Part shown: positions 1 through 64,000 of the stretch, piece by piece
How the letters are laid out: every line of letters starts with the position of its first letter
How positions within the stretch are numbered: the first letter of the stretch is position 1
Assembly: GCF_034274695.1 (NCBI RefSeq)
Contig: NZ_CP128362.1
Location: forward strand, 4,466,501-4,530,500
Origin: Chitinophaga sp. LS1
GTDB taxonomy: Bacteria; Bacteroidota; Bacteroidia; Chitinophagales; Chitinophagaceae
Direction: 5' to 3'
Length of the DNA stretch: 64,000 bases
Notes under the pieces: model-generated
The model's input: only the letters and a program-made list of their open reading frames with translations
Told to the model about the DNA's origin: nothing
Database searches by the model: none
Position numbers and translations under genes: made by a program

Positions 1-1407
1 TGTACTACTTGCATCTACTCTCGCGCCCCACAACTTGAAATTGTAGATCCTGTTTTGCGACAATCCTTTAATACGGAGTATCACTCCATCGGGATTGATA
101 GAATTATACAGGAACATATTATCCGACAAGGCAGTAGCAGGATAATCGTCCACACCTACAGAAAATCCATTATTATTAATCCCCCTGGTTGTAGCAGTTG
201 AATTATAAGTTCCATCCGGGGTACCTATAATTTTCATAGAAATCGTTGTCGTACTATCACCTGTAGTAAGGAGCTGGCTAATGGTTGCGCCATCCCTGAA
301 GCCCGCCGATCCACCACTCCCATACCAGTTGTTCCAGTAATTACCATATGCATCCGGAGAAGCTGTAGGCTGGCCCATAGCCGTACCACTTGGTAAAACA
401 GTATTCACACCATCACCCCCTAAGTCGACCAGGATCCTGTTGGTATTCCGCACTCTTACACTGGCCGAAGAGCTGGCCGCTGCCAATGTCACAATATTGG
501 AATAGGCAGAATAAGTCCCATTTGTATATTTAGTCCTGACCCTGAAGTATTGTGTAGTCGTATAAGAATTAGAATAAGTCTTTTTGACGGTGTCGGTAAC
601 CGTATCAAAGGTGCTCCATGTACTCCCATCCGAAGAGGTCTCAATAATATATACCCCCGTCACTGCCTGAAAGTATTGTAGCCAGCGTGCAAATAGACTA
701 TCTGCAATAAACTGGTTTCCCGCAGAATTCAGATGCACCCCATCACCTGCACCATATACGGGATTGATCTCCGCATCTGTACTGGCAGCTGTATTCACAA
801 CATTATTAAACCCCTCTATATACCTGGTAGGCCATGCTGCGCGTATACTATCCGCCAGCACTTTCAATTGTGTCTGCAAAGTGGCATTGAAGGTCGTACG
901 GGGTTGGGTGGTTTCCCAGAATATGGGAACACCATTATTCAGGGCCAATGCATCCAGGTATCTTAAGTTCGCCATGATTTCTGCATTCGTCAACCCATTT
1001 GCCACATCATTTGTAGGCAAAGAGATGAACATAAAATCAGGGTTACTGTTCAGCGCACTATCGATATTCGTACCTGTGGTACCGCCTTTGGAAGCCGGCA
1101 TCAGGTTCGCACTTGCATACCCCGCCACAGCGAGGTTGATCCAGGTAGGACTGGATGTATTGCTTGTGAGCCATGCACTGATCTTATCACCGAGACGATC
1201 GGGATAAGATAGTAAATATCCTGCAAGGGTAGAAGATCCCAACCCGACTACAAGCGGGCTGTTGGTAAGGGTTTTGTCATTTGTATTCCAACGTAAGGTA
1301 AAGGTGTTGTCACTGTTCCTATATACTCCTGCATGTAAAGTGGTATCGTTGGCATTCACTGTCAAACTGGCTATACAAAATACCAGTATAAAAAAATAAT
1401 ACCGCAT
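1..1407 (-). CDS. Secreted SGNH/GDSL-type hydrolase, C-terminus beyond window
   Basis: Read on the minus strand from ATG at 1407; the frame stays open for 469 codons to the left edge, so the C-terminus is missing. Residues 1-19 look like a signal peptide (hydrophobic core, then VNA before NDTT). A catalytic-serine block G-L-G-S-S-T lies near residue 55, an N-D pair of block III type near residue 132 and D-G-V-H-L-N (the Asp/His block V) near residue 225. This is the SGNH hydrolase pattern, although the usual GDS is replaced by GSS. A fibronectin-III-like stretch follows (about 245-310), then a domain containing V-D-L-G-G and many aromatic residues, typical of Bacteroidota surface or secreted esterases. 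Likely a secreted carbohydrate or lipid esterase; the substrate cannot be told. It runs divergently from the GH9 relic, suggesting an old polysaccharide-use locus. Confidence 0.8.
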   Translation of the reverse strand, partial: MRYYFFILVFCIASLTVNANDTTLHAGVYRNSDNTFTLRWNTNDKTLTNSPLVVGLGSSTLAGYLLSYPDRLGDKISAWLTSNTSSPTWINLAVAGYASANLMPASKGGTTGTNIDSALNSNPDFMFISLPTNDVANGLTNAEIMANLRYLDALALNNGVPIFWETTQPRTTFNATLQTQLKVLADSIRAAWPTRYIEGFNNVVNTAASTDAEINPVYGAGDGVHLNSAGNQFIADSLFARWLQYFQAVTGVYIIETSSDGSTWSTFDTVTDTVKKTYSNSYTTTQYFRVRTKYTNGTYSAYSNIVTLAAASSSASVRVRNTNRILVDLGGDGVNTVLPSGTAMGQPTASPDAYGNYWNNWYGSGGSAGFRDGATISQLLTTGDSTTTISMKIIGTPDGTYNSTATTRGINNNGFSVGVDDYPATALSDNMFLYNSINPDGVILRIKGLSQNRIYNFKLWGARVDASST

Positions 1408-1570
1408 AGAAAGGACTAAAGTTAATCTTTATGTGGGAACTTGTTGTAGTAAATATTGGATGTTAGATAGTTATAATATATCTACCCCTCCCCCAAAAAC
1501 AGTAAACTCAATATTGGCCAAAATCTTTGTCGTGCAAATAGCCAGGACCCTATTCCGGCTATTTACTTAT

Positions 1571-2192
1571 TGTCTCCCGTTAAGTGTAACTGCACCATCT
1601 GTACAGGTAATCACGAATCATGTGGGGTATGAGTATAATCTTCCCAAACATGCTATAATTAAAGCAGATTCCAAACAGTCCATCGATAAATTTGAACTGA
1701 TTGTCGCTAATACCGGGCAAACAGTCTATGAAGGTTCGGCAGTATACAGCGGACTTGTCTTTTTAAACTTATTTCAATCCTCAACAGATCTCACTGACGG
1801 CTTATCGTCTGTTCAAGGCGTACGCATTACTACAGCAGAAACCCGGCACTGATTATCGTCAATACCTGAGAAGAATACTGGACGAAGCTACTTATGGGGC
1901 GGATTACTTAGCGCGCATGCAGGTAAATAATGGTTCCTTCTATCGTTCTGTCGCAGCGCCGGGTCCCGGCAAACTGGCGACGGATGGGTTGATCCGTGCA
2001 GAGGATAAAGGATATCACATCAAGCAGTCCAAAGACCAGTCTCATGGTGACACTACCATGGACGAACATAACTGGCGCAGTTTCCAGTGTAGTTATCGCT
2101 CCGTAGCTGGCTTATCAATAGCTGCATCAGTCATGACAGTATGCATGAAAATACGCAATACAATGACGAAGTCAACGACAGAAAAGATGTAG
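1571..2192 (+). pseudogene. Decayed GH9 endoglucanase (CelD_N Ig-like domain plus catalytic fragments)
   Basis: Two reading frames together recall a glycoside hydrolase family 9 cellulase. Frame 2 (to about 1760) gives a hydrophobic leader and an N-terminal Ig-like CelD_N module containing N-H-V-G-Y-E and V-Y-S-G. From about 1767 the frame changes. The protein then reads T-Y-F-N-P-Q-Q, E-A-T-Y-G-A-D-Y-L, G-S-F-Y-R-S-V and A-P-G-P-G-K-L, typical of GH9 catalytic domains, up to TAG at 2190-2192. Around 2136 a further frame shift seems to occur, because the adjacent frame continues with GH9-like H-E-N-T-Q-Y-N-D. The roughly 100 residues expected between the two blocks, including the catalytic D-A-G-D segment, are absent, and so is the C-terminal half with the acid/base Glu. 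The gene cannot encode an active enzyme. Family assignment rests on remembered motifs. Confidence 0.7.
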
Positions 2193-2215
2193 TGTATATC
2201 TTTTCTGTCGTTGAC
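2171..2215. terminator. 18-bp perfect inverted repeat, probable bidirectional terminator
   Basis: 2171-2188 and 2198-2215 are perfect reverse complements around a 9-nt loop. The hairpin lies between the GH9 relic (+) and the stop of the response regulator (-, 2262), so it could end transcription from both sides. No long T-run follows on the plus strand. Confidence 0.5.
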
Positions 2216-2261
2216 TGTTTATCGCAGAAGGAAGGATTATCAATGCGAAATAATCACACTG

Positions 2262-2924
2262 TTAGATTTTATGGAAATGCATCTTAAACAACTCTGTTTT
2301 TGTTTTAATATCAAGTTTAAAGTAAATATTCTTCATGTGATATTGTATCGTATTCAGGCTAAGATGTAACCTGGCAGCTATCTCTTTGTGAGATAATCCC
2401 TCTAATACCATTTGCGCGACTTCCTTTTCTTTTTTTGTCAGCTTCTCCTTTACAGCAGGCTGAGGAAGATCATTTCTGAAAACCATATACCTGAATATGT
2501 GCTGGCTCACTACTGGTTGCCCATATAACAGCATATTAACGATCTTATGATAAATACTGCTGAAGTTCTCTGATTTTTGAAGATAACCATCAGCCCCCCT
2601 GTCGAACGCTGCCTTAATCAGATGTTTGTTCTCATCCTTTGTAAGTATTACAATCAGCATTTCAGGTTTTATCTGCTTTAGCGTCTTAATGGTATCCTCT
2701 TTTTGAATCTCAGTCAAACAAATGTCTAACAGTAAAAGATCAGGATTCAGGGATGAAGTATTATATAATAACTGCATCGCGTTACGCAGATTGGCCGAAT
2801 GCAGGCATGAAGAAAATTGTTTATCCTTCAGGATATACCTCATTAAATCGTCGCTAAATTGAGGGTCTTCATCGATAATTCCAATTTGATATATACGATT
2901 AGTCGTTATGTAAGTATTAGGCAT
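2262..2924 (-). CDS. NarL/LuxR-family response regulator
   Basis: A 220-residue two-domain transcription factor. The N-terminal receiver domain (about 12-135) has the acidic pocket D18-E19-D20, phospho-acceptor Asp at about 67 (L-L-L-L-D), the conserved Thr at about 95 and Lys at about 117. The C-terminal GerE/LuxR helix-turn-helix (about 155-215) reads L-T-K-K-E-K-E-V followed by S-H-K-E-I-A and L-N-T-I-Q-Y-H. It should bind DNA as a phosphorylation-controlled dimer. No histidine kinase is visible next to it. It is divergent from the SPFH gene across a 542-bp AT-rich gap, so it is a candidate regulator of that gene and possibly of the biosynthetic cluster, but this link is inference from position only. 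Confidence 0.88.
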   Translation of the reverse strand: MPNTYITTNRIYQIGIIDEDPQFSDDLMRYILKDKQFSSCLHSANLRNAMQLLYNTSSLNPDLLLLDICLTEIQKEDTIKTLKQIKPEMLIVILTKDENKHLIKAAFDRGADGYLQKSENFSSIYHKIVNMLLYGQPVVSQHIFRYMVFRNDLPQPAVKEKLTKKEKEVAQMVLEGLSHKEIAARLHLSLNTIQYHMKNIYFKLDIKTKTELFKMHFHKI

Positions 2925-3466
2925 TTGGATTAGTTGTTTTGTCTATTTTCGAGGGATTGCAAACCCATGCGGAACGTTGATCTTAGCGTCCTACACTTTT
3001 ATGTGGTAAAAATAATCTGTATAAATCCGAAATTTAATTTTGAGGCGATCAATATGTTAAGTAAATGTCATCATAATAACAGACGATCTTTAATATTGTT
3101 AAACTCATTTGGGGATATTTTAAAAATCCTTAGAACAAATATTAAAATGCTATGTTTAGCTTATTAGCAAAATATGTAAAAGTGAGTTAAAAATATTGAT
3201 TATTGGATTTTATATTTTACAATAGAATTATTGATTACTATGATCAGTCAATTTTTATACCATGTAAAGACTATTTGAACCCTTAAATATTTAATTGTCC
3301 GTTAGCGAAAAACAAAATTAAGAACAGACACAACAGGCTACCGTAAGATAAATTCTGCGGAAAATTTCCATTAATTATTACAGGTATCATTTAATTAAAA
3401 AATGAACAGCGTTAAAGTTATGCCCTGTACATCCGATGCGTTTAATAGTTATCCAGATATAACAAC
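2925..3466. other. AT-rich divergent intergenic region (promoter-bearing, elements unassigned)
   Basis: This 542-bp stretch separates the divergent response regulator and SPFH genes and is clearly richer in A/T than the genes around it. It must hold the promoters for both. I looked for the Bacteroidota -7 element TAnnTTTG and found only imperfect versions (for example near 3270-3279), so I do not assign a start site. A 77-codon open frame (2934-3167) has no recognisable protein features. Confidence 0.5.
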
Positions 3467-4345
3467 ATGAATAAAAAAATTGGAGGATTCAACACTGGTC
3501 TGATAATAAGAAATACAGGCATTGTATTGCTGTTGATATTATTAGTGGTGGCACTTTTTTCAAAAAGGATATTTATTACCATTAAGCCAGGAGAGGCTGG
3601 CGTATTGTATAATATATTTACCGGTACAGATATGAGCAGAACATACGGTGAAGGATTACATTTAATCAGCCCGGTTAATACCATGATCGTTTATAATGTT
3701 CGTACCCATAAAATAAATTTTGATCAATACTTACTTAGTGCAAACGGACTTACTATTCATGTATTACATTCTGTTCTCTATAAGCCGGATGTTCGTTTAT
3801 TACCTTCACTCCATCAGAAAATCGGCCCCGGCTATGAACAGCTTATTGTTGATCCGAATGTGAAGTCTATGATGAGGAAGGAGATTGCAGGCCTTACACC
3901 GGAAGAAATTTTTATGGTTGACAGAGGTGTTGTTGAAAAGAATAACAAGGATAACCTTTCTAAGATACTTGCTAAAGATCAGATCCTTATTGAAGGATAT
4001 TACATAACAAGTATCGCCTTACCCGATTCTGTAAACAAAGCCATTGAATCTGTATATCGTCAGCAACAGTTAAACGAAGAATATGATTACAGGCTGGCTG
4101 TGGAAGATAAAGAACGTACACGGAAAGGCATAGAAGCCCAGGGTTTGAGAGAATTCAGTTCCGTTTCAAAAATCTCCCCGTTATTATGGAAAGCACTTGA
4201 CGTAACACAAAAAATAGGTACTTCTCCCAATTCAAAATTGATTTTTATGGGTAGTGGTACCAGGGGGTTACCCATTCTCTTAAGCGATCAGATGGCTGCC
4301 GGTCAGGATACGACAGCACAACGACGACCAGTTATAATTCCGTAA
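3467..4345 (+). CDS. SPFH/band 7 (prohibitin-like) membrane protein
   Basis: 292 residues. One N-terminal transmembrane helix (about 16-33, I-V-L-L-L-I-L-L-V-V-A-L-F) is followed by an SPFH/PHB domain: I-K-P-G-E-A-G-V near 41, G-E-G-L-H-L-I-S-P near 61, a long helical segment with E-E-Y-D-Y-R-L-A-V-E-D-K-E-R near 205-220, and a variable tail. Family members form oligomeric scaffolds at the inner membrane and often organise proteases, transporters or lipid domains. It is the first gene of a rightward series whose gaps are short (31 bp to the DUF697 gene, 10 bp to the small protein, 31 bp to the thioesterase), so it may be co-transcribed with the biosynthetic genes. A role in the pathway is not shown by the sequence. 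Confidence 0.85.
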   Translation: MNKKIGGFNTGLIIRNTGIVLLLILLVVALFSKRIFITIKPGEAGVLYNIFTGTDMSRTYGEGLHLISPVNTMIVYNVRTHKINFDQYLLSANGLTIHVLHSVLYKPDVRLLPSLHQKIGPGYEQLIVDPNVKSMMRKEIAGLTPEEIFMVDRGVVEKNNKDNLSKILAKDQILIEGYYITSIALPDSVNKAIESVYRQQQLNEEYDYRLAVEDKERTRKGIEAQGLREFSSVSKISPLLWKALDVTQKIGTSPNSKLIFMGSGTRGLPILLSDQMAAGQDTTAQRRPVIIP

Positions 4346-4376
4346 ATAATTTTTTATCACTATAAAAATCATACTA

Positions 4377-4928
4377 ATGACAGAAAATCAACAATTGCAG
4401 GAAACGGTCATCACGGGTAAAACCGCTAAGGAAATTATCAAGAAACACGTGCTTATTTCTATGGGTGTAGGTGCAGTACCTATTCCTTTTGTAGATGTAG
4501 CTGCAATTACAGCTACACAACTTTCTATGATCAGCAAACTGGCCGCCCACCACAATGTGCAGTTTTCTAATGATCTGGGTAAATCTATTATCGTTTCCCT
4601 GGTTGGCGGTGCAGGTAGTAAAGCACTCGTAATGGCTTCTATCGGCAGTTTCATTAAATTCATCCCGGTTGTAGGTACTGCTATCGGAGCTGTTACATTC
4701 CCTGCTATTGCCGGTGCCACAACATATGCTATCGGACAGGTATTCGATAAACACTTTGCAGGTGGAGGAACAATGCTGGATTTAAAAGCATCTGATATGA
4801 AAACCTATTTTGCAGAGGAACTGGATAAAGGAAAGGAATTTGCAGGTAAAGTTAAAAAAACTGTTACAAAACCATTTACCTCAAAAAGTGAATCCTTAAC
4901 AGAAGAGGGAAAAGAAGAGACCATATAA
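4377..4928 (+). CDS. DUF697-domain membrane-associated protein
   Basis: 183 residues. The segment V-P-I-P-F-V-D-V-A-A-I-T-A-T-Q (about 33-47), then M-I-S-K-L-A, matches the DUF697 family (the domain found after GTPases and in YcjF-like proteins). Two glycine/alanine-rich hydrophobic stretches (about 73-95 and 97-125) could enter the membrane. The C-terminal third is charged, lysine-rich and probably soluble. There is no GTPase domain. It sits between the SPFH gene and a tiny membrane protein, suggesting a three-gene membrane module. Biochemical function is unknown for stand-alone members. Confidence 0.75.
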   Translation: MTENQQLQETVITGKTAKEIIKKHVLISMGVGAVPIPFVDVAAITATQLSMISKLAAHHNVQFSNDLGKSIIVSLVGGAGSKALVMASIGSFIKFIPVVGTAIGAVTFPAIAGATTYAIGQVFDKHFAGGGTMLDLKASDMKTYFAEELDKGKEFAGKVKKTVTKPFTSKSESLTEEGKEETI

Positions 4929-4938
4929 GCACTATATT

Positions 4939-5118
4939 ATGGTGAACATTCTTTTTACTCCTTTCTTTATTGGTTGGATCATTCTTAGCCTGATATGCGC
5001 CATCCTTGGAGCTAACAGACGTACACGCTTCTGGGGAACCTTCTGGTTGGCCATGATCGTCTCTCCATTCCTGGTACTGATCATGCTGATGATCTTTCAA
5101 CCTGTAAAAAAAGGATAA
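4939..5118 (+). CDS. Small two-helix membrane protein, 59 residues
   Basis: ATG at 4939 begins a 59-codon frame ending TAA 5116-5118. It has two hydrophobic helices (about 3-24, F-F-I-G-W-I-I-L-S-L-I-C-A, and about 33-53, F-W-L-A-M-I-V-S-P-F-L-V-L-I-M-L) joined by a basic R-R-T-R loop and a short basic tail. It begins 10 bp after the DUF697 stop and ends 31 bp before the thioesterase start, so it is almost certainly part of the same transcript. No family is recognised. It may form a membrane complex with the SPFH and DUF697 proteins. Confidence 0.65.
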   Translation: MVNILFTPFFIGWIILSLICAILGANRRTRFWGTFWLAMIVSPFLVLIMLMIFQPVKKG

Positions 5119-5149
5119 TGTCCTTTACATCTACCTAATCCTTATTGCC

Positions 5150-5887
5150 ATGGATGTTAATGGCGTACAGCTTTTTATTTTTCCGCATGCCGGTGGAAGC
5201 GATTTGTCTTATCGCTCACTAGAACGAAAATTGCAGATAACAGGTACCACATTTACAATTTGTTATCCGGGAAGAGCAAAACGTTTTAATGAGCCATTCG
5301 CAAAGGATGTCCCGTCTTTGGCAAAGGATTGCATGGATATTATTACGCTTAACAGACAACATGATCTGCCGATGGTTTTCCTGGGTCATAGCCTGGGAGC
5401 ACTGGTGGCTTATGAAACAATAAAGTGTTTACGTACATCCGGCTCAGGACTGCCTGAGCTGGTTTTCCTCACCGGCAGAAGCGGCCCTTGTGAAGCTCCC
5501 GTGAACATGGAAAGACACGAATTAGCAGACGGCGAACTAATTACACACCTGTCGGCGATGGGAGGGATTGACCTTAGCCTTCTCACAAATCCTGATTTTA
5601 TTTCTTTTTTTCTGCCCGTAATCAGAAATGATCTGCGTTTGAATGATACCTATAAGTATTGTGAAAGCAACAGATTCGATATTCCATTTGTATTGCTGAA
5701 CGGCAGCAATGATAGAATTGCTGAAACGCAGGCACTGCTTTCATGGCAGAAAGAAACCCTCGGAATATGTATTCATGAATTCCTCGACGGAGGACACTTT
5801 TTTTTGCTTGAATCTCCCGATTTCAGTAAAAAGATAAGTCAGTTTATCCATCGTTATGTTATATGTACTCAATTACCCTACGTCTAA
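5150..5887 (+). CDS. Type II thioesterase of the PKS-NRPS cluster
   Basis: 245 residues with the alpha/beta-hydrolase pattern of proofreading thioesterases (GrsT/SrfD type). F-P-H-A-G-G near 11, nucleophile elbow G-H-S-L-G near 80 (Ser is the nucleophile), and D-G-G-H-F-F-L near 213 supplying the catalytic His. Such enzymes remove misprimed acyl groups from carrier-protein phosphopantetheine arms and so keep the megasynthases active. It is the first unmistakably biosynthetic gene of the rightward block and ends 10 bp before the start chosen for the next PKS. No signal peptide, so it acts in the cytoplasm. Confidence 0.92.
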   Translation: MDVNGVQLFIFPHAGGSDLSYRSLERKLQITGTTFTICYPGRAKRFNEPFAKDVPSLAKDCMDIITLNRQHDLPMVFLGHSLGALVAYETIKCLRTSGSGLPELVFLTGRSGPCEAPVNMERHELADGELITHLSAMGGIDLSLLTNPDFISFFLPVIRNDLRLNDTYKYCESNRFDIPFVLLNGSNDRIAETQALLSWQKETLGICIHEFLDGGHFFLLESPDFSKKISQFIHRYVICTQLPYV

Positions 5888-5897
5888 TTTATCTATT

Positions 5898-8800
5898 ATG
5901 AAGTCAGTATCCCATGAATCACTGAGCAGTCTGCAAAAATCATTTCTCATTATCAGAAACCTCGAAAGAAAATTAAAAGATCAGTTAATCAGTACTGATT
6001 CAATGGAAGAAATTGCTGTTGTTGGGATGGCCTGCCATCTGCCAGGTGGTATTCATACAGTGAACGATTTCTGGAATGCATTGCTGGCGGGAGAAGACCT
6101 GGTAACAAATTACAGCTTGTTAACCCGCTGGCAGGAAATGGAACAAAAGGAATACCTGTTTAATAAATGTATGCCCCATGCCGGATTACTAGATGACATC
6201 ACATTGTTCGATAATGACTTTTTCCATATATCACCGGCAGAAGCCAGATATATAGATCCTCAACACAGACATCTCCTCATGCTTGCACATAAAGCACTCG
6301 CTGATGCAGGCATCCCGGCTGATACACTGAAAGGTTCGGATACAGGTGTCTTTACGGGTATCAGCGCATTTGACTATAGCCTGCACATTATGCAACAGGA
6401 TGAATCCCTGAGAATAAATCCCTATGTATGCAGTGGTAATTCATTCAGTGGTGCCAGCGGACGGATATCCTATTGCCTCGGGCTTCATGGCCCGTGTATC
6501 AGTATAGATACCGCCTGCTCTTCTTCTCTGGTGGCATTACACCAGGCCGCGGCAAGCCTGAGACGCAATGAATGTAACCTCGCACTGGTAAGCGGGGCTA
6601 ACCTCATTTTATCACCCTACCTGCAGGCCAGTCTTACAGAAGCTGGTATGCTCTCTCCCGATGGTCGTTGTAAGGCCTTTGATGATAGTGCAAATGGATA
6701 TGTGCGCTCCGAAGGTTGTATTACTGTTGTACTTAAACGATTATCAGATGCTGAAAAAGATGGCGACCGCATCTATGCCTGTATTAAAGGTTCTGCAGTT
6801 GCCCAGGATGGCGCCAGCGGAGGATTGACCGTGCCCGATCCGGCCAGTCAGGCAAAAGTTATTAAACATGCACTCGCTGCTGCCGGTATGGAAGCCGATG
6901 ATATCCGCTTCGTGGAAACCCATGGTACAGGTACCCCCCTGGGTGATCCTATAGAGGCCGAAGGCCTACACCTCGCTTTCGGAGAACGCCATAACAGGGA
7001 AAAAATAGTGGCCGGATCTGTGAAAAGTAATTTCGGACACCTGGAAGCGGCAGCCGGACTGGCAGGCTTCATGAAAGCCTGCCTGAATGTATACCACAAA
7101 CAAATGCCCCCTTCCCTCCACTTTAACACTCCTAATCATCATATCGATTGGCAACAGATGCCTTTTCATATTAATGCGGAAAAATACCTTTTCAGTAACG
7201 ATAAGAAACGCATAGTTGGTGGTGTTAGCTCATTCGGCTTTACAGGGACAGTTGCCCACTGTATTGTTGCGGAATATCAACATACAGTGGTTGAAAAATG
7301 TATCCCGCCACCAGACTTTCAATTAAAACCCCATTGGCTGGGAAAACTACCCGGCCCTGTTGTTCCTACCGGATATACCGTTAAATGGAAAGAGGTTGAA
7401 CTGGCCACAGATAGAAAACCGGAAAATGATATGGCGTACGTATATGTTGAAACAGATGGAGGCACTCCGGCTTTTCAGAAAACGTTTCTCTCCGGTAAAA
7501 ACGCTTTTTCTATCGCAATAGATCACCTCTGCCGGCTGGAGAATATTTTTTCTACACAACGTTATCAGCAATATTGCCTGGTATACGATCTCAGCGCATG
7601 GATAGAAGAGGATGAAAATGATGAATATACCCTGTCTGCAGCCTTTAAACATATCATTCAACTCTTTCAGACTTTAAAAACACTTTCTTTATCGCCGGGC
7701 GTTATACTTTTTATCACCCGTCAGGGCTTACATGTAAACGGAACTGCACCCTTATATGCATTACAACATAGTCTTGCATCCTTTATCAGATCTGCATCCC
7801 TGGAGTTACAATCCCCTGCCATGCTGGTGCTGGATATACACAATGATCTTCCGGATATGAACTTTATTAATCGCTATGTGCAGCAGTCATATTTCCGGGA
7901 AACAGCCTTTAGAAACAATAAATACTGGTATCCTGTTATTTCACCTGCCACACCGGTACCCCTAATAAAAGTGACATTGGATAATGAAGGCACCTACCTG
8001 GTTACAGGAGGCAACGGAAGCCTGGGTGAACATATCGCCGTTTGGTTGAGGGACAATGGAGCCGGCCAGGTAATAATTACCGGCAGATCTGCAAATGCAA
8101 ACCATAAAAATGATCGTATCATTTATAAACAGCTGGATGTTGCCTGTGAAGAAGACGTAAAAGCATTTGGTAAATGGCTGAAAAGCACTTCTCTGCCGCT
8201 TAAAGGGATCGTACATGCCGCCGGTACAAACAGCCGTTGTTTACTAAAAGATATGACCATAGATGATATGTTGCAGGTGGGAGCTCCCAAGATCAACGGT
8301 ATCAGGTACCTCAGCAGGCATCTGCCGTATGATCAGCTTGATTTCCTGGTAACATATTCTTCCATAGCGGCAATATGGGGCTCTGCCATGCTTGCGCATT
8401 ATGCAGCTGCAAACGCTTATATGGATGCTTTTGTACTCCATTTAAAAACAAAAGGTATTCCTGCTGCAACCATCAACTGGGGACCCTGGAAGAATAGTAA
8501 TATGGTGCTGAAAGATAGTAATACCACCAGCCTGCTGGAAGAATCCGGCGTACTGACTGTGCATGCAGATACTGTTGGAAAAAGTTATGCTTCCCTGCTA
8601 GGCATAAGCCAGGATCAGCGGATTTATGTACAGTTAAATCAATCCCGCTTTTTACAGATGATGGAAATAAGAGGCGCGCAAAGTTACTGGGAAACATTAC
8701 GCGGAATGCTGCAGCAGAAGCCTGTAACAGCAAACAATACTGCTACATTGCCCAACCTGATGCTGATCACAGATGACGCTGAAAGAGCGAGTCTTATTCA

Positions 8801-9140
8801 CCATGAACTGGTACTCCTTGTAAAAGAAGTATTAGTCATTCCGGAAGAAGAGGAGATAGATCCCGCCAGGAGTTTTAGTGATATGGGAATGGATTCTATT
8901 TTACTCCTGAAGTTTGTGGAGAGAATCAATAAACGCCTGGGTACAACAATCACTTCAAATACAATCTTCAATTACCCGGCTACAGGTTTGTTAACGACCC
9001 ACATCAATGAATTATCAACACCGCAACCAGTAACAGTGATAAAAACGGTTAAAGAGAATCTCCGGTATAGTTATACAGAAGATATGAGTGATGCCGAACT
9101 GCTGAAAATGATCAATAAAGAAATTCAAAAATATTCATAA
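5898..9140 (+). CDS. AT-less PKS module: KS-KR-ACP
   Basis: The frame is open from 5856, but ATG 5898 (M-K-S-V-S-H) avoids overlap with the thioesterase, giving 1080 residues. An N-terminal amphipathic helix (about 10-32) resembles PKS docking helices. KS about 34-460 has D-T-A-C-S-S-S (Cys about 206), H-G-T-G-T and N-F-G-H-L-E. A KR structural subdomain follows directly with no AT. The catalytic KR (about 690-880) has T-G-G-N-G-S-L-G, Y-S-S-I and H-Y-A-A-A-N, so the Ser/Tyr/Asn set is present; the LDD signature of B-type KRs is missing. ACP about 960-1040, phosphopantetheine Ser in G-M-D-S-I (about 998). It should add one ketide unit and reduce it to a beta-hydroxyl. No DH or ER. Malonyl must be loaded in trans. 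Confidence 0.92.
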   Translation: MKSVSHESLSSLQKSFLIIRNLERKLKDQLISTDSMEEIAVVGMACHLPGGIHTVNDFWNALLAGEDLVTNYSLLTRWQEMEQKEYLFNKCMPHAGLLDDITLFDNDFFHISPAEARYIDPQHRHLLMLAHKALADAGIPADTLKGSDTGVFTGISAFDYSLHIMQQDESLRINPYVCSGNSFSGASGRISYCLGLHGPCISIDTACSSSLVALHQAAASLRRNECNLALVSGANLILSPYLQASLTEAGMLSPDGRCKAFDDSANGYVRSEGCITVVLKRLSDAEKDGDRIYACIKGSAVAQDGASGGLTVPDPASQAKVIKHALAAAGMEADDIRFVETHGTGTPLGDPIEAEGLHLAFGERHNREKIVAGSVKSNFGHLEAAAGLAGFMKACLNVYHKQMPPSLHFNTPNHHIDWQQMPFHINAEKYLFSNDKKRIVGGVSSFGFTGTVAHCIVAEYQHTVVEKCIPPPDFQLKPHWLGKLPGPVVPTGYTVKWKEVELATDRKPENDMAYVYVETDGGTPAFQKTFLSGKNAFSIAIDHLCRLENIFSTQRYQQYCLVYDLSAWIEEDENDEYTLSAAFKHIIQLFQTLKTLSLSPGVILFITRQGLHVNGTAPLYALQHSLASFIRSASLELQSPAMLVLDIHNDLPDMNFINRYVQQSYFRETAFRNNKYWYPVISPATPVPLIKVTLDNEGTYLVTGGNGSLGEHIAVWLRDNGAGQVIITGRSANANHKNDRIIYKQLDVACEEDVKAFGKWLKSTSLPLKGIVHAAGTNSRCLLKDMTIDDMLQVGAPKINGIRYLSRHLPYDQLDFLVTYSSIAAIWGSAMLAHYAAANAYMDAFVLHLKTKGIPAATINWGPWKNSNMVLKDSNTTSLLEESGVLTVHADTVGKSYASLLGISQDQRIYVQLNQSRFLQMMEIRGAQSYWETLRGMLQQKPVTANNTATLPNLMLITDDAERASLIHHELVLLVKEVLVIPEEEEIDPARSFSDMGMDSILLLKFVERINKRLGTTITSNTIFNYPATGLLTTHINELSTPQPVTVIKTVKENLRYSYTEDMSDAELLKMINKEIQKYS

Positions 9141-9141
9141 G

Positions 9142-12100
9142 ATGATGGAAAATATTGACCTTGTCAGGAAGTTATACGAAAGCCTTAGAACGGCCGAAGC
9201 AAAAATTGAATCCCTGGAGAAAAAGGAAAATGGTCCCGTGGCTATAGTTGGCATGTCCTGTCGTTTTCCAGGTGCGGACAGTATAGCCTCATTCTGGAAT
9301 AATCTGTGTAATGAACAGGATGCTGTGATTGAAGTACCGGCAGATCGCTGGAATAAAAATTGGTTTTATGATAAAAATCCTGATACACCGGGTAAGTCCT
9401 ATTGTAACAGTGGCACTTTTTTAGCCGATGTAAAAGGATTTGATGCTGCCTTTTTTAAAATTACTCCTGCAGAGGCAAAACATATGTCTCCACAGCAAAG
9501 AATATTGCTGGAAACAACCTGGCAGGCGCTGGAATCTGCAAATATCCGCCCAGGAAGCCTGATGGGCACCGGTACAGCTGTATACCTCTCCGCGTCAGAC
9601 GATCATTATAAATATTTTTCAACAGAAAATTACGGAAAAGGGATATCTCCTTATTCTGTTACAGGTACTGCTGCCGCTACTGCCAGCGGAAGAATTGCTT
9701 ACCAGTTAGGACTAACCGGAGCCAATATGGTCGTGGATACGGCCTGCTCATCCTCTCTTGTAGCTGTAGATCTTGGTATGCAGGAATTACGGGCCGGCAA
9801 AACAGACCTCGTGATTGCAGGTGGCATCAACCTGCAGCTTTCTCCCTTAGGGCATATTTGTCTTTCTAAAACAAGAGCATTATCTCCCGATGGCCGTTGC
9901 AAAACATTTGATGAAAGTGCTGATGGATATGGGCGCGGTGAGGGATGTGGTATTGTTATCCTGAAACGATATGAAGATGCCGTAAGAGATGGGGACCATA
10001 TTTTCTCCATCATCAGGGGATCTGCATTAAACCAGGATGGTGCCAGTAACGGGATGACTGCACCAAACGGACTGGCACAGGAGAGATTGCTGCATACAGC
10101 ACTCGAACAGGCCGGTGTTTCTGCCAGTGAAGTACTATACCTGGAAGCACATGGTACCGGTACCAAACTGGGCGACCCGATTGAGGTAGAAGCCATTCAA
10201 CACGTATATAACAAAATACCGCGGCAAGATCACCCGCTTTATATAGGAAGTGTTAAAACCAATATTGGACATCTGGAAGCCGCTTCCGGTGTAGCTTCCC
10301 TGATAAAAACAGCTTTATGCCTTTATCATGGAAAAATACCCGCCAGCCTGCACTATAATTCACCCAATCCCGCTATCAGCTGGAACGACCAGGTAAAAGT
10401 AGTTACTACCCTTACGGATCTACCTGCCGGTGCATCCGGATTTGCTGCCGTGAGTGCTTTTGGTTTTAGCGGAACAAATGTGCATATGGTATTGCAATCA
10501 GCACACAAAGCAAACCAGGGAAAACAAACCGATGAGGCAACCCTGTTAATGCTGTCTGCAAAATCTGTAAGATCCTTAAAAAAACTGGTAGAAACATATG
10601 TGCTTTACCTGAAGGATACAACATATGCAATCACGGATATTGCATTTACCGCATTACATTGCCGGGATCATTTTGAAGAGAAACTGGCAGTTATTGCCAC
10701 TGATAAACAGGCTGCTATCCAACTCCTGCAATCATTTAATACTACAGAGAGACTGCTGGTAGCCCCTGGTGTGGATACAACAACATTGTTGAAAGAAGCA
10801 CATACTTACCTGCATTCTAAAATAATCACCCCGGGTGCATTTTCAATACAGGGCACAAAAGTACCCATACCGGTTTACCAGTTTGATCATGAGATGTACT
10901 GGATTGATGCCGCTTTATACCGCGCATTTATTAACCCGGAACAGGAGGAAACCACTATGGCACTTGCCGCTGAAGTGAAAAATGCTTCGGCAGAATCATT
11001 GTCATTGTATGTAAACAGGATCATCCGTGAGATTACAGAACTAAGTACAGACGCCTTTACCGACGAAGATGATTTTTTCAGTATTGGTCTTGATTCTATC
11101 ATGTTGATGCACATGCGGGAAATGATCCTGGATGATAAACATATCAATATTGAAATTGCAGTATTCTACGACCGGGTCAATACACCTGGCAAACTAAAGG
11201 AATTCCTGCAGGTTTCTTTGCCGGCAGACGCTTATGTGGAGGAACGTGCTGATGATAATGCCTATGTTCCATATAAACAACCGGAAGTTAGTACAGATCA
11301 GAAACTGAATGAACAGGATGAGGCACTGGTGGCACTGGTGAATGAGGTTGTGGAGAAAAGCGGAGGATCCCGTGAGATAACACAACACTTCCGCCGCTAT
11401 TTTGCCAATAACAGGAATATTGCCGGCTTCAAACCGAAGTGGAAGGATATGGTGTATCAACTGGTGGCAGAAAAAGGCGCCGGCGCACATATATGGGATG
11501 TAAATGGCAATCGTTTCCTGGACTTTACAATGGGATTTGGAGTACACCTGTTTGGTTATAATCCTCCTTTTGTGAATGAAGCCTTACAGGATATATTACA
11601 GCGTCAGCTGATATTAGGAGCATTATCTCCCCAGGCAGGCCGGCTCGCAGAAAGGATCTGTACAATCACGGGGAATGACCGTGTGGCATTCTATAACACC
11701 GGTACAGAGGCCGTAATGGTAGCACTTCGTTTGGCAAGGGCAGCTACCGGTAAAAATAAGATTGTCCTTTTCTCCGGTTCCTATCACGGGACTTTTGATG
11801 GCATCCTGGCCAGACCTGGAAAAGGAATTTATGCCGAGCCTCTGGCACCCGGCGTAAGCAACACCGTTAGCCAGGATGTAATTGTGCTGCGGTATGGTAA
11901 TGAACAGGACCTGGAACATATTATCACATTGGCAGGCGAAATAGCCGCTGTATTGGTAGAACCTGTGCAGAGCAGAAGACCGGATTTCTTTCCGGCAGCA
12001 TACCTTGAAAAACTGTCGCGCATTACTTCCGCCAATAACATTGCCCTGATCTTTGATGAAGTAATATCCGGATTCAGATTCGCTATCAATGGCATTCGTG

Positions 12101-14019
12101 CTTTTACAAAGGTTCGTCCGGACCTCACCACTTATGGAAAGATTATAGGAGGTGGAATACCGGTGGGCATTGTAGCCGGGAATAAGAGATTTATGGATGC
12201 AGTCGATGGTGGTCACTGGTCGTATGGTGATCCTTCTTACCCTGCAGTGACCAATACATTTGTGGCTGGTACCTTCTGCCATCATCCGCTGGCCATGGAA
12301 GCCGGAATGCAGGTGCTGGATTACCTGGAAGCAAATCCTGATATCTATATATCACTGGAAGAAAAAACAGCACAGATCTGCAGTGAATTAAACAGGTATT
12401 TTGAAGAGAAAGATCTTCCGGTAAGTATGGTTCATTTCGGATCGCTTTTCCGGTTTGTTCTCAAAGGAAATTATGAACTGCTTTTTTATAAACTGCTGGC
12501 AAAGAATATTTACATATGGGAGGGGAGGAACTGTTATGTGGCAACTGCACATACCCAGGAAGATATCCGCTATTTTATTGATGCAGTGAAGCAAAGTTTT
12601 GAAGAGTTACTGGCCGCACAACTGATCCGTACAGAAGTACCGGTAGTTAATACAAGGCTTTCCTATGCACAACAGAATATCTGGTGGGCCTGGAAATTAC
12701 AGCCTGATTCATCCGCATTTAATCTTTCAGAAACGCTGCTGATTGAAGGTCCATTCCTTCCTGCAAAATTTGAGGAAGCATGTAACCTACTGCTTCAGAA
12801 GCATGAAATTCTTCGCATGTCCTTTTATGAGGAAGATGGGATACCCCGGCAGCAACTGCGCACAGATGCCCGTATTATGCTCAGCGAGATCTTTTTACCG
12901 GAAGACGAATCAGCAGCAGAGAAAGTATTATTTGAGTTGAACAGCCAGCCATTTAATACTGCCAATGAATTATTATGGAGAGTCTCTGTATGCCGGCGTG
13001 GAGAGGACCGTTATATCGTATCGGTAACCATCCACCATATCATCTGCGATGGCTGGTCAATGGAAATTTTGTTCAATGAGCTGATCGATACCTATAATGA
13101 ACTGACAACAGGTAATAAAAAAGATCCATCACAGCCTATTCAATACCGTCAATATATAGAAGAAGAACAAAATACAGCCACCAATGAACAGCTGAAATCT
13201 TTCTGGCATCGCCAGGTAAGTAACATAACCCCGATGAATATGCCGGCTGTAACAGGTAGTCAGGGAAAAGGCGAAGAAACGCTTTTAATAAGCGGTGTAA
13301 TGTATTCACAAATTAAGCAACTGGCGGCTGATCTGAACCTGAGTGTATTTATTGTAGTAGCCGCCGTTACACAATTGTTATTACATTGTTATACCGGCGC
13401 CACAGATCTCACTACAGGAACACCTGTTACAGGTAGAAGTAAAAATAAATGGAACAGGCTGATAGGCCACTTCCTCAATATACTGGTATTACGTATTGAT
13501 ATCAGGAGTGAAGAAAGCGCAGTTAATTTTCTCAACCGGCTTAAAACCCTGCTGCTGGAGATGTATGAAAAGCAGGATTATCCCTTTGAACTGTTGAAAA
13601 ATGAATGCTGGGACCGTAGCAGTACATTCCCATTCTTTGAAGTGGAAATTTCACTGCAGAACTTCCGGTTAAAACGCCATCATAATGACCGGAAATTTAA
13701 TGATCTCACTGTTCGCCCTTTAGGTGGAAGCCTCTCCATAGATCCAAGAAAATATCCAATGGAGTTCCGCTTTGATGAAGGTCATGAAGATATTATGCTG
13801 AAACTGGTCTATGATAGTACGCTATATCCTGATCTGCTGATACAGGAAATGATCAGCGACTGGCAACAACTGCTTGAATTACTTATAGACCAGCAGGATC
13901 AGGCAATTGGAGCACTCATTGCATCCATCAGAGAAATGCAACAGCAAAGAAAATCAAATGCCCTTCAGACACACCGCAAAAAGAATATCACCGGCCTTTT
14001 ATCCAACAAAATACCCTAA
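9142..14019 (+). CDS. PKS-NRPS bridge: KS-(AT remnant linkers)-ACP-aminotransferase-C
   Basis: 1625 residues. KS about 30-455 (D-T-A-C-S-S-S, Cys about 202; H-G-T-G-T; N-I-G-H-L-E). About 470-540 is a typical KS-to-AT linker and about 585-600 (P-I-P-V-Y-Q-F, then Y-W-I-D) a typical post-AT linker, but the AT core is missing. ACP Ser in G-L-D-S-I about 651. A class III PLP aminotransferase spans about 770-1150, with I-F-D-E-V-I-S-G-F near 970 and the PLP Lys in T-Y-G-K near 1000. A condensation domain with H-H-I-I-C-D-G near 1298 ends the protein. This is the architecture of the iturin/mycosubtilin starter: the beta-keto thioester is transaminated to a beta-amino acyl group and condensed with the first amino acid. 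Two ATGs (9142, 9145) are possible; the stop of the previous gene is 1 bp upstream. Confidence 0.93.
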   Translation: MMENIDLVRKLYESLRTAEAKIESLEKKENGPVAIVGMSCRFPGADSIASFWNNLCNEQDAVIEVPADRWNKNWFYDKNPDTPGKSYCNSGTFLADVKGFDAAFFKITPAEAKHMSPQQRILLETTWQALESANIRPGSLMGTGTAVYLSASDDHYKYFSTENYGKGISPYSVTGTAAATASGRIAYQLGLTGANMVVDTACSSSLVAVDLGMQELRAGKTDLVIAGGINLQLSPLGHICLSKTRALSPDGRCKTFDESADGYGRGEGCGIVILKRYEDAVRDGDHIFSIIRGSALNQDGASNGMTAPNGLAQERLLHTALEQAGVSASEVLYLEAHGTGTKLGDPIEVEAIQHVYNKIPRQDHPLYIGSVKTNIGHLEAASGVASLIKTALCLYHGKIPASLHYNSPNPAISWNDQVKVVTTLTDLPAGASGFAAVSAFGFSGTNVHMVLQSAHKANQGKQTDEATLLMLSAKSVRSLKKLVETYVLYLKDTTYAITDIAFTALHCRDHFEEKLAVIATDKQAAIQLLQSFNTTERLLVAPGVDTTTLLKEAHTYLHSKIITPGAFSIQGTKVPIPVYQFDHEMYWIDAALYRAFINPEQEETTMALAAEVKNASAESLSLYVNRIIREITELSTDAFTDEDDFFSIGLDSIMLMHMREMILDDKHINIEIAVFYDRVNTPGKLKEFLQVSLPADAYVEERADDNAYVPYKQPEVSTDQKLNEQDEALVALVNEVVEKSGGSREITQHFRRYFANNRNIAGFKPKWKDMVYQLVAEKGAGAHIWDVNGNRFLDFTMGFGVHLFGYNPPFVNEALQDILQRQLILGALSPQAGRLAERICTITGNDRVAFYNTGTEAVMVALRLARAATGKNKIVLFSGSYHGTFDGILARPGKGIYAEPLAPGVSNTVSQDVIVLRYGNEQDLEHIITLAGEIAAVLVEPVQSRRPDFFPAAYLEKLSRITSANNIALIFDEVISGFRFAINGIRAFTKVRPDLTTYGKIIGGGIPVGIVAGNKRFMDAVDGGHWSYGDPSYPAVTNTFVAGTFCHHPLAMEAGMQVLDYLEANPDIYISLEEKTAQICSELNRYFEEKDLPVSMVHFGSLFRFVLKGNYELLFYKLLAKNIYIWEGRNCYVATAHTQEDIRYFIDAVKQSFEELLAAQLIRTEVPVVNTRLSYAQQNIWWAWKLQPDSSAFNLSETLLIEGPFLPAKFEEACNLLLQKHEILRMSFYEEDGIPRQQLRTDARIMLSEIFLPEDESAAEKVLFELNSQPFNTANELLWRVSVCRRGEDRYIVSVTIHHIICDGWSMEILFNELIDTYNELTTGNKKDPSQPIQYRQYIEEEQNTATNEQLKSFWHRQVSNITPMNMPAVTGSQGKGEETLLISGVMYSQIKQLAADLNLSVFIVVAAVTQLLLHCYTGATDLTTGTPVTGRSKNKWNRLIGHFLNILVLRIDIRSEESAVNFLNRLKTLLLEMYEKQDYPFELLKNECWDRSSTFPFFEVEISLQNFRLKRHHNDRKFNDLTVRPLGGSLSIDPRKYPMEFRFDEGHEDIMLKLVYDSTLYPDLLIQEMISDWQQLLELLIDQQDQAIGALIASIREMQQQRKSNALQTHRKKNITGLLSNKIP

Positions 14020-14030
14020 TAATATTCGTT

Positions 14031-15050
14031 ATGCAATTTAACAGACCCCAGTTTTCCCTGAAAAATATACAACCTAAAACCGTTGATCTGCCGGAAGATA
14101 TATTGCAGCGCGAAGCGATGTTACCTGGTCACTTCCCCATGGTATACAAGCCGGCTATAGATGGTATCTCCCTGGGTTCATGGATAGGAGATCACCTGGC
14201 AGATATCGGGGCAGATTTAAAAAAATATGGCGCCATTCTTTTTAGAGGATTTGATGTGCCGGACAGAGATGCCTTCCAGGAAGTGATGAAAGCATTCGGG
14301 GAAGAGCTGATGTCGTATAAAGACCGATCTTCTCCCCGTACTGAAATCAGCGGCAATTTATATACTTCTACAGAGCACCCGGCAGATCAGGTGATTAATA
14401 TGCATAATGAACTGTCCTACTCTCATACATGGCCGCTGAAGATTGCCTTTTACTGTTCAAAACAACCATTGGAAAGAGGAGAAACACCTATTGCTGATGT
14501 AAGAAAAGTATTAAAGCGACTGCCGGATGCACTTATCAGCAGTTTTAAACAGAAAGGCATTTTATACCGCCGTTTGTTACAAAAAGGAGTAGGCCTGTCA
14601 TGGCAGGAAGTATATCAGACAGAAGATAGAGCCGTCGTTGAGCAGCACTGTAAAACATACGGACTGAATTTTAAATGGCTGGAAAAGGATGCCCTGGAAA
14701 TAAAATGGTGCAGGCCTGCTATCCGTAATCATCCTGTTACAGGTGAAGAGATCTGGTTTAATCATGGCTATTTCTTCAACTTCATGGCACTGGCCCCTGA
14801 AATCCGTACAGCATTTGCTAGTATGGACGAGCTGCCCTTCAATACTTATTATGGAGATGGGTCTCCCATTGAACCTGCTTTTCTTACCGCCATTTTTGAA
14901 GCCTACCGGGATGAATGTGTGTATTTCCCCTGGGTAAATCAGGATATCCTGCTAATGGATAATATGCTGGTGGCACACGGTCGTAATTCATTCACCGGAG
15001 CAAGAGAAATTAATGTAGTAATGATGCAGCCTTTCGGGGAACATGCCTAA
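14031..15050 (+). CDS. SyrP/TauD-type Fe(II)/2-oxoglutarate beta-hydroxylase
   Basis: 339 residues of the TauD/TfdA superfamily, closest in feel to SyrP and clavaminate-synthase-type members, which use HxE rather than HxD. The motif H-N-E-L-S-Y near 125 gives the facial-triad His and Glu. The distal His is in V-A-H-G-R-N near 311 and the 2-oxoglutarate Arg is probably in A-R-E-I-N shortly after. The conserved F-R-G-F-D occurs near 71. SyrP relatives hydroxylate the beta-carbon of Asp or other residues while these are tethered to an NRPS carrier protein. The gene sits 11 bp after the PKS-AMT-C gene and 11 bp before an NRPS whose first module is predicted to load Asn and starts with an interface-like domain, so carrier-bound Asn (or Asp) is the expected substrate. 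Confidence 0.88.
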   Translation: MQFNRPQFSLKNIQPKTVDLPEDILQREAMLPGHFPMVYKPAIDGISLGSWIGDHLADIGADLKKYGAILFRGFDVPDRDAFQEVMKAFGEELMSYKDRSSPRTEISGNLYTSTEHPADQVINMHNELSYSHTWPLKIAFYCSKQPLERGETPIADVRKVLKRLPDALISSFKQKGILYRRLLQKGVGLSWQEVYQTEDRAVVEQHCKTYGLNFKWLEKDALEIKWCRPAIRNHPVTGEEIWFNHGYFFNFMALAPEIRTAFASMDELPFNTYYGDGSPIEPAFLTAIFEAYRDECVYFPWVNQDILLMDNMLVAHGRNSFTGAREINVVMMQPFGEHA

Positions 15051-15061
15051 TTATTTATACA

Positions 15062-18000
15062 ATGACAAGTATTTTATTGGACGCGATTACCCTGTCCCTT
15101 ACTGAACAGCAGAAAGTGATATTCAAAACAGGAGGAGAAAGACTCCCCGTTTTTTGTAACTGGAAGTTTGAAGCGACTATCCCGGTGGATGTTCCGGTTC
15201 TGAAAAAAATGATTACCTGCCTTTTTCAACAGCATGAGGCGCTTTCGACCAGGTTTGTAGAACAGGCCAATCTTGTATACCCATTGCAGAGAATTATGCC
15301 GGATGATGTTTCCGGCTATCATATCGCTGTGGAAAGCCATCCCGGTAATGCCACCGATTTCCTGCTGCATTGCAGAAACTATCCGCATGAGACTGAAATG
15401 AGTTGCGTATTTATGGCTGCTCCTGATACAACAGCAGGATATTGGAATGCATATCTGCAATTTCCATCAGGTATAGTTGATTTTCATAGTATGGGAAAGC
15501 TTTGCGTGGCCATCCAGGAACTCTTTTCCGGACGCATAGCCGCCATTCCGGTCGTTGCATATTCGCAATATGTAAGCTGGCAACACGATACATTAAAAGA
15601 AGTACCTGAAGCTGTAAAGGACTGGTGTAACAAGCAGTTATCCGGACAGACTGATTTTACCCCTTTCCTGTTTCACCGCACTGCGCCTGTTATTGCCGGG
15701 AAATATGAAACCACCTGCAGACATACCATTCCACTCTCCTCTGTTATAACCAGGGAATATTGTTATGCGATTTTTGCTATACTCCTCAGTCATTTTACCA
15801 ATAAAAACGTGGTACGGCCAGGTATTGTTTTACCCGGACGTATATATGATGAACTGGATCAGACAGTAGGATTAATTGACCAGGTAGTGCCTTTACAGCT
15901 TACTTTTGACGAAACATGTTCCTTCCATCAACTCAGGACTTTAACCGGTAAGCTACTGTCAGAACTTCAATCTGTAGCTGAGTATATCAGTCATGACCTT
16001 ATTCATACCACTCCTTATATTATCCAGTATGTGAAAATGCCGGAAGGCGTTAGTTTGAATGACTGGCAGGTATTGCAACCCGGTGCCGCTTTACAGTTGG
16101 ATGTACTGGAAGATCATACCGGCATCACAACCAGGTGGAATTATAACACGGCCTGTTTTAAAAAGTCTGATGTGGAACAACTGGACGTTGTGCTGCAAAG
16201 GTTATTTGAAAAGGGAACAGCTCTCCCGGACAACCTCACGGATGTAAATCAGCTCACAGAACCATTCTCCGTTACTCCGGTAAAGCCGGATCCCACACAA
16301 AAGGATATCCTCGGGATGTTTAATACCGCCTGTCATAAGTATGCAGCTAAGACAGCGGTTATAGATGATCATCAAAGTTATACTTATGCCTCCTTACAGG
16401 AGCAATCGGATATGCTGGCTAAATGCCTGATAGCAGAGAAAGGTATTCAGCCCGGAGATATCATTGCATTATGTGCATCCAGGAGTGCAGACCTTATTGC
16501 TGTTATACTGGCCATTCTGAAAACGGGCGCTGCTTTTCTGCCTGTTGATATGTCCCAGCCGGACGAACGTATTCATGCTGTGTTGAATGATGCATCACCC
16601 GCACTTATCCTGACCGCACTGCCGGGTGACCGGCATATCCCAGGTAATACCTGTACGGTAAACAGCTTATTCAATACTACGGAAATTAACACCACCATCA
16701 CACTGCCGCAAACGCAGGGAACAGATCTGGCCTATATCATTTATACATCCGGTACAACCGGTAAGCCGAAGGGATGTATGATCAGCAGGGAAAACCTGTC
16801 GCATTATATACACTGGTGTAATAATAATTATCTGAAAAATAATGATTACGGTAATTTTCCCTGGTTCACACCATTGTCTTTTGACCTTACCATTACCACT
16901 ATCTTTTTACCATTGGTAAAAGGGAAACGTATCGTGGTATTCCCTGAAACCAAACAGGCAGATGTAATACTACAGGAATGTTTTTCCGGAGTGAATGGAG
17001 TGGATAGCATAAAACTGACTCCTTCACATATCAGCCTGCTGAAAAATACGGATATTAAAAGCACCTCCATACAACTTGTGATCACAGGTGGAGAACAATT
17101 ACTTCACTCACAGGTGGATTTACTGTTCGGACTGAATGAAAAAATAAATCTGTATAATGAATATGGCCCTACGGAAGCTACTGTGGGATGCATTGTAAAG
17201 AAAATACAGCCGGATGATGAGCTGATCACCATTGGTAATCCTATTGCCGGTATGCGGGCAATGATTCTTAACAACCGGCAGGAACCTTTGATGCGTGGAT
17301 TGATGGGAGAACTTTATCTCTATGGTAACGGCATTGCCAAAGGTTACCTGAATAATACCACACTCACAGGTGAAAAATTTATTACGCTGGGGAATACGCT
17401 GTTTTATCGTACCGGGGATCTGGTGAGAAGATTACCAAACGGAGAACTCATTTTCCTTGGCAGAATAGACAGCCAGGTAAAGATCAGGGGATACCGGATC
17501 GAAACAGAAGAAATTTTATACCATCTCACCCGTATAAAAGGAATTGTAAAAGCGCATATACTGGTAGAGCAACAGTTGAATGAACCTGTACTGGCTGCCT
17601 TCTATGAAGCCACATCCGTTATGGATAAACAGCAGTTGCTGAAAGCCCTCAGTGAAAAGCTACCGGCTTACATGATACCGCAACAGTTCTACCAGGTGAA
17701 AAATATGCCACTCTCCGTTAATGGGAAAACAGATGAAAAACAGTTGCGGTTGCACACCCTCACAATAAAAGAAGACGCTGTAACTTTTGAACCTCCCATC
17801 AATGAAACAGAAGAAAAGATAGCTGCTATCTGGATGGAAATTTTGCAGGTAAACCGTATTGGCAGGAATGATCATTTCTTTACATCCGGTGGGCAGAGTA
17901 TAAGAGCTTCTGCACTGGTAGCAAGATTAAATAAACAGTTTCACACCACGCTTACCCTAAAGGATATCTTTGAGTATCCTGTTATTTCACAACAGGCCAT

Positions 18001-21000
18001 CCAGATAACAAATCATATAAAATCATCTCCTGCCGAAGGCCCCGTAGTACTTCCTGCCCAGGAAATGTATGAGCTCTCCGGACAACAATTGCGTATCTGG
18101 ACGGAACATCATGCCACACCTTTATCTACTGCATATAATATGCCGGTAGCTTACCGCATCAGTGGGCCTTTTGAGCTAACACGACTGGTTGCTGCATTTG
18201 AAAAAGTGATTGCGCAGTTTGAATCCCTGCGTACCACCTTTGTTGATACCGGCGCAGGCGGGATAAAACAGCAGATTCATCCAGGTAGTACACTGCAGTA
18301 TCATTATGAAGAACTGGCCAGGGATGCTGATATAGAAAAAATTTTGGAGGATCATGGTCAGCAGTATATTGCGCTGGATGTATTGCCTCTGTACAGGGTA
18401 GCTGTTTACAAAGTGGCTGCAGAAGATTGGTTATTGCTGATTAACCTGCATCATATCATTGCAGACGGATTATCGGAAGATATCCTGCTGAATCAGCTGT
18501 TTGCTTATTATGAAGCTGAACATGCCGTCAATGTGTTGAAAGCTCCATTGCAATACAAGGAGTATGCTGCATGGCAGAATAAGCTGAACGCTGAGCACCG
18601 GCATAGTGCAGCATACTGGCTTCGTAAGTTCAATACCCCGGTTCCTGCATCCGGTATTCCTGCTCAGGGTAAAACAACACGGTTACAGGAAGACATGGCA
18701 GACACTTATACCGTTGACTTTGGAAAGGAACTGACAGCAGGGTTGCTGGCATTTTCCAATACACATCAACATACACTTTTCACTGCGTTATTGAGTATCG
18801 TAGATCTGTTATTATATCGTTACAGCGGAGTGAAAGAACGGGTAATAGCTGTACCGGTAGATAATCGCCTGGATGTGATTTTTGAACAACAGGTAGGCTT
18901 TTTCCTGAATACCATACTGCTTAAGAATACATTGGATCCTGCAGCGGATGCGTTGCAATTAATTGATAATTGGGCCACAGAACTGGCTGAAGCGTTACAA
19001 CATAAACAATATCCTTATGAATGGCTGGCCAGGGAGCTGGTTAGCCGGGACCAGATGCAGGGGCAATCTCTTTTTCATGCACTGGTCAATTTCCAGGAAA
19101 GGGAACATGGAAATGTGATAGAGAAAGGAGGCTTGCGGCTTGAAAAGATGGACTACAATTACCGTACAAATGCCAAGGTGGATCTGGCATTCAATTTTTC
19201 GCTGCATAACCATAACCTGTACCTGGCAGTAGACTATAACAGTTCTCTTTATTCAGGAGAATTTATACACCGCATGACCCGTCATTGCATGGTACTTACC
19301 AGGCAACTGGTGCTTGATGCGCAACTTCCCGCAGGTAAAATACCGATGCTGGACGATGCAGAACAACAACAATTATTTGCGTATGCTTCAGGTCCTTGTA
19401 AAGCACTTTTACCTGAAATGACAATCATTTCTTCCTTCCGGGAACAATCTTTGACACATGCGGGACGTATAGCTGTTGTTTCGCCATCAGGAAGTACCAC
19501 CTATGAAATGCTGGGAAAGAAAGTGGGTATCATAAGTGAACTGCTGACTGATTGGGGTGTTGAACCGGAACAGATTGTGCCGGTACTGGCAGCCGGTAAT
19601 GAATTAACGATTGTAACCATGCTGGCTATTATGCAGTGCGGCGCGGTTTACCTGCCCATAGATGCAAAACATCCGGAACCCCGGATTAATTCCATACTCA
19701 AACAGGCAGGAGGTAACCTGGTACTTAATACATCCGGTATGCCTTTCCTGCTGGCAGGAATAGATATCAGGGTGCCCGGGACCAACCGTCCTCTGTATAA
19801 TTATGATGCACCTGTAGTCATTAATCAGGAATCTCCGGCCTACATGATTTTTACTTCCGGTACCACCGGTGTGCCCAAAGGTCTCACTATTACGCATGGT
19901 GGATTCATGAACATGATTGCAGCACAAACTGAAGGTTTTGGTATCCGGGAAACGGACCGTTGCGGATGGTTGTCGTCTCCGGGATTTGATGCCTCCCTGT
20001 CTGAAATATTCATGGCACTTCTCTCAGGAGCGGCACTACACATTCCGGAGCCCGGTCTGATGCACAACCAGCATTTATTTATTGACTGGCTTACGGAACA
20101 CGCTGTTACAGTAGCAACCATCACACCCGCTTACCTGCAGGCACTGCCATCCGCATTGCCATCCGCTTTGCGGGTGTTGATTTCGGCAGGTGAAACCTTG
20201 CCTGTAAAAACCGGGCAGGCGCTGGCAGACAGGCATACCTTATTTAATGCCTATGGTCCTTCTGAAAATGCAGTATGTACCACCTTTACAAAAATTAATC
20301 CTTCAGATACTGTCATGTCAATAGGTACGCCTATTGTAAATGTAAAAGTGCGTGTAGTAGATACCGACGGCATGATGGTGCCAGTGGGTGTCCCCGGTGA
20401 ACTACATATTTCAGGGCCCGGACTTGCAAAAGGTTATTACAACAATGACAGGGAAACCGGGAAACATTTTTATGAAGAAGACCATCAGCATTGGTACCGC
20501 ACGGGCGACTGGGTACAATGGTTACCCGGAGGACTGCTTGAATTTATAGGCAGAAGGGATCAGCAGATAAAAATTAATGGTAACAGGATGGAGACGGAAG
20601 AAGTGACCCGTTGCCTGCTGGAACTTCCTGCTGTGAAAGATGCGGTAGTTGTATATCATACATTTGAAACAGCACAACATCCGGTCCTGCTGGCATATGT
20701 TGTGCTGCAAGAAGAGTATGCTGACTATACAACGGATGCCCTGATGTTTGCATGCAGGACTGTTTTACCATCTTATATGGTACCTGCATTTTTTGTGCCG
20801 GTTGAACATATACCACTTAACATCAACGGTAAGAAAGATATTACAGGTTTACCTTCTCCCTTCCTGCATATTCCTGATCATGAAACGGTGGCAGTAACCG
20901 GGGCGGAAATACTGCTATGTGAGCTGTACAGGGAATTGCTGGGGATTACCGTTGCAGACCGTTTAACAAATTTCTTTGCAGCCGGCGGACAGAGCCTGAT

Positions 21001-22456
21001 GGCGATAAAATTGATTTCAGCGATTTACCGGCAGGAAAAGAAGCGCATTACATTAGGTGATTTGTACCGGTATCCGGTGGTTCATGAACTGGCATCGTTA
21101 CTGGATACCAAAGAAAAGGACATCGACCTTCAGGAAGAGAGACGGGACCGATGGGTCAGTGCTACTCCCATGCAGCAGCATATATGGGCTGATATGGAAT
21201 TACAGGGTGGACTAAAATACCTGATGACAGGTGCTTTCGAACTGAAAGGTCCGCTGGATGTATCCCTTTGGTTAAAAGCAACCACAAAAGTCCTGGAAGA
21301 ACAGGACGCACTTCGTTACCGTTTCCGGTTATCAGGCGATGGGCTTTTATGCAAACCGTCTGCAATTGAAGTGACACAGGTGCAGTTTCAGGATCATATG
21401 GATGGGCAGGACAAGGAGACTTTCGTAAAGGAATTGTCTGCCATTGTTATAGATCCTGCACTGGAGCCCTTATGTTATTGTTATCTCCGGAAATATGGTG
21501 CCGGCGATTATCTCTTTGCTTTTAAATTACATCACCTTATAGGAGATGCATGGACCATTAAAATCCTCTTCACTTCAATTCTTGCATATTATCGTGCATC
21601 CACTGAAAATAAAAATATCATATCCTATAATAATTACGCAGATGAAATAAGCAAGGTATCACCTTTTGTTCCTGATCGTAAAAGACTGGCGGGTACGGGA
21701 ATGTTAAAGGAAATAACCGGTAAAAGCGGAGAGGGTTATTTTAAACACCTGTTTTCAGAAGGCGTACCCGTAAGTATCCGTGCCCTGGCACAGTTATATG
21801 AAGTGTCTTCATTTGCTGTAATCACAGGCCTGCAGGCATTGTCTTTCATGGAAGCTGGAGAATCCGCTGCACTCACGGTTTATACACCTTTACACGGAAG
21901 ATTTGATCCGCGCTGGCATCACACTGCAGGCGTGTTTATGAATGTAGTGGCTATCACTATTGCCAGGCAACCTGGTATGCGTATGGGTGCATTACTACAG
22001 GAAGTACAGCGTCAGTATACCCGTTTTACGAATGACACCGTCGCATTTACTGCACAATGGATTCCTTCAGCCGCGGAAGAGGATATAGCACGTGGTACCA
22101 TGGAAATTCATATAGATGATTTTTCGGAACAGTATGATGAACAGATAAAATCCCTGCCAGATATTGCTGTATTGCCTTTTGAATCGTCTGTGAACATGGT
22201 AAGGAAATTCAGTGTGGAATTGCATTTTAAAACAGATTACGCTGCACTGATGGCAGAATGCCTGTTTGATCGGCAGTTTTTTAGTGAATCAAGCATAAGG
22301 CGTGGTATCAACAGGTTGGAGCAGCTGCTGCTTGCACCTGTACACGATCACTCACTAACAGTTGCTGAGCTGATGAAGGACATCAGCTCCAGGGAGAATG
22401 CAACTGTGCAGGCGTCACAGTCATCAAGTATAAAAGCATTTTTAACTAAGAGATAA
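15062..22456 (+). CDS. NRPS: interface-like domain-A(Asn)-T-C-A(Tyr/Phe)-T-C
   Basis: 2464 residues, two modules. Residues 1-410 have a condensation fold, but the HHxxxDG position reads P-S-G-I-V-D-F, so both His are lost. A1 about 415-925 (T-S-G-T-T-G-K-P-K-G near 560); pocket residues read by eye are D-L-T-K-I-G-E-V-G plus Lys, the Asn-type code (Asp is the near alternative). T1 Ser in G-G-Q-S near 944. C about 1000-1440 with H-H-I-I-A-D-G near 1130. A2 about 1450-1950, code D-A-S-T-I-A-A-V-C plus Lys, Tyr/Phe type. T2 Ser near 1975. A final C about 2030-2430 has H-H-L-I-G-D-A, Gly replaced by Ala. The first condensation is presumably done by the C domain ending the preceding PKS-AMT-C protein. 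Alignment was done without tools, so substrate calls are tentative. Confidence 0.9.
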   Translation: MTSILLDAITLSLTEQQKVIFKTGGERLPVFCNWKFEATIPVDVPVLKKMITCLFQQHEALSTRFVEQANLVYPLQRIMPDDVSGYHIAVESHPGNATDFLLHCRNYPHETEMSCVFMAAPDTTAGYWNAYLQFPSGIVDFHSMGKLCVAIQELFSGRIAAIPVVAYSQYVSWQHDTLKEVPEAVKDWCNKQLSGQTDFTPFLFHRTAPVIAGKYETTCRHTIPLSSVITREYCYAIFAILLSHFTNKNVVRPGIVLPGRIYDELDQTVGLIDQVVPLQLTFDETCSFHQLRTLTGKLLSELQSVAEYISHDLIHTTPYIIQYVKMPEGVSLNDWQVLQPGAALQLDVLEDHTGITTRWNYNTACFKKSDVEQLDVVLQRLFEKGTALPDNLTDVNQLTEPFSVTPVKPDPTQKDILGMFNTACHKYAAKTAVIDDHQSYTYASLQEQSDMLAKCLIAEKGIQPGDIIALCASRSADLIAVILAILKTGAAFLPVDMSQPDERIHAVLNDASPALILTALPGDRHIPGNTCTVNSLFNTTEINTTITLPQTQGTDLAYIIYTSGTTGKPKGCMISRENLSHYIHWCNNNYLKNNDYGNFPWFTPLSFDLTITTIFLPLVKGKRIVVFPETKQADVILQECFSGVNGVDSIKLTPSHISLLKNTDIKSTSIQLVITGGEQLLHSQVDLLFGLNEKINLYNEYGPTEATVGCIVKKIQPDDELITIGNPIAGMRAMILNNRQEPLMRGLMGELYLYGNGIAKGYLNNTTLTGEKFITLGNTLFYRTGDLVRRLPNGELIFLGRIDSQVKIRGYRIETEEILYHLTRIKGIVKAHILVEQQLNEPVLAAFYEATSVMDKQQLLKALSEKLPAYMIPQQFYQVKNMPLSVNGKTDEKQLRLHTLTIKEDAVTFEPPINETEEKIAAIWMEILQVNRIGRNDHFFTSGGQSIRASALVARLNKQFHTTLTLKDIFEYPVISQQAIQITNHIKSSPAEGPVVLPAQEMYELSGQQLRIWTEHHATPLSTAYNMPVAYRISGPFELTRLVAAFEKVIAQFESLRTTFVDTGAGGIKQQIHPGSTLQYHYEELARDADIEKILEDHGQQYIALDVLPLYRVAVYKVAAEDWLLLINLHHIIADGLSEDILLNQLFAYYEAEHAVNVLKAPLQYKEYAAWQNKLNAEHRHSAAYWLRKFNTPVPASGIPAQGKTTRLQEDMADTYTVDFGKELTAGLLAFSNTHQHTLFTALLSIVDLLLYRYSGVKERVIAVPVDNRLDVIFEQQVGFFLNTILLKNTLDPAADALQLIDNWATELAEALQHKQYPYEWLARELVSRDQMQGQSLFHALVNFQEREHGNVIEKGGLRLEKMDYNYRTNAKVDLAFNFSLHNHNLYLAVDYNSSLYSGEFIHRMTRHCMVLTRQLVLDAQLPAGKIPMLDDAEQQQLFAYASGPCKALLPEMTIISSFREQSLTHAGRIAVVSPSGSTTYEMLGKKVGIISELLTDWGVEPEQIVPVLAAGNELTIVTMLAIMQCGAVYLPIDAKHPEPRINSILKQAGGNLVLNTSGMPFLLAGIDIRVPGTNRPLYNYDAPVVINQESPAYMIFTSGTTGVPKGLTITHGGFMNMIAAQTEGFGIRETDRCGWLSSPGFDASLSEIFMALLSGAALHIPEPGLMHNQHLFIDWLTEHAVTVATITPAYLQALPSALPSALRVLISAGETLPVKTGQALADRHTLFNAYGPSENAVCTTFTKINPSDTVMSIGTPIVNVKVRVVDTDGMMVPVGVPGELHISGPGLAKGYYNNDRETGKHFYEEDHQHWYRTGDWVQWLPGGLLEFIGRRDQQIKINGNRMETEEVTRCLLELPAVKDAVVVYHTFETAQHPVLLAYVVLQEEYADYTTDALMFACRTVLPSYMVPAFFVPVEHIPLNINGKKDITGLPSPFLHIPDHETVAVTGAEILLCELYRELLGITVADRLTNFFAAGGQSLMAIKLISAIYRQEKKRITLGDLYRYPVVHELASLLDTKEKDIDLQEERRDRWVSATPMQQHIWADMELQGGLKYLMTGAFELKGPLDVSLWLKATTKVLEEQDALRYRFRLSGDGLLCKPSAIEVTQVQFQDHMDGQDKETFVKELSAIVIDPALEPLCYCYLRKYGAGDYLFAFKLHHLIGDAWTIKILFTSILAYYRASTENKNIISYNNYADEISKVSPFVPDRKRLAGTGMLKEITGKSGEGYFKHLFSEGVPVSIRALAQLYEVSSFAVITGLQALSFMEAGESAALTVYTPLHGRFDPRWHHTAGVFMNVVAITIARQPGMRMGALLQEVQRQYTRFTNDTVAFTAQWIPSAAEEDIARGTMEIHIDDFSEQYDEQIKSLPDIAVLPFESSVNMVRKFSVELHFKTDYAALMAECLFDRQFFSESSIRRGINRLEQLLLAPVHDHSLTVAELMKDISSRENATVQASQSSSIKAFLTKR

Positions 22457-22468
22457 GTATCGTCATTT

Positions 22469-25400
22469 ATGAGCACCTTTCATATATCTCCCGTACAGAA
22501 AAGAATATTCAGACATTCAAGGGAAAAGCAACTATTTCATCATGCATTGTTCCATATAAACGTTCCTGTTGCCCATGATCTGGTACAACGCTGGCGCCAG
22601 CTGGTAAATAAGCATAGCATTCTGCGGACTACATTTACCTATAACAACAATGTATTACTCCCGTTCCAGGAAATAACAACTGCAGATCACACAACAGTAA
22701 AGGTAATTACAGCGGATGAAAAGGACATCGCGGATAACTGGAATATGTTCACAAAAGAAGAAAGTGATGCCATCAGGCTGATCATCTTTCAGACAACTGA
22801 GGAACAACCGGTTTATTTCGGCATCGTCTCGCCGGCTGTATATTTGGATAGCTGGTCTTTACGTTACCTGGCACAACAACTGATCACCACTGCCGGTATA
22901 AACGCGGAATCTCCGGAGTTTGTGCAATATGTGGAATGGCTGGAGCAACTTTCCCCTCCGGATGAAGGGCTTCCCGCCGGATTGGAAGCTGCATGGACAA
23001 CGGGTACAGGAGCATGTACCCTTACGCTGGAAGAAGGGCATGCTGGTGGACAAACCTATATTACACAGGAAGTGATCCTCCCGGATGATCTGTTAACTGA
23101 GCTGAACGCTATCGCGCTCAAAATGGACCTCCGGCCATGTGATATCTGGTACTGGGCATGGACAAACCTGCTCGCTTTATACCAGGAGCAGGAACAGGGA
23201 TCACATCTCCTGGTTTCTTCCGGGCGTAGCTTTGAAGAGTTCAGAGAAATTCCTGGTCCGTTTGCCAAAGCAATCACTTATCATATACGAAAAGAACAGC
23301 AGCAGGATATATTAAGCCTGAAAGAACAAAGAGAGAGTCTGGAGGTATACCGTGAATATTTTAATCCGGAAGGGATGCCTGCACATTCCTGTTCTTTTGA
23401 ATACCTGGAGCGTATACATTTTCCTGAAACGGTGATGAAAGAAATGCCGGCCTGCATAGATAGTTTATCTGTTAATGAACCATTTGTGCTTTCGTTTTTT
23501 GCGGAAGAAAGGGTTGATACAACAAGAGTCATATTGCAGGCGAATGAACAGGCTATATCTGCAGTATCACTTGCCTGGATCAGCCATACCCTGCTGCAAT
23601 ATATCAAGGCCTTTGCAGAACAGGAAGGAGATGCAATAAATATTCCTGTATTGTTAACCCCGGATGCAGAAAAGAAAATACTGGATGAGCTGGTATTTGG
23701 AACTGACATATTATATGATAAGGAAACATTGACAGATATTTTTATAGATACGGTTACCCGTTTCCCGGAAAGTAACGCCGTGATCTGGGGGCAGGGAAGT
23801 ATGACATACAGGGAACTGTTCTTTCGCGCCAGGCAATTATCAGAAACGTTAATGGAACAATTTGATATCTCTCCGGGCGATAGGGTAGTCGTACATGTTT
23901 CCCGCACAGAAAAAGTGGTGCCGCTTATCTGGGGAATTATTTTCAGTGGTGCTACTTATATCCCGGCAGATAAGCAATACCCGGAGGAAAGGATCCGGTA
24001 TATCCTGGAACAGTCTGATGCAAAACTCCTCATCACAGACAGTACAATGGATACGATGCTAAAAAAGGTATCCATGGATCAGCTGTTGGCAGAATCCGCT
24101 GTAATCAGTTTGTCGCGTTCACTACCGGTATGCGGGGCTGATCATCCTGTTTACATATTATATACATCGGGTACCACCGGTTTGCCGAAAGGTTGTGTGA
24201 TTACGATGGATAACCTGTTGCATTATACCCGTTGGGCAAACAGTTATTATTTCAATGATGCTGCAGAGGGAGTAATGCCATTATTTACAACGCTGGCATT
24301 TGATCTTACCGTTACTTCTTTTTTCTGCACGCTGATGAGAGGAGCTGCCTTATATGTGTTTGGAGAACAGGATTACATAAATCAACTTATCAGTGATTCC
24401 TTTAAAGGGTTATCCGGAATAGATACGATTAAATTGACACCATCACACATACGGATTTTGCCATATCTGGATGTGCATACCACTCACATAAACACCTGTA
24501 TTGTAGGAGGTGAGGCATTACTTGAAAGTGATGTTAAAATATTGAGGGCCCTAAATCCAGGGATGAATATCTATAATGAATACGGTCCAACGGAATGTAC
24601 GGTAGGCTGTATTGTATGGAAAGTGCCTGAAACATTCCATACAATCCTGGTAGGGAAACCTATCAGTAACACCAGTGCATTCATCTTTAACACGGATATG
24701 GAGTTGTGTTCACCCGGTATTGAGGGAGAAATTTATATCAGTGGAAAAACAGTTGGTGCCGGGTATTTCAGGGATGACGAAAAAACAGCAGCCAGGTTTA
24801 TTCCTGTTGCCGGTACTTCCAGCAAATTGTATCGTACCGGCGACAAAGGCTATTGGATGCCGGATGGTAACATCCGTTATACAGGCAGGAATGATCAGAT
24901 GATCAAAATCCGGGGTTACCGGATAGAACCGGGTGAAATAGCGGCTGTAATAAGACAGGTGGCTGGTGTGAATGATGCTTTTGTTATGGCATGTATGAAT
25001 GCAGATAATGAATTGGAACTGGTAGGCTATTATGAAGGAACACAATTATTGACAGATAAAATACAGGCACAGCTTAACATCCATCTCCCTGTATACATGC
25101 ATCCTCCTCACCTGATAGCGCTGGAGAAATTTCCACTGAATGTAAATGGTAAACTGGATATGGCTGCACTACCTTCTCCCGAAGAAGTACGCGGGCGTAT
25201 GCATCATTATGTAGCACCACAAAAAAAGCTGGAAAAACTGCTGGCAGGTGTTTGGGAGACTGTAATGAAAAGAACACAGATAGGTATACATGATCATTTC
25301 CTGAGTATAGGTGGAGATTCCATTAAAGCTATCCAGGTTGTAGCACGGATGCGCGATATAGGATGGAAATTGCAGGTGGGGGATATCCTCAGGTGTTCAA

Positions 25401-26830
25401 CGATCGCATCGCTGGTGAACTACCTGCAGGAAAATGATCCGCATCCTGAAGCAGATGCCGCCATCACAGGGGAAGTACCACTTACACCCTTGCAGATTAA
25501 ATTTTTCAACGATAACATTACACAACCTCATTATTATAATCAGTCCATCCTGTTGGATGCGGGAGAGCGGGTGAATGAAGACCGGCTAAAAAAAGCCATT
25601 CTTAAATTGTGGCATTCACATGCCATGTTACGCGCTACTTTTCCAATAACAGACAATGTACGCACCCTGAAAATATTACCTGCGGACATGCCTGGAAATG
25701 ATTGTTTCCTGGTGCTTTCAAGCGTTGATGAGCAGGTAGAAGAAAAGATGAGATACTGGCAGGCACGGTTTGACCTGGAAAGCGGGCCCTTGTTTCGCTG
25801 TTTATTGTTCCGCGATGGCGAAAAAGACATGATCTTCCTTTTGGCACATCATCTTATCATAGATGGTGTATCCTGGAGAATCTTACTGGAACAGTTATCC
25901 CGGCTATACCTGATGACCAACCCGGAAGACCTTCAGCTTTCAGCTACAGGGTCCTATTACCAGTGGTCAGTTGCTTTGAAGCAGCGGGTGCAGCAGATCT
26001 CTGTCGCTGAACAGGATTACTGGGAAAAGATGAGTGAAAGCATAAAAGATGAATGGCCGGCAGAAAGACATATAGAAAAAACATTCCGTCACTATGAATT
26101 GCGAAGTGGTGTTTTGTCCGCAGAGAAAACAGGTCAGTTGCTGCACATGAATCTCCATGGCATGGGAATATCGATCGAAGAGATCTTGCTATCCTGCCTG
26201 TCTGAAACGATCTGCAGGTGGAATGGGATGGACGAAATAACCTGTTACCTGGAATCTCATGGCAGAAGTAGTACCGGTGATGCTGCTGTTTTTGCAGAAA
26301 CGATTGGCTGGTTTACCATGAAATACCCAATCAGGCTTTCCGGCATGCCGGATGCTGATGTAGCGGGCAACATTCAGCAAACCATTCATGCGATGGAACA
26401 AATACCCGGTAATGGAGAAGGGTATCTTTGTCTTAAATACCTGAAGGAAGAAAATGTGCTTAAAAATGGGAATGAGCCGTTTTTTACTTTCAATTACCTG
26501 GGACAAGGAGATACGCTGGATAATACTCCGTTTTCCATTCATAAAATATCCTCTTTTCAACAGGATATCGGGGGAGAAATTTATATGCCTTCTGCGGTTT
26601 TCTTTACACTGATTATTACAGATGGTGTTTTATGCATTGATATTTCTTATCACCAGGGAGTTTATACAAGGTCTGCCATTGAAGAGCTGTTGCAGCTATA
26701 CATACTTACCCTTGAAAGATATATTACCGAATTGCGGAGTGATACCTATTCATTTAAAAGAACATTATCCGGAATAGATACCCAGGGGCTTAATGCAAGG
26801 GAGCTGGATGAGATACTTAATTCAATTTAA
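22469..26830 (+). CDS. NRPS: interface-like domain-A(Asn)-T-E
   Basis: 1453 residues, one module. Residues 1-410 are condensation-like, but the active-site motif reads P-A-V-Y-L-D-S instead of HHxxxDG. A about 420-925 (T-S-G-T-T-G-L-P-K-G near 567) with pocket D-L-T-K-I-G-E-V-G plus Lys, again Asn-type. T Ser in G-G-D-S near 949; GGDS is the form usual before an epimerisation domain. E about 1000-1420: H-H-L-I-I-D-G-V-S-W near 1127, E-S-H-G-R near 1260, G-W-F-T and F-N-Y-L-G-Q. The E domain should make D-Asn (or D-hydroxy-Asn). The upstream NRPS ends in C, so the split falls exactly at a C/interface boundary. No hydroxylase gene lies directly beside this gene, although it carries an interface-like domain. 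Confidence 0.9.
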   Translation: MSTFHISPVQKRIFRHSREKQLFHHALFHINVPVAHDLVQRWRQLVNKHSILRTTFTYNNNVLLPFQEITTADHTTVKVITADEKDIADNWNMFTKEESDAIRLIIFQTTEEQPVYFGIVSPAVYLDSWSLRYLAQQLITTAGINAESPEFVQYVEWLEQLSPPDEGLPAGLEAAWTTGTGACTLTLEEGHAGGQTYITQEVILPDDLLTELNAIALKMDLRPCDIWYWAWTNLLALYQEQEQGSHLLVSSGRSFEEFREIPGPFAKAITYHIRKEQQQDILSLKEQRESLEVYREYFNPEGMPAHSCSFEYLERIHFPETVMKEMPACIDSLSVNEPFVLSFFAEERVDTTRVILQANEQAISAVSLAWISHTLLQYIKAFAEQEGDAINIPVLLTPDAEKKILDELVFGTDILYDKETLTDIFIDTVTRFPESNAVIWGQGSMTYRELFFRARQLSETLMEQFDISPGDRVVVHVSRTEKVVPLIWGIIFSGATYIPADKQYPEERIRYILEQSDAKLLITDSTMDTMLKKVSMDQLLAESAVISLSRSLPVCGADHPVYILYTSGTTGLPKGCVITMDNLLHYTRWANSYYFNDAAEGVMPLFTTLAFDLTVTSFFCTLMRGAALYVFGEQDYINQLISDSFKGLSGIDTIKLTPSHIRILPYLDVHTTHINTCIVGGEALLESDVKILRALNPGMNIYNEYGPTECTVGCIVWKVPETFHTILVGKPISNTSAFIFNTDMELCSPGIEGEIYISGKTVGAGYFRDDEKTAARFIPVAGTSSKLYRTGDKGYWMPDGNIRYTGRNDQMIKIRGYRIEPGEIAAVIRQVAGVNDAFVMACMNADNELELVGYYEGTQLLTDKIQAQLNIHLPVYMHPPHLIALEKFPLNVNGKLDMAALPSPEEVRGRMHHYVAPQKKLEKLLAGVWETVMKRTQIGIHDHFLSIGGDSIKAIQVVARMRDIGWKLQVGDILRCSTIASLVNYLQENDPHPEADAAITGEVPLTPLQIKFFNDNITQPHYYNQSILLDAGERVNEDRLKKAILKLWHSHAMLRATFPITDNVRTLKILPADMPGNDCFLVLSSVDEQVEEKMRYWQARFDLESGPLFRCLLFRDGEKDMIFLLAHHLIIDGVSWRILLEQLSRLYLMTNPEDLQLSATGSYYQWSVALKQRVQQISVAEQDYWEKMSESIKDEWPAERHIEKTFRHYELRSGVLSAEKTGQLLHMNLHGMGISIEEILLSCLSETICRWNGMDEITCYLESHGRSSTGDAAVFAETIGWFTMKYPIRLSGMPDADVAGNIQQTIHAMEQIPGNGEGYLCLKYLKEENVLKNGNEPFFTFNYLGQGDTLDNTPFSIHKISSFQQDIGGEIYMPSAVFFTLIITDGVLCIDISYHQGVYTRSAIEELLQLYILTLERYITELRSDTYSFKRTLSGIDTQGLNARELDEILNSI

Positions 26831-26832
26831 CG

Positions 26833-29800
26833 ATGCAGCATAATATTCAAAGTATACAAATACTAACACCCCTGCAGGAAGGGTTGTTATTTCATTCCTT
26901 GGCAAAGACGGATGATCAGGCTTATTTTGAGCAATATTGTTTTACCCTGCCTGGTAAGATAGATGAAGTCTGTTTTGAAAAAAGTCTTGCCTTCATATTT
27001 CAACGGCATGATGCATTACGTACAAAGTTTATTGCTGATAAGGGCGTTCGGCCAGTGCAGGTGATACTGGAAAGTATGACACCGGAGTTAAGTGTTCACC
27101 CGCTGGAAAAGGATGAACCGGCTAAACAGCAGGCATACCTGGATACATTTCTTGAACAGGACAGGTTACGTTCTTTTGAGCTGCAGTCAGGACCATTGTT
27201 CCGGGTAGCGATATTACAACTGGGCGATGTTTCAAAGCTGGTGGTTTCATTTCACCACATAATTCTTGATGGCTGGAGTTATGCGATTATCATGCATGAA
27301 TTGATCAGTCATTACCGCGCAGAAAAGAACGGGCTGCAGTTTCAACCTGGTAAGCCGGTTTCTTTTACGGGTATTACGGGTTGGCTGGCCACACAGAAAC
27401 AGGAAGAGATAACGGCTTACTGGTTAAAGCACCTGGATATTGAACCGGATTTTACGGTGGCTTCTTTAACACCCGTTTTTATGCAGCCCTCCGTTAGCAT
27501 GCAGCAGGTTTCCCTGCAAACGGTTTTAACGAAGGAGGTATCAAATGCATTAAAACAGGCAGCAGTAAACCTCCGGGTAAGCGTTAATTCCATCTTATAT
27601 GGTATATGGGGAATTTTATTGTCTCGATACAGCCGCAGGCAAAAAGTTGTTTCGGGTGTAACGGTGTCCGGACGTGAAATTGACATCCCTGATGCCGAAC
27701 GTGTGGTGGGTATGTGTATCAATACAATGCCATTCGCATTCCAGGTAGAAGATACCTTATTACTGGATCAGTATTTTAAGGATATTTCGGGGAGACTGAT
27801 CAGCAGCTTTCCCTATCAGTATTGTTCCGTAGTGGAAATTCAACATGCGGCAGGAATAGAAGGGGCACTGTTTGATCATATACTGGCAGTGGAAGATTAC
27901 CCGTTTGATGAAGTGAAAAACCAGCGCGATGATAAGGTATTTGAAACAACTGTATTTGATCGTACCAATTATCCCTTATCTGTTCATATATCTGTAGGAG
28001 AGGGTATTTTATGGCGACTATCCTACAACCCGGACAGGTATCCGGATGCACTTATGGTGCAGGTGCTCAAACACATTGAACTGCTGGCTACCCAGGTAGC
28101 AGCAGCTGTTAGTCATGGTTTACGGCTCTCAGACATCAGCATATGGGGGGATGTCCATACGAATAGACTGATCAATAGTTTCAATGATACAAAAGGCGAT
28201 TATCCGGTAGAAGAAACGCTTTTATCGATTTATTACGCGCAGCTAAATCGTCAGTCGCCGGCTGTTCTTGAAGATGAAAATCACCGGTTTACAGTAAAGG
28301 AAATAGAACGGTACAGTAATGTGGTACAGTCTGCACTGGCCGGCGCCGGCATTGAAAAAGGGGATGTAGTAGCTATTTGCTGCGAACGGTCTGTATGGCT
28401 GATGGTGGCTATCATGGGGGTTTTAAAACGTGGAGCCACTTACCTGCCGATTGATATGCGGTTACCAGAAGAACGTATCTCCTACATGATGCAGGATGCG
28501 GGGGCAAAGGTGGTGCTTGGGTATGGTAAACTTTCTTTTAGTACTGGCGCAGATAACCTTTACATAGATATTGAATCTGCTATTCAACAGCCGCATGTAT
28601 CCGGCATTGATGTGGTTGCCCTGGAACCGGCAGATGCGGCATATATTATTTATACTTCCGGATCTACCGGTAACCCTAAGGGAGTGGTGGTGGAGCATGG
28701 GGCTGTGGTGAACAGGATATACTGGATGCAAAAAGAGTATCCACTGTCACAAACAGATTGCATCCTGCAAAAAACCACCAGCAGTTTTGACGTTTCAGTA
28801 TGGGAGCTATTTCACTGGTTGTTTTCCGGATGCAATACTTTCTTTTTAGCAGCAGGGAAGGAAAGTGCACCAGACGAGATGATACGCACGATCAAAGAGC
28901 GGCAGATTACAGTGATTCATTTTGTACCTTCTATGTTGACTCTGTTTATGGACATGCTGTTACAGGAAGGTAATACCAGCGATTGCGCTTCTCTGCAATA
29001 TGTTTTTTCCAGTGGAGAGGCATTATCCTTTGGAGCAGTACTACAGTTTAATGACTACTTATACCGGCAGCATAATACCCTGCTGATTAATCTGTATGGA
29101 CCAACGGAAGCGACGGTGGACTGTACCGGGTTTGTTTGTTCTCCTTTAGCGGAAACTTATAAATATATTCCAATCGGAAAGCCTTTGCTAAATGACAGGG
29201 CTTATATCTTTGACGAACAGTACCGGTTACTGCCACCGTGGATAGCAGGCGAACTATGGGTTGCTGGTGTCGGCGTGGCACGTGGTTATATTGGTAAAGA
29301 ATCACTGACCAGGGAAAAGTTTATGGCAGATCCTTTTGTAAAAGGCGAGCGGATGTACCGTACCGGGGATCTTGTGATGTGGAGTGATACCGGCAATCTC
29401 ATATACCTGGGCAGAATAGATCAGCAGATCAAATTCAATGGCCAGCGGATAGAACCCGGTGATATTGAAGCAAAAATATTATTGTTGAAAGGAGTGCGGG
29501 AAGCCGTTGTCCTGTTGCATAAAAAGGCGGCTGGAATTTCCATGTTATATGCTCTTTATACAGGAGATGAAATACCGCTGCTTAGCATCCGGGAACAACT
29601 GGCCAAATGGCTTCCTGCATATATGATCCCCTCTGGTTTTAAGTGTGTGGAACATATACCGCGACTGGGCAGTGGAAAGATTAACCGTAAGGAGGTACTT
29701 TTATTACTGAAAGATGAAGTGCCTGTCACTGCTGGTTTGCAGGAAGATGCAGTACAACTTGAATTAAGGCAGATATGGCAAAAACTGATCGGGAAGCAGG

Positions 29801-32800
29801 TAGACCCCGCACAGGATTTCTTTGCCAATGGCGGGCATAGCCTCACCGCTATCAGGATGTTGTCTGCTATCAGAAGAAATTTTGATGTACAGGTTTCCTT
29901 ACCGGATATATTAACACATAACACGCTGAAAGACCTGTCGGCTTTCATAAAAGAACAGCAACCAGCCTCCGCAACTATTGTTACAGCTTCTCCTGCGCCG
30001 GATGCAATGGCACTGCTTCCTGCACAGGAAAATATTTACGTGTTGGAGAGTTTGCCTGATATTGGTACTACTTACCATGTTCCGGGCCTGATCCGCCTGG
30101 AAGAAAAGCCGGATGAACAACTTTTGCTGCAGGCTATAAAAGGGCTGATGAAAAGACATACTGTTCTTTGTACCAGGTTTGTACAAATTGATGGTAATGT
30201 GCAACAGCAAATACTTCCTGCAGATATAGTATTTGATGCATTCATGATAGTGGGAGGATTGACTTACCTGGAGCCGGATAGCGAAGATCCATTGGCCGTA
30301 TTCCGGCAGCAAAGGCAAAAAATAGCTATTGATCAGGCGCCATTGTGCAGGTTTTATCTGTTGCAGCAAAATAGTGTTTTCTTCCTGTTAATGGATATAC
30401 ATCATCTTATCACAGATGAGTATTCCAACACTGTATTCCTCCGGGAATTAATACAGTTATATCATCAGGAAGAACTTCCACAGCCTTCCCTACAGTTTCA
30501 TGATGTGGTAAAATGGTATGAACAAACATATCTTCCGGGAGAGCAATATGCAAACGACAAAGCGTGGTGGGCCACATGGTTGGAAGCATTGCCGGCTTCA
30601 TTACAGTTGCCGGCTCCGGCTATTACCGGTGATTCATTGTTTGAAGGAAATACATTACAGGATGTATTTCCTGCCGGTGTCGCCGGTAAGATCCGGTCAT
30701 TGTCGGCAGATCTGGGTGTAACAGACTTCGCCGTAATATTATCTGTGTTCCAGTTGGTATTAGCCCGTTTAACAAAACAAGCCAGCTTTACGTGTGGTAT
30801 TCCTGTTTCCAACAGGAGCATTGCCGGTATGGAAGAGGTTACCGGGTTTATGGTAAACACGCTTCCCATCCGGGCAGATTTGCTGCCGGCGGTTCCCTTC
30901 CGGGAATATATGCGGGAAACAGGCAGGCGGTTAACAGCATTGATGCAACATGCATGGTATCCGCTTTCACATATTCTGATGGATAAGAAGTTAGCCGGCT
31001 CCGGTAATACACAACCCCTGTTTAATATTCTTTTCAATTACGTGGTATTACCACAGGATGACGATGAACGGGATTTTCCGGACAAGCAGCTTGAGACGGA
31101 TGCTAAATTTGATCTCAGTATTGAAGTTACCGCGCAACACGAAACTTTTTTTATTTCTGTGATATATGCTACCGGAAAAGTGGATGCGGCTTTCCCGCAA
31201 TTATTGTATGATACTTTCTGTGAACTGCTGGAGGGAGATATTAAAAAGCTGAATACTTTCATCGCAGTTAAACTGCCTGCAGTTGAAACGCCGGTGCCAT
31301 TGATCGTTACAAGGGATACAACTGCCGATACCATTGTATTGCAACAGCTATCCCTGTTATTTAAAGAAACACTGGGGCTTGAAGTAGTACATCCTGAAGA
31401 TGACTTTTTCTTTTCAGGCGGTCATAGTCTGTTAGCGATTAAACTGATTAACAGGATACGGGAGCGGCTCAAAGTAAAGCTCAATCTGTACGATGTATTT
31501 AATAACCCGCGGTTGATCGACCTTGCATCATTGATCACCTCCCTTGAAAGAGCGGCTGATCAGGATATTCCAATGGCTGGGGAGCGCGATTTTTATGCGG
31601 TTTCACCTTTGCAGAGAAGGCTCTGGTTGCTTCAGACCAATGAACCGAAGGATATCTCTTACAATATGACCACCGCTTTCAGGGTAATGATTGCTTTAAA
31701 CAAACCATTACTTGAAGAATGCCTGGATTACCTTGTGCAGCGTCATGATCAGCTGAGAGCAAGCATAGTGCTGCATGATGATGGTCCTGTAGTAAAATTA
31801 TCAGGAACACTGCTTTCAGCTGCTTATCTGCATTATGTAGATGGTGTTGAAAGCGTAGAGGAATTTAAATCCCTGGCAGGTGATTTCTGTAACCAGCCGT
31901 TCATATTGAATCAGGGGCCGTTATTCCGTGTCATGATCATGCAAAATAGTCCGCAGGATTTTTATATCGTATTCAACCTGCACCATATTATTACGGATGG
32001 ATGGTCTATCTCTATCCTGTTATCAGAATTGATCCTGCTTTACAATGCAAAACTAAAAGGAGATCATTATTCGTTGCCTCCACTTTCTTTACGTTATGTA
32101 GATTTTGCACAATGGATGTCTGGAAGGAATCAGCAAGACTCATCCGCATACTGGTTGTCGAGAATTGGACCACAGATCCGGCAGGCCGCTTTTCCACATG
32201 TAAAAACTGAAGACAATTTATTGGGAGCCACTTCGAATTTTATTCTGCCTGACGATCTTTCACGTCTGGTTATACAAACAGCCCTGGAAAGGAAATGCAC
32301 TACATTTCAACTAATGATGTTTGCTTTTGCATTATTGCAATCCAGGCTTTCGGGCAATGATCATTTTATAATTGGCACCTCTGTATCCGGGAGGACGAGC
32401 AGTGCCATGGAGCCTGTTGTAGGATTTTTTGTGAATATGATGCCTGTGGTTGTAAATATTGATAAACAGGTTACACTCCGGGAAGCCTTACAGCATTTTG
32501 CAGCAGGTATGGCTGCTGATATGGCACATGCCGCCATTCCATTTGATGAGTTGTCTGCCTTATTCAGAAAAGACAGAGCGATACAGTTAGGGAATTATAT
32601 CAACACCCGGTTTGTATATAACGATTTTTCTTCGCTGGATATACATGCCGGTGATATTGCAGTTGAAGAGATAGAAGTGAAAATGGAAGGAAGCAAGTTT
32701 GATCTCAGTTTTACCGTGCAACCACTCGGAGAAGGTTTATCACTCAATGTTGAATATAGAACAAGCATGTATACCCAAACGGTGATCCATACTTATGCGA

Positions 32801-32946
32801 ATCAATGGCAAATGATGCTGAAACGTGTTTGTGAATTGGACGACGTGAAGGTGGAATCGCTTTTTTTAACCGGTTGGGATGAATCTGCTGTCAACCTGAA
32901 ATCCCGTTCTCATGAACTATTGAAACATTTGAAAGGTGTATCATAA
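26833..32946 (+). CDS. NRPS: C-A(Ser)-T-C-T-C, one module without A domain
   Basis: 2037 residues. C1 about 1-435 with H-H-I-I-L-D-G near 141; since it follows a protein ending in E, it should be a D-donor (DCL) type. A about 455-970 (T-S-G-S-T-G-N-P-K-G near 607), pocket D-V-W-H-F-S-L-V-D plus Lys, a clear Ser-type code. T1 Ser in G-G-H-S near 1001. C2 about 1058-1480 has H-H-L-I-T-D-E, the final Gly replaced by Glu. T2 (F-F-F-S-G-G-H-S, Ser about 1532) follows immediately: no A domain lies between C2 and T2. C3 about 1585-2010 with H-H-I-I-T-D-G near 1717 ends the protein and should condense onto the Asp module of the terminal NRPS. T2 may be loaded in trans, by the Ser A domain, or skipped. 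It starts 2 bp after the previous stop. Confidence 0.9.
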   Translation: MQHNIQSIQILTPLQEGLLFHSLAKTDDQAYFEQYCFTLPGKIDEVCFEKSLAFIFQRHDALRTKFIADKGVRPVQVILESMTPELSVHPLEKDEPAKQQAYLDTFLEQDRLRSFELQSGPLFRVAILQLGDVSKLVVSFHHIILDGWSYAIIMHELISHYRAEKNGLQFQPGKPVSFTGITGWLATQKQEEITAYWLKHLDIEPDFTVASLTPVFMQPSVSMQQVSLQTVLTKEVSNALKQAAVNLRVSVNSILYGIWGILLSRYSRRQKVVSGVTVSGREIDIPDAERVVGMCINTMPFAFQVEDTLLLDQYFKDISGRLISSFPYQYCSVVEIQHAAGIEGALFDHILAVEDYPFDEVKNQRDDKVFETTVFDRTNYPLSVHISVGEGILWRLSYNPDRYPDALMVQVLKHIELLATQVAAAVSHGLRLSDISIWGDVHTNRLINSFNDTKGDYPVEETLLSIYYAQLNRQSPAVLEDENHRFTVKEIERYSNVVQSALAGAGIEKGDVVAICCERSVWLMVAIMGVLKRGATYLPIDMRLPEERISYMMQDAGAKVVLGYGKLSFSTGADNLYIDIESAIQQPHVSGIDVVALEPADAAYIIYTSGSTGNPKGVVVEHGAVVNRIYWMQKEYPLSQTDCILQKTTSSFDVSVWELFHWLFSGCNTFFLAAGKESAPDEMIRTIKERQITVIHFVPSMLTLFMDMLLQEGNTSDCASLQYVFSSGEALSFGAVLQFNDYLYRQHNTLLINLYGPTEATVDCTGFVCSPLAETYKYIPIGKPLLNDRAYIFDEQYRLLPPWIAGELWVAGVGVARGYIGKESLTREKFMADPFVKGERMYRTGDLVMWSDTGNLIYLGRIDQQIKFNGQRIEPGDIEAKILLLKGVREAVVLLHKKAAGISMLYALYTGDEIPLLSIREQLAKWLPAYMIPSGFKCVEHIPRLGSGKINRKEVLLLLKDEVPVTAGLQEDAVQLELRQIWQKLIGKQVDPAQDFFANGGHSLTAIRMLSAIRRNFDVQVSLPDILTHNTLKDLSAFIKEQQPASATIVTASPAPDAMALLPAQENIYVLESLPDIGTTYHVPGLIRLEEKPDEQLLLQAIKGLMKRHTVLCTRFVQIDGNVQQQILPADIVFDAFMIVGGLTYLEPDSEDPLAVFRQQRQKIAIDQAPLCRFYLLQQNSVFFLLMDIHHLITDEYSNTVFLRELIQLYHQEELPQPSLQFHDVVKWYEQTYLPGEQYANDKAWWATWLEALPASLQLPAPAITGDSLFEGNTLQDVFPAGVAGKIRSLSADLGVTDFAVILSVFQLVLARLTKQASFTCGIPVSNRSIAGMEEVTGFMVNTLPIRADLLPAVPFREYMRETGRRLTALMQHAWYPLSHILMDKKLAGSGNTQPLFNILFNYVVLPQDDDERDFPDKQLETDAKFDLSIEVTAQHETFFISVIYATGKVDAAFPQLLYDTFCELLEGDIKKLNTFIAVKLPAVETPVPLIVTRDTTADTIVLQQLSLLFKETLGLEVVHPEDDFFFSGGHSLLAIKLINRIRERLKVKLNLYDVFNNPRLIDLASLITSLERAADQDIPMAGERDFYAVSPLQRRLWLLQTNEPKDISYNMTTAFRVMIALNKPLLEECLDYLVQRHDQLRASIVLHDDGPVVKLSGTLLSAAYLHYVDGVESVEEFKSLAGDFCNQPFILNQGPLFRVMIMQNSPQDFYIVFNLHHIITDGWSISILLSELILLYNAKLKGDHYSLPPLSLRYVDFAQWMSGRNQQDSSAYWLSRIGPQIRQAAFPHVKTEDNLLGATSNFILPDDLSRLVIQTALERKCTTFQLMMFAFALLQSRLSGNDHFIIGTSVSGRTSSAMEPVVGFFVNMMPVVVNIDKQVTLREALQHFAAGMAADMAHAAIPFDELSALFRKDRAIQLGNYINTRFVYNDFSSLDIHAGDIAVEEIEVKMEGSKFDLSFTVQPLGEGLSLNVEYRTSMYTQTVIHTYANQWQMMLKRVCELDDVKVESLFLTGWDESAVNLKSRSHELLKHLKGVS

Positions 32947-32960
32947 ATAAAACTGAACAG

Positions 32961-34793
32961 ATGAAAAAAGAAGATGTTTTACAATCCTTGAAACGTGCGG
33001 TTCCAAAACCTGTTATAGCCGGCAAAACCGTAGAGCAGGAAATTATGCAGGGAGGTACTGAACATACAAAGTATGCCGTGTTATCCTGTAATGATAATAA
33101 TACCACTTTAAAAGACTGGTTAATTGCCAATAAACCACAGGTTGATAAATTATATACCACTTACGGTGCTGTTCTTTTCAGGGGCTTTAAAGTTGGCAAT
33201 GAAGATGATTTCCAACAGGTATGCCAGTCATTTGCAGGGAAGTTGCTGGATTATACAGAACCATCAACGCCAAGAACAAAGGTGAATGATAAAGTATACA
33301 CTTCTACCGAATATCCAAAAGAAAGGCATATTCCGCTGCATAATGAACATTCATATACTGATACGTGGCCGGGTAAAATATGGTTTTACAGCAGGGAAGC
33401 GGCTGTTTCCGGCGGGGAAACGCCTATTGCAGATGCTGCACTGGTATACCGGCTGATGCCGGTTGCCCTGAGAGATAAATTTGAACAACTGGGAGTAAGT
33501 TACGTGAGAACATTCCACAAGGATATAGATCTGCCCTGGCAGAAGGTGTTTGGTACGGATAGCAGGGAAGAAGTGGAGATGCTTTGTAAAAAGAAAGGGA
33601 TGACTTTCAGCTGGAAAGAAAACGATGTATTACAAACATCCTATACTGTTCAGGGAGTAGCAGTACATCCTTTATCGGGAGAGAAAGTCTGGTTTAACCA
33701 GGCGCATCTTTTTAATATCATGAGCCTGGATGAGGTCACCAGGACATCACTGATAGAATTATTAGGAGCAGCAAACGTACCCAGGAACAGTTTCCTGGGA
33801 GATGGAAGTGTGTTAAGCAAAGAAGACCTGGATGCTATTGCCACTGCCTATACTAAAGCTTCGATTATATTTCCCTGGCAGAACAATGATGTGTTGTTAC
33901 TGGATAATATGCGTTTCGCACATGGAAGAAGACCTTTTACGGGTAACCGGAAGGTACTGGTAGCGATGTCTGACCCTATTTCTCTGAAACCGGAGGTTAC
34001 ACCTGCCGGCGCTATAACCAATGCCCGCAGAAATACATCTGCTTTTTTTGGACGGAAAGCAAGACCTCAAACCGAAGAGTGGCTGCGTTACCGGCTGGCA
34101 GGCCTTTACAGGATACTGGCTATGGAGGGACTGGATGAAGGAATCAGTGGTCATATCTCCTTAAAAGTTCCTGGACAGGAAGATCTTTTCTGGGTAAACC
34201 CATTCGGATTGTTTTTTGAAGAGGTAACCCCGGATAACCTCATTACCGTAGATGGCAAAGGCAATGTTGTAGCAGGCGATTATCCTGTTAATGTTGCCGG
34301 ATTTTGTATACATGCAGCACTGCATAAAGGCCGGCCTGACATTCATTGTATTGTTCATACCCATTCTCCCCACGGCATCGTATATACATCACTCGGCTTA
34401 CCTATAGCGCCCATCAACCAGACATCCTGTATGTTCTTTGAGGATCATGCTTTATATGATGAATATAATGGTCCGGTATTATCAGATAACGAGGCGCAGC
34501 AATTGCTCCATGCAACCGGGGATAACCATACGCTTTTACTCCGGAATCATGGAACGCTGACAATGGGAACAGAACTTGAGTCTGCTGCTATTCTGATGAT
34601 TTCTGCAGAGCAGGCTTATACCACTAACCTGATGGCCATGCAATCAGGAACACCGCTACCTATTGCTCCGGATGTAGCCAGGCTTACCAGGCAATGGATT
34701 GCAAACCCAATGAGTATGCAAATAGAGTTTGATGCGTATTTGCGAAAAGCCGAACGTTTTTATCCTGATCTGATCCAATATAAACCTCTTTAA
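32961..34793 (+). CDS. Fusion: SyrP/TauD-type hydroxylase + class II aldolase/adducin domain
   Basis: 610 residues in one uninterrupted frame. The N-terminal part (about 1-345) parallels the 14031-15050 dioxygenase: F-R-G-F near 73, H-N-E-H-S-Y near 129 (His/Glu), F-A-H-G-R-R near 316 (distal His). About 370-600 is a class II aldolase/adducin domain: I-H-A-A-L-H near 450, metal-binding H-T-H near 466, third metal His in R-N-H-G near 528. The position of the catalytic Glu of fuculose-phosphate aldolase (just before the conserved I-H) appears to be Gly, as in adducin-like members, so retro-aldol activity is doubtful. CloR/NovR show that this fold can also be a non-haem iron oxygenase. The gene is directly upstream (6 bp) of the NRPS with the Asp-type interface module, so carrier-bound Asp is the likely hydroxylation target. 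The role of the aldolase domain is open. Confidence 0.87.
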   Translation: MKKEDVLQSLKRAVPKPVIAGKTVEQEIMQGGTEHTKYAVLSCNDNNTTLKDWLIANKPQVDKLYTTYGAVLFRGFKVGNEDDFQQVCQSFAGKLLDYTEPSTPRTKVNDKVYTSTEYPKERHIPLHNEHSYTDTWPGKIWFYSREAAVSGGETPIADAALVYRLMPVALRDKFEQLGVSYVRTFHKDIDLPWQKVFGTDSREEVEMLCKKKGMTFSWKENDVLQTSYTVQGVAVHPLSGEKVWFNQAHLFNIMSLDEVTRTSLIELLGAANVPRNSFLGDGSVLSKEDLDAIATAYTKASIIFPWQNNDVLLLDNMRFAHGRRPFTGNRKVLVAMSDPISLKPEVTPAGAITNARRNTSAFFGRKARPQTEEWLRYRLAGLYRILAMEGLDEGISGHISLKVPGQEDLFWVNPFGLFFEEVTPDNLITVDGKGNVVAGDYPVNVAGFCIHAALHKGRPDIHCIVHTHSPHGIVYTSLGLPIAPINQTSCMFFEDHALYDEYNGPVLSDNEAQQLLHATGDNHTLLLRNHGTLTMGTELESAAILMISAEQAYTTNLMAMQSGTPLPIAPDVARLTRQWIANPMSMQIEFDAYLRKAERFYPDLIQYKPL

Positions 34794-34799
34794 TATTTT

Positions 34800-37700
34800 A
34801 TGACTACTGCACTTACCTACAGGTTGTCCCCCCAGCAGCAATCCCTGTTGTTATCGTCCCCATCAGGTTTTAACTATAGCAAATTGTCTTTTTCAGTTGC
34901 CGGTCATTATACAGCGCAACATATTCAGGATACATTTATTTCGCTGTTGAACAGGTATGATATTTTTCGATTGATACTAAAGGAAAGTGATGAGGGAGAA
35001 TGGTTACAATCCATGAGTGGTGAAACGAAAGTACTATTTACACAACGGCAGTCGCCTGAAGATAACGGTCAATCGTTTCTGCTGTACATATCCATGCAGG
35101 AGATTTCCGGTGGTACCATGATCCTGCTGGAAGCGAATCCACTGGCCGCAGATGTAGTCAGCCTGATGGTTTTACAGGAACAGCTGCTGCATATGCTGGA
35201 AGAAGATCATCAGGAAGAAGAGGGGATCGGTTACCTGCAATATGCAGAATGGCAATACCAGTTACTGGATAGTGATGATGCCACAGAAGCACTTACTTTC
35301 TGGAATCGTCAACACCTTCATGGTGAACTGATATTGCGTAATGAAACTCCTTCCGGAAAGCAGGCTGGCCAGCCGGAAGTCTGTACAACGTCCCTGCCCC
35401 TCCGGTTATGCAAGCAGTTATATGATAAAGCAAATCATATAGGCATCACACCTGAAACCATCTTTTTGGGTGCCTACCTGGAAGTATTGCAGTTACTGAC
35501 GGATAGTGAATTATTTTCTGTTGGCCTGGAATGTTATGGAAGAGAATTTGATGAATTAAGTTCCACGGTAGGCTTATTGAGTAAGGTATTGCCCTTTACC
35601 ATTAAAAAAGACCAGCCTGATCTTTTTCAATATGTGGATCATAACCTCCAGAATATTAAAACGTTTCAGTTATACACTACCTCTGATAAAATATATGATT
35701 ATCAGTTTGGGTACATTCACACCGAAAATATTATAGAAACAGTATTTCAATGGATACAGGGAGAAAAATTGAAATGCCAGATCACAGAACAGGAAAAGTC
35801 TGTGGAAATTTCATACTGGTATAATCCTGATTATTTCAGGGAGGAAGATATCCGGTTGATGTTGAGCCTGTACGTATCCGTATTAAATGAACATGCAGGC
35901 CTGGCAGGACGCACGGCATTGTTTCGTCAGACCTTTGCTGAACAGGTAGCTGCCGGAAGGGAAGTAGCATCTGCTCCTTTCCTTCATGTAGTGGATGCCT
36001 TCCGTGCTGTTGCTGCCCGGGTGCCGGGAAATATGGCTGTGCGCTCTTTGTCGGGCGATCTTACTTATGATGAATTGAACCGTTATTCTGACCTGGCAGC
36101 AGCTTCTCTGGTACACAGGTACGATGTAAAAGCAGGTGATTTTGTAGGCGTAATGATGAACGAAAATCAGTGGCTGCCGGTTGCGCTGCTGGCAGTAATG
36201 AAAGCAGGTGCTGCTTATGTTCCCCTGGACAGTAGTAATCCTCCTGCCAGGATACAGCATATACTGGCGGATGTAGCTGTGAAATGTATTATTTCAGATA
36301 TACAGGAAACGTCTCACTTATCAGTAACAGCCCTGTCCGGGCTTTGCCAGGATCATGGGTTACCATTAACTGTTTGTGATTTTGACGGCACAGAAACAGC
36401 TTATATGATCTATACTTCCGGTACTACAGGAAGACCAAAGGGAGTAATGATTACAGGCGCAAATTTGCTGAATTATACCAACTGGCTGCAACAGACATTT
36501 CATATCACCCAAACAGATCAGAGTATCCTGCAGGCATCCTATGCATATGATCTTGGCTATACAAGTTTATGGGGTTGTTTAACGGCAGGTGCTGCCATTC
36601 ATATCGTTCCTGCAGCACACCGGCAACAGGCAGAATGGATGGTCTCTTATATCCGGGAGCAGGAAATTACTTTTCTAAAACTTACACCATCCGTATTTTA
36701 TCTGTTATTACAGGCGGAGAATATAAAAGAACTGGCAGGTTCCGCTTTGCGACTGGTATTTTCAGGAGGAGAGAAAATTGATACAGCCAGTCTTACCCGC
36801 TTTTCCCGGATCAAAAAGGACATCTCTTTTGTGAATCACTATGGTCCTACTGAAACAACAATTGGTACGCTCTTTCATCTCATTACACCGGAAACCCTGG
36901 TGTCTTTCGGCAATAAACCTGTTGTAGGAAAGCCTGTAAGTGGAAATGAAGTATATATTGTGAATGATGAGGGTCGCTTTTGTGTACCCGGTGAAAAAGG
37001 TGAAATACTTATTGCAGGAGCAGGGGTGGCCAAAGGATATTATAACAGGGACGATCTGAACCAGGAGAAATTCAGGAACATAGTACTGAATGGAAAAACG
37101 ATACGTGTATACCATACGGGGGATAACGGTTACCTGATGGGAAATGGAACTGTTTTCCTGGATGGAAGAAAAGATGGACAGGTTAAGATACACGGGCATA
37201 GGGTTGAGCTGGAAGAGATAAAAAGGGCATTACAGCAGCAGGGTATTACGGACATCTTTTTGAAGCTGATCCCTTCCCGGTCATTTGGAGAAGAACTTGT
37301 TTGTTACTATTTATCCCCGACAGAAATTGATAGCCAGTTATGGCGTAAAAAGCTATCTGAAACACTACCGGATTATATGCTCCCTGTTTTCTTTGTGAGG
37401 ATAAATACATTACCGGTTACTGCGAATGGTAAGGTGGATTATACAGCATTCCCGGATCCTTACCTGGTAATCAATAAAGTAGCTGGTAGCAATGCTGTAA
37501 TGAATGAAACAGAAACGCTGATAGCAACCACCTGGTCTGAAATACTGGGGCTTACTATTGTAGCATCAAGTGATTTTTTTGAATCAGGTGGAGATTCTAT
37601 TAAAGCTATTCAGATAATAGCCAGGTTAAATAAAAAGGGACTGAAATGCCAGTTGTCTGATATCTTTGAATATACCAGTGTGCAGGCGCTTGCTGCTTTT

Positions 37701-40700
37701 CTGAAGCCTGAGAAGAGGCGGTATGCATTATTGCCGATGCAGGAAGCCATGTATTTCCATTATAAAGCATTCCCCGGCTCTGCTGCCAATAATATAATCA
37801 GGCATTTTGAAATAACAGGAAACATTCAACCGCATCATCTGCAAAGGGCCGTTCAGGAAGCAGTATTACATTTTGATATCCTGCGGCTCCGTTTTGCAGA
37901 AGATGAAAATTTCAGACTTTACTGCACAATTGCTGATGATCATGCACCTGTGCTGAACATCGTGGACTTACGGCAGTTCAGTGAAGAACAGGTTAGCCAC
38001 ACAAAAACAGCCTGGATCAATGAAGGATTTGACCTTGCAGCAGGTCCTTTGCTCAGGGCTACCCTATTTCTGCAGGAGGGGAAATCACAGTTGTTATGGT
38101 CCTATCATCATATCATCATGGATGGCTGGTGCTTCCAGATTATTGTGCAGCAGATGATGGAATGTTATGAAGCATTGTGTAAAGGTGTTACACCTGTGTG
38201 GAAAAAGTATACCTCCTTTACCCGCTTCCTGGAGTGGAAAGGAGTTGTTAATAATACCGCATCACTTTCATTCTGGAAAGAGTACCTGGAAGATTATACA
38301 ACGGTAGCAGCACTGCCCGCCACCAACGGAAGTGTTACCAGCACGGTATATGACCGGGCTGAATATACGTTAACAGTACCGGAAGTACTTACCGGTAAAA
38401 TAGCGTTATTCTGTCGTCAGCATAAAATTACGCCCAGTACATTCATGCAGGTGGCCTGGGGGATATTATTAGGGAAATATAACAATACGGCCGATGTCGT
38501 GTTTGGGGTAACTGTTTCCGGCAGGCCGGCAGATATGGAAGGGATGGAAGACCTGTTAGGTCTTTTTATTAATACACTGCCTATCCGCATCCATTGGAAT
38601 GAATACACCAGTATCGGCGAATTGTTCTCCCGCATAAGGAATTACCTGTCTTCCATACAGGCGCACCAGCATCTTTCACTGGCAGAAATTCAGTCGTGTA
38701 GTGCACTTAAAAAAGATTTACTGGATCATGTGATGGTATTTGAGAATTATCCGCTTGGTACTGTAGACGAATCTGAAATAACAATCACTTCAAAAGAAGG
38801 ATTCGGGCAGGTAGGATACCCGCTGGCCGTTGTGATCTATCCTGGAGAAAACTTCATGATCAGCTTTATGTATAACCGCCATCGCTATACAGATACACTG
38901 ATAGAAAAAACAGCGGCTAACCTGTTGCATCTAATGGAGGCCATCATTGCTCCTGATAACCTGCCGGTTGCAAAACTGGATATACTATCTGCTGGAGAAC
39001 GCGCAGCATTGATAAAAGCAGGACAATCTGCCGGTGCGTTTAATCCGGCTATCAACCTGTTGACTGCCATTGCTAATATATCACGGATTCATGCTCGTAA
39101 CACAGCACTTGAAGATGCAAAAGAAATATTCTCCTATTCTGAAATGATGCAAAAAGCAGCCCGCCTATCCGGATGGCTGATAAAAACCCATCAGATCCGG
39201 AAAGGAGACCGGGTACTGATTTGCCTGCCACCTTCTGCAGATCTTGTGATTGCTATTCTCGCAGTATTACAGGCAGGGGCTGCTTATGTGCCGGTAGATG
39301 TGGAATATCCACCGGAACGTAAAATGTATATCGCATCTGATAGCGAAGTGAAGGCCATTATCAGTAGTGCGGGGTTTATTGAGGATCTGACGGAACAACT
39401 TTTCCCGCTCATACTGATGGAAGATTTGCCTGAGCATAATAATGATGATGCCGTATTTCCTGATATATACGGAGACGATATTGCTTATATCATCTATACT
39501 TCCGGCTCTACCGGAAAGCCTAAGGGCTGCCAGGTAATGCACCGCAATCTGAGCCATCTGTTTCTGCAGCAGAAAGCGTGTTTCGCTTTCTCAGCAGCAG
39601 ATAAATGGATAATGGCGCATTCCCCGGCATTTGATTTTTCTGTATGGGAAATATTTGGTGCACTGGTAAATGGGGGCTCATTATATATTCCGGGCAGGGA
39701 ACAGGTAAGAGATGGTACCACATTCCTTGATCTCATCATAAACAAAGGTGTAACTGTACTTAACCAGACACCGGCTTCCTTTTATCAGCTGACGGAAATC
39801 ATGATCAGCACAACAGCGACACTGGAAAATACAGCACTTCGTTTGGTTATTTTTGGAGGAGACATACTGGACTTCGTTAAATTACGCAGCTGGTTATCCA
39901 TCAAAGGACATGATAAGGTAGCACTTTACAACCTCTATGGTATTACCGAAACAACAGTGCATGTTACATGGCACCAGGTAACCGATCAGGAAATCCTGCA
40001 TGCCGGCGGAGAATCCTGTATCGGTAAACCACTACCAGGAGTAACCGTATATATCGTTAACAAACAGATGCAGCTTTGTGCAGCAGGAGTGCCGGGTGAA
40101 ATACTGGTGGCAGGGGATGGTGTATCTGCAGGATATTATAAAAAAGAAGCACTGACCAGTCAGAAATTTATACCTGATCCTATAACCGGCATAGGAAAAA
40201 TATATAAAAGCGGAGACATGGGCAGATGGATGCCGGATGGGAATATCGAATTTTTGGGGAGGATAGACAACCAGGTGAAGATTCGTGGTTATCGCATAGA
40301 ACCTGGTGAAATTGTTTGCCGCTTACAGGAACATGCCGCTATCAGGGAGGCTTGTGTTATTGCGGTAAACGTAATGGGAATGCCGGCATTGGTAGCCTAT
40401 ATTGTATTTAAGGATCAGGAGGTACCGGCCAGTGAACTCCGGCTGTTCCTGGCAGCAACTTTACCAGCACATTTTATCCCTCCATATTATATGCCTGTTG
40501 AGAAGATTCCACTAACCGGCAATGGAAAAGTAGACCGGGAAAAGTTACCTTCTCCTGTAAACATTATGTACGACTCCGTGAATATCCCCCCCCAGGATGA
40601 CCTGGAATCTTACCTGGTTGAATTATGGGAAAGTGAACTGGGCATACAGGTTTCAACAGCAGATAATTTCTTTGAAACCGGGGGACACAGCCTTAAGGCA

Positions 40701-41513
40701 TTCCGGATCATCAGTGCTGTTCAAAAAAAATACGACATTCTATTACCGGTTATTCAGCTGTATCATGACCCTGTACTGAAAGATTTTGCAGATACGATCA
40801 GGCGATATATTTCCGGAACTGAAAGTAAAGTAGAATCCGGTTATGTAATATTGAAGGAAGGTAACCCGGATAAAACGGTTTTCTTTTTCCCGCCGGCAGT
40901 AGGATATGCGATTGGCTTCAAAGGACTGGCCACCTGCCTGGATGATTTCCGGGTGATTGGCATTAACTTTATTGAAGGCGATACGATTGCGGAGATGGCT
41001 GCTATTGTGCAGTTATTACAACCGGAAGGAGAGCTGGTATTCTGTGGTTTTTCAGCAGGAGGCAGTTTGAGTTATCATGTAACCACCGCTTTGGAAGCTG
41101 CCGGAAGAATTGTAAAAGCCCTGGTATTTCTTGACTCCAGGAGATTTATACAAGCTTCACCTATAGATGAACAAACGATCCGTCAGATTGCTGATGAATA
41201 TCTGGCAGATCCAAGAGCCATGGTACTAAACAGCAGTGTGGCAACAAAAGAAATGATGCGCAGGCATATTGAAAATTCAGCCAGGTTTATCCACCAGCTT
41301 TGTGATAGTGGTTATATTAATGCAGACATTTATTATATCAGTTCTGTTGAAAACAGGCATAATACAGAACGGCAGCAGGCCTGGCAGGAAATAACTGCAG
41401 GCAGGGTAATAGTTTACAATGGTTATGGTTCACATGCCGCTATGCTGGATCAGGATAATCTGCAACAAAATCTTGCGGTATACCGGGAAGTCTTTAATAA
41501 CATATTCTTTTAA
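34800..41513 (+). CDS. Terminal NRPS: interface-like domain-A(Asp)-T-C-A(Thr)-T-TE
   Basis: 2237 residues, two modules and release. Residues 1-385 are condensation-like with N-P-L-A-A-D-V at the HHxxxDG position. A1 about 395-915 (T-S-G-T-T-G-R-P-K-G near 539); pocket D-L-T-K-F-G-H-I-G plus Lys, Asp-type. T1 Ser in G-G-D-S near 932. C about 975-1400, H-H-I-I-M-D-G near 1103. A2 about 1415-1940 (T-S-G-S-T-G-K-P-K-G near 1567); pocket D-F-W-N-I-G-L-V-H plus Lys, Thr-type. T2 Ser near 1963. TE about 2015-2237, nucleophile G-F-S-A-G near 2083 and probable catalytic His in Y-G-S-H near 2215. The TE releases the chain, probably by cyclisation onto the beta-amino group or a hydroxyl. A terminator follows at 41521. 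Confidence 0.92.
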   Translation: MTTALTYRLSPQQQSLLLSSPSGFNYSKLSFSVAGHYTAQHIQDTFISLLNRYDIFRLILKESDEGEWLQSMSGETKVLFTQRQSPEDNGQSFLLYISMQEISGGTMILLEANPLAADVVSLMVLQEQLLHMLEEDHQEEEGIGYLQYAEWQYQLLDSDDATEALTFWNRQHLHGELILRNETPSGKQAGQPEVCTTSLPLRLCKQLYDKANHIGITPETIFLGAYLEVLQLLTDSELFSVGLECYGREFDELSSTVGLLSKVLPFTIKKDQPDLFQYVDHNLQNIKTFQLYTTSDKIYDYQFGYIHTENIIETVFQWIQGEKLKCQITEQEKSVEISYWYNPDYFREEDIRLMLSLYVSVLNEHAGLAGRTALFRQTFAEQVAAGREVASAPFLHVVDAFRAVAARVPGNMAVRSLSGDLTYDELNRYSDLAAASLVHRYDVKAGDFVGVMMNENQWLPVALLAVMKAGAAYVPLDSSNPPARIQHILADVAVKCIISDIQETSHLSVTALSGLCQDHGLPLTVCDFDGTETAYMIYTSGTTGRPKGVMITGANLLNYTNWLQQTFHITQTDQSILQASYAYDLGYTSLWGCLTAGAAIHIVPAAHRQQAEWMVSYIREQEITFLKLTPSVFYLLLQAENIKELAGSALRLVFSGGEKIDTASLTRFSRIKKDISFVNHYGPTETTIGTLFHLITPETLVSFGNKPVVGKPVSGNEVYIVNDEGRFCVPGEKGEILIAGAGVAKGYYNRDDLNQEKFRNIVLNGKTIRVYHTGDNGYLMGNGTVFLDGRKDGQVKIHGHRVELEEIKRALQQQGITDIFLKLIPSRSFGEELVCYYLSPTEIDSQLWRKKLSETLPDYMLPVFFVRINTLPVTANGKVDYTAFPDPYLVINKVAGSNAVMNETETLIATTWSEILGLTIVASSDFFESGGDSIKAIQIIARLNKKGLKCQLSDIFEYTSVQALAAFLKPEKRRYALLPMQEAMYFHYKAFPGSAANNIIRHFEITGNIQPHHLQRAVQEAVLHFDILRLRFAEDENFRLYCTIADDHAPVLNIVDLRQFSEEQVSHTKTAWINEGFDLAAGPLLRATLFLQEGKSQLLWSYHHIIMDGWCFQIIVQQMMECYEALCKGVTPVWKKYTSFTRFLEWKGVVNNTASLSFWKEYLEDYTTVAALPATNGSVTSTVYDRAEYTLTVPEVLTGKIALFCRQHKITPSTFMQVAWGILLGKYNNTADVVFGVTVSGRPADMEGMEDLLGLFINTLPIRIHWNEYTSIGELFSRIRNYLSSIQAHQHLSLAEIQSCSALKKDLLDHVMVFENYPLGTVDESEITITSKEGFGQVGYPLAVVIYPGENFMISFMYNRHRYTDTLIEKTAANLLHLMEAIIAPDNLPVAKLDILSAGERAALIKAGQSAGAFNPAINLLTAIANISRIHARNTALEDAKEIFSYSEMMQKAARLSGWLIKTHQIRKGDRVLICLPPSADLVIAILAVLQAGAAYVPVDVEYPPERKMYIASDSEVKAIISSAGFIEDLTEQLFPLILMEDLPEHNNDDAVFPDIYGDDIAYIIYTSGSTGKPKGCQVMHRNLSHLFLQQKACFAFSAADKWIMAHSPAFDFSVWEIFGALVNGGSLYIPGREQVRDGTTFLDLIINKGVTVLNQTPASFYQLTEIMISTTATLENTALRLVIFGGDILDFVKLRSWLSIKGHDKVALYNLYGITETTVHVTWHQVTDQEILHAGGESCIGKPLPGVTVYIVNKQMQLCAAGVPGEILVAGDGVSAGYYKKEALTSQKFIPDPITGIGKIYKSGDMGRWMPDGNIEFLGRIDNQVKIRGYRIEPGEIVCRLQEHAAIREACVIAVNVMGMPALVAYIVFKDQEVPASELRLFLAATLPAHFIPPYYMPVEKIPLTGNGKVDREKLPSPVNIMYDSVNIPPQDDLESYLVELWESELGIQVSTADNFFETGGHSLKAFRIISAVQKKYDILLPVIQLYHDPVLKDFADTIRRYISGTESKVESGYVILKEGNPDKTVFFFPPAVGYAIGFKGLATCLDDFRVIGINFIEGDTIAEMAAIVQLLQPEGELVFCGFSAGGSLSYHVTTALEAAGRIVKALVFLDSRRFIQASPIDEQTIRQIADEYLADPRAMVLNSSVATKEMMRRHIENSARFIHQLCDSGYINADIYYISSVENRHNTERQQAWQEITAGRVIVYNGYGSHAAMLDQDNLQQNLAVYREVFNNIFF

Positions 41514-41520
41514 AACTATC

Positions 41521-41558
41521 CTTTTTTACCAGCCCTGTATTGGGGCTGGTAAAAAAAG
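41521..41558. terminator. Bidirectional intrinsic terminator between the convergent biosynthetic blocks
   Basis: 41521-41535 (C, six T, ACCAGCCC) pairs with 41543-41558 (GGGCTGGT, A-run, G) around a 7-nt loop. It ends in an A/T tract on both strands. It lies 7 bp after the terminal NRPS stop and 11 bp from the carbamoyltransferase stop, so it serves both operons. Confidence 0.85.
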
Positions 41559-41568
41559 ATAAGTTTGA

Positions 41569-43308
41569 TTATTTTTCAATCATATAATCATTTACCACCA
41601 ATACATCCAGTCCTGTAGTATAAAACATGCCGATGGCATCTTCCAGGGAATGCAGGATGGGTTTGCCCATGATATTGAGACTTGTATTTAATACGATAGG
41701 TACACCGGTAATATCGTAAAATGATTTAATCAATTTATAATAAGCACTGTTCCACTCCTTTTTTACTGTCTGCAGGCGACCGGTATGATTTGCATGCACT
41801 ACCGCCGGTATTTTTTCTTTCACGGCTTCTTTGAATATCAGGGTACGTTCCATATAAGGTGTTTCCTCATAGTTCTCAAAATAATCATGTCCATATTCAT
41901 GAAGAATGGAAGGCGCAAATGGTCTGAATTCTTCCCTGAATTTCACATTCGAATTAATGCGGTTTTTCATGTCTGCCGGTCTTGGATCGGCGAGTATACT
42001 ACGGTTTCCCAGGGATCGGGGTCCGAACTCTGCGCGTCCCTGTACCCATGCCACCAGTTTGCCTTCTGCCAGTTTAACGGCTGTTTCTTTGTGAATACTC
42101 AGTGGGAGGTGCCTGATCTTACTGATATTTCCCAGCTGTAACATTCTTTTAATGGCATCTTCCTGTATAACGGAACCCAGGTAAGGAGAGAAGAAAGGTT
42201 TGCTGCCTAAGCGAATGGCGGGGTTATCTTCTTTTAAGGCAAGCATGGCCGCTCCAATGGAATTGCCATCATCTGCCGGTGCAGAAGGTACAAACAACCG
42301 GGCAAACCCGGTTTGTGAAGTGACCGTTCCATTAAAGGAAGAGTTTAATCCGCATCCTCCTCCAATTACAAGGTTGGACGAAAGCTTCATGGATTCAAGG
42401 TCTTTCAGCAGCAACGTTGTCAGCTCTGCAAAAAATGTTTGTCCTGTAAAAGCCAGGTCTGCCGCTGACCAGGGACTACTTTCCGGTAAACGTTTAAATG
42501 CCTGTAGTTTGCCGGTAATGGCGATGATTTTTTCATCATCCGGGTAATGTAACCGTTTATTGTCATACCAGCATAGTTCTTTCAATAAACTATGCGCCTC
42601 CGGAATAATATTGCCGTAAGGTGCAAGCCCCATCACTTTCCATTCCTCACCGGTAAACCAGTCAAAACCACACAGGGTGGTGATCATCTCGTAAATCCAT
42701 CCGAGGCTTTGAGGACCTTTATGCAGGCTCACTTCTTTCAACTGGTCGTTCTGATAATGAAAAAGAGAGATAGAACCACCTTCTCCATAACCGTCTATAA
42801 TTGCACAGGCAGCATCTTCATAAGGACTACTGTAACAGGCATATGCTGCATGTGTATGATGATGCGGATAACTTCTGAAACTCACAGCACTGCCGGAAAA
42901 TTGTTGCTGAATAGCCAGCAGGCTACCTGTTCCGGCATTTTTCAGATATTGATGTTGCAGTTTCAGGATAGTATAAATAGACGCCTTGGGAAAGATATAT
43001 TTTGAAGGTAGCTGCAGTTTGGGATTGGTGAGTGATTTCTCAGAAAAAAAGTTCATCCTTTCCATCCTGTTCAGCAATTGCAGGTAATCCTCACTCCAGG
43101 AAGTTGCAATAACAAATGAAGCATCTTTATCACAATATTTCCTCAGTATGCGGCCTATATCAAAGTTATCTGCAGGACAACTTAATCCCCGTTTATATTG
43201 TAACTTTCTTTCTGTTGCTTCTGCAAAAAGCACTGTTCCCTGGTCATTCAGAATGGCAATAGAAGAATCATGAAAAGTGCTGGATAAACCGATGTAGTAT
43301 TTTTTCAT
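41569..43308 (-). CDS. NodU/CmcH-family O-carbamoyltransferase
   Basis: 579 residues. The N-terminal Kae1/YrdC-like part starts Y-I-G-L-S-S-T-F-H-D-S-S (about 5-16) and has the metal-binding H-H-H-T-H-A-A-Y near 151, I-D-G-Y-G-E near 168 and G-G-G-C-G-L-N near 313. The C-terminal carbamoyltransferase domain (about 405-575) holds G-R-A-E-F-G-P-R-S-L-G-N-R-S. Family members move a carbamoyl group from carbamoyl phosphate, via an adenylate, to a hydroxyl on a natural product. Here a hydroxyl of the polyketide part or a beta-hydroxy amino acid is the likely acceptor. The start codon overlaps the stop of the FAAL-PKS gene by one base (TAATG), so the two are translationally coupled. Confidence 0.92.
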   Translation of the reverse strand: MKKYYIGLSSTFHDSSIAILNDQGTVLFAEATERKLQYKRGLSCPADNFDIGRILRKYCDKDASFVIATSWSEDYLQLLNRMERMNFFSEKSLTNPKLQLPSKYIFPKASIYTILKLQHQYLKNAGTGSLLAIQQQFSGSAVSFRSYPHHHTHAAYACYSSPYEDAACAIIDGYGEGGSISLFHYQNDQLKEVSLHKGPQSLGWIYEMITTLCGFDWFTGEEWKVMGLAPYGNIIPEAHSLLKELCWYDNKRLHYPDDEKIIAITGKLQAFKRLPESSPWSAADLAFTGQTFFAELTTLLLKDLESMKLSSNLVIGGGCGLNSSFNGTVTSQTGFARLFVPSAPADDGNSIGAAMLALKEDNPAIRLGSKPFFSPYLGSVIQEDAIKRMLQLGNISKIRHLPLSIHKETAVKLAEGKLVAWVQGRAEFGPRSLGNRSILADPRPADMKNRINSNVKFREEFRPFAPSILHEYGHDYFENYEETPYMERTLIFKEAVKEKIPAVVHANHTGRLQTVKKEWNSAYYKLIKSFYDITGVPIVLNTSLNIMGKPILHSLEDAIGMFYTTGLDVLVVNDYMIEK

Positions 43309-46300
43309 TATACGGTATATGCGTTTAACAGGTGGGCTATTTCTTCATCTGAAATCCGGCTGATTTCTTCAATCAGGGACACCGGCGTAATAGTTAAATC
43401 TTTGAACAGATGATCTGCAAGTAATGATAGTGACGGATATTGAAAAAAGTGTGATATCGGGATTTGAATACCTGTAGTGGCGGTAATACTGTTTTTAAAT
43501 TTATTCAGCATCAGGGAATCAAAACCTGTTTCAAAATATGGTCTGTCTGTATTCAGGTATTCATCCGCTCTTAATCCAAGTATCTCCCTGGCAGTTTTCT
43601 CCAGCAGTTTACGCATGCCGGCTTTGTCCGTGGGTATTGTATATGTTGTGGATGGTTCCTTTTTAATGCTCACCCAATGAGCAGGAATGTAGGGGTGCAG
43701 CCATCCGGGAAAAGATTGTATGGCTGTAGCCGGTTGTACATCAATAATGGCATATACAGGAGCTGTATTGATTATACTTTCCATTGATTGCAGGGCTTCG
43801 GAACCTTCAAAAGAACGGATACCCAGTTGTTCAAATTGTGCAGTGAGTCCGGCAGTCATAGCAGAATGCTGCCATGGGCCCCAGCAGATACTTGTGCAGG
43901 GGAGTTGTCTTTCCCTGCGGTAACAGGCCAATGCATTCAGGAAGGAATTAGCAGCAGCATAATTGCTTTGTCCTGTATTACCCAGTAAGGACACGGTGGA
44001 AGAAAAGAGTATAAAGAAATCCAGTTGCCAGTCTTTACTTAACCGGTGTATATTCCAGGCACCCTGAACTTTTCCTGGAAATACCGGTGTAAAGCTTTCG
44101 GGTGTATGTGAGATCAGTAATTTATCGCTTAAGGTACCTGCCGTATGCATCACGCCTGTAATGGGAGGAATGGAGGTTGTTGCCAATAATCGGGCAAATT
44201 GTTCCTGGTCACTGATATCACAACAAAGATAAGTAATGATACATCCTTTACTTTGCCATAGTTGCAACTGTTGATGTTGTATATCCGATAAGGTACTTCT
44301 GCCGGTAATTACAATATGTGTAGCACCTTTCTGTATCAGCCATGTTACTACCTGTTTACCAATACTGCCCATTCCACCGGTCACAAGGTATGCTTTGCCT
44401 GACTGAATGATCAGTTCTTTTTGTGGTTTATTTCCAGACACTGACTGCATAGTTGGTACGAACCATTTACCATCCCTGATAACCAGTTGTAATCCCAGTT
44501 GATTAAGATGTTTGGAAATAGCTGTAAAAGCGGGTTCGTAATTCAGTTCATTTACATCAATGATGCTCACCGGCAGGTAATCCAGCTCAGTTTTCAGGGA
44601 AAGAAAGAAACCCCATAACATGCTGCCGCTGAGATTGACAAGTGTATTTTCCTGGTGTACATTATTGGTAACAATGATCAATCGTGTGTTGTTTGTATGA
44701 TTGATCTTTTCTATCAGGGGCAGCATATTCAATACTTCCTGCTCACTGATGAGAGGTAACTCTTCATCAAAAGGGTTGGACAGATAACAGACTGTGGTAT
44801 CTGCAGGTATGAGAGGAATAGCTGAAATGTGGGCCGTAAGCGCGGTAATACCCTGTATGGTGAGCTGGCGTCGCCAGTTGAGAGCAGTTGCCTTCAGTTC
44901 ATCATACAATATCAGCATCGAAGTGATGGTTGTCTGCTCTTCCGGTAGTAAAGCTGTTACAGGTGAATAAACAACTTCCTGTATGTTCCGGTTTTCAGCA
45001 ATATGTTTAACCGGCAGGGGGGATGCCTGGGATCTTCCTGACGTCAGCGGCAACCAGTATGCTTGTTTCAGAAAAGGATAAGTTATTACCGCCTGCTGAC
45101 GTAACTGAAATCCGGGTTCCCCGGTTTTCCAGTTGACCTGTATGCCGGATTGTTGAAGTAGTGCAAGGCTTTCAAGGAATTGTTTTACGGCAGACTTCCC
45201 TTTTTTGAGTGAAGGAACAGCATCCGTTGTTTGCAGTGGTAACCCTTTCACCATATTGGTTAATATGGGGTGGGGGCCAATTTCCAGGCAGATCGTACAC
45301 CCGGTTTCCTGTAATGTTTGAAGGGAATCCATATATCTTACAGGTTGCAGCATATGTTCAGACCAGTAGGCAGGATCGGCTTGTTGTTCTGTAGTAAGTA
45401 GTTGCCCTGTTATATTTGAAATAACAGGAATGGTGGTTGTATAAAAAGGGATGTGTTTTGTTGTTTCAAGTAAAGATATTGCAGCTGGCTGCATGAGAGG
45501 TGAGTGGAAGGCATGGGATACATTCAACGGAAAGCAAAGAATATCCTGTTGCTTCATGTATACCCTCAGTTTTTCCAGTTGATCTGTTGTTCCTGAAACG
45601 ACGGTTTGCTCCGCGGTATTCACGCCGGCAATATGTAACTGAAAGTTTTGTGCAGCTATCAGTTCCCTGGCTTTTGCTTCAGGGATCTGTAATGAAAGCA
45701 TACCGCCACCTGCCGGTAATTCCTGCATCAGGCGTGCTCTTTCACTCACGAGTTGAATGCCACTTTCCAGGGAAAATAGTCCGGCCATGCAGGAGGCGGC
45801 AATTTCACCAATGCTGTGGCCAAGTACGATGGATGGCGTAATACCAAAGCTTTTATAAAGAGCAGACAATGCGTAGGACAGGCAGAAAAGAGCTGGTTGG
45901 GTAAACCGCGTCTGATCTATTCGTTTTTCCGGGTCATCCTTTAAAATGATCTCTGTAATGGATATTCCGTTATTGTATAAACGAAAGATCCGGTCGCATT
46001 CGTCTAAAACATTTCTGAATACGGGATAAGCTTCATATAGTTCTTTTCCCATGCCGGAATATTGAGAACCCTGCCCGGTAAACTGGAAAGCCAGCAGTGG
46101 TTGTAGCTGTTTTGTTTTGTGTACCTGACTGGCCTCAAATGTTTTTAATGCACTCAACAGTTGTGTTTTGTTATCTGCAACACAATACCAGTGGTATGCC
46201 AGCAGGTGGTTTCTCCTGTTTAAATTATAACAGCATTCACCAATACTATCCTGTTCCTGCTCCAGGGCAGAAAGTAATATGTCAACCATCTCCTGCAATG

Positions 46301-49300
46301 TATCCGGTGTGTGTGCAGATAAGGTGCATATGTAACTGCTTCTGACAGGTGGTACGGAGGTAATCAGCTCAGGGGATTCAATTATCAGATGGGCATTTGT
46401 GCCGCTGAAACCAAAGGAACTGATTCCTGCCATCTTTTTTTTGCCGGCGGGCCAGTCTGTGGGTTCATTGACAACTTTTATATTACCTGTTTCCCAGGGG
46501 ATAAGCGGGTTAGGTTTGTTGAAATGTAAATCGGGTGGCAGTATTCCGTGTTTGAATGATAACAGGACTTTTACCATTGCGGCAATACCAGCTGCCGACT
46601 CCAGATGGCCGATGTTGGATTTCAGGCTGCCAATAAGCAGGGGATATTTTCGCTGTCCGGGTTGATAGGTCTCCAGGATGGCCTGTACTTCCAATGGATC
46701 GCCAAGTGGGGTACCGGTGCCATGTGTTTCGATATAACTGACTTCTTCGGTATCGATTCCTGCCGTCTGGATGGCTTTGCTGAGTAACTGACGCTGTGCA
46801 ACAACGTTAGGAGCAGTAAGGCCGTTACTTTTCCCATCCTGGTTCACAGCAGAGCTTCTGATGATCCCTGATATTGTATCACCATCTTCAAGTGCTTTAT
46901 CCAGCCGTTTGAGTACAATCATGGCACAACCTTCTCCACGTCCGTATCCGTCAGCATCTGCATCAAATGTTTTACACCTTCCGTCAGCAGCCAATGCCTG
47001 TATTTCTGAAAGTGCAATGGTGGTTTCCGGTGTGAGGATGAGGTTTACACCGCCGGCAAGGGCCATTGAACAATCTCCGGATTGCAGGCTCTGACAGGCA
47101 TAATGTACGGCTACGAGAGAGGAGGAACAGGCGGTATTGATCACGATTGCGGGACCGCTGAGGTCAAAGAAATAAGACAACCGGCCTGCCGCAGTGCTGG
47201 TCATTGTACCTGTGAGTGAGTAGGGATCAATCTTTTCCGGATTGTCTGCATACATATGTGCACGTACATATTCACTATGACTCAGTCCCACGAAAACGCC
47301 GGTATCTGTATTGCGGATTTCGGGAAGGGTATATCCTGCATTTTCCAGGGCAAGGAAAGTCGTTTCAAGTAGCATCCGTTGCTGGGGATCCATAGATACT
47401 GCCTCCTTTGGAGATATACCAAAGAAGCCGGCATCAAATAGTTCCGGATGGGAGGTATAACTTCCCAGGTTGGTCAGCACGTTGCCCTGGCCTTTTTGTT
47501 CCCCGGGTTTAAACTGCTCCACATTCCATCTTGCTGCCGGTATTTCTGCTACGGGGTCAATGCCATTCATCAGCATCTCCCATAATTTTTCAGGATTATC
47601 AGCATTTCCGGGGAAGATTCCGTTCATACCGATAATAGCAACCGGTTCAAAGGTTGCCGGCTTTACCGGTGAGGATACGATATTGTTTTGTGTAGTGTTT
47701 TCGAGGTATTCCGCCAGTTTATAAATGGTAGTATATTCAAATACGATGGTAGGTCTGAGTGAAAGCCCGGTGATGTTGTTTAGCCTGTTTATCAGTTCGG
47801 TGCTTTTCAACGAATCAAATCCGAGATCTGTCAATGGCTGATCATACTGTATATCCGGCATATTGCATAATGCGGATATCAGTTCCTTCAGCAGTGGCAG
47901 ATATTTTTTATGAACGGGTGGATGATGCTGTATTTTTTTCTGCGCAATATATTCATCTGCCAGTTTAGTGCGTTGCAGTTTACCACTGGTAGTTTTCGGG
48001 ATACGGCCTATCTGCACTACATCTTTTACAATTAATCCGAAATGTTGCAGGATAATATTCCTGGCTTCTGCTGCAATGGGAAGGAATTGTTCTTCCGGTA
48101 GCCTGGATTGTACAAAAATAACGAGGGCTTCACTGTTTGTTTCATCCGGCACGCCAACGGCAGCTGTTTTGGTAATGGGAAAAGCCTGGTTGTTTTCGCT
48201 ATCCAGTACCCGTTCCATATCATAAGGATAATAGTTAAGGCCGTTAATAATAATAACTTCTTTTTGTCTTCCTACAACGTACAGGTCTCCATCATGAATA
48301 AATCCGGAATCACCTGTCATTATCCATCCATCAGGCGAAAACAGTTGATCGTCGGGGCATTTATAATAACCTGCTGTTATAGCCTGTCCTTTCAACTCAA
48401 TCTGTCCAACCCATCCATCACTTAATACCTGGTGTTTTTCATCACAGATCCTGAAGCTTGCATAGTTAACGGCTTTACCGCAGGCTACGATTTCCAGTGA
48501 GTTTTCAGTTGTTTCCGTTACAAATTCAACGGCACAGCCTTCTTTTATACTTAACCTGTTTGCAAATACAGAAATGATGGGAGCCTGCAGTCTGTGAGAA
48601 CTAACGATCAGGGTGGCTTCTGCCAGACCATACGAAGGTCGTATTACGGTACCGAGGTGTTGATCTTTCAGTGATGCGGCGAAATCATCTACAATAGGTT
48701 TGGATATTTGTTCTGCTCCATTATAGATCACTTTCATACAACTGAGATCCCAATCAGGATTGTGTTCTCTTGCCTTATATTCCTGGAGGAAGTATTTAAA
48801 ACCGAAATTCGGGGAATAGCTGATTGTTGCCCTGTGCTGGTGGGTTTTTTCCATCCAGATCATGGGATTCCGGATAAACAATGTGGTAGGGATTACTACA
48901 AGATTGAGGCCTCCCAGTAGGGCCGTGAAAAAACAGCCTATCAGCCCCATGTCGTGCGTAAGTGGAAGCCAGCAAATAATTGTATGGTCAGCCGGCGTAC
49001 CGCCTGAAAGGGTCAGTATTGCATCTGTATTATGTAACACGTTGGAATGAGACATCATTACCCCTTTCGGATTACCCGTAGAGCCGGAGGAAAACTGCAG
49101 GTAGGCTGTTTCATCCGGTGCCGCATTTGTATTTATGGTGTTTGTTGTTTCTTCAAATTCATCCGGCCAGAAAAGCAGGGATGGCTGAATTTGCTGCCAC
49201 CATATTTTATCTGCTTCATGATGATCAGTAAAATATTGGGCCAGCCTGGTAGCTGTAGCATTATTGGTAAACAGGAATGGTTTGTGCATGATCTGCCAGG

Positions 49301-49619
49301 CATTCCTGATCTTTTGCTTGTGTTCGTGCTGGGAACCGGTAGCCAGTGGAACGGCAATAATACCGCCCAGGATGCAGGCGATAAGTGCTATAAGATATTT
49401 TTTATTATCCTCCAGCTGGATAATCAGCTCGTCTCCTTTACGAATGCCGTTTGCAGTAAAATATCCTAGTAAAAGCTGTGCTTCCTGCACAAACTGTCGA
49501 TGCGTAACTACCTCCTCCTGTCTAGTCCCTGAAACAAAAATAATTTTCTGGTCTGATAACAGGGTACGCTGCAGTAGCACCTCGTTGATATTGGATAATT
49601 GAGAAAAGTGCTGATACAT
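43308..49619 (-). CDS. Loading PKS: FAAL-ACP-KS-AT-KR-ACP
   Basis: 2103 residues. Fatty-acyl-AMP ligase about 1-560 (S-S-G-S-T-G-N-P-K-G near 175, W-L-P-L-T-H-D-M-G-L typical of FAAL) activates a free fatty acid and loads ACP1 (G-F-D-S-L near 603). KS about 660-1090: N-T-A-C-S-S-S near 830, H-G-T-G-T, N-I-G-H-L-E. AT about 1175-1470: F-T-G-Q-G-S-Q, nucleophile G-H-S-I-G-E near 1265, and H-A-F-H near 1368, the malonyl-CoA signature. KR about 1740-1930: T-G-G-M-G-S-I-G, F-S-S-T, N-Y-A-A-A-N; L-S-D suggests B-type. ACP2 Ser in G-F-D-S-L near 2035. It should make a beta-hydroxy acyl chain two carbons longer than the starter and pass it to the KS-KR-ACP protein on the other strand. This is the only AT in the cluster. 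Confidence 0.93.
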   Translation of the reverse strand: MYQHFSQLSNINEVLLQRTLLSDQKIIFVSGTRQEEVVTHRQFVQEAQLLLGYFTANGIRKGDELIIQLEDNKKYLIALIACILGGIIAVPLATGSQHEHKQKIRNAWQIMHKPFLFTNNATATRLAQYFTDHHEADKIWWQQIQPSLLFWPDEFEETTNTINTNAAPDETAYLQFSSGSTGNPKGVMMSHSNVLHNTDAILTLSGGTPADHTIICWLPLTHDMGLIGCFFTALLGGLNLVVIPTTLFIRNPMIWMEKTHQHRATISYSPNFGFKYFLQEYKAREHNPDWDLSCMKVIYNGAEQISKPIVDDFAASLKDQHLGTVIRPSYGLAEATLIVSSHRLQAPIISVFANRLSIKEGCAVEFVTETTENSLEIVACGKAVNYASFRICDEKHQVLSDGWVGQIELKGQAITAGYYKCPDDQLFSPDGWIMTGDSGFIHDGDLYVVGRQKEVIIINGLNYYPYDMERVLDSENNQAFPITKTAAVGVPDETNSEALVIFVQSRLPEEQFLPIAAEARNIILQHFGLIVKDVVQIGRIPKTTSGKLQRTKLADEYIAQKKIQHHPPVHKKYLPLLKELISALCNMPDIQYDQPLTDLGFDSLKSTELINRLNNITGLSLRPTIVFEYTTIYKLAEYLENTTQNNIVSSPVKPATFEPVAIIGMNGIFPGNADNPEKLWEMLMNGIDPVAEIPAARWNVEQFKPGEQKGQGNVLTNLGSYTSHPELFDAGFFGISPKEAVSMDPQQRMLLETTFLALENAGYTLPEIRNTDTGVFVGLSHSEYVRAHMYADNPEKIDPYSLTGTMTSTAAGRLSYFFDLSGPAIVINTACSSSLVAVHYACQSLQSGDCSMALAGGVNLILTPETTIALSEIQALAADGRCKTFDADADGYGRGEGCAMIVLKRLDKALEDGDTISGIIRSSAVNQDGKSNGLTAPNVVAQRQLLSKAIQTAGIDTEEVSYIETHGTGTPLGDPLEVQAILETYQPGQRKYPLLIGSLKSNIGHLESAAGIAAMVKVLLSFKHGILPPDLHFNKPNPLIPWETGNIKVVNEPTDWPAGKKKMAGISSFGFSGTNAHLIIESPELITSVPPVRSSYICTLSAHTPDTLQEMVDILLSALEQEQDSIGECCYNLNRRNHLLAYHWYCVADNKTQLLSALKTFEASQVHKTKQLQPLLAFQFTGQGSQYSGMGKELYEAYPVFRNVLDECDRIFRLYNNGISITEIILKDDPEKRIDQTRFTQPALFCLSYALSALYKSFGITPSIVLGHSIGEIAASCMAGLFSLESGIQLVSERARLMQELPAGGGMLSLQIPEAKARELIAAQNFQLHIAGVNTAEQTVVSGTTDQLEKLRVYMKQQDILCFPLNVSHAFHSPLMQPAAISLLETTKHIPFYTTTIPVISNITGQLLTTEQQADPAYWSEHMLQPVRYMDSLQTLQETGCTICLEIGPHPILTNMVKGLPLQTTDAVPSLKKGKSAVKQFLESLALLQQSGIQVNWKTGEPGFQLRQQAVITYPFLKQAYWLPLTSGRSQASPLPVKHIAENRNIQEVVYSPVTALLPEEQTTITSMLILYDELKATALNWRRQLTIQGITALTAHISAIPLIPADTTVCYLSNPFDEELPLISEQEVLNMLPLIEKINHTNNTRLIIVTNNVHQENTLVNLSGSMLWGFFLSLKTELDYLPVSIIDVNELNYEPAFTAISKHLNQLGLQLVIRDGKWFVPTMQSVSGNKPQKELIIQSGKAYLVTGGMGSIGKQVVTWLIQKGATHIVITGRSTLSDIQHQQLQLWQSKGCIITYLCCDISDQEQFARLLATTSIPPITGVMHTAGTLSDKLLISHTPESFTPVFPGKVQGAWNIHRLSKDWQLDFFILFSSTVSLLGNTGQSNYAAANSFLNALACYRRERQLPCTSICWGPWQHSAMTAGLTAQFEQLGIRSFEGSEALQSMESIINTAPVYAIIDVQPATAIQSFPGWLHPYIPAHWVSIKKEPSTTYTIPTDKAGMRKLLEKTAREILGLRADEYLNTDRPYFETGFDSLMLNKFKNSITATTGIQIPISHFFQYPSLSLLADHLFKDLTITPVSLIEEISRISDEEIAHLLNAYTV

Positions 49620-49628
49620 ATCGATTGA

Positions 49629-51287
49629 CTATTTTGAAATAATTTTACCATATTCCATTTCTATAATCCTATCGAATTGTTCTGCATATTTATCATCATG
49701 AGAAACCATCATAACCGTCTTCCCTCTTTGACGCAGGGAGGATAGTATTTCAAGGTAATAGAACTTTTTAAACTCAGGATCCTGGTCCGCCGTTACCTCA
49801 TCCAGGATCATAACGGGGTTATCTTCCAGCAACACACATATTAAGGCCAGCCGTTTGCGCTGTCCGGTGGATAATCTTACATTGCTGAAATTTAATCCCT
49901 CGAAATGTGTTTTATGTGAAAGAGCCATCAGGTTGATATACTCATTTACTTTTTCTTCGTTGAGGTCTTTCACACCATATATCTTTGGAAACAGGTGGAA
50001 ATCTGTAAAAATAGCGGAGAAAACGGACCTGTATTCTTCATTGTCATAAAGAGAAATATCTTTTCCATTATAAAGAATCCGGCCGGAGCTGGGATGATAG
50101 AGATTGGTAAGTACTTTCAGCATGGTTGATTTTCCACTTCCGTTACCACCTACAATACATACCAGTTCACCTTTCTTTAAAACAAGATCAATAGGGCCTA
50201 AAGAAAAGGAAGATTGATTTTCCTCATCTATATATTCATAACAAACTTTCTCCAGCCTCAGCTCCTCAAAAGGAGGGAGTGGTTGTTTCTTTTGAGTGGT
50301 ATCATTATTCCGTAATGATTGAATCTTGTTTTCCAGTTGTTGTATGTTCTTAGTAGCGTGGATAGCTTTAATGAACAGGGGAATAGTGGTGACAATATTT
50401 TCCAGTGGTCCTATAATGAACAGGATAGATGCTGTAAGGCGGGTGAGGGTACCGGCATACAATGTAAGGAATTGCGGGAGTAAAAATACTACACATGCCA
50501 GTAATAAATAAAATACTATTTCGGAAAACATGAATCCTACTGCGAAGTGTAAACCGTTTTTTACTTTGTTATCTTTTCCTTCCAGTGCAGTTTGTTTAAT
50601 GTCAAAATATAATTGTTCATTTTTTAATGAACTTATTTTTATTTCCTTAAATCCTTCCACGAGGTTTTCTATATGATCATAGAATGCGGCTTCATTCCTA
50701 TTGGTCAGCATCATTGCCTCATTCACTTCTTTTTGTCTTCTGAAATAATAGGTGACCGCTATCACCAGCACCAGGATGGTAACGAGGAAAGCGGTGACAG
50801 AAAGGATCGCAATATAAATTAATGCAAAGAATACAAGGATGGCTGCCTGAAAGCCATTGATGATCATTGCCGCCGATTGAGAAATAAAGTTGGTGTCGTT
50901 GGAAACACGTGTAAAGATCTGGTCCTTCCCGATAGATTCCATGGATGATAAATCACATTGCCGCAGTTTATTCAGTATTCGCAATCTGAGGTTATATACA
51001 GAGTTCTCGACAATCTCAACAGATTGCCGCAGAATATACCTTTTAGTAATGAAAAATATAAGTAACGCAACGCCAAAGGCTATCAGGTAGCGGATATTTA
51101 CGGTACCTTCTCCGGCTGAATTGGCCGCACTGTTTAGTGTGGATAATAAAATTGCATTAACAAGTCCAGATACTATCGTATTAAAGATGATCGTCTTTTT
51201 GGGAATATCAGCATGCTGGAGAATCATATTGGCGTAGATCTTGAATCCACTCATTTTACCAGCATCATTTTTCTTTTGATCAGGCAT
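49629..51287 (-). CDS. ABC transporter of the cyclic-peptide export (SyrD/PvdE) type
   Basis: 552 residues with fused membrane and ATPase domains. The N-terminal region (about 25-330) has roughly six hydrophobic helices. The ATPase domain (about 345-552) has Walker A G-G-N-G-S-G-K-S-T near 379, the signature L-S-T-G-Q-R-K-R near 472, Walker B V-M-I-L-D-E near 490 and the H-loop S-H-D near 530. The L-S-T-G-Q signature and single half-transporter form match exporters of lipopeptides and pyoverdine precursors, which work as homodimers in the inner membrane. It is the first gene of the leftward operon, 9 bp before the FAAL-PKS start, so product export is the natural role. Periplasmic maturation, as in pyoverdine, is possible but no periplasmic enzyme is visible. 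Confidence 0.9.
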   Translation of the reverse strand: MPDQKKNDAGKMSGFKIYANMILQHADIPKKTIIFNTIVSGLVNAILLSTLNSAANSAGEGTVNIRYLIAFGVALLIFFITKRYILRQSVEIVENSVYNLRLRILNKLRQCDLSSMESIGKDQIFTRVSNDTNFISQSAAMIINGFQAAILVFFALIYIAILSVTAFLVTILVLVIAVTYYFRRQKEVNEAMMLTNRNEAAFYDHIENLVEGFKEIKISSLKNEQLYFDIKQTALEGKDNKVKNGLHFAVGFMFSEIVFYLLLACVVFLLPQFLTLYAGTLTRLTASILFIIGPLENIVTTIPLFIKAIHATKNIQQLENKIQSLRNNDTTQKKQPLPPFEELRLEKVCYEYIDEENQSSFSLGPIDLVLKKGELVCIVGGNGSGKSTMLKVLTNLYHPSSGRILYNGKDISLYDNEEYRSVFSAIFTDFHLFPKIYGVKDLNEEKVNEYINLMALSHKTHFEGLNFSNVRLSTGQRKRLALICVLLEDNPVMILDEVTADQDPEFKKFYYLEILSSLRQRGKTVMMVSHDDKYAEQFDRIIEMEYGKIISK

Positions 51288-51440
51288 ATCTTAATAGGAT
51301 GAAAATATTTCCCGAGGGTTGTGGGAATCCATTGTAAATTACGATCTGTCGGTTTATGCAAAACCACATATTTCGGTAGTCTTTTCTAGCGCTATATATT
51401 ATTAAGATATTATGTGATTCAGTCGAAATCTCTGCAGTAG

Positions 51441-51647
51441 TCCCAAAAGCAATTCACCGAAAAAATCATTCATTCATATATTTCTTTACTTACCACTTTA
51501 TTAATTATAAAGACCTTATCTGAAGTTTGGAAGAGGAGGTTCAATTTATCGTATGCGACGACCGGGACGGATTATGACTGGAGATGGGCGGAGCAATGGT
51601 TTCCGCATGTGGCTTGGTATTTATATGCGATAGCTGTAAAGGAATAA
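51441..51647 (+). pseudogene. Unidentified coding remnant (C-terminal tail)
   Basis: A frame open from about 51441 to TAA 51645-51647 has a coding-like second half (from about 51510): many Trp, Tyr and Phe residues, ending W-Y-L-Y-A-I-A-V-K-E. This looks like the last 45 residues of a secreted or carbohydrate-active protein whose body is gone. No start codon or ribosome site is apparent. A 55-bp repeat copy begins within five bases of the stop. I cannot name the family. Confidence 0.3.
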
Positions 51648-51737
51648 AACCTTCATGAAAGAGGGAATTCACCAACGGGGAATGAAAACCATTTTCAGAA
51701 AAAACCCTCATGAACCGGGTTCACAAACGACTATGAA
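51648..51737. repeat. Two 55-bp repeat copies left of the IS110 element
   Basis: TTCATGAAAGAGGGAATTCA begins at 51652 and matches the six-copy array at 53194-53523. A degenerate second copy starts at about 51707 (TCATGAACCGGGTTCAC), exactly 55 bp later. The array therefore extends on both sides of the transposase gene, as if the IS element had landed inside it. Confidence 0.65.
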
Positions 51738-51738
51738 A

Positions 51739-51769
51739 ATGGTGGTACCTTCGACAAAAGTACTACCAT
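51739..51769 (+). promoter_or_regulatory. Hairpin overlapping the transposase start codon
   Basis: 51739-51748 and 51760-51769 pair over 10 bp with one G-U wobble around an 11-nt loop. The right arm contains the first two bases of the transposase ATG (51768), so in RNA the start could be masked, limiting expression from outside transcription, as known for several insertion sequences. Confidence 0.45.
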
Positions 51770-52942
51770 GGAACAATCACATATCAGTTTTGAACAGGTT
51801 GTGAGTCGCGGCTGTGGCCTCGATGTTCACCAGGAGAATGTAGTAGCCACCATCAGAGGAAATGGGTTGGAAGAACAAACCCGCACTTTTAGCACTTTCA
51901 CAAGTTCACTTAGGGACCTGGTAGCTTGGCTTGAAGAATCCGGCATTACACATGTCGCAATGGAGAGCACGGGGTTTACTGGAAGCCTGTTTTTAATATA
52001 CTGGAACCTCACTTTGAACTTATTCTGGTCAATGCCCGGCATATTAAATATGTGCCGGGGCATAAGACCGATCGCAATGACAGTGCCTGGATTGCAAAAT
52101 TATTGCTAAGCGGGCTACTAAAGGGAAGTTTTATTCCACCGCAATACACTCGCGAATTACGGGAATTGTACCGATACAAACGTAAAGTAATAGGACAGCG
52201 GTCCAGTGAATATAACCGGTTACAGAACATTTTAGAGACAGCCAATATCAAATTGAGCACTGTAGTCAGTGATGTATTCGGTGTAAGTGGCTGGTCAATG
52301 ATCACTGCCATTATTGAAGGAGAACAGGATCCTATGATATTGGCCAATTTGGCAAAAGGTAGGCTCAAAATCAAAAAACAAGAGCTTATTCTTGCATTAG
52401 AAGGCCATCTCAATGAGCATCACCGTTTTATGCTCAGCCTGTCTAAAACTGTTATTTTACAGCTAAATGACCTACTTGGTCAGGTGGATAACCGTATAGA
52501 TCAGTACTTAAAAAAATGGGAGGAAGAAGTAAAATTACTTCAGACTATTCCCGGAGTACAAAAACAAACAGCTACCGCCATCTTAGCCGAAATAGGTACA
52601 GATATGCATGCGTTCCCTAATCAGCATCATTTGGCTAGTTGGTGTGGTTTATGTCCTGGTAATAATGAAAGTGCCGGAAAAAAGAAAAGTGAAAGAATCA
52701 ATCATGGCAACAGATCCCTTAAAACCGCACTCGTGGAAGCAGCATGGGCTGCAGCACATACGAAAGATACTTATCTGAAAAGAAAATATTATACTTTGAG
52801 TATACGAAGAGGCAAAAAACGAGCACTTATTGCAATTTCACACAAAATCCTAATTGCCGCTTATTTTATACTCAAAAATAGAGTGCCATATATGGAACCT
52901 GATAATCAGGAGTGGCTAAAAAAAGAAAGCAGGCGCAGATAA
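51768..52942 (+). pseudogene. IS110-family transposase, frameshifted
   Basis: Two overlapping frames give one IS110/IS1111-type DEDD transposase. Frame A (from ATG 51768) has G-L-D-V-H-Q (first Asp) and A-M-E-S-T-G (Glu). Frame B then continues as V-Y-W-K-P and N-A-R-H-I-K, with H-K-T-D-R-N-D (the two further Asp) and the C-terminal Transposase_20 domain (I-P-G-V-Q-K-Q-T-A near 52545, W-C-G-L-C-P-G near 52640), ending TAA 52942. The switch falls at the GGGG run 51971-51974; one extra G would restore a single frame of about 390 codons. A base deletion is the simplest reading, making the element defective unless ribosomal slippage occurs at the G run. IS110 members are not generally known to need a programmed frameshift. 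Confidence 0.85.
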
Positions 52943-52963
52943 ATAATTATCTCAGACGCCTGC
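52929..52963. terminator. Hairpin at the end of the IS110 transposase
   Basis: GCAGGCG (52929-52935) pairs with CGCCTGC (52957-52963), and AGATAA (52937-52942) with TTATCT (52947-52952), with a small internal loop. The stop codon of the transposase lies in the left arm. There is no T-run, so it may be an RNA structure or IS-end feature rather than a classical terminator. Confidence 0.4.
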
Positions 52964-53193
52964 GCGAGCTTGAGGCATTACCCCCATCTCAATAAGATTA
53001 CTAAGTTACAAAAATCGACCTTTTATTGGTGCTTTTTCAGCCTGTAGAAAAAACTGATTTAAGACTCTAAGTACAAACGATTGTTGCTATAAGCACGAAA
53101 AGAAAATTTTAATCCTATAGAGTCATATCAAATTATGGCCTGGACGAACTATTTTCAAAGAAAAAGGGACACTGAGATTTGTCCAAAGAAAAC
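52964..53193. other. Non-coding right part of the IS110 element, possible guide (bridge) RNA region
   Basis: 230 bp without a credible gene lie between the transposase end hairpin and the six-copy repeat array. In the IS1111 branch of the IS110 family the long non-coding end lies downstream of the transposase and encodes the bridge RNA; here the upstream non-coding end is very short (about 30-60 bp) and the downstream one long, which fits that arrangement. The exact right end was not determined. Repeat-like pieces (TTTTCAAAGAAAA) at 53152-53164 suggest array sequence resumes from about there. Confidence 0.3.
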
Positions 53194-53523
53194 ATTCATG
53201 AAAGAGGGAAGTCACCAATGGGGAATGAATACCGTTTTCAAAGAAAATATTCATGAAAGAGGGAATTCACCAATGGTGAATGAATACCATGTTCAAAGAA
53301 AACATTCATGAAAGAGGGAATTCACCAACGGGGGATGAATATCATTTTCAAAGGAAACATTTATGAAAGAGGGTATTCACCAACGGGGAATGAATACCAT
53401 TTTCAAATAAAACATTCATGAAAGAGGGAATTCACCAATGGGGGATGAATACCGTTTTCAAAGAAAATATTCATGAAAGAGGGAATTCACCAATGGTGAA
53501 TGAATATCATTTTCAAGAAAAAG
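53194..53523. repeat. 55-bp tandem repeat, six copies
   Basis: Copies start at 53194, 53249, 53304, 53359, 53414 and 53469, exactly 55 bp apart. Each begins ATTCATGAAAGAGGGAATTC (with few changes). Inside each unit are small inverted repeats: ATTCACC-AAT-GGTGAAT in two copies, and GTTTTC-AAA-GAAAA(C) at unit joins. 55 is not a multiple of three and stops occur, so it is not coding. No unique spacers exist, so it is not a CRISPR. Isolated copies lie left of the IS110 element and near 58811. Confidence 0.85.
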
Positions 53524-53557
53524 GGAGCGTATCAAAAGTATGATACACTCCCTTTTT
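53517..53557. terminator. Bidirectional intrinsic terminator after the desaturase
   Basis: GGGAG-C-GTATCA (53523-53534) pairs with TGATAC-A-CTCCC (53541-53552) with one mismatch and a 6-nt loop, flanked by A-rich and six-T tracts. It lies 20 bp beyond the stop of the leftward desaturase gene and would end its transcript; it also closes the repeat array. Confidence 0.8.
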
Positions 53558-53577
53558 TATAAATTTCTCTTTTCTAT

Positions 53578-54564
53578 TTAGAGAGATACCTGTTCTTCTT
53601 TCTCTTTCACAATCTTCACTTTCTCCTTCCTCAACACTCTTGAATACAATGAAAGCTTTGGATTGAAAATAAACAACCATATCAGCTTAGACCATGACTG
53701 ATGTGACAGCAATGAATCATAATAAGCCGGTGCCTTTGATTTAATCTGTGGCAGTTTGTTCCATGGAATGGAAGGGAAATCATGGTGTTCATTATGATAT
53801 CCCACATTGAACGCTACTTTATTCAGCGGACCATAATAGCTATATGTTTCCTGTACAGGATCCAGCGTCAGGTAGTGTTCCTGTATCCAGCGTGCGCCCA
53901 GCGGATGTAAACCTACTGAGAAGAAGAAGCTGGCCAGCATAAACACAAAAGCCTTGGGACCGATGAGGGCAATAATAGCTATATCAAAACTCAGCTGAAT
54001 CACCCAGTTCAATACCACCCAACGGTCAAACAGTTCGATGTTCAAACGGGCAGTACGGGTTACCTGGAATACCGGGAAGAACAGGAACCACATCATTTTG
54101 CTCAGTGGGTTGTTGCTTACCAGACGGGCTTCCCAGAAATCAGGCAGATCCGCATCCAGGTCATGTTCACCCTGGTAAGCGTGGTGCTTCAGGTGATATT
54201 TCTGGAAAGAGGCGGAGCTGGCGAAGATATGTGGCAGGTTGGCAATCATACCAGCCAGCATATTGGGTAATTTACCTTTGAAGATAAGACCGTGACTGGA
54301 CTCATGAATCATTACCCACAGGGCATGGCTGATAAATGCACCCACCAGGTAGGCTGCGCCAAATACCATCCACCAGGAATGATCATTTACCCAGTATGAT
54401 ATGGCGACCTGTGCTCCAACGAGCCCAAGAATCAGGAATATGGTGTATGGATTTTTTCCTACGAGTTCCCTCATCTCCGGGTGTTCTTTAAGGATTTGTC
54501 GAACTCTCACATGGTGCGGATTTGGATCCGTACTCCAGGTAAAATCAGTAGGCTTGTTAGTCAT
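53578..54564 (-). CDS. Fatty acid desaturase resembling sphingolipid delta-4 desaturase (DEGS1-like)
   Basis: 328 residues, membrane-bound di-iron desaturase. Three His boxes: H-E-S-S-H (87-91), H-L-K-H-H (124-128) and H-N-E-H-H (about 257-261), with hydrophobic helices near 41-60, 63-85, 190-225. The N-terminus (D-F-T-W-S-T-D-P-N-P-H near 7-17, then I-L-K-E-H-P-E) and the tail around the last box (G-Y-H-N-E-H-H-D-F-P-S-I-P-W, then A-P-A-Y-Y-D) follow the eukaryotic dihydroceramide delta-4 desaturase pattern. Sphingolipids are common in Bacteroidota, so a dihydroceramide or other membrane lipid may be the substrate. It ends at a strong terminator and appears monocistronic. Confidence 0.85.
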   Translation of the reverse strand: MTNKPTDFTWSTDPNPHHVRVRQILKEHPEMRELVGKNPYTIFLILGLVGAQVAISYWVNDHSWWMVFGAAYLVGAFISHALWVMIHESSHGLIFKGKLPNMLAGMIANLPHIFASSASFQKYHLKHHAYQGEHDLDADLPDFWEARLVSNNPLSKMMWFLFFPVFQVTRTARLNIELFDRWVVLNWVIQLSFDIAIIALIGPKAFVFMLASFFFSVGLHPLGARWIQEHYLTLDPVQETYSYYGPLNKVAFNVGYHNEHHDFPSIPWNKLPQIKSKAPAYYDSLLSHQSWSKLIWLFIFNPKLSLYSRVLRKEKVKIVKEKEEQVSL

Positions 54565-54830
54565 GCGCTGTTTATAGATTGTTTGTAATTGTTTCTGATC
54601 TTGTTGTGGTATTCCGCCTTAAATTGTTCGCTCTATAGGTCTCACATGATTCGTCTTATTGGCATGGAAATACTTCTGGCAGGCAAAATATAAAAAATAA
54701 TTTATATGCTATTGATATTAGTTCGCCTGGTGTCCAAAATAGTTGATTCTTTTTGTTTTACAAGCAGACTCACACGAAAAATATTTTGAGTAGCTTTCTT
54801 CGACTGTTTTTCGACCGTACTATAAGCTTA

Positions 54831-55039
54831 CTTCGACGCTTCTTCGACGCTTCTTCGACGCTTCTTCGATGCCTCTTCGATGCCTCTTCGATGCCTCTTC
54901 GATGCCTCTTCGATGCTTCTTCGATGCTTCTTCGATGCTTCTTCGATGCTTCTTCGATGCTTCTTCGATGCTTCTTCGATGCCTCTTCGATGCCTCTTCG
55001 ATGCTTCTTCGATGCTTCTTCGATGCCTCTTCTATACTT
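54831..55039. repeat. 11-bp tandem repeat, about 19 copies
   Basis: From 54831 the unit CTTCGA(T/C)GC(T/C)T repeats every 11 bp about 19 times, with C/T variation at two positions. Variants are clustered (CTTCGACGCTT first, then blocks of CTTCGATGCCT and CTTCGATGCTT), as expected from unit duplication. A 113-codon frame (54753-55094) crosses it, but its protein is only an 11-residue low-complexity echo. The flanks 54565-54830 and 55040-55322 are AT-rich and contain no gene I can support; the desaturase promoter should be in the first. Confidence 0.85.
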
Positions 55040-55322
55040 CTATAATCTAATATTGATTTTCAAACTATTACATTACCAGTGCTCGGTAGTGTAGTTTGAA
55101 TTTTAGTCAGGCCGATGTTCTCCTTATTTGGCTCCAATACCAAAAAAGGTTAGATTTGCATTCTCCCATTTAATTCACAATACTACTCCCATTATTTAAT
55201 TCGTTGTAAAACAACTATTTGTATCCGAATACCGGCACATGGACATTTGTCATATGGCATTGTCATGCGAACTGGTCTAGGAGAGGTATGTGTATTAATT
55301 TTTACCTAATCGATAAAAACAT

Positions 55323-56510
55323 ATGGATAAGCTAAAACTGAAATTACAGGAGTACTATCAGCGTTGTCAGCAACCAGATTTGCGGACGAAGGCCGGCAGG
55401 GAAGAGGCCGGTGGTGCAGTTGTGCTGGAGATGGAAAATGATATTCTACTACAGTTCGGCTTGCCTACATCAAAGCGTTTTGTGCAGATATTGCATGACT
55501 TTGCCAGTCATCGTCAGCTGAGCGATCAGCTGCTGGATTATGTGAGTAAGAAGCTGAGAGCGGCAGCCCGCAGATATCTGCTGGCCCCGGTCGTGTCTGA
55601 CATCGATCAATTGCAACAGGCTGCCGATCAAAAACGCAGCCCCTATGATCTGCTGCCGGAACTGGGATACCCGGTCAATGACTTTTCAATCTTCCTGATC
55701 TCGGAAATATTATACCGTCGTAATATGCCAGCCGAAGAAGTGCTGGAAGAACTGAAAAAAGCACAGCACGGCGATGTATGGGATGACCTGCTTTCGCTGA
55801 ACAATGTCGTCAACTACACCCATCACGAGCTGTACAATCGCCTCCGCATGCAGGACCTCCGCATGATGGACGATTACCTGCAGTCCGTACGCCGCCAGGA
55901 AAAGGTAAAAGCCTCTAAAAAGGAAACCCCTGATACAGAAGGCTATACCCCTAACTACCGCATGGTTAGCAAAATTTTGGTAGAAGATATCGTATTTGAT
56001 GAGCATGCCAATCCAAGCCTGATCGGCAAACTGAAAGCTGGCAGCCGGTTTACCAAGATCACCATTAGCATGGAAATGGCTGCCCTGCACATGGTACTGG
56101 TCAGTGCCGGCGAAAAAGGGGCTCAGATCAGCGGTCTGCTGAAAAAGAGTAAACAACACCCCCCTGTAATCGATCTTCGGACAGAACTGGGCGATGTACT
56201 CACACTGGACAATTGCTACCTGGAAGTCTATAAACCCCAGCACAAGCGTGGACAGCAATGGGTAGAACCAAGAGATAGTGTGTTCTACCTGCACAAAATC
56301 CTCTCAAAAAAGGAATTTGAAAAGAAGAGTAAAGAAGAAGAAGTAAAACAAAAGATCCAGGAATGCCTTGATCTGATTGGAGGCTCCTATGGCTATTACC
56401 AGCGGATGCGTAAACTCGGTATTACCGATGAAGAAGCAAAGCTGAGAGCCGGTCTGCAGGATGAGCTGCTGTTTAAACTCAGCACCTTCCTTCATAAATT
56501 AAAGGATTAA
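55323..56510 (+). CDS. Orphan 395-residue cytoplasmic protein, function unknown
   Basis: A clean frame with normal codon use. No signal peptide or membrane helix. The first 210 residues look mostly helical (many Leu, Gln, Arg; L-R-A-A-A-R-R-Y-L-L near 79). About 211-325 looks beta-rich (Y-R-M-V-S-K-I-L-V-E-D-I-V-F-D, then G-S-R-F-T-K-I-T-I-S-M-E). A charged E/K-rich coiled-coil-like segment (about 330-350) precedes a helical tail. I recognise no catalytic motif or named family. It stands alone between two tandem repeat arrays and has its own terminator (56685-56717). Confidence 0.7.
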   Translation: MDKLKLKLQEYYQRCQQPDLRTKAGREEAGGAVVLEMENDILLQFGLPTSKRFVQILHDFASHRQLSDQLLDYVSKKLRAAARRYLLAPVVSDIDQLQQAADQKRSPYDLLPELGYPVNDFSIFLISEILYRRNMPAEEVLEELKKAQHGDVWDDLLSLNNVVNYTHHELYNRLRMQDLRMMDDYLQSVRRQEKVKASKKETPDTEGYTPNYRMVSKILVEDIVFDEHANPSLIGKLKAGSRFTKITISMEMAALHMVLVSAGEKGAQISGLLKKSKQHPPVIDLRTELGDVLTLDNCYLEVYKPQHKRGQQWVEPRDSVFYLHKILSKKEFEKKSKEEEVKQKIQECLDLIGGSYGYYQRMRKLGITDEEAKLRAGLQDELLFKLSTFLHKLKD

Positions 56511-56512
56511 TC

Positions 56513-56648
56513 TGCATTGAAAGGTAACCTGCATTGAAGGGTAACCTGCATTGAAAGGGAACCTACATTGAAGGGTCACCTGCATTGAAAGGTAATCTGC
56601 ATTGAAAGGGAACCTACATTGAAAGGGAACCTGCATTGAAGGGCTAAC
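56513..56648. repeat. 17-bp tandem repeat, eight copies
   Basis: TGCATTGAAAGGTAACC and close variants repeat eight times at 17-bp spacing, starting two bases after the stop codon of the orphan gene. Variation is at positions 2, 10, 13 and 14-16. The unit is not a multiple of three and lies wholly in the 3' untranslated region, before the terminator. Confidence 0.85.
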
Positions 56649-56684
56649 TTAAATTAAAGAACTAACCTTCGCACCATACAGATC

Positions 56685-56717
56685 AAAAAGGGGCTACCAG
56701 CAGGCAGTCCCTTTTTT
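56685..56717 (+). terminator. Intrinsic terminator for the orphan gene
   Basis: AAAAAGGGGCT (56685-56695) pairs with AGTCCCTTTTT (56706-56716) with one mismatch around a 10-nt loop, followed by T. It lies about 175 bp after the stop, so the 17-bp array is inside the transcript. Confidence 0.7.
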
Positions 56718-56819
56718 AGTTGGTTTTTGATTCCGGATAACATGAATCCCGATGTGTTCCCCCTATATAATAATACAATAAGTTAATTCACATGACAATC
56801 TTAACCCCTAACCCCCAAG

Positions 56820-56847
56820 TCCTGCTACCCTGCGCATGGTAGCAGGA
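56820..56847. other. 10-bp perfect hairpin of unknown role
   Basis: TCCTGCTACC (56820-56829) and GGTAGCAGGA (56838-56847) are perfect reverse complements around an 8-nt loop. No T-run follows on either strand. It lies between the convergent orphan and lipase genes; the rest of 56718-56991 shows nothing else I can identify. Confidence 0.4.
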
Positions 56848-56991
56848 ACATGGAAGTAAAGGACAACGTGCTTTTGCTTTTATCGACACAAACATACCGC
56901 TTAAAAACATCGAACCTGGTTAATCCGAAGTTAAGTGCTTAGTTAATTCCGTGTTAAGCGGTTTGATTTGATTCTGTACGGTTTAATATGA

Positions 56992-58086
56992 TCATTTCAG
57001 GTAGTCTGCTTCCAGCAAATAGCGGTACGGATCGTAAGCATGATGTACAAAAATGTTCTTGCCATCGAAGGGGAATTGCGTGTCGTAATCCGCTGTGGGA
57101 GCGAGTATGATCGGTACGCCGGCAGGGGCGTAATTATGGCTGCCTACAAAAGGCGGCATCTTATATTGAGGCAATGTTTTTTTCACCATACCATATAGCC
57201 GTTTGCCCAAAACTTTTTGCATGCGCCGGCTAGCCTTTTTACTGCTGTTATCCAGTCTGCCATACATATAACTCAGCACAATTCTTACAGGCAGCGATTG
57301 TTTTCGCAGCGACTTTTTTACATACTGGAAAGGATTCGGGCTATTGAAATCACGGGTGGTCTGTAGCGAAAATGGGGCTTCCGGCACCCAGTCACGGGCA
57401 TTGATAATTCTGAATCCCCAGCCATTACGTGTCACGAAGTCATAGTCGTACGCGTAGTATAAATTCCCTGGTTTTGGAGCAGCACTGCTATAGGTTTTGA
57501 TGGTAATATCTTTTGGGAAAGCCGGATCGTCTATGTATTCAAGATAGGAACGGAGCAGGAAGGTGATCGCACCACCCTGGCTATGTCCTGTGAGGATGAA
57601 ATCATGTATTCCTTGCCGGTAGCAGTCTTTGATCTTTGCCACGATATCGTCTGCCATTGAGGCCAGGGCCAGTGTCCAACCCGCATGTACATATGCATTA
57701 CTGTCTTTGGCAAAGCGGTATTTGAAGTGAGTGCTATCGTTCAGCTGAAAGGAACCAATGGCGGGGATCATGCCGGCATGGAAGTTTTCCATCCAGGATT
57801 CTTTGTTGCCCACCGTGCCCCGGATGCTGATCACGGCCACATTGCCATGGTAGGTCCAGAGGTCCCAGCGATTGTGTAAACCTGTTTCTTTGGAGCGGTA
57901 AATGAGTTTGGAGTCCTCCGGGGGTGGTATCTTTTTGGTCCACGGGGTATCTGCGTTAAGGAAGCAGATAGCGAGCATGTCTGCATATTCTTTGGGGTCA
58001 AATCCCGCTTTGAGGTGCTGTCCATAGCTTGTATTCCAATAGAGGCCCAGGATGGGCAGTAACAATAATAGTCCCTTTCTGATCAT
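56992..58086 (-). CDS. Secreted class 3 lipase-like alpha/beta-hydrolase
   Basis: 364 residues. Residues 1-22 form a signal peptide (G-L-L-L-L-L-P-I-L-G-L-Y-W, cleavage near S-Y-G-Q). The fold signature of lipase class 3 is present: V-A-V-I-S-I-R-G-T near 83-91 (oxyanion strand), V-H-A-G-W near 133, nucleophile elbow G-H-S-Q-G-G with Ser 169. The catalytic Asp may be in N-A-R-D-W-V-P-E near 235, and His in S-H-N-Y-A-P near 318. Likely a periplasmic or outer-membrane lipase or esterase. It lies 51 bp downstream of the deoxyribonucleotidase gene and could be co-transcribed with it. Confidence 0.85.
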   Translation of the reverse strand: MIRKGLLLLLPILGLYWNTSYGQHLKAGFDPKEYADMLAICFLNADTPWTKKIPPPEDSKLIYRSKETGLHNRWDLWTYHGNVAVISIRGTVGNKESWMENFHAGMIPAIGSFQLNDSTHFKYRFAKDSNAYVHAGWTLALASMADDIVAKIKDCYRQGIHDFILTGHSQGGAITFLLRSYLEYIDDPAFPKDITIKTYSSAAPKPGNLYYAYDYDFVTRNGWGFRIINARDWVPEAPFSLQTTRDFNSPNPFQYVKKSLRKQSLPVRIVLSYMYGRLDNSSKKASRRMQKVLGKRLYGMVKKTLPQYKMPPFVGSHNYAPAGVPIILAPTADYDTQFPFDGKNIFVHHAYDPYRYLLEADYLK

Positions 58087-58137
58087 CAGATAATAATTAG
58101 CTGTTTATGTGATATCCTGTTACAGGAATGATGCCGG

Positions 58138-58671
58138 TCAGAGTAATTTCGAGGCCGCGTCTTCCCAGTTTAATATACGGTTATACCCTTCGATATGGAT
58201 ATTATGAGGTCCTGTAAAGAGCAGGGGGGTGCCTTTGAAGAACTGGAAGTTCCTGATCAGGTCATCGATCATGTAATCCGTTTGTACCAGGCTTTTGTCG
58301 CCACACAGGCAGTACTGCCGCCAGGTGAGGAAGGGGAAGTGGTCCTGCAGCCAGCTGATCTTGTCCATCAGGGAATTCGGAAATTCCATGGCGGCAGAGA
58401 CGATGTATACTTTGTATTTTTTGTTCAGTTCTTCGATCACCCTTTGAGCATCCGGGTATACGGGGAGGTCACGGAAGAAACCAGGGGTATTGAGATATTG
58501 GTGGATGATGCCTTTGTGTTCAGGTGGTACGGCTTCAGAGATAGATTTACCCCTGAGCTGGTCTTCTGTAAAGATGGTGCCGTAGTCCCGGTAATACCAG
58601 GAGCGGGCTTTTGTAATGGGATCCGCGATGGTTTCGTCCATATCTATGGCGATAGATGGCATGTGTTGCAT
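58138..58671 (-). CDS. 5'(3')-deoxyribonucleotidase (NT5C family)
   Basis: 177 residues, HAD superfamily. D-M-D-E-T at 10-14 gives the nucleophile Asp 10 and general acid Asp 12. Motif II Ser is in V-S-A-A-M near 93, motif III Lys near 125 (G-D-K-S), and motif IV D-Y-M-I-D-D near 132-137. The length and the short cap fit bacterial 5'(3')-deoxyribonucleotidases, which dephosphorylate dNMPs in the cytoplasm. Start may be Met 1 or Met 4. A partial deoxynucleoside kinase, the opposing activity, lies 5 kb away at the right edge. Confidence 0.85.
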   Translation of the reverse strand: MQHMPSIAIDMDETIADPITKARSWYYRDYGTIFTEDQLRGKSISEAVPPEHKGIIHQYLNTPGFFRDLPVYPDAQRVIEELNKKYKVYIVSAAMEFPNSLMDKISWLQDHFPFLTWRQYCLCGDKSLVQTDYMIDDLIRNFQFFKGTPLLFTGPHNIHIEGYNRILNWEDAASKLL

Positions 58672-58810
58672 TCCGGGAAGATTGTATTTACGAAACGATA
58701 CGCAATAAATATAACAAAATTCCCTGCAGGCAGCTACAAAAAAGGAGTTGTATCCTGGTTAAAACCTCTTGGAATCAACCAAATAGAAACGCGGACCCAT
58801 TAGGTATCTG

Positions 58811-58835
58811 AATAAAACATTCATGAAAGAGAGAA
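58811..58835. repeat. Isolated fragment of the 55-bp repeat
   Basis: 58811-58831 (AATAAAACATTCATGAAAGAG) is identical over 21 bases to the join and start of the copy at 53414, about 5.4 kb away. The similarity fades after about 58835. It shows the unit is dispersed as well as tandem. Confidence 0.6.
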
Positions 58836-58877
58836 AAGTGCTTAGGTATAGTTCAGTCATCAAATTATAATTTGTTT

Positions 58878-59318
58878 TTAGCCTTCCTTATCTGGATGAG
58901 AGGTGATTTTCCAGTGAATTCCAAATCTATCGGTAAGTACCCCATAATAAGGACTCCAGAAGGTTTGGGCGATAGGCACTTTTATTTCTCCACCGACTGA
59001 TAGCTCATTAAATATCCGAATAGCCTCTTCGGAATTATCTGTATTGAGGTAAAGATAGAAATCTCTTGAAAACGAAGCCGCCGATTGCTCAGATATATCT
59101 GCACTATCATTCCCCATCAGAACTGTCCTTTCACCGATTTGCAGTGTGGCATGCATAACATTTTCATCATGTGCGTTTGGGAAAAATTTCCTGGCCTCCT
59201 CCGGCACATCCTTGTAACGGCCTATGTAGAGGCTTTCACTACCAAACACTGTTTTGTAGAAACTGAACGCTTCTTCACAATTCCCTCTATAAACTAAATA
59301 TGGATTGACTGAAATCAT
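58878..59318 (-). CDS. PhnB/YjdN-like VOC-superfamily protein
   Basis: 146 residues matching the PhnB (3-demethylubiquinone methyltransferase-like, glyoxalase fold) family: N-P-Y-L-V-Y-R-G-N-C-E-E-A-F-S-F-Y near 5-21, F-G near 25, V-M-H-A-T-L near 54, and the terminal W-S-P-Y-Y-G-V-L-T-D-R-F-G-I-H-W near 121-136. Members are small cytoplasmic proteins of mostly unknown function. It is a single gene; downstream (58672-58877) there is only a repeat fragment. Confidence 0.88.
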   Translation of the reverse strand: MISVNPYLVYRGNCEEAFSFYKTVFGSESLYIGRYKDVPEEARKFFPNAHDENVMHATLQIGERTVLMGNDSADISEQSAASFSRDFYLYLNTDNSEEAIRIFNELSVGGEIKVPIAQTFWSPYYGVLTDRFGIHWKITSHPDKEG

Positions 59319-59505
59319 GGCCTTTTATCTTAGTAGATCAAATTACATGAAATATTTGTACGCACAACCACAATAAATATTGCAAGTTAGCGAAAAGAAA
59401 TTCAGCGATGAGGAAGCCCCACGATATGCATAACAGAATAATACGCAAAGTAAGAGCGTCTAAACTCTCTTAATCAGCCAAATTTTCCTATAATTTAATT
59501 CATAT

Positions 59506-59569
59506 ATTATTATGGCTTTTAGTTTTGCCTGGGCAATATTGCCCAGGCAAAACTAAAAGCCATAATAAT
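59506..59569. terminator. Perfect 64-bp palindrome (32-bp arms, no loop)
   Basis: Base pairing is perfect from 59537/59538 outward to 59506/59569: GGGCAAT/ATTGCCC at the centre, then CCT/AGG, GTTTT/AAAAC, CTTTT/AAAAG and flanking A/T. It starts 16 bp beyond the stop of the leftward surface-protein gene (59585). In RNA it would form an uninterrupted hairpin with U-rich stretches, so it probably terminates that transcript. It is unusually long and loop-free for a terminator. Confidence 0.75.
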
Positions 59570-59584
59570 GCCGTATACTATTTA

Positions 59585-62029
59585 TTAATACAATTGTTCC
59601 ACACGACCCAGTGTTCCATCTTCAGCCATACCTTCTACCACAACTCTGAACCTTCTTGTAAAGTCATTATTGTAGAAAGAAATACGTGCTGTATGTGTCA
59701 GGGTATCTGCTACCAGGTTTGGATTCCAGTACAGTGTCAGTCGCTTATCCTGCAAAATATGGATCTCTTTACGTACAGTATAATCAGGTGCATAGAATTC
59801 TTTTACGATATCATAACCAGCCTTGCGGTATTTTTCAAATCCATGTGTATCCACATCAGACTTGCTATCACCACCACGTCTCAGGTACACCGCAATCGCA
59901 CCACTGCTACCACCAAAACCACCTACGAAAGTCGGACGCAATACCTTGATGAACGCCACATCCTGGATGTTGATGTTATTCAGCATGGCCACATTGGTCG
60001 GCATTTCATTCAGGAACAGTACCGGTGCACCACCACGCCATTGCATAGCCGGGGTAGTAGGATCTGTTGTATTGATCGTCAGACCTGGTACTTTGGACTG
60101 CAGGTACTGGAAGATGTTGATGGAACCGTTTTCAGACTTGGTCAGGTCAAATGAATAACCATCACCCGCGTTAAACATACCGGTAGCATAACGTTGTTCT
60201 ACTACATCGGTTCTGCTCAGACGTTTATCCTTTACGTTATATTCCTGCAGGAAGATTGGTTTCTGCTGTATAGAACGTGTTACTGCATTGTTTTCATTTA
60301 CTGTATTCAGGAAGCTGTTCAGCACAGTGTTTTCAATAGGCTGTGGCTCTCTGAAAGGATAAGGCATGTTAGCAGAAGACTGCGTCTCGAAGAAATGATT
60401 CTCAAACTTCACGTTCACGTCTTTCCAGGCTTTATTCGGATCGTTTGCACGATAGAATACGTTGATGGTATCTACGAACTGCAGACGGTCTATGGCAAAT
60501 TCACCTTTATCATTCGTAGTAACAGAAGAGAATGCGGTAGAAGTATCAACAGGCTGTTTCAGGATGAAATCCACTTTACCATTTGACAGCGGAGCAGTAC
60601 CCTTGTTGATGGTTGCGATACCTTTCAGCAGCAGCCCCTGTTCATAAGGATACTTGATCTCTGGCAGGTAGTTGTGCAGAATTTTTTCCCATGTAAACCT
60701 TCTCCATCCATTCGTCATCATCACCAGGTCCAGGCCCTGCATGGTAGCTGGATCCATATCCCTGAAGTACTGAGCCGGATTAGCGATATACCCTTTCAGG
60801 TCAGAAGTCATCAGCAGGTTAGAGAGGATGTTGTTCTGATCATCGCTGATCACCACATTGTCAGCATCAGTGATAGATACAGACAGGCTGGTCAGCATGG
60901 TATCAGGCACTTTTACTTCCAGTACATTCTTCTGTCTTGGCTGATTGTTGATCTTTAAATTCTGTAAAGTCAGTTGCAGCTGATCAGGTTTACGTACAAA
61001 TGCCAGTCGCTCTGCGATTGGCATACCATCCGCAGTGAAGATGGTGAACTGTACGATACCTGAAGGCAGGTTGGCAGTAGGAATGAAACCGCTCAACTGT
61101 CCCTCAGCTGCATTCAGCTTGGCTTTATATATCACGTGTTGTTGCATCTGTGCTACAACCAACATATTGTTATATATAGGATTATCTTTCGTAGCCGGCA
61201 AAGTCTGATAGAAGATACGTGTACCTTTATTGAATATTTTAAGTCCCACACCCGCTGTCTTTAATTGTGGCAGCAGTACCGTTTTTTGTTGTCCTTTGCT
61301 GGTTTGAACGATTGCCTTGTAAGTTTCACCGGCTACAGGGGTCAGGTCAAACATGCCCATACCGTCGCGCGTTGTTTTCAGTAATGTAACTGTTTCCCCT
61401 TTCAGGTTCTGTACGATACCATTTACTTCGATAGGGTAACCCTGATCATTAATCGCCTTGAATGCAATACGACCGCCCACACCTACGATCGCATTACCGC
61501 CTTCAGGGAAAAATTGAACAGAAAAGTCATTGCCAACTGGTTTAGCCGGCAATTGGCCAGGGTGAGCCGGATCAAAGATTTCGATGTCCTTGTAAAACAA
61601 GAACTCCGCATCAAAGTTCAGCATCCAGGCAGTATAAGCACGGATCTGGTATTGACCCGGCGGCATTGTTTCCGGAACTACAAACGCACCTGAACCAGTA
61701 GCCCCCCCCACAGAAATAAGTTTCTTTTGAACAATCTTCCCACTCTTATCGATTAATTCTACGTACAGGTTCGTTGCAGAGAGAGAAGGTTGGCCTTGTA
61801 GCAGTACATATGCCTTAAACCAGATGGTTTCACCCGCACCGTAGTAATCTTTGTCTACCTGCAGATAAACTTTTTCCTGGGGAAAGCGTTTGCTGTACTG
61901 TTCAAGGGCTTGCGTAATTTTATCCTGCCATTCATCGGCGGGATAAAATGCAAGGGCTGCTGTAATACCCATCAGACATAATGGGAGCAACCACTTTAAG
62001 CGATTAGTTTTAGATTTCACAGATTGCAT
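59585..62029 (-). CDS. Large secreted/surface protein with MG2-like and TonB-plug-like domains
   Basis: The frame is open from 62104, but the Met at 62029 (M-Q-S-V-K-S-K) begins a clean signal peptide (basic stretch, then W-L-L-P-L-C-L-M-G-I-T-A-A-L-A), giving 814 residues. About 55-150 (K-V-Y-L-Q-V-D-K-D-Y-Y-G-A-G-E-T-I-W-F-K) is the macroglobulin-like MG2 repeat common in Bacteroidota surface proteins. Further beta-rich modules follow. About 640-740 is plug-like (I-F-Q-Y-L-Q-S-K-V-P-G-L, then I-K-V-L-R-P near 712 and G-A-I-A-V-Y near 728), as in TonB-dependent receptors, but no barrel follows. A role in outer-membrane transport or assembly is possible. A -7-like box (TATTTTTG, minus strand, 62067-62060) lies 30 bp upstream. 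Confidence 0.8.
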   Translation of the reverse strand: MQSVKSKTNRLKWLLPLCLMGITAALAFYPADEWQDKITQALEQYSKRFPQEKVYLQVDKDYYGAGETIWFKAYVLLQGQPSLSATNLYVELIDKSGKIVQKKLISVGGATGSGAFVVPETMPPGQYQIRAYTAWMLNFDAEFLFYKDIEIFDPAHPGQLPAKPVGNDFSVQFFPEGGNAIVGVGGRIAFKAINDQGYPIEVNGIVQNLKGETVTLLKTTRDGMGMFDLTPVAGETYKAIVQTSKGQQKTVLLPQLKTAGVGLKIFNKGTRIFYQTLPATKDNPIYNNMLVVAQMQQHVIYKAKLNAAEGQLSGFIPTANLPSGIVQFTIFTADGMPIAERLAFVRKPDQLQLTLQNLKINNQPRQKNVLEVKVPDTMLTSLSVSITDADNVVISDDQNNILSNLLMTSDLKGYIANPAQYFRDMDPATMQGLDLVMMTNGWRRFTWEKILHNYLPEIKYPYEQGLLLKGIATINKGTAPLSNGKVDFILKQPVDTSTAFSSVTTNDKGEFAIDRLQFVDTINVFYRANDPNKAWKDVNVKFENHFFETQSSANMPYPFREPQPIENTVLNSFLNTVNENNAVTRSIQQKPIFLQEYNVKDKRLSRTDVVEQRYATGMFNAGDGYSFDLTKSENGSINIFQYLQSKVPGLTINTTDPTTPAMQWRGGAPVLFLNEMPTNVAMLNNINIQDVAFIKVLRPTFVGGFGGSSGAIAVYLRRGGDSKSDVDTHGFEKYRKAGYDIVKEFYAPDYTVRKEIHILQDKRLTLYWNPNLVADTLTHTARISFYNNDFTRRFRVVVEGMAEDGTLGRVEQLY

Positions 62030-62210
62030 GTGGAAACTTATTTGCGACAATATAGTATACAAAAATATAATATGCAAAATAATATGAAAAAATAACATAT
62101 ACAAAAAATACGGCTAGTGTTTTATAAACTAAATTGTTATAAACTTTCTTAGGATATTGCAGGCCGAAAATGGTTAAGAAAATATCAGTTTAACGATCAG
62201 GTATAAATAA

Positions 62211-63440
62211 ATGAAAGACAATAGATTAGTAGTTATTGGGGGTGGGGCAGCTGGTTTCTTCTGTGCGGTAAATGCCGCCAGAATGGCAAAATCACTGGAA
62301 GTCATCCTGTTAGAGAAGACTGGCAAGCTGCTTTCCAAAGTAAAAGTATCCGGCGGCGGCAGGTGCAATGTCACGCATAATGCCCCTGATATATTATATA
62401 TGTCAAAGCGTTATCCAAGGGGACAGCATTTTGTGAAGAAGTCTTTTGGGCATTTTTTCGTGCCTGACACCATCCAGTGGTTCCAGGAAAGAGGGGTTTC
62501 GCTCAAGGCTGAACCCGATGGACGTATGTTTCCGGTTACGGATAGTTCCCAGACCATCATCGATTGTCTCCTGAAGGAAGCAGATAAACACAGGGTGCAG
62601 ATCAGAACCAACACGGCCGTAAGCGGGCTGGAACAAACCTCCGATGGCTGGAAAGTGTTGTTGCAGGACGAAGCGCCTATCGAAACTAAGTTTGTATTTG
62701 TAGCGGCCGGAGGGTATCCGCAGGCTGATAAGTTCGGATGGTTGCAGAACACCGGTCATGAAATCGTACCTCCTTTGCCGTCGCTCTTTACTTTCAATAT
62801 GCCGGGCAATCCCATTATCTCTCTCATGGGTGTCAGCGCTATCGCCGCTGTGAAGATTGCAGGCACCAAGCTACAGGAACAGGGCCCGGTGCTCATCACC
62901 CACTGGGGGTTGAGTGGCCCCGCTATTTTGCGGACCTCTGCCTGGGGGGCAAGAGAACTGGCAGATCTGAACTACCAGTTTACCGCTGTTATCAACTGGC
63001 TGCCGGATCACAATGAAAACAGCCTGCGGGAAGATCTCCAAAGCCTGCGATTCGAACTGGGTGGACAAAAGATCTACAACAAAAATCCTTTTGGCCTGCC
63101 ACAGCGCTTATGGCTATTTATGCTGGAACAGTCAGGCATTGCCGAAGACGCCCGCTGGGCCGATGTGCCTTCAAAGGAACAGAATAAACTCATCAAACAA
63201 CTGGTGGCTATGGAATGCCCCGTGAAAGGGAAGACCACCTTCAAAGAAGAATTTGTCACCTGTGGGGGCATCAAATTATCAGAGATCGATCCGAATACGA
63301 TGGAAAGTAAATTATTGCCGCAATTGTTCTTTGGCGGTGAAGTCATGGATGTAGATGGTATCACAGGTGGGTTCAACTTCCAGCATGCATGGAGTAGTGG
63401 CTATATTGCTGCAAAGACTATTGCACAAAAAATGGGCTGA
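62211..63440 (+). CDS. HI0933/BaiN-type FAD-dependent oxidoreductase
   Basis: 409 residues. N-terminal Rossmann FAD-binding motif V-I-G-G-G-A-A-G (8-15), and the family hallmark K-V-S-G-G-G-R-C-N-V-T-H-N near 45-57. A second dinucleotide-type motif V-F-V-A-A-G-G-Y-P near 163 and the C-terminal T-C-G-G-I near 347 and G-E-V-M-D-V-D-G-I-T-G-G-F-N-F-Q near 380 complete the family pattern. It is a cytoplasmic flavoprotein; the physiological substrate of most members is unknown. It is transcribed divergently from the surface-protein gene and followed by several hairpins. Confidence 0.9.
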   Translation: MKDNRLVVIGGGAAGFFCAVNAARMAKSLEVILLEKTGKLLSKVKVSGGGRCNVTHNAPDILYMSKRYPRGQHFVKKSFGHFFVPDTIQWFQERGVSLKAEPDGRMFPVTDSSQTIIDCLLKEADKHRVQIRTNTAVSGLEQTSDGWKVLLQDEAPIETKFVFVAAGGYPQADKFGWLQNTGHEIVPPLPSLFTFNMPGNPIISLMGVSAIAAVKIAGTKLQEQGPVLITHWGLSGPAILRTSAWGARELADLNYQFTAVINWLPDHNENSLREDLQSLRFELGGQKIYNKNPFGLPQRLWLFMLEQSGIAEDARWADVPSKEQNKLIKQLVAMECPVKGKTTFKEEFVTCGGIKLSEIDPNTMESKLLPQLFFGGEVMDVDGITGGFNFQHAWSSGYIAAKTIAQKMG

Positions 63441-63455
63441 CTAGACAGTCAGCCC
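63434..63455 (+). terminator. 9-bp hairpin overlapping the flavoprotein stop codon
   Basis: GGGCTGACT (63434-63442) pairs perfectly with AGTCAGCCC (63447-63455) around 4 nt. The TGA stop is inside the left arm. The following bases are A-rich rather than T-rich, so termination is uncertain. Confidence 0.4.
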
Positions 63456-63568
63456 GTAGTAAACAAAACTAAATTAATCATCAAATTAGCGTAAATATAA
63501 CCGCCTTAGATATATAGAGCAAAGCAATATTATTTATTACGTAATAGAGAAGCTCTATATCTTTGGTT

Positions 63569-63625
63569 GCGGAGTAATTGATTATTATTATGGAGTAATT
63601 AATTATTATTGGAGTAATTAATTCT
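63569..63625. repeat. AT-rich imperfect tandem repeat (GGAGTAATTxATTATTATT)
   Basis: Three units starting GGAGTAATT (about 63570, 63591, 63611) at roughly 20-bp spacing, the last one partial. Short and non-coding. Confidence 0.55.
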
Positions 63626-63632
63626 ATATCTA

Positions 63633-63667
63633 TTTTTTCAGGACCGCTGCAAGCGATCCTGAAAAAA
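63633..63667. terminator. Bidirectional terminator-like hairpin
   Basis: TTTTTTCAGGA-C-CGCT (63633-63648) pairs with AGCG-A-TCCTGAAAAAA (63652-63667) around a 3-nt loop, with one mismatch. A and T tracts on the two sides suit termination in either direction. Confidence 0.7.
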
Positions 63668-63679
63668 TACCCCCCCAAA

Positions 63680-63720
63680 AAATAAAAACGCTTTTGCCGT
63701 AGGCAAAAGCGTTTTTATTT
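63680..63720. terminator. 19-bp perfect terminator hairpin after the nucleoside kinase
   Basis: 63680-63698 and 63702-63720 are perfect reverse complements (core AAACGCTTTTGCC) around GTA, with T-rich tail on both strands. It lies 18 bp beyond the kinase stop (63739), a typical position for the terminator of that leftward gene. Confidence 0.85.
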
Positions 63721-63738
63721 GGCTTATAGCAAATTCTT

Positions 63739-64000
63739 TTAAAAGTAATTTATTCCCGGCGGATAATCTTGCTCCAATGCTTTTAACAATCTCTCAAACT
63801 CTTCAGGATTCCTGAGAAAATCAACCTTTGTCGTATCCACCATCAATGTCTTCACCGGGTGCTGCTTGATATACTGCATATACACATCCTGCAAATTCCC
63901 CAGATAACTATCAGGTATCGATTGCTCATAAGACCTGTTCCTGTTCTTTATATTCTGCTGCAACTTTGTAATCGGTGCATTCAGAAATATCAGCAAATCC
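63739..64000 (-). CDS. Deoxynucleoside kinase, C-terminal fragment (cut by window edge)
   Basis: About 87 codons are visible; the frame runs off the right edge (D-L-L-I-F-L-N-A-P continues upstream), so the TTG inside it is not taken as the start. L-I-F-L-N-A-P followed by K-N-R-N-R-S-Y-E-Q matches the LID region (R-x-R-x-x-E) of the deoxyguanosine/deoxyadenosine kinase family, and Y-L-G-N-L-Q-D-V-Y near the end fits too. These enzymes phosphorylate deoxynucleosides in the cytoplasm for nucleotide salvage. The P-loop half is outside the window. Confidence 0.82.
   Translation of the reverse strand, partial: DLLIFLNAPITKLQQNIKNRNRSYEQSIPDSYLGNLQDVYMQYIKQHPVKTLMVDTTKVDFLRNPEEFERLLKALEQDYPPGINYF

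Follow-up and report, generated by a model that had tools for sequence, protein, structure and literature searches.

What does the hybrid PKS/NRPS locus of Chitinophaga sp. LS1 make, and what would a hydroxylase fused to an aldolase-fold domain be doing in front of its Asp module? We analysed a 64,000-nt window of this genome (NZ_CP128362.1, GCF_034274695.1); all positions below are window positions. The locus is predicted from sequence to be a conserved Chitinophaga cluster for a seven-residue lipopeptide. Our best explanation, to which we give a probability of roughly 0.52, is that the product is a beta-amino lipoheptapeptide, exported and probably cyclic, whose three Asx residues are modified, and that Asp is converted on the NRPS to beta-hydroxy-Asp and then to aminomalonate. 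Every chemical step of this explanation, above all the formation of aminomalonate, is predicted from the genes.

Gene content and conservation of the cluster

The cluster occurs in 10 of 79 Chitinophaga genomes, a count that includes the LS1 genome itself and another genome of its species; C. ginsengisoli DSM 18107 and C. filiformis are among the strains that carry it. Gene order and codes are common to all ten, apart from one V/I difference in module 2, and a Mucilaginibacter MAG holds an orthologous cluster with changes at modules 4 and 5. Because order and codes recur across these genomes, the arrangement is no chance product. Every gene and domain listed in an earlier note on this DNA was found where that note had placed it, but the hydroxylases and the fusion enzyme were absent from its list, as were the inactive C domains. 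Our analysis adds two TauD dioxygenases, three inactive C-like domains, a type II thioesterase (5150..5887, forward strand; Pfam Thioesterase), a carbamoyltransferase (41569..43308, reverse strand; Pfam Carbam_trans_N/C) and a cyclic-peptide export ABC transporter (49629..51287, reverse strand; TIGR01194, 334.9 bits against a cut-off of 286.2).

Two neighbours are conserved beside the cluster. The SPFH/Band 7 protein (3467..4345, forward strand; Pfam Band_7) adjoins it in Mucilaginibacter (51%) and in three of the nine Chitinophaga orthologue stretches (56%), the three that extend as far as this gene; a role in self-protection is possible. The DUF697 protein (4377..4928, forward strand) recurs in Mucilaginibacter (61%) and in seven of the nine Chitinophaga stretches (66–98%), the remaining two (G319 and G353) beginning too late to include the gene; the G353 orthologue was fetched from NRPS1 onward only. 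We rejected the desaturase and the genes past 53 kb as cluster members, as among the ten other orthologue stretches, that of Mucilaginibacter among them, they occur only in G347 and G353. These are the two nearest relatives, and the G353 stretch stops soon past that region.

The predicted beta-amino acyl starter

The starter gene (43308..49619, reverse strand; FAAL-ACP-KS-AT-KR-ACP by Pfam) holds the sole AT found in the cluster. AT is absent from PKS module 2 (5856..9140, forward strand; KS-KR-ACP by Pfam and motifs), in which the KS Cys/His/His, KR YAAAN and ACP Ser motifs are all present, and from PKS module 3 (9142..14019, forward strand; KS-ACP-aminotransferase-C, with the aminotransferase, AMT, at about 11374–12606). 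With FAAL, PKS modules and aminotransferase feeding seven carriers, the beta-amino acyl starter logic proposed in the earlier note stands, and its prediction that two additional ketide rounds would give a 3-amino-5,7-dihydroxy acyl chain is supported. A fatty acid would be loaded by the FAAL and pass through three ketide rounds, two with KR and the last with the aminotransferase. PKS module 3 would install the beta-amine and hand the chain to NRPS module 1.

Seven carriers, six A domains

The four NRPS genes, all on the forward strand, encode seven T domains, six A domains, one E and one TE: NRPS1 (15062..22456; C*-A(Asn)-T-C-A(Tyr)-T-C), NRPS2 (22469..26830; C*-A(Asn)-T-E), NRPS3 (26833..32946; C-A(Ser)-T4-C-T5-C) and NRPS4 (34800..41513; C*-A(Asp)-T-C-A(Thr)-T-TE, with the TE at about 40863–41510), where C* is a C-like domain without HHxxxD. 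The E domain (about 25466–26788; motifs ESHGRS and FNYLGQ) is placed after module 3 only. The ten-position Stachelhaus codes are DLTKIGEVGK, DASTIAAVCK and DLTKIGEVGK for modules 1–3, DVWHFSLVDK for module 4, none for module 5, and DLTKFGHIGK and DFWNIGLVHK for modules 6 and 7. We take these to read Asn-Tyr-Asn-Ser-(no A)-Asp-Thr. As a control, the same script was applied to the annotated bacillomycin D genes (bamDABC, NZ_CP083716.1), and returned DLTKIGEVGK, DALSVGEV-K, DLTKIGEVGK, DVQFIAHV-K, DAKDLGVVDK, DVWHFSLIDK and DFWNIGMVHK, in agreement with Asn-Tyr-Asn-Pro-Glu-Ser-Thr. Read from the pocket codes, the order is the one that the earlier note had anticipated, Asn-Tyr-Asn(E)-Ser-x-Asp-Thr with a terminal TE. 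The carriers would successively add Asn, Tyr, D-Asn, Ser, residue 5, Asp and Thr.

What happens at module 5? Its carrier, T5 (about 31336–31548), lies in a module without an A domain, and our guess is that it is loaded in trans, perhaps with Ser from A4. Alternatively, the assembly line passes over module 5 and yields a hexapeptide, which would otherwise be compatible with our best explanation. The A domain is missing there in all ten Chitinophaga clusters, as skipping would have it. However, all orthologues (11/11) retain both the T5 Ser and the HHxxxD motifs of C5 and C6, as expected for a trans-loaded carrier, and the Mucilaginibacter orthologue carries an A domain at module 5. We regard skipping as possible but doubtful.

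Inactive C domains at the Asx modules

C* opens modules 1 (about 15074–16276, motif PSGIVDF), 3 (about 22469–23698, PAVYLDS) and 6 (about 34812–35984, NPLAADV), and none opens modules 2, 4 or 7. The C*-bearing modules are exactly the three Asx modules. In a tree of C domains, a single clade (support 0.944) holds 40 of the 41 broken domains and no active one; the C* domains fall there together with broken C domains beside TauD genes from other phyla. For a wider survey, sampled loci drawn by TauD homology were grouped at 70% identity into 184 groups, from which we set aside 16 whose codes were incomplete and 4 whose motifs had gaps. A broken preceding C domain was found in 32 of the 58 Asx groups, against 3 of the 106 others (Fisher p 7e-15). 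The same survey found an intact C domain in 22 of 45 Asp groups, which counts against our explanation. Nor is a C-like start without HHxxxD alone a mark of Asx, because BamB (Tyr) and BamC (Ser) of bacillomycin start with half-C pieces as well; we rejected these pieces as interface domains, as they are C-terminal halves only and lie outside the C* clade.

A TauD hydroxylase beside a C-family domain without an active site is the arrangement seen at Asp modules in interface-dependent siderophore systems, whose beta-hydroxylases were reportedly described by Reitz in 2019. The locus likewise combines a TauD gene and a C-family domain lacking HHxxxD at an Asx module, but here Asn modules are involved too, and one hydroxylase is fused to what we read as a NovR-kind oxygenase. 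Interface domains are named in the excerpted text of PMC12230676, and classes of beta-hydroxylase in that of PMC12971057. We propose that the C* domains of modules 1, 3 and 6 are “interface” domains that would recruit Fe/2-oxoglutarate hydroxylases.

Two TauD genes, one of them a fusion

The stand-alone TauD dioxygenase (14031..15050, forward strand; Pfam TauD) lies directly upstream of the inactive-C/Asn module of NRPS1, and with its orthologues forms a clade of its own (10/10). The second TauD domain is half of a fusion with a class II aldolase-fold domain (32961..34793, forward strand; TauD about 33093–33980, aldolase-fold about 34053–34775) that lies 10 bp ahead of the Asp module of NRPS4. 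A C*-A(DLTKxGHxGK) module was present in the same fetched stretch at 22/22 fusion loci, starting 0–20 bp past the fusion in 17 and lying 5.6–12.9 kb from it in the other five; the independent count is smaller, because a single orthologous cluster accounts for 11 of the 22. At three of the five distant loci (Spirosoma, Chryseobacterium and G618) a nearer Asn module opens with a C-like piece, and the fusion there may serve Asn instead. Those pieces were rejected as interface domains, since each consists of the C-terminal half of a C domain and falls outside the C* clade. None of the 70 single-TauD control loci (0/70) held an aldolase-fold domain of this type as a separate gene.

Among the 120 matches listed, 74 carry both domains, and fusion genes currently go under names such as TauD family, class II aldolase and ribulose-5-phosphate epimerase. 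The fusion has so far been seen in Bacteroidota only, in several different peptide clusters. It is not a general feature of the host family: one of 294 genomes matched, the window's own, and in another genome set three of 395 matched, these being the window's own, G618 and G736, the last of which probably has no fusion because its open frame is only 288 aa. We found no report of a TauD/aldolase-fold fusion in NRPS clusters in the literature searched, which mostly excluded subscription papers.

In 36/36 fusions the TauD half keeps H127/E129/H321/R330, and the aldolase-fold half keeps its metal histidines H466/H468/H530. FucA Glu73 is replaced and Tyr113 is changed to Gln, again in 36/36; we take these two to be the catalytic residues of class II aldolase (fuculose aldolase). 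The predicted model of the fusion has a mean pLDDT of 86 and a pTM of 0.53, and therefore does not give the relative placement of the two halves. Its aldolase-fold half fits NovR best (1.2 Å over 240 columns), with pyruvic oxime dioxygenases (POD) at 1.5–1.7 Å, TqaM at 2.0–2.9 Å and FucA at about 3 Å; both sequence and fold are much nearer to NovR, POD and TqaM than to FucA or AraD. On our best reading, this half is no aldolase but belongs with three-His iron oxygenases such as NovR and TqaM. NovR/CloR and TqaM have the same class II aldolase fold and three-His metal site, but they are single proteins acting on small free acids, whereas here the domain is half of a hydroxylase fusion in an NRPS cluster. 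According to excerpts of the respective papers, CloR and NovR are 3-His iron oxygenases that convert an alpha-hydroxy acid to a shorter acid (PMC13111500), and TqaM converts 3-amino-2-hydroxy-3-methylbutanoate to Aib (PMC11880133).

A proposed route to aminomalonate

In the route that we propose, the stand-alone TauD would be the Asn beta-hydroxylase of modules 1 and 3, giving beta-hydroxy-Asn, and the TauD half of the fusion would form beta-hydroxy-Asp on T6. The aldolase-fold half would oxidatively decarboxylate the alpha-hydroxy-acid side chain of beta-hydroxy-Asp, leaving an aminomalonyl residue. The TE would release the chain, the carbamoyltransferase would carbamoylate a hydroxyl of the product, and the ABC protein would export it. 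Loss of CO2 from an aminomalonyl residue is possible, in which case Gly might be seen in the peptide. The same conversion of Asp to beta-hydroxy-Asp and aminomalonate is described for SmaO/SmaX in a graspetide (PMC13097080, in excerpt, citing JACS 2025, 147, 20909); SmaO/SmaX are two proteins acting on a ribosomal peptide, whereas we propose one fusion acting on an NRPS.

At slightly less than even odds, we suggest that a bifunctional TauD-NovR/TqaM-type fusion, docked by an interface domain, excises a carbon from carrier-bound Asp as a general aminomalonyl route in several Bacteroidota clusters. If so, dozens of fusion genes under aldolase, epimerase or TauD names would be carbon-excising oxygenases, and the peptides of fusion-bearing clusters would contain aminomalonyl, a building block hardly known from NRPSs, where structure predictors would report Asp. 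A single assembly line with a plain hydroxylase for Asn and a fusion for Asp would also offer a clean test of interface-domain choice.

Could the three beta-hydroxy-Asx residues instead be kept, in an iron-binding lipopeptide, with the aldolase-fold half only assisting, structurally or stereochemically, and Asp not shortened? Beta-hydroxy-Asp is a known siderophore ligand (PMC7100376, in excerpt), the chitinopeptins of the same genus bear three beta-hydroxy-Asp residues and bind iron (PMC9248904, in excerpt), and many of the 70 control loci have a TauD gene followed by a C*-Asp module but no fusion. However, the metal His residues are invariant in 36/36 fusions, and a passive domain would need none. 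In addition, a Pfam scan of 21 window proteins found no TonB receptor, and the C. eiseniae cluster that we take to be that of chitinopeptin has no TauD and no fusion. We consider this alternative unlikely.

The chitinopeptins of C. eiseniae and C. flava carry beta-hydroxy-Asp and, in the A and B forms, a 3-amino fatty acyl group, but have 14–15 residues against the seven predicted here, and their hydroxylation is ascribed to a CmlA-like route (all from the excerpted text of PMC9248904). The putative chitinopeptin cluster of C. eiseniae has 14 A domains with three Asp codes, and no C* ahead of its Asp modules; the 14–16 modules with A domains expected of a chitinopeptin system contrast with six A domains in the LS1 cluster. 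C. eiseniae also has another KS-AT-AMT-C starter, and a fusion on an 18.7 kb contig separate from that of the putative chitinopeptin cluster. We rejected chitinopeptin as a product test for the fusion, as the two lie on different contigs. The known compound says nothing on the fusion, because its putative cluster lacks fusion, TauD and C*.

It is improbable that the aldolase-fold half is a true retro-aldolase, splitting beta-hydroxy-Asp into Gly and glyoxylate, or an epimerase inverting the hydroxyl carbon. By Pfam and NCBIfam it belongs to class II aldolase/adducin, a group that includes decarboxylases and adducins too, and its best PDB sequence match, 4xxf, was deposited as L-fuculose 1-phosphate aldolase. 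Nevertheless, the loss of both FucA residues and the closeness to NovR, POD and TqaM argue against either activity; the aligned stretch of 4xxf likewise lacks the Glu.

Comparison with iturin-family synthetases

The earlier note had presented the locus as iturin-like, perhaps by convergence or module transfer, and had called the match striking for a distant phylum. The second point does not hold as put, since beta-amino lipopeptides are known from Chitinophaga: the chitinopeptins, which contain a 3-amino fatty acid, were isolated from this genus in 2022 (PMC9248904, in excerpt). The likeness holds for the starter logic. Bacillomycin D shares the FAAL-ACP-KS-AMT-C starter, Asn-Tyr-Asn first, Thr last and a TE, and the locus has an acyl ligase-KS-aminotransferase starter and seven T domains, with residue 5 lacking a code. 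The likeness does not extend to the peptide part. As identities between compared domains, the A domains are 31–41% and the KS domains 41–42% identical to those of bacillomycin, whereas the A domains are 46–53% identical to those of the Mucilaginibacter orthologue, and on these identities we reject a recent Bacillus-to-Chitinophaga transfer of modules for the peptide part. The Tyr pocket also differs (DASTIAAVCK here, DALSVGEV-K in bacillomycin). Bacillomycin D has seven A codes, three tandem C-type pairs at modules 2, 3 and 6 that we read as E, one KS and a stand-alone AT (BamD), whereas the LS1 cluster has six A domains, E at module 3 only, three KS, one cis AT, two KR and no stand-alone AT; the TauD, fusion and carbamoyltransferase genes are further differences. 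Despite Asn-Tyr-Asn at positions 1–3, Thr at 7 and the shared starter, these differences, and an identity table that already points to A and C domains outside the iturin group, make an iturin relative with iturin-like ring and stereochemistry very improbable.

The AMT domain is 55% identical to that of Paenibacillus and 52% to that of BamA, against 45–47% for the two other Bacteroidota domains compared, so the starter part may go back to an old common ancestor. Among the KS domains compared, those of Burkholderia and Planktothrix are nearer than the iturin ones. For the Ser and Thr A domains, BamC gives the best non-orthologue match (41%).

A conserved cluster with a partial resemblance to iturin synthetases

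The hybrid PKS/NRPS cluster is real and conserved, and its motifs are intact. All of the domains that the earlier note had listed were found, and the host genome is a single contig of 8.67 Mb. Motif reading identified Cys and His motifs in all three KS domains, YAAAN in both KR domains, GxDS in the PKS carriers and YGKIIGGG in the aminotransferase (AMT). The twelve cluster genes occur in the same order in 10 of the 79 Chitinophaga genomes searched, a count that includes the window's own genome and G353, a genome of the same species for which 40 kb was fetched, beginning inside NRPS1. By alignment, the six A-domain codes are DLTKIGEVGK, DASTIAAVCK, DLTKIGEVGK, DVWHFSLVDK, DLTKFGHIGK and DFWNIGLVHK, which we take to specify Asn, Tyr, Asn, Ser, Asp and Thr. 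The codes are the same across the 10 Chitinophaga clusters, save for V/I in module 2. As a control, the same pipeline applied to the annotated bam genes gave codes consistent with bacillomycin D.

Gene order is also the same in a Mucilaginibacter MAG, in which the module 4 code differs and module 5 has an A domain. The presence of this domain suggests that the module 5 A domain was probably lost in Chitinophaga, with the T5 serine and C5/C6 motifs retained, as they are in 11/11 orthologues. Directly upstream (3467-4928), SPFH/Band 7 and DUF697 genes accompany the cluster wherever the fetched stretches reach, even in Mucilaginibacter; their products possibly protect against a membrane-active product. 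An IS110-type transposase gene (52052-52942) lies at the cluster edge, just past the exporter, and a fatty acid desaturase gene (53578-54564), with an N-terminal match to sphingolipid Delta4-desaturase, lies beyond it; of the relatives, just the nearest two also have this gene beside the cluster. The window's own genome has two more NRPS regions (genome positions 6830907-6888625 and 7915651-7952377); the latter includes two C-domain matches in frames with internal stop codons.

The proposed likeness to iturin assembly lines holds for the starter, which works as iturin's does, but the E domains, the AT arrangement, the number of KS domains and the kinship of the A and KS domains, which are not near those of iturin synthetases, all argue against membership of that family. 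The AMT is 55% identical to a Paenibacillus domain and 52% identical to that of BamA, as compared with 45-47% for the two other Bacteroidota AMTs compared. Beta-amino lipopeptides have already been described in Chitinophaga (PMC9248904). We conclude that the resemblance to iturins is partial and of lesser interest, and that the part worth testing is a fusion enzyme and its tie to interface-Asp modules.

Other clusters have related features. A separate C. eiseniae NRPS cluster (G007:C24:280000-319499) opens with KS-AT-AMT-C, a further instance of a beta-amino acyl starter in Chitinophaga. An unannotated hybrid cluster in Burkholderia arboris (NZ_CP101526.1) encodes a FAAL, three KS domains, an aminotransferase and a TauD; of the non-orthologous KS domains in the sets compared, those of this cluster come closest to the window's. 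In Paenibacillus roseus, a TauD gene, two carbamoyltransferase-like genes and an NRPS with Asn-Asn-Ser codes all adjoin. The record carrying the bacillomycin D genes (NZ_CP083716.1, 807 kb), labelled as a B. velezensis plasmid, also has biotin genes and may be a piece of chromosome.

Inactive C domains precede Asx modules

NRPS1, NRPS2 and NRPS4 each open with a full-length C-like domain (C*) in which HHxxxDG is replaced by PSGIVDF, PAVYLDS and NPLAADV, respectively, and an Asx A domain comes next in each case; the earlier note had not listed these C* domains. HHxxxDG is present in the C domains of modules 2, 4 and 7. The C* domains are extra, since PKS3, NRPS1 and NRPS3 end with HHxxxD-containing C domains able to serve modules 1, 3 and 6.

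The 297 C-A pairs compared came from the window and the fusion loci, from 70 TauD control loci and from three C. eiseniae clusters; this sample was gathered via TauD homology rather than at random among NRPSs. Clustering at 70% identity gave 184 groups, of which 16 with partial codes and four with gapped motifs were excluded. Of the 58 Asx groups, 32 have a broken preceding C domain, versus three of 106 other groups (Fisher p 7e-15), and one of those three has an Asx-like code, DATTIGEVGK. In a tree of 243 C domains, 40 of the 41 broken ones group in a single clade that contains no active domain (support 0.944), with members from Bacteroidota, cyanobacteria, acidobacteria, actinobacteria, Chloroflexota and proteobacteria. 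This clade fits the "interface" domains of antiSMASH 8 (PMC12230676), which credits them to Reitz 2019.

A C-like start lacking HHxxxD does not alone mark an Asx module. BamB (Tyr) and BamC (Ser) likewise begin with such pieces, but these cover the C-terminal half of the profile only (187-424 and 187-417 of its 431 positions) and are placed outside the C* clade. The same is true of the pieces with which Asn modules begin in Spirosoma, Chryseobacterium and the genome G618, and a Flavobacterium piece preceding an Asp module falls inside the clade.

A TauD fusion enzyme accompanies Asp modules

The gene at 32961-34793 encodes a TauD domain fused to a class II aldolase/adducin domain. Both domains also occur in 74 of the 120 matches listed, of 1383 in total. 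Wherever a fusion among the matches listed carries an organism name (14 cases), the organism belongs to Bacteroidota, as do all 10 of the fusion loci present in the 80 loci retained from a further search. In two more of the 79 Chitinophaga genomes, the only fusion is of a different type. G353 has two further fusions, in other NRPS clusters (G353:C13 and G353:C240), that are absent from the window's genome.

Every one of the 22 fusion loci examined has a C*-A(DLTKxGHxGK) module within the fetched stretch, where C* means neither HHxxxD nor HHxxxN by pattern, with partial C domains counted. The module begins 0-20 bp downstream of the fusion in 17 loci and 5.6-12.9 kb away in five. The independent loci are fewer than 22, because 11, including those of the window and Mucilaginibacter, are one orthologous cluster. 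All 22 fusion TauDs group together in a 23-member clade (support 0.824), separate from the stand-alone TauD of the window's cluster and its orthologues (10/10, support 1.0). In none of the 70 single-TauD control loci was a separate aldolase-fold gene of the fusion's kind found.

A predicted route to aminomalonate

Judged from its residues, the aldolase-fold half is not an aldolase. In all 36 aligned fusions the three metal histidines are invariant, the position of E. coli FucA Glu73 is V, T or I, and that of Tyr113 is Gln. The nearest solved chains by sequence are 4xxf, deposited under the name fuculose-1-phosphate aldolase, NovR, 3ocr and TqaM; the Glu is also absent from 4xxf, NovR and TqaM in the stretch aligned with VNVAGF. 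The predicted fold of this half best matches NovR (1.2 A over 240 columns); next in order come 4xxf, pyruvic oxime dioxygenases, 3ocr and TqaM, with FucA at ~3 A.

Viewed from its side chain, beta-hydroxy-Asp has the form of a 3-amino-2-hydroxy acid whose carboxylate is free. We propose by analogy that the fusion carries out an aminomalonate-forming step: the TauD half would make beta-hydroxy-Asp and the fused oxygenase could consume it, so that aminomalonate is the predicted product. This route would explain why the fusion occurs with Asp modules and a plain TauD precedes the Asn modules in this cluster. NovR and CloR are described as catalyzing oxidative decarboxylation of an alpha-hydroxy acid (PMC13111500), and TqaM the same type of reaction on a 3-amino-2-hydroxy acid (PMC11880133). 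According to a citing paper, SmaO and SmaX perform the same two-step conversion, from Asp through beta-hydroxy-Asp to aminomalonate, on a ribosomal peptide (PMC13097080).
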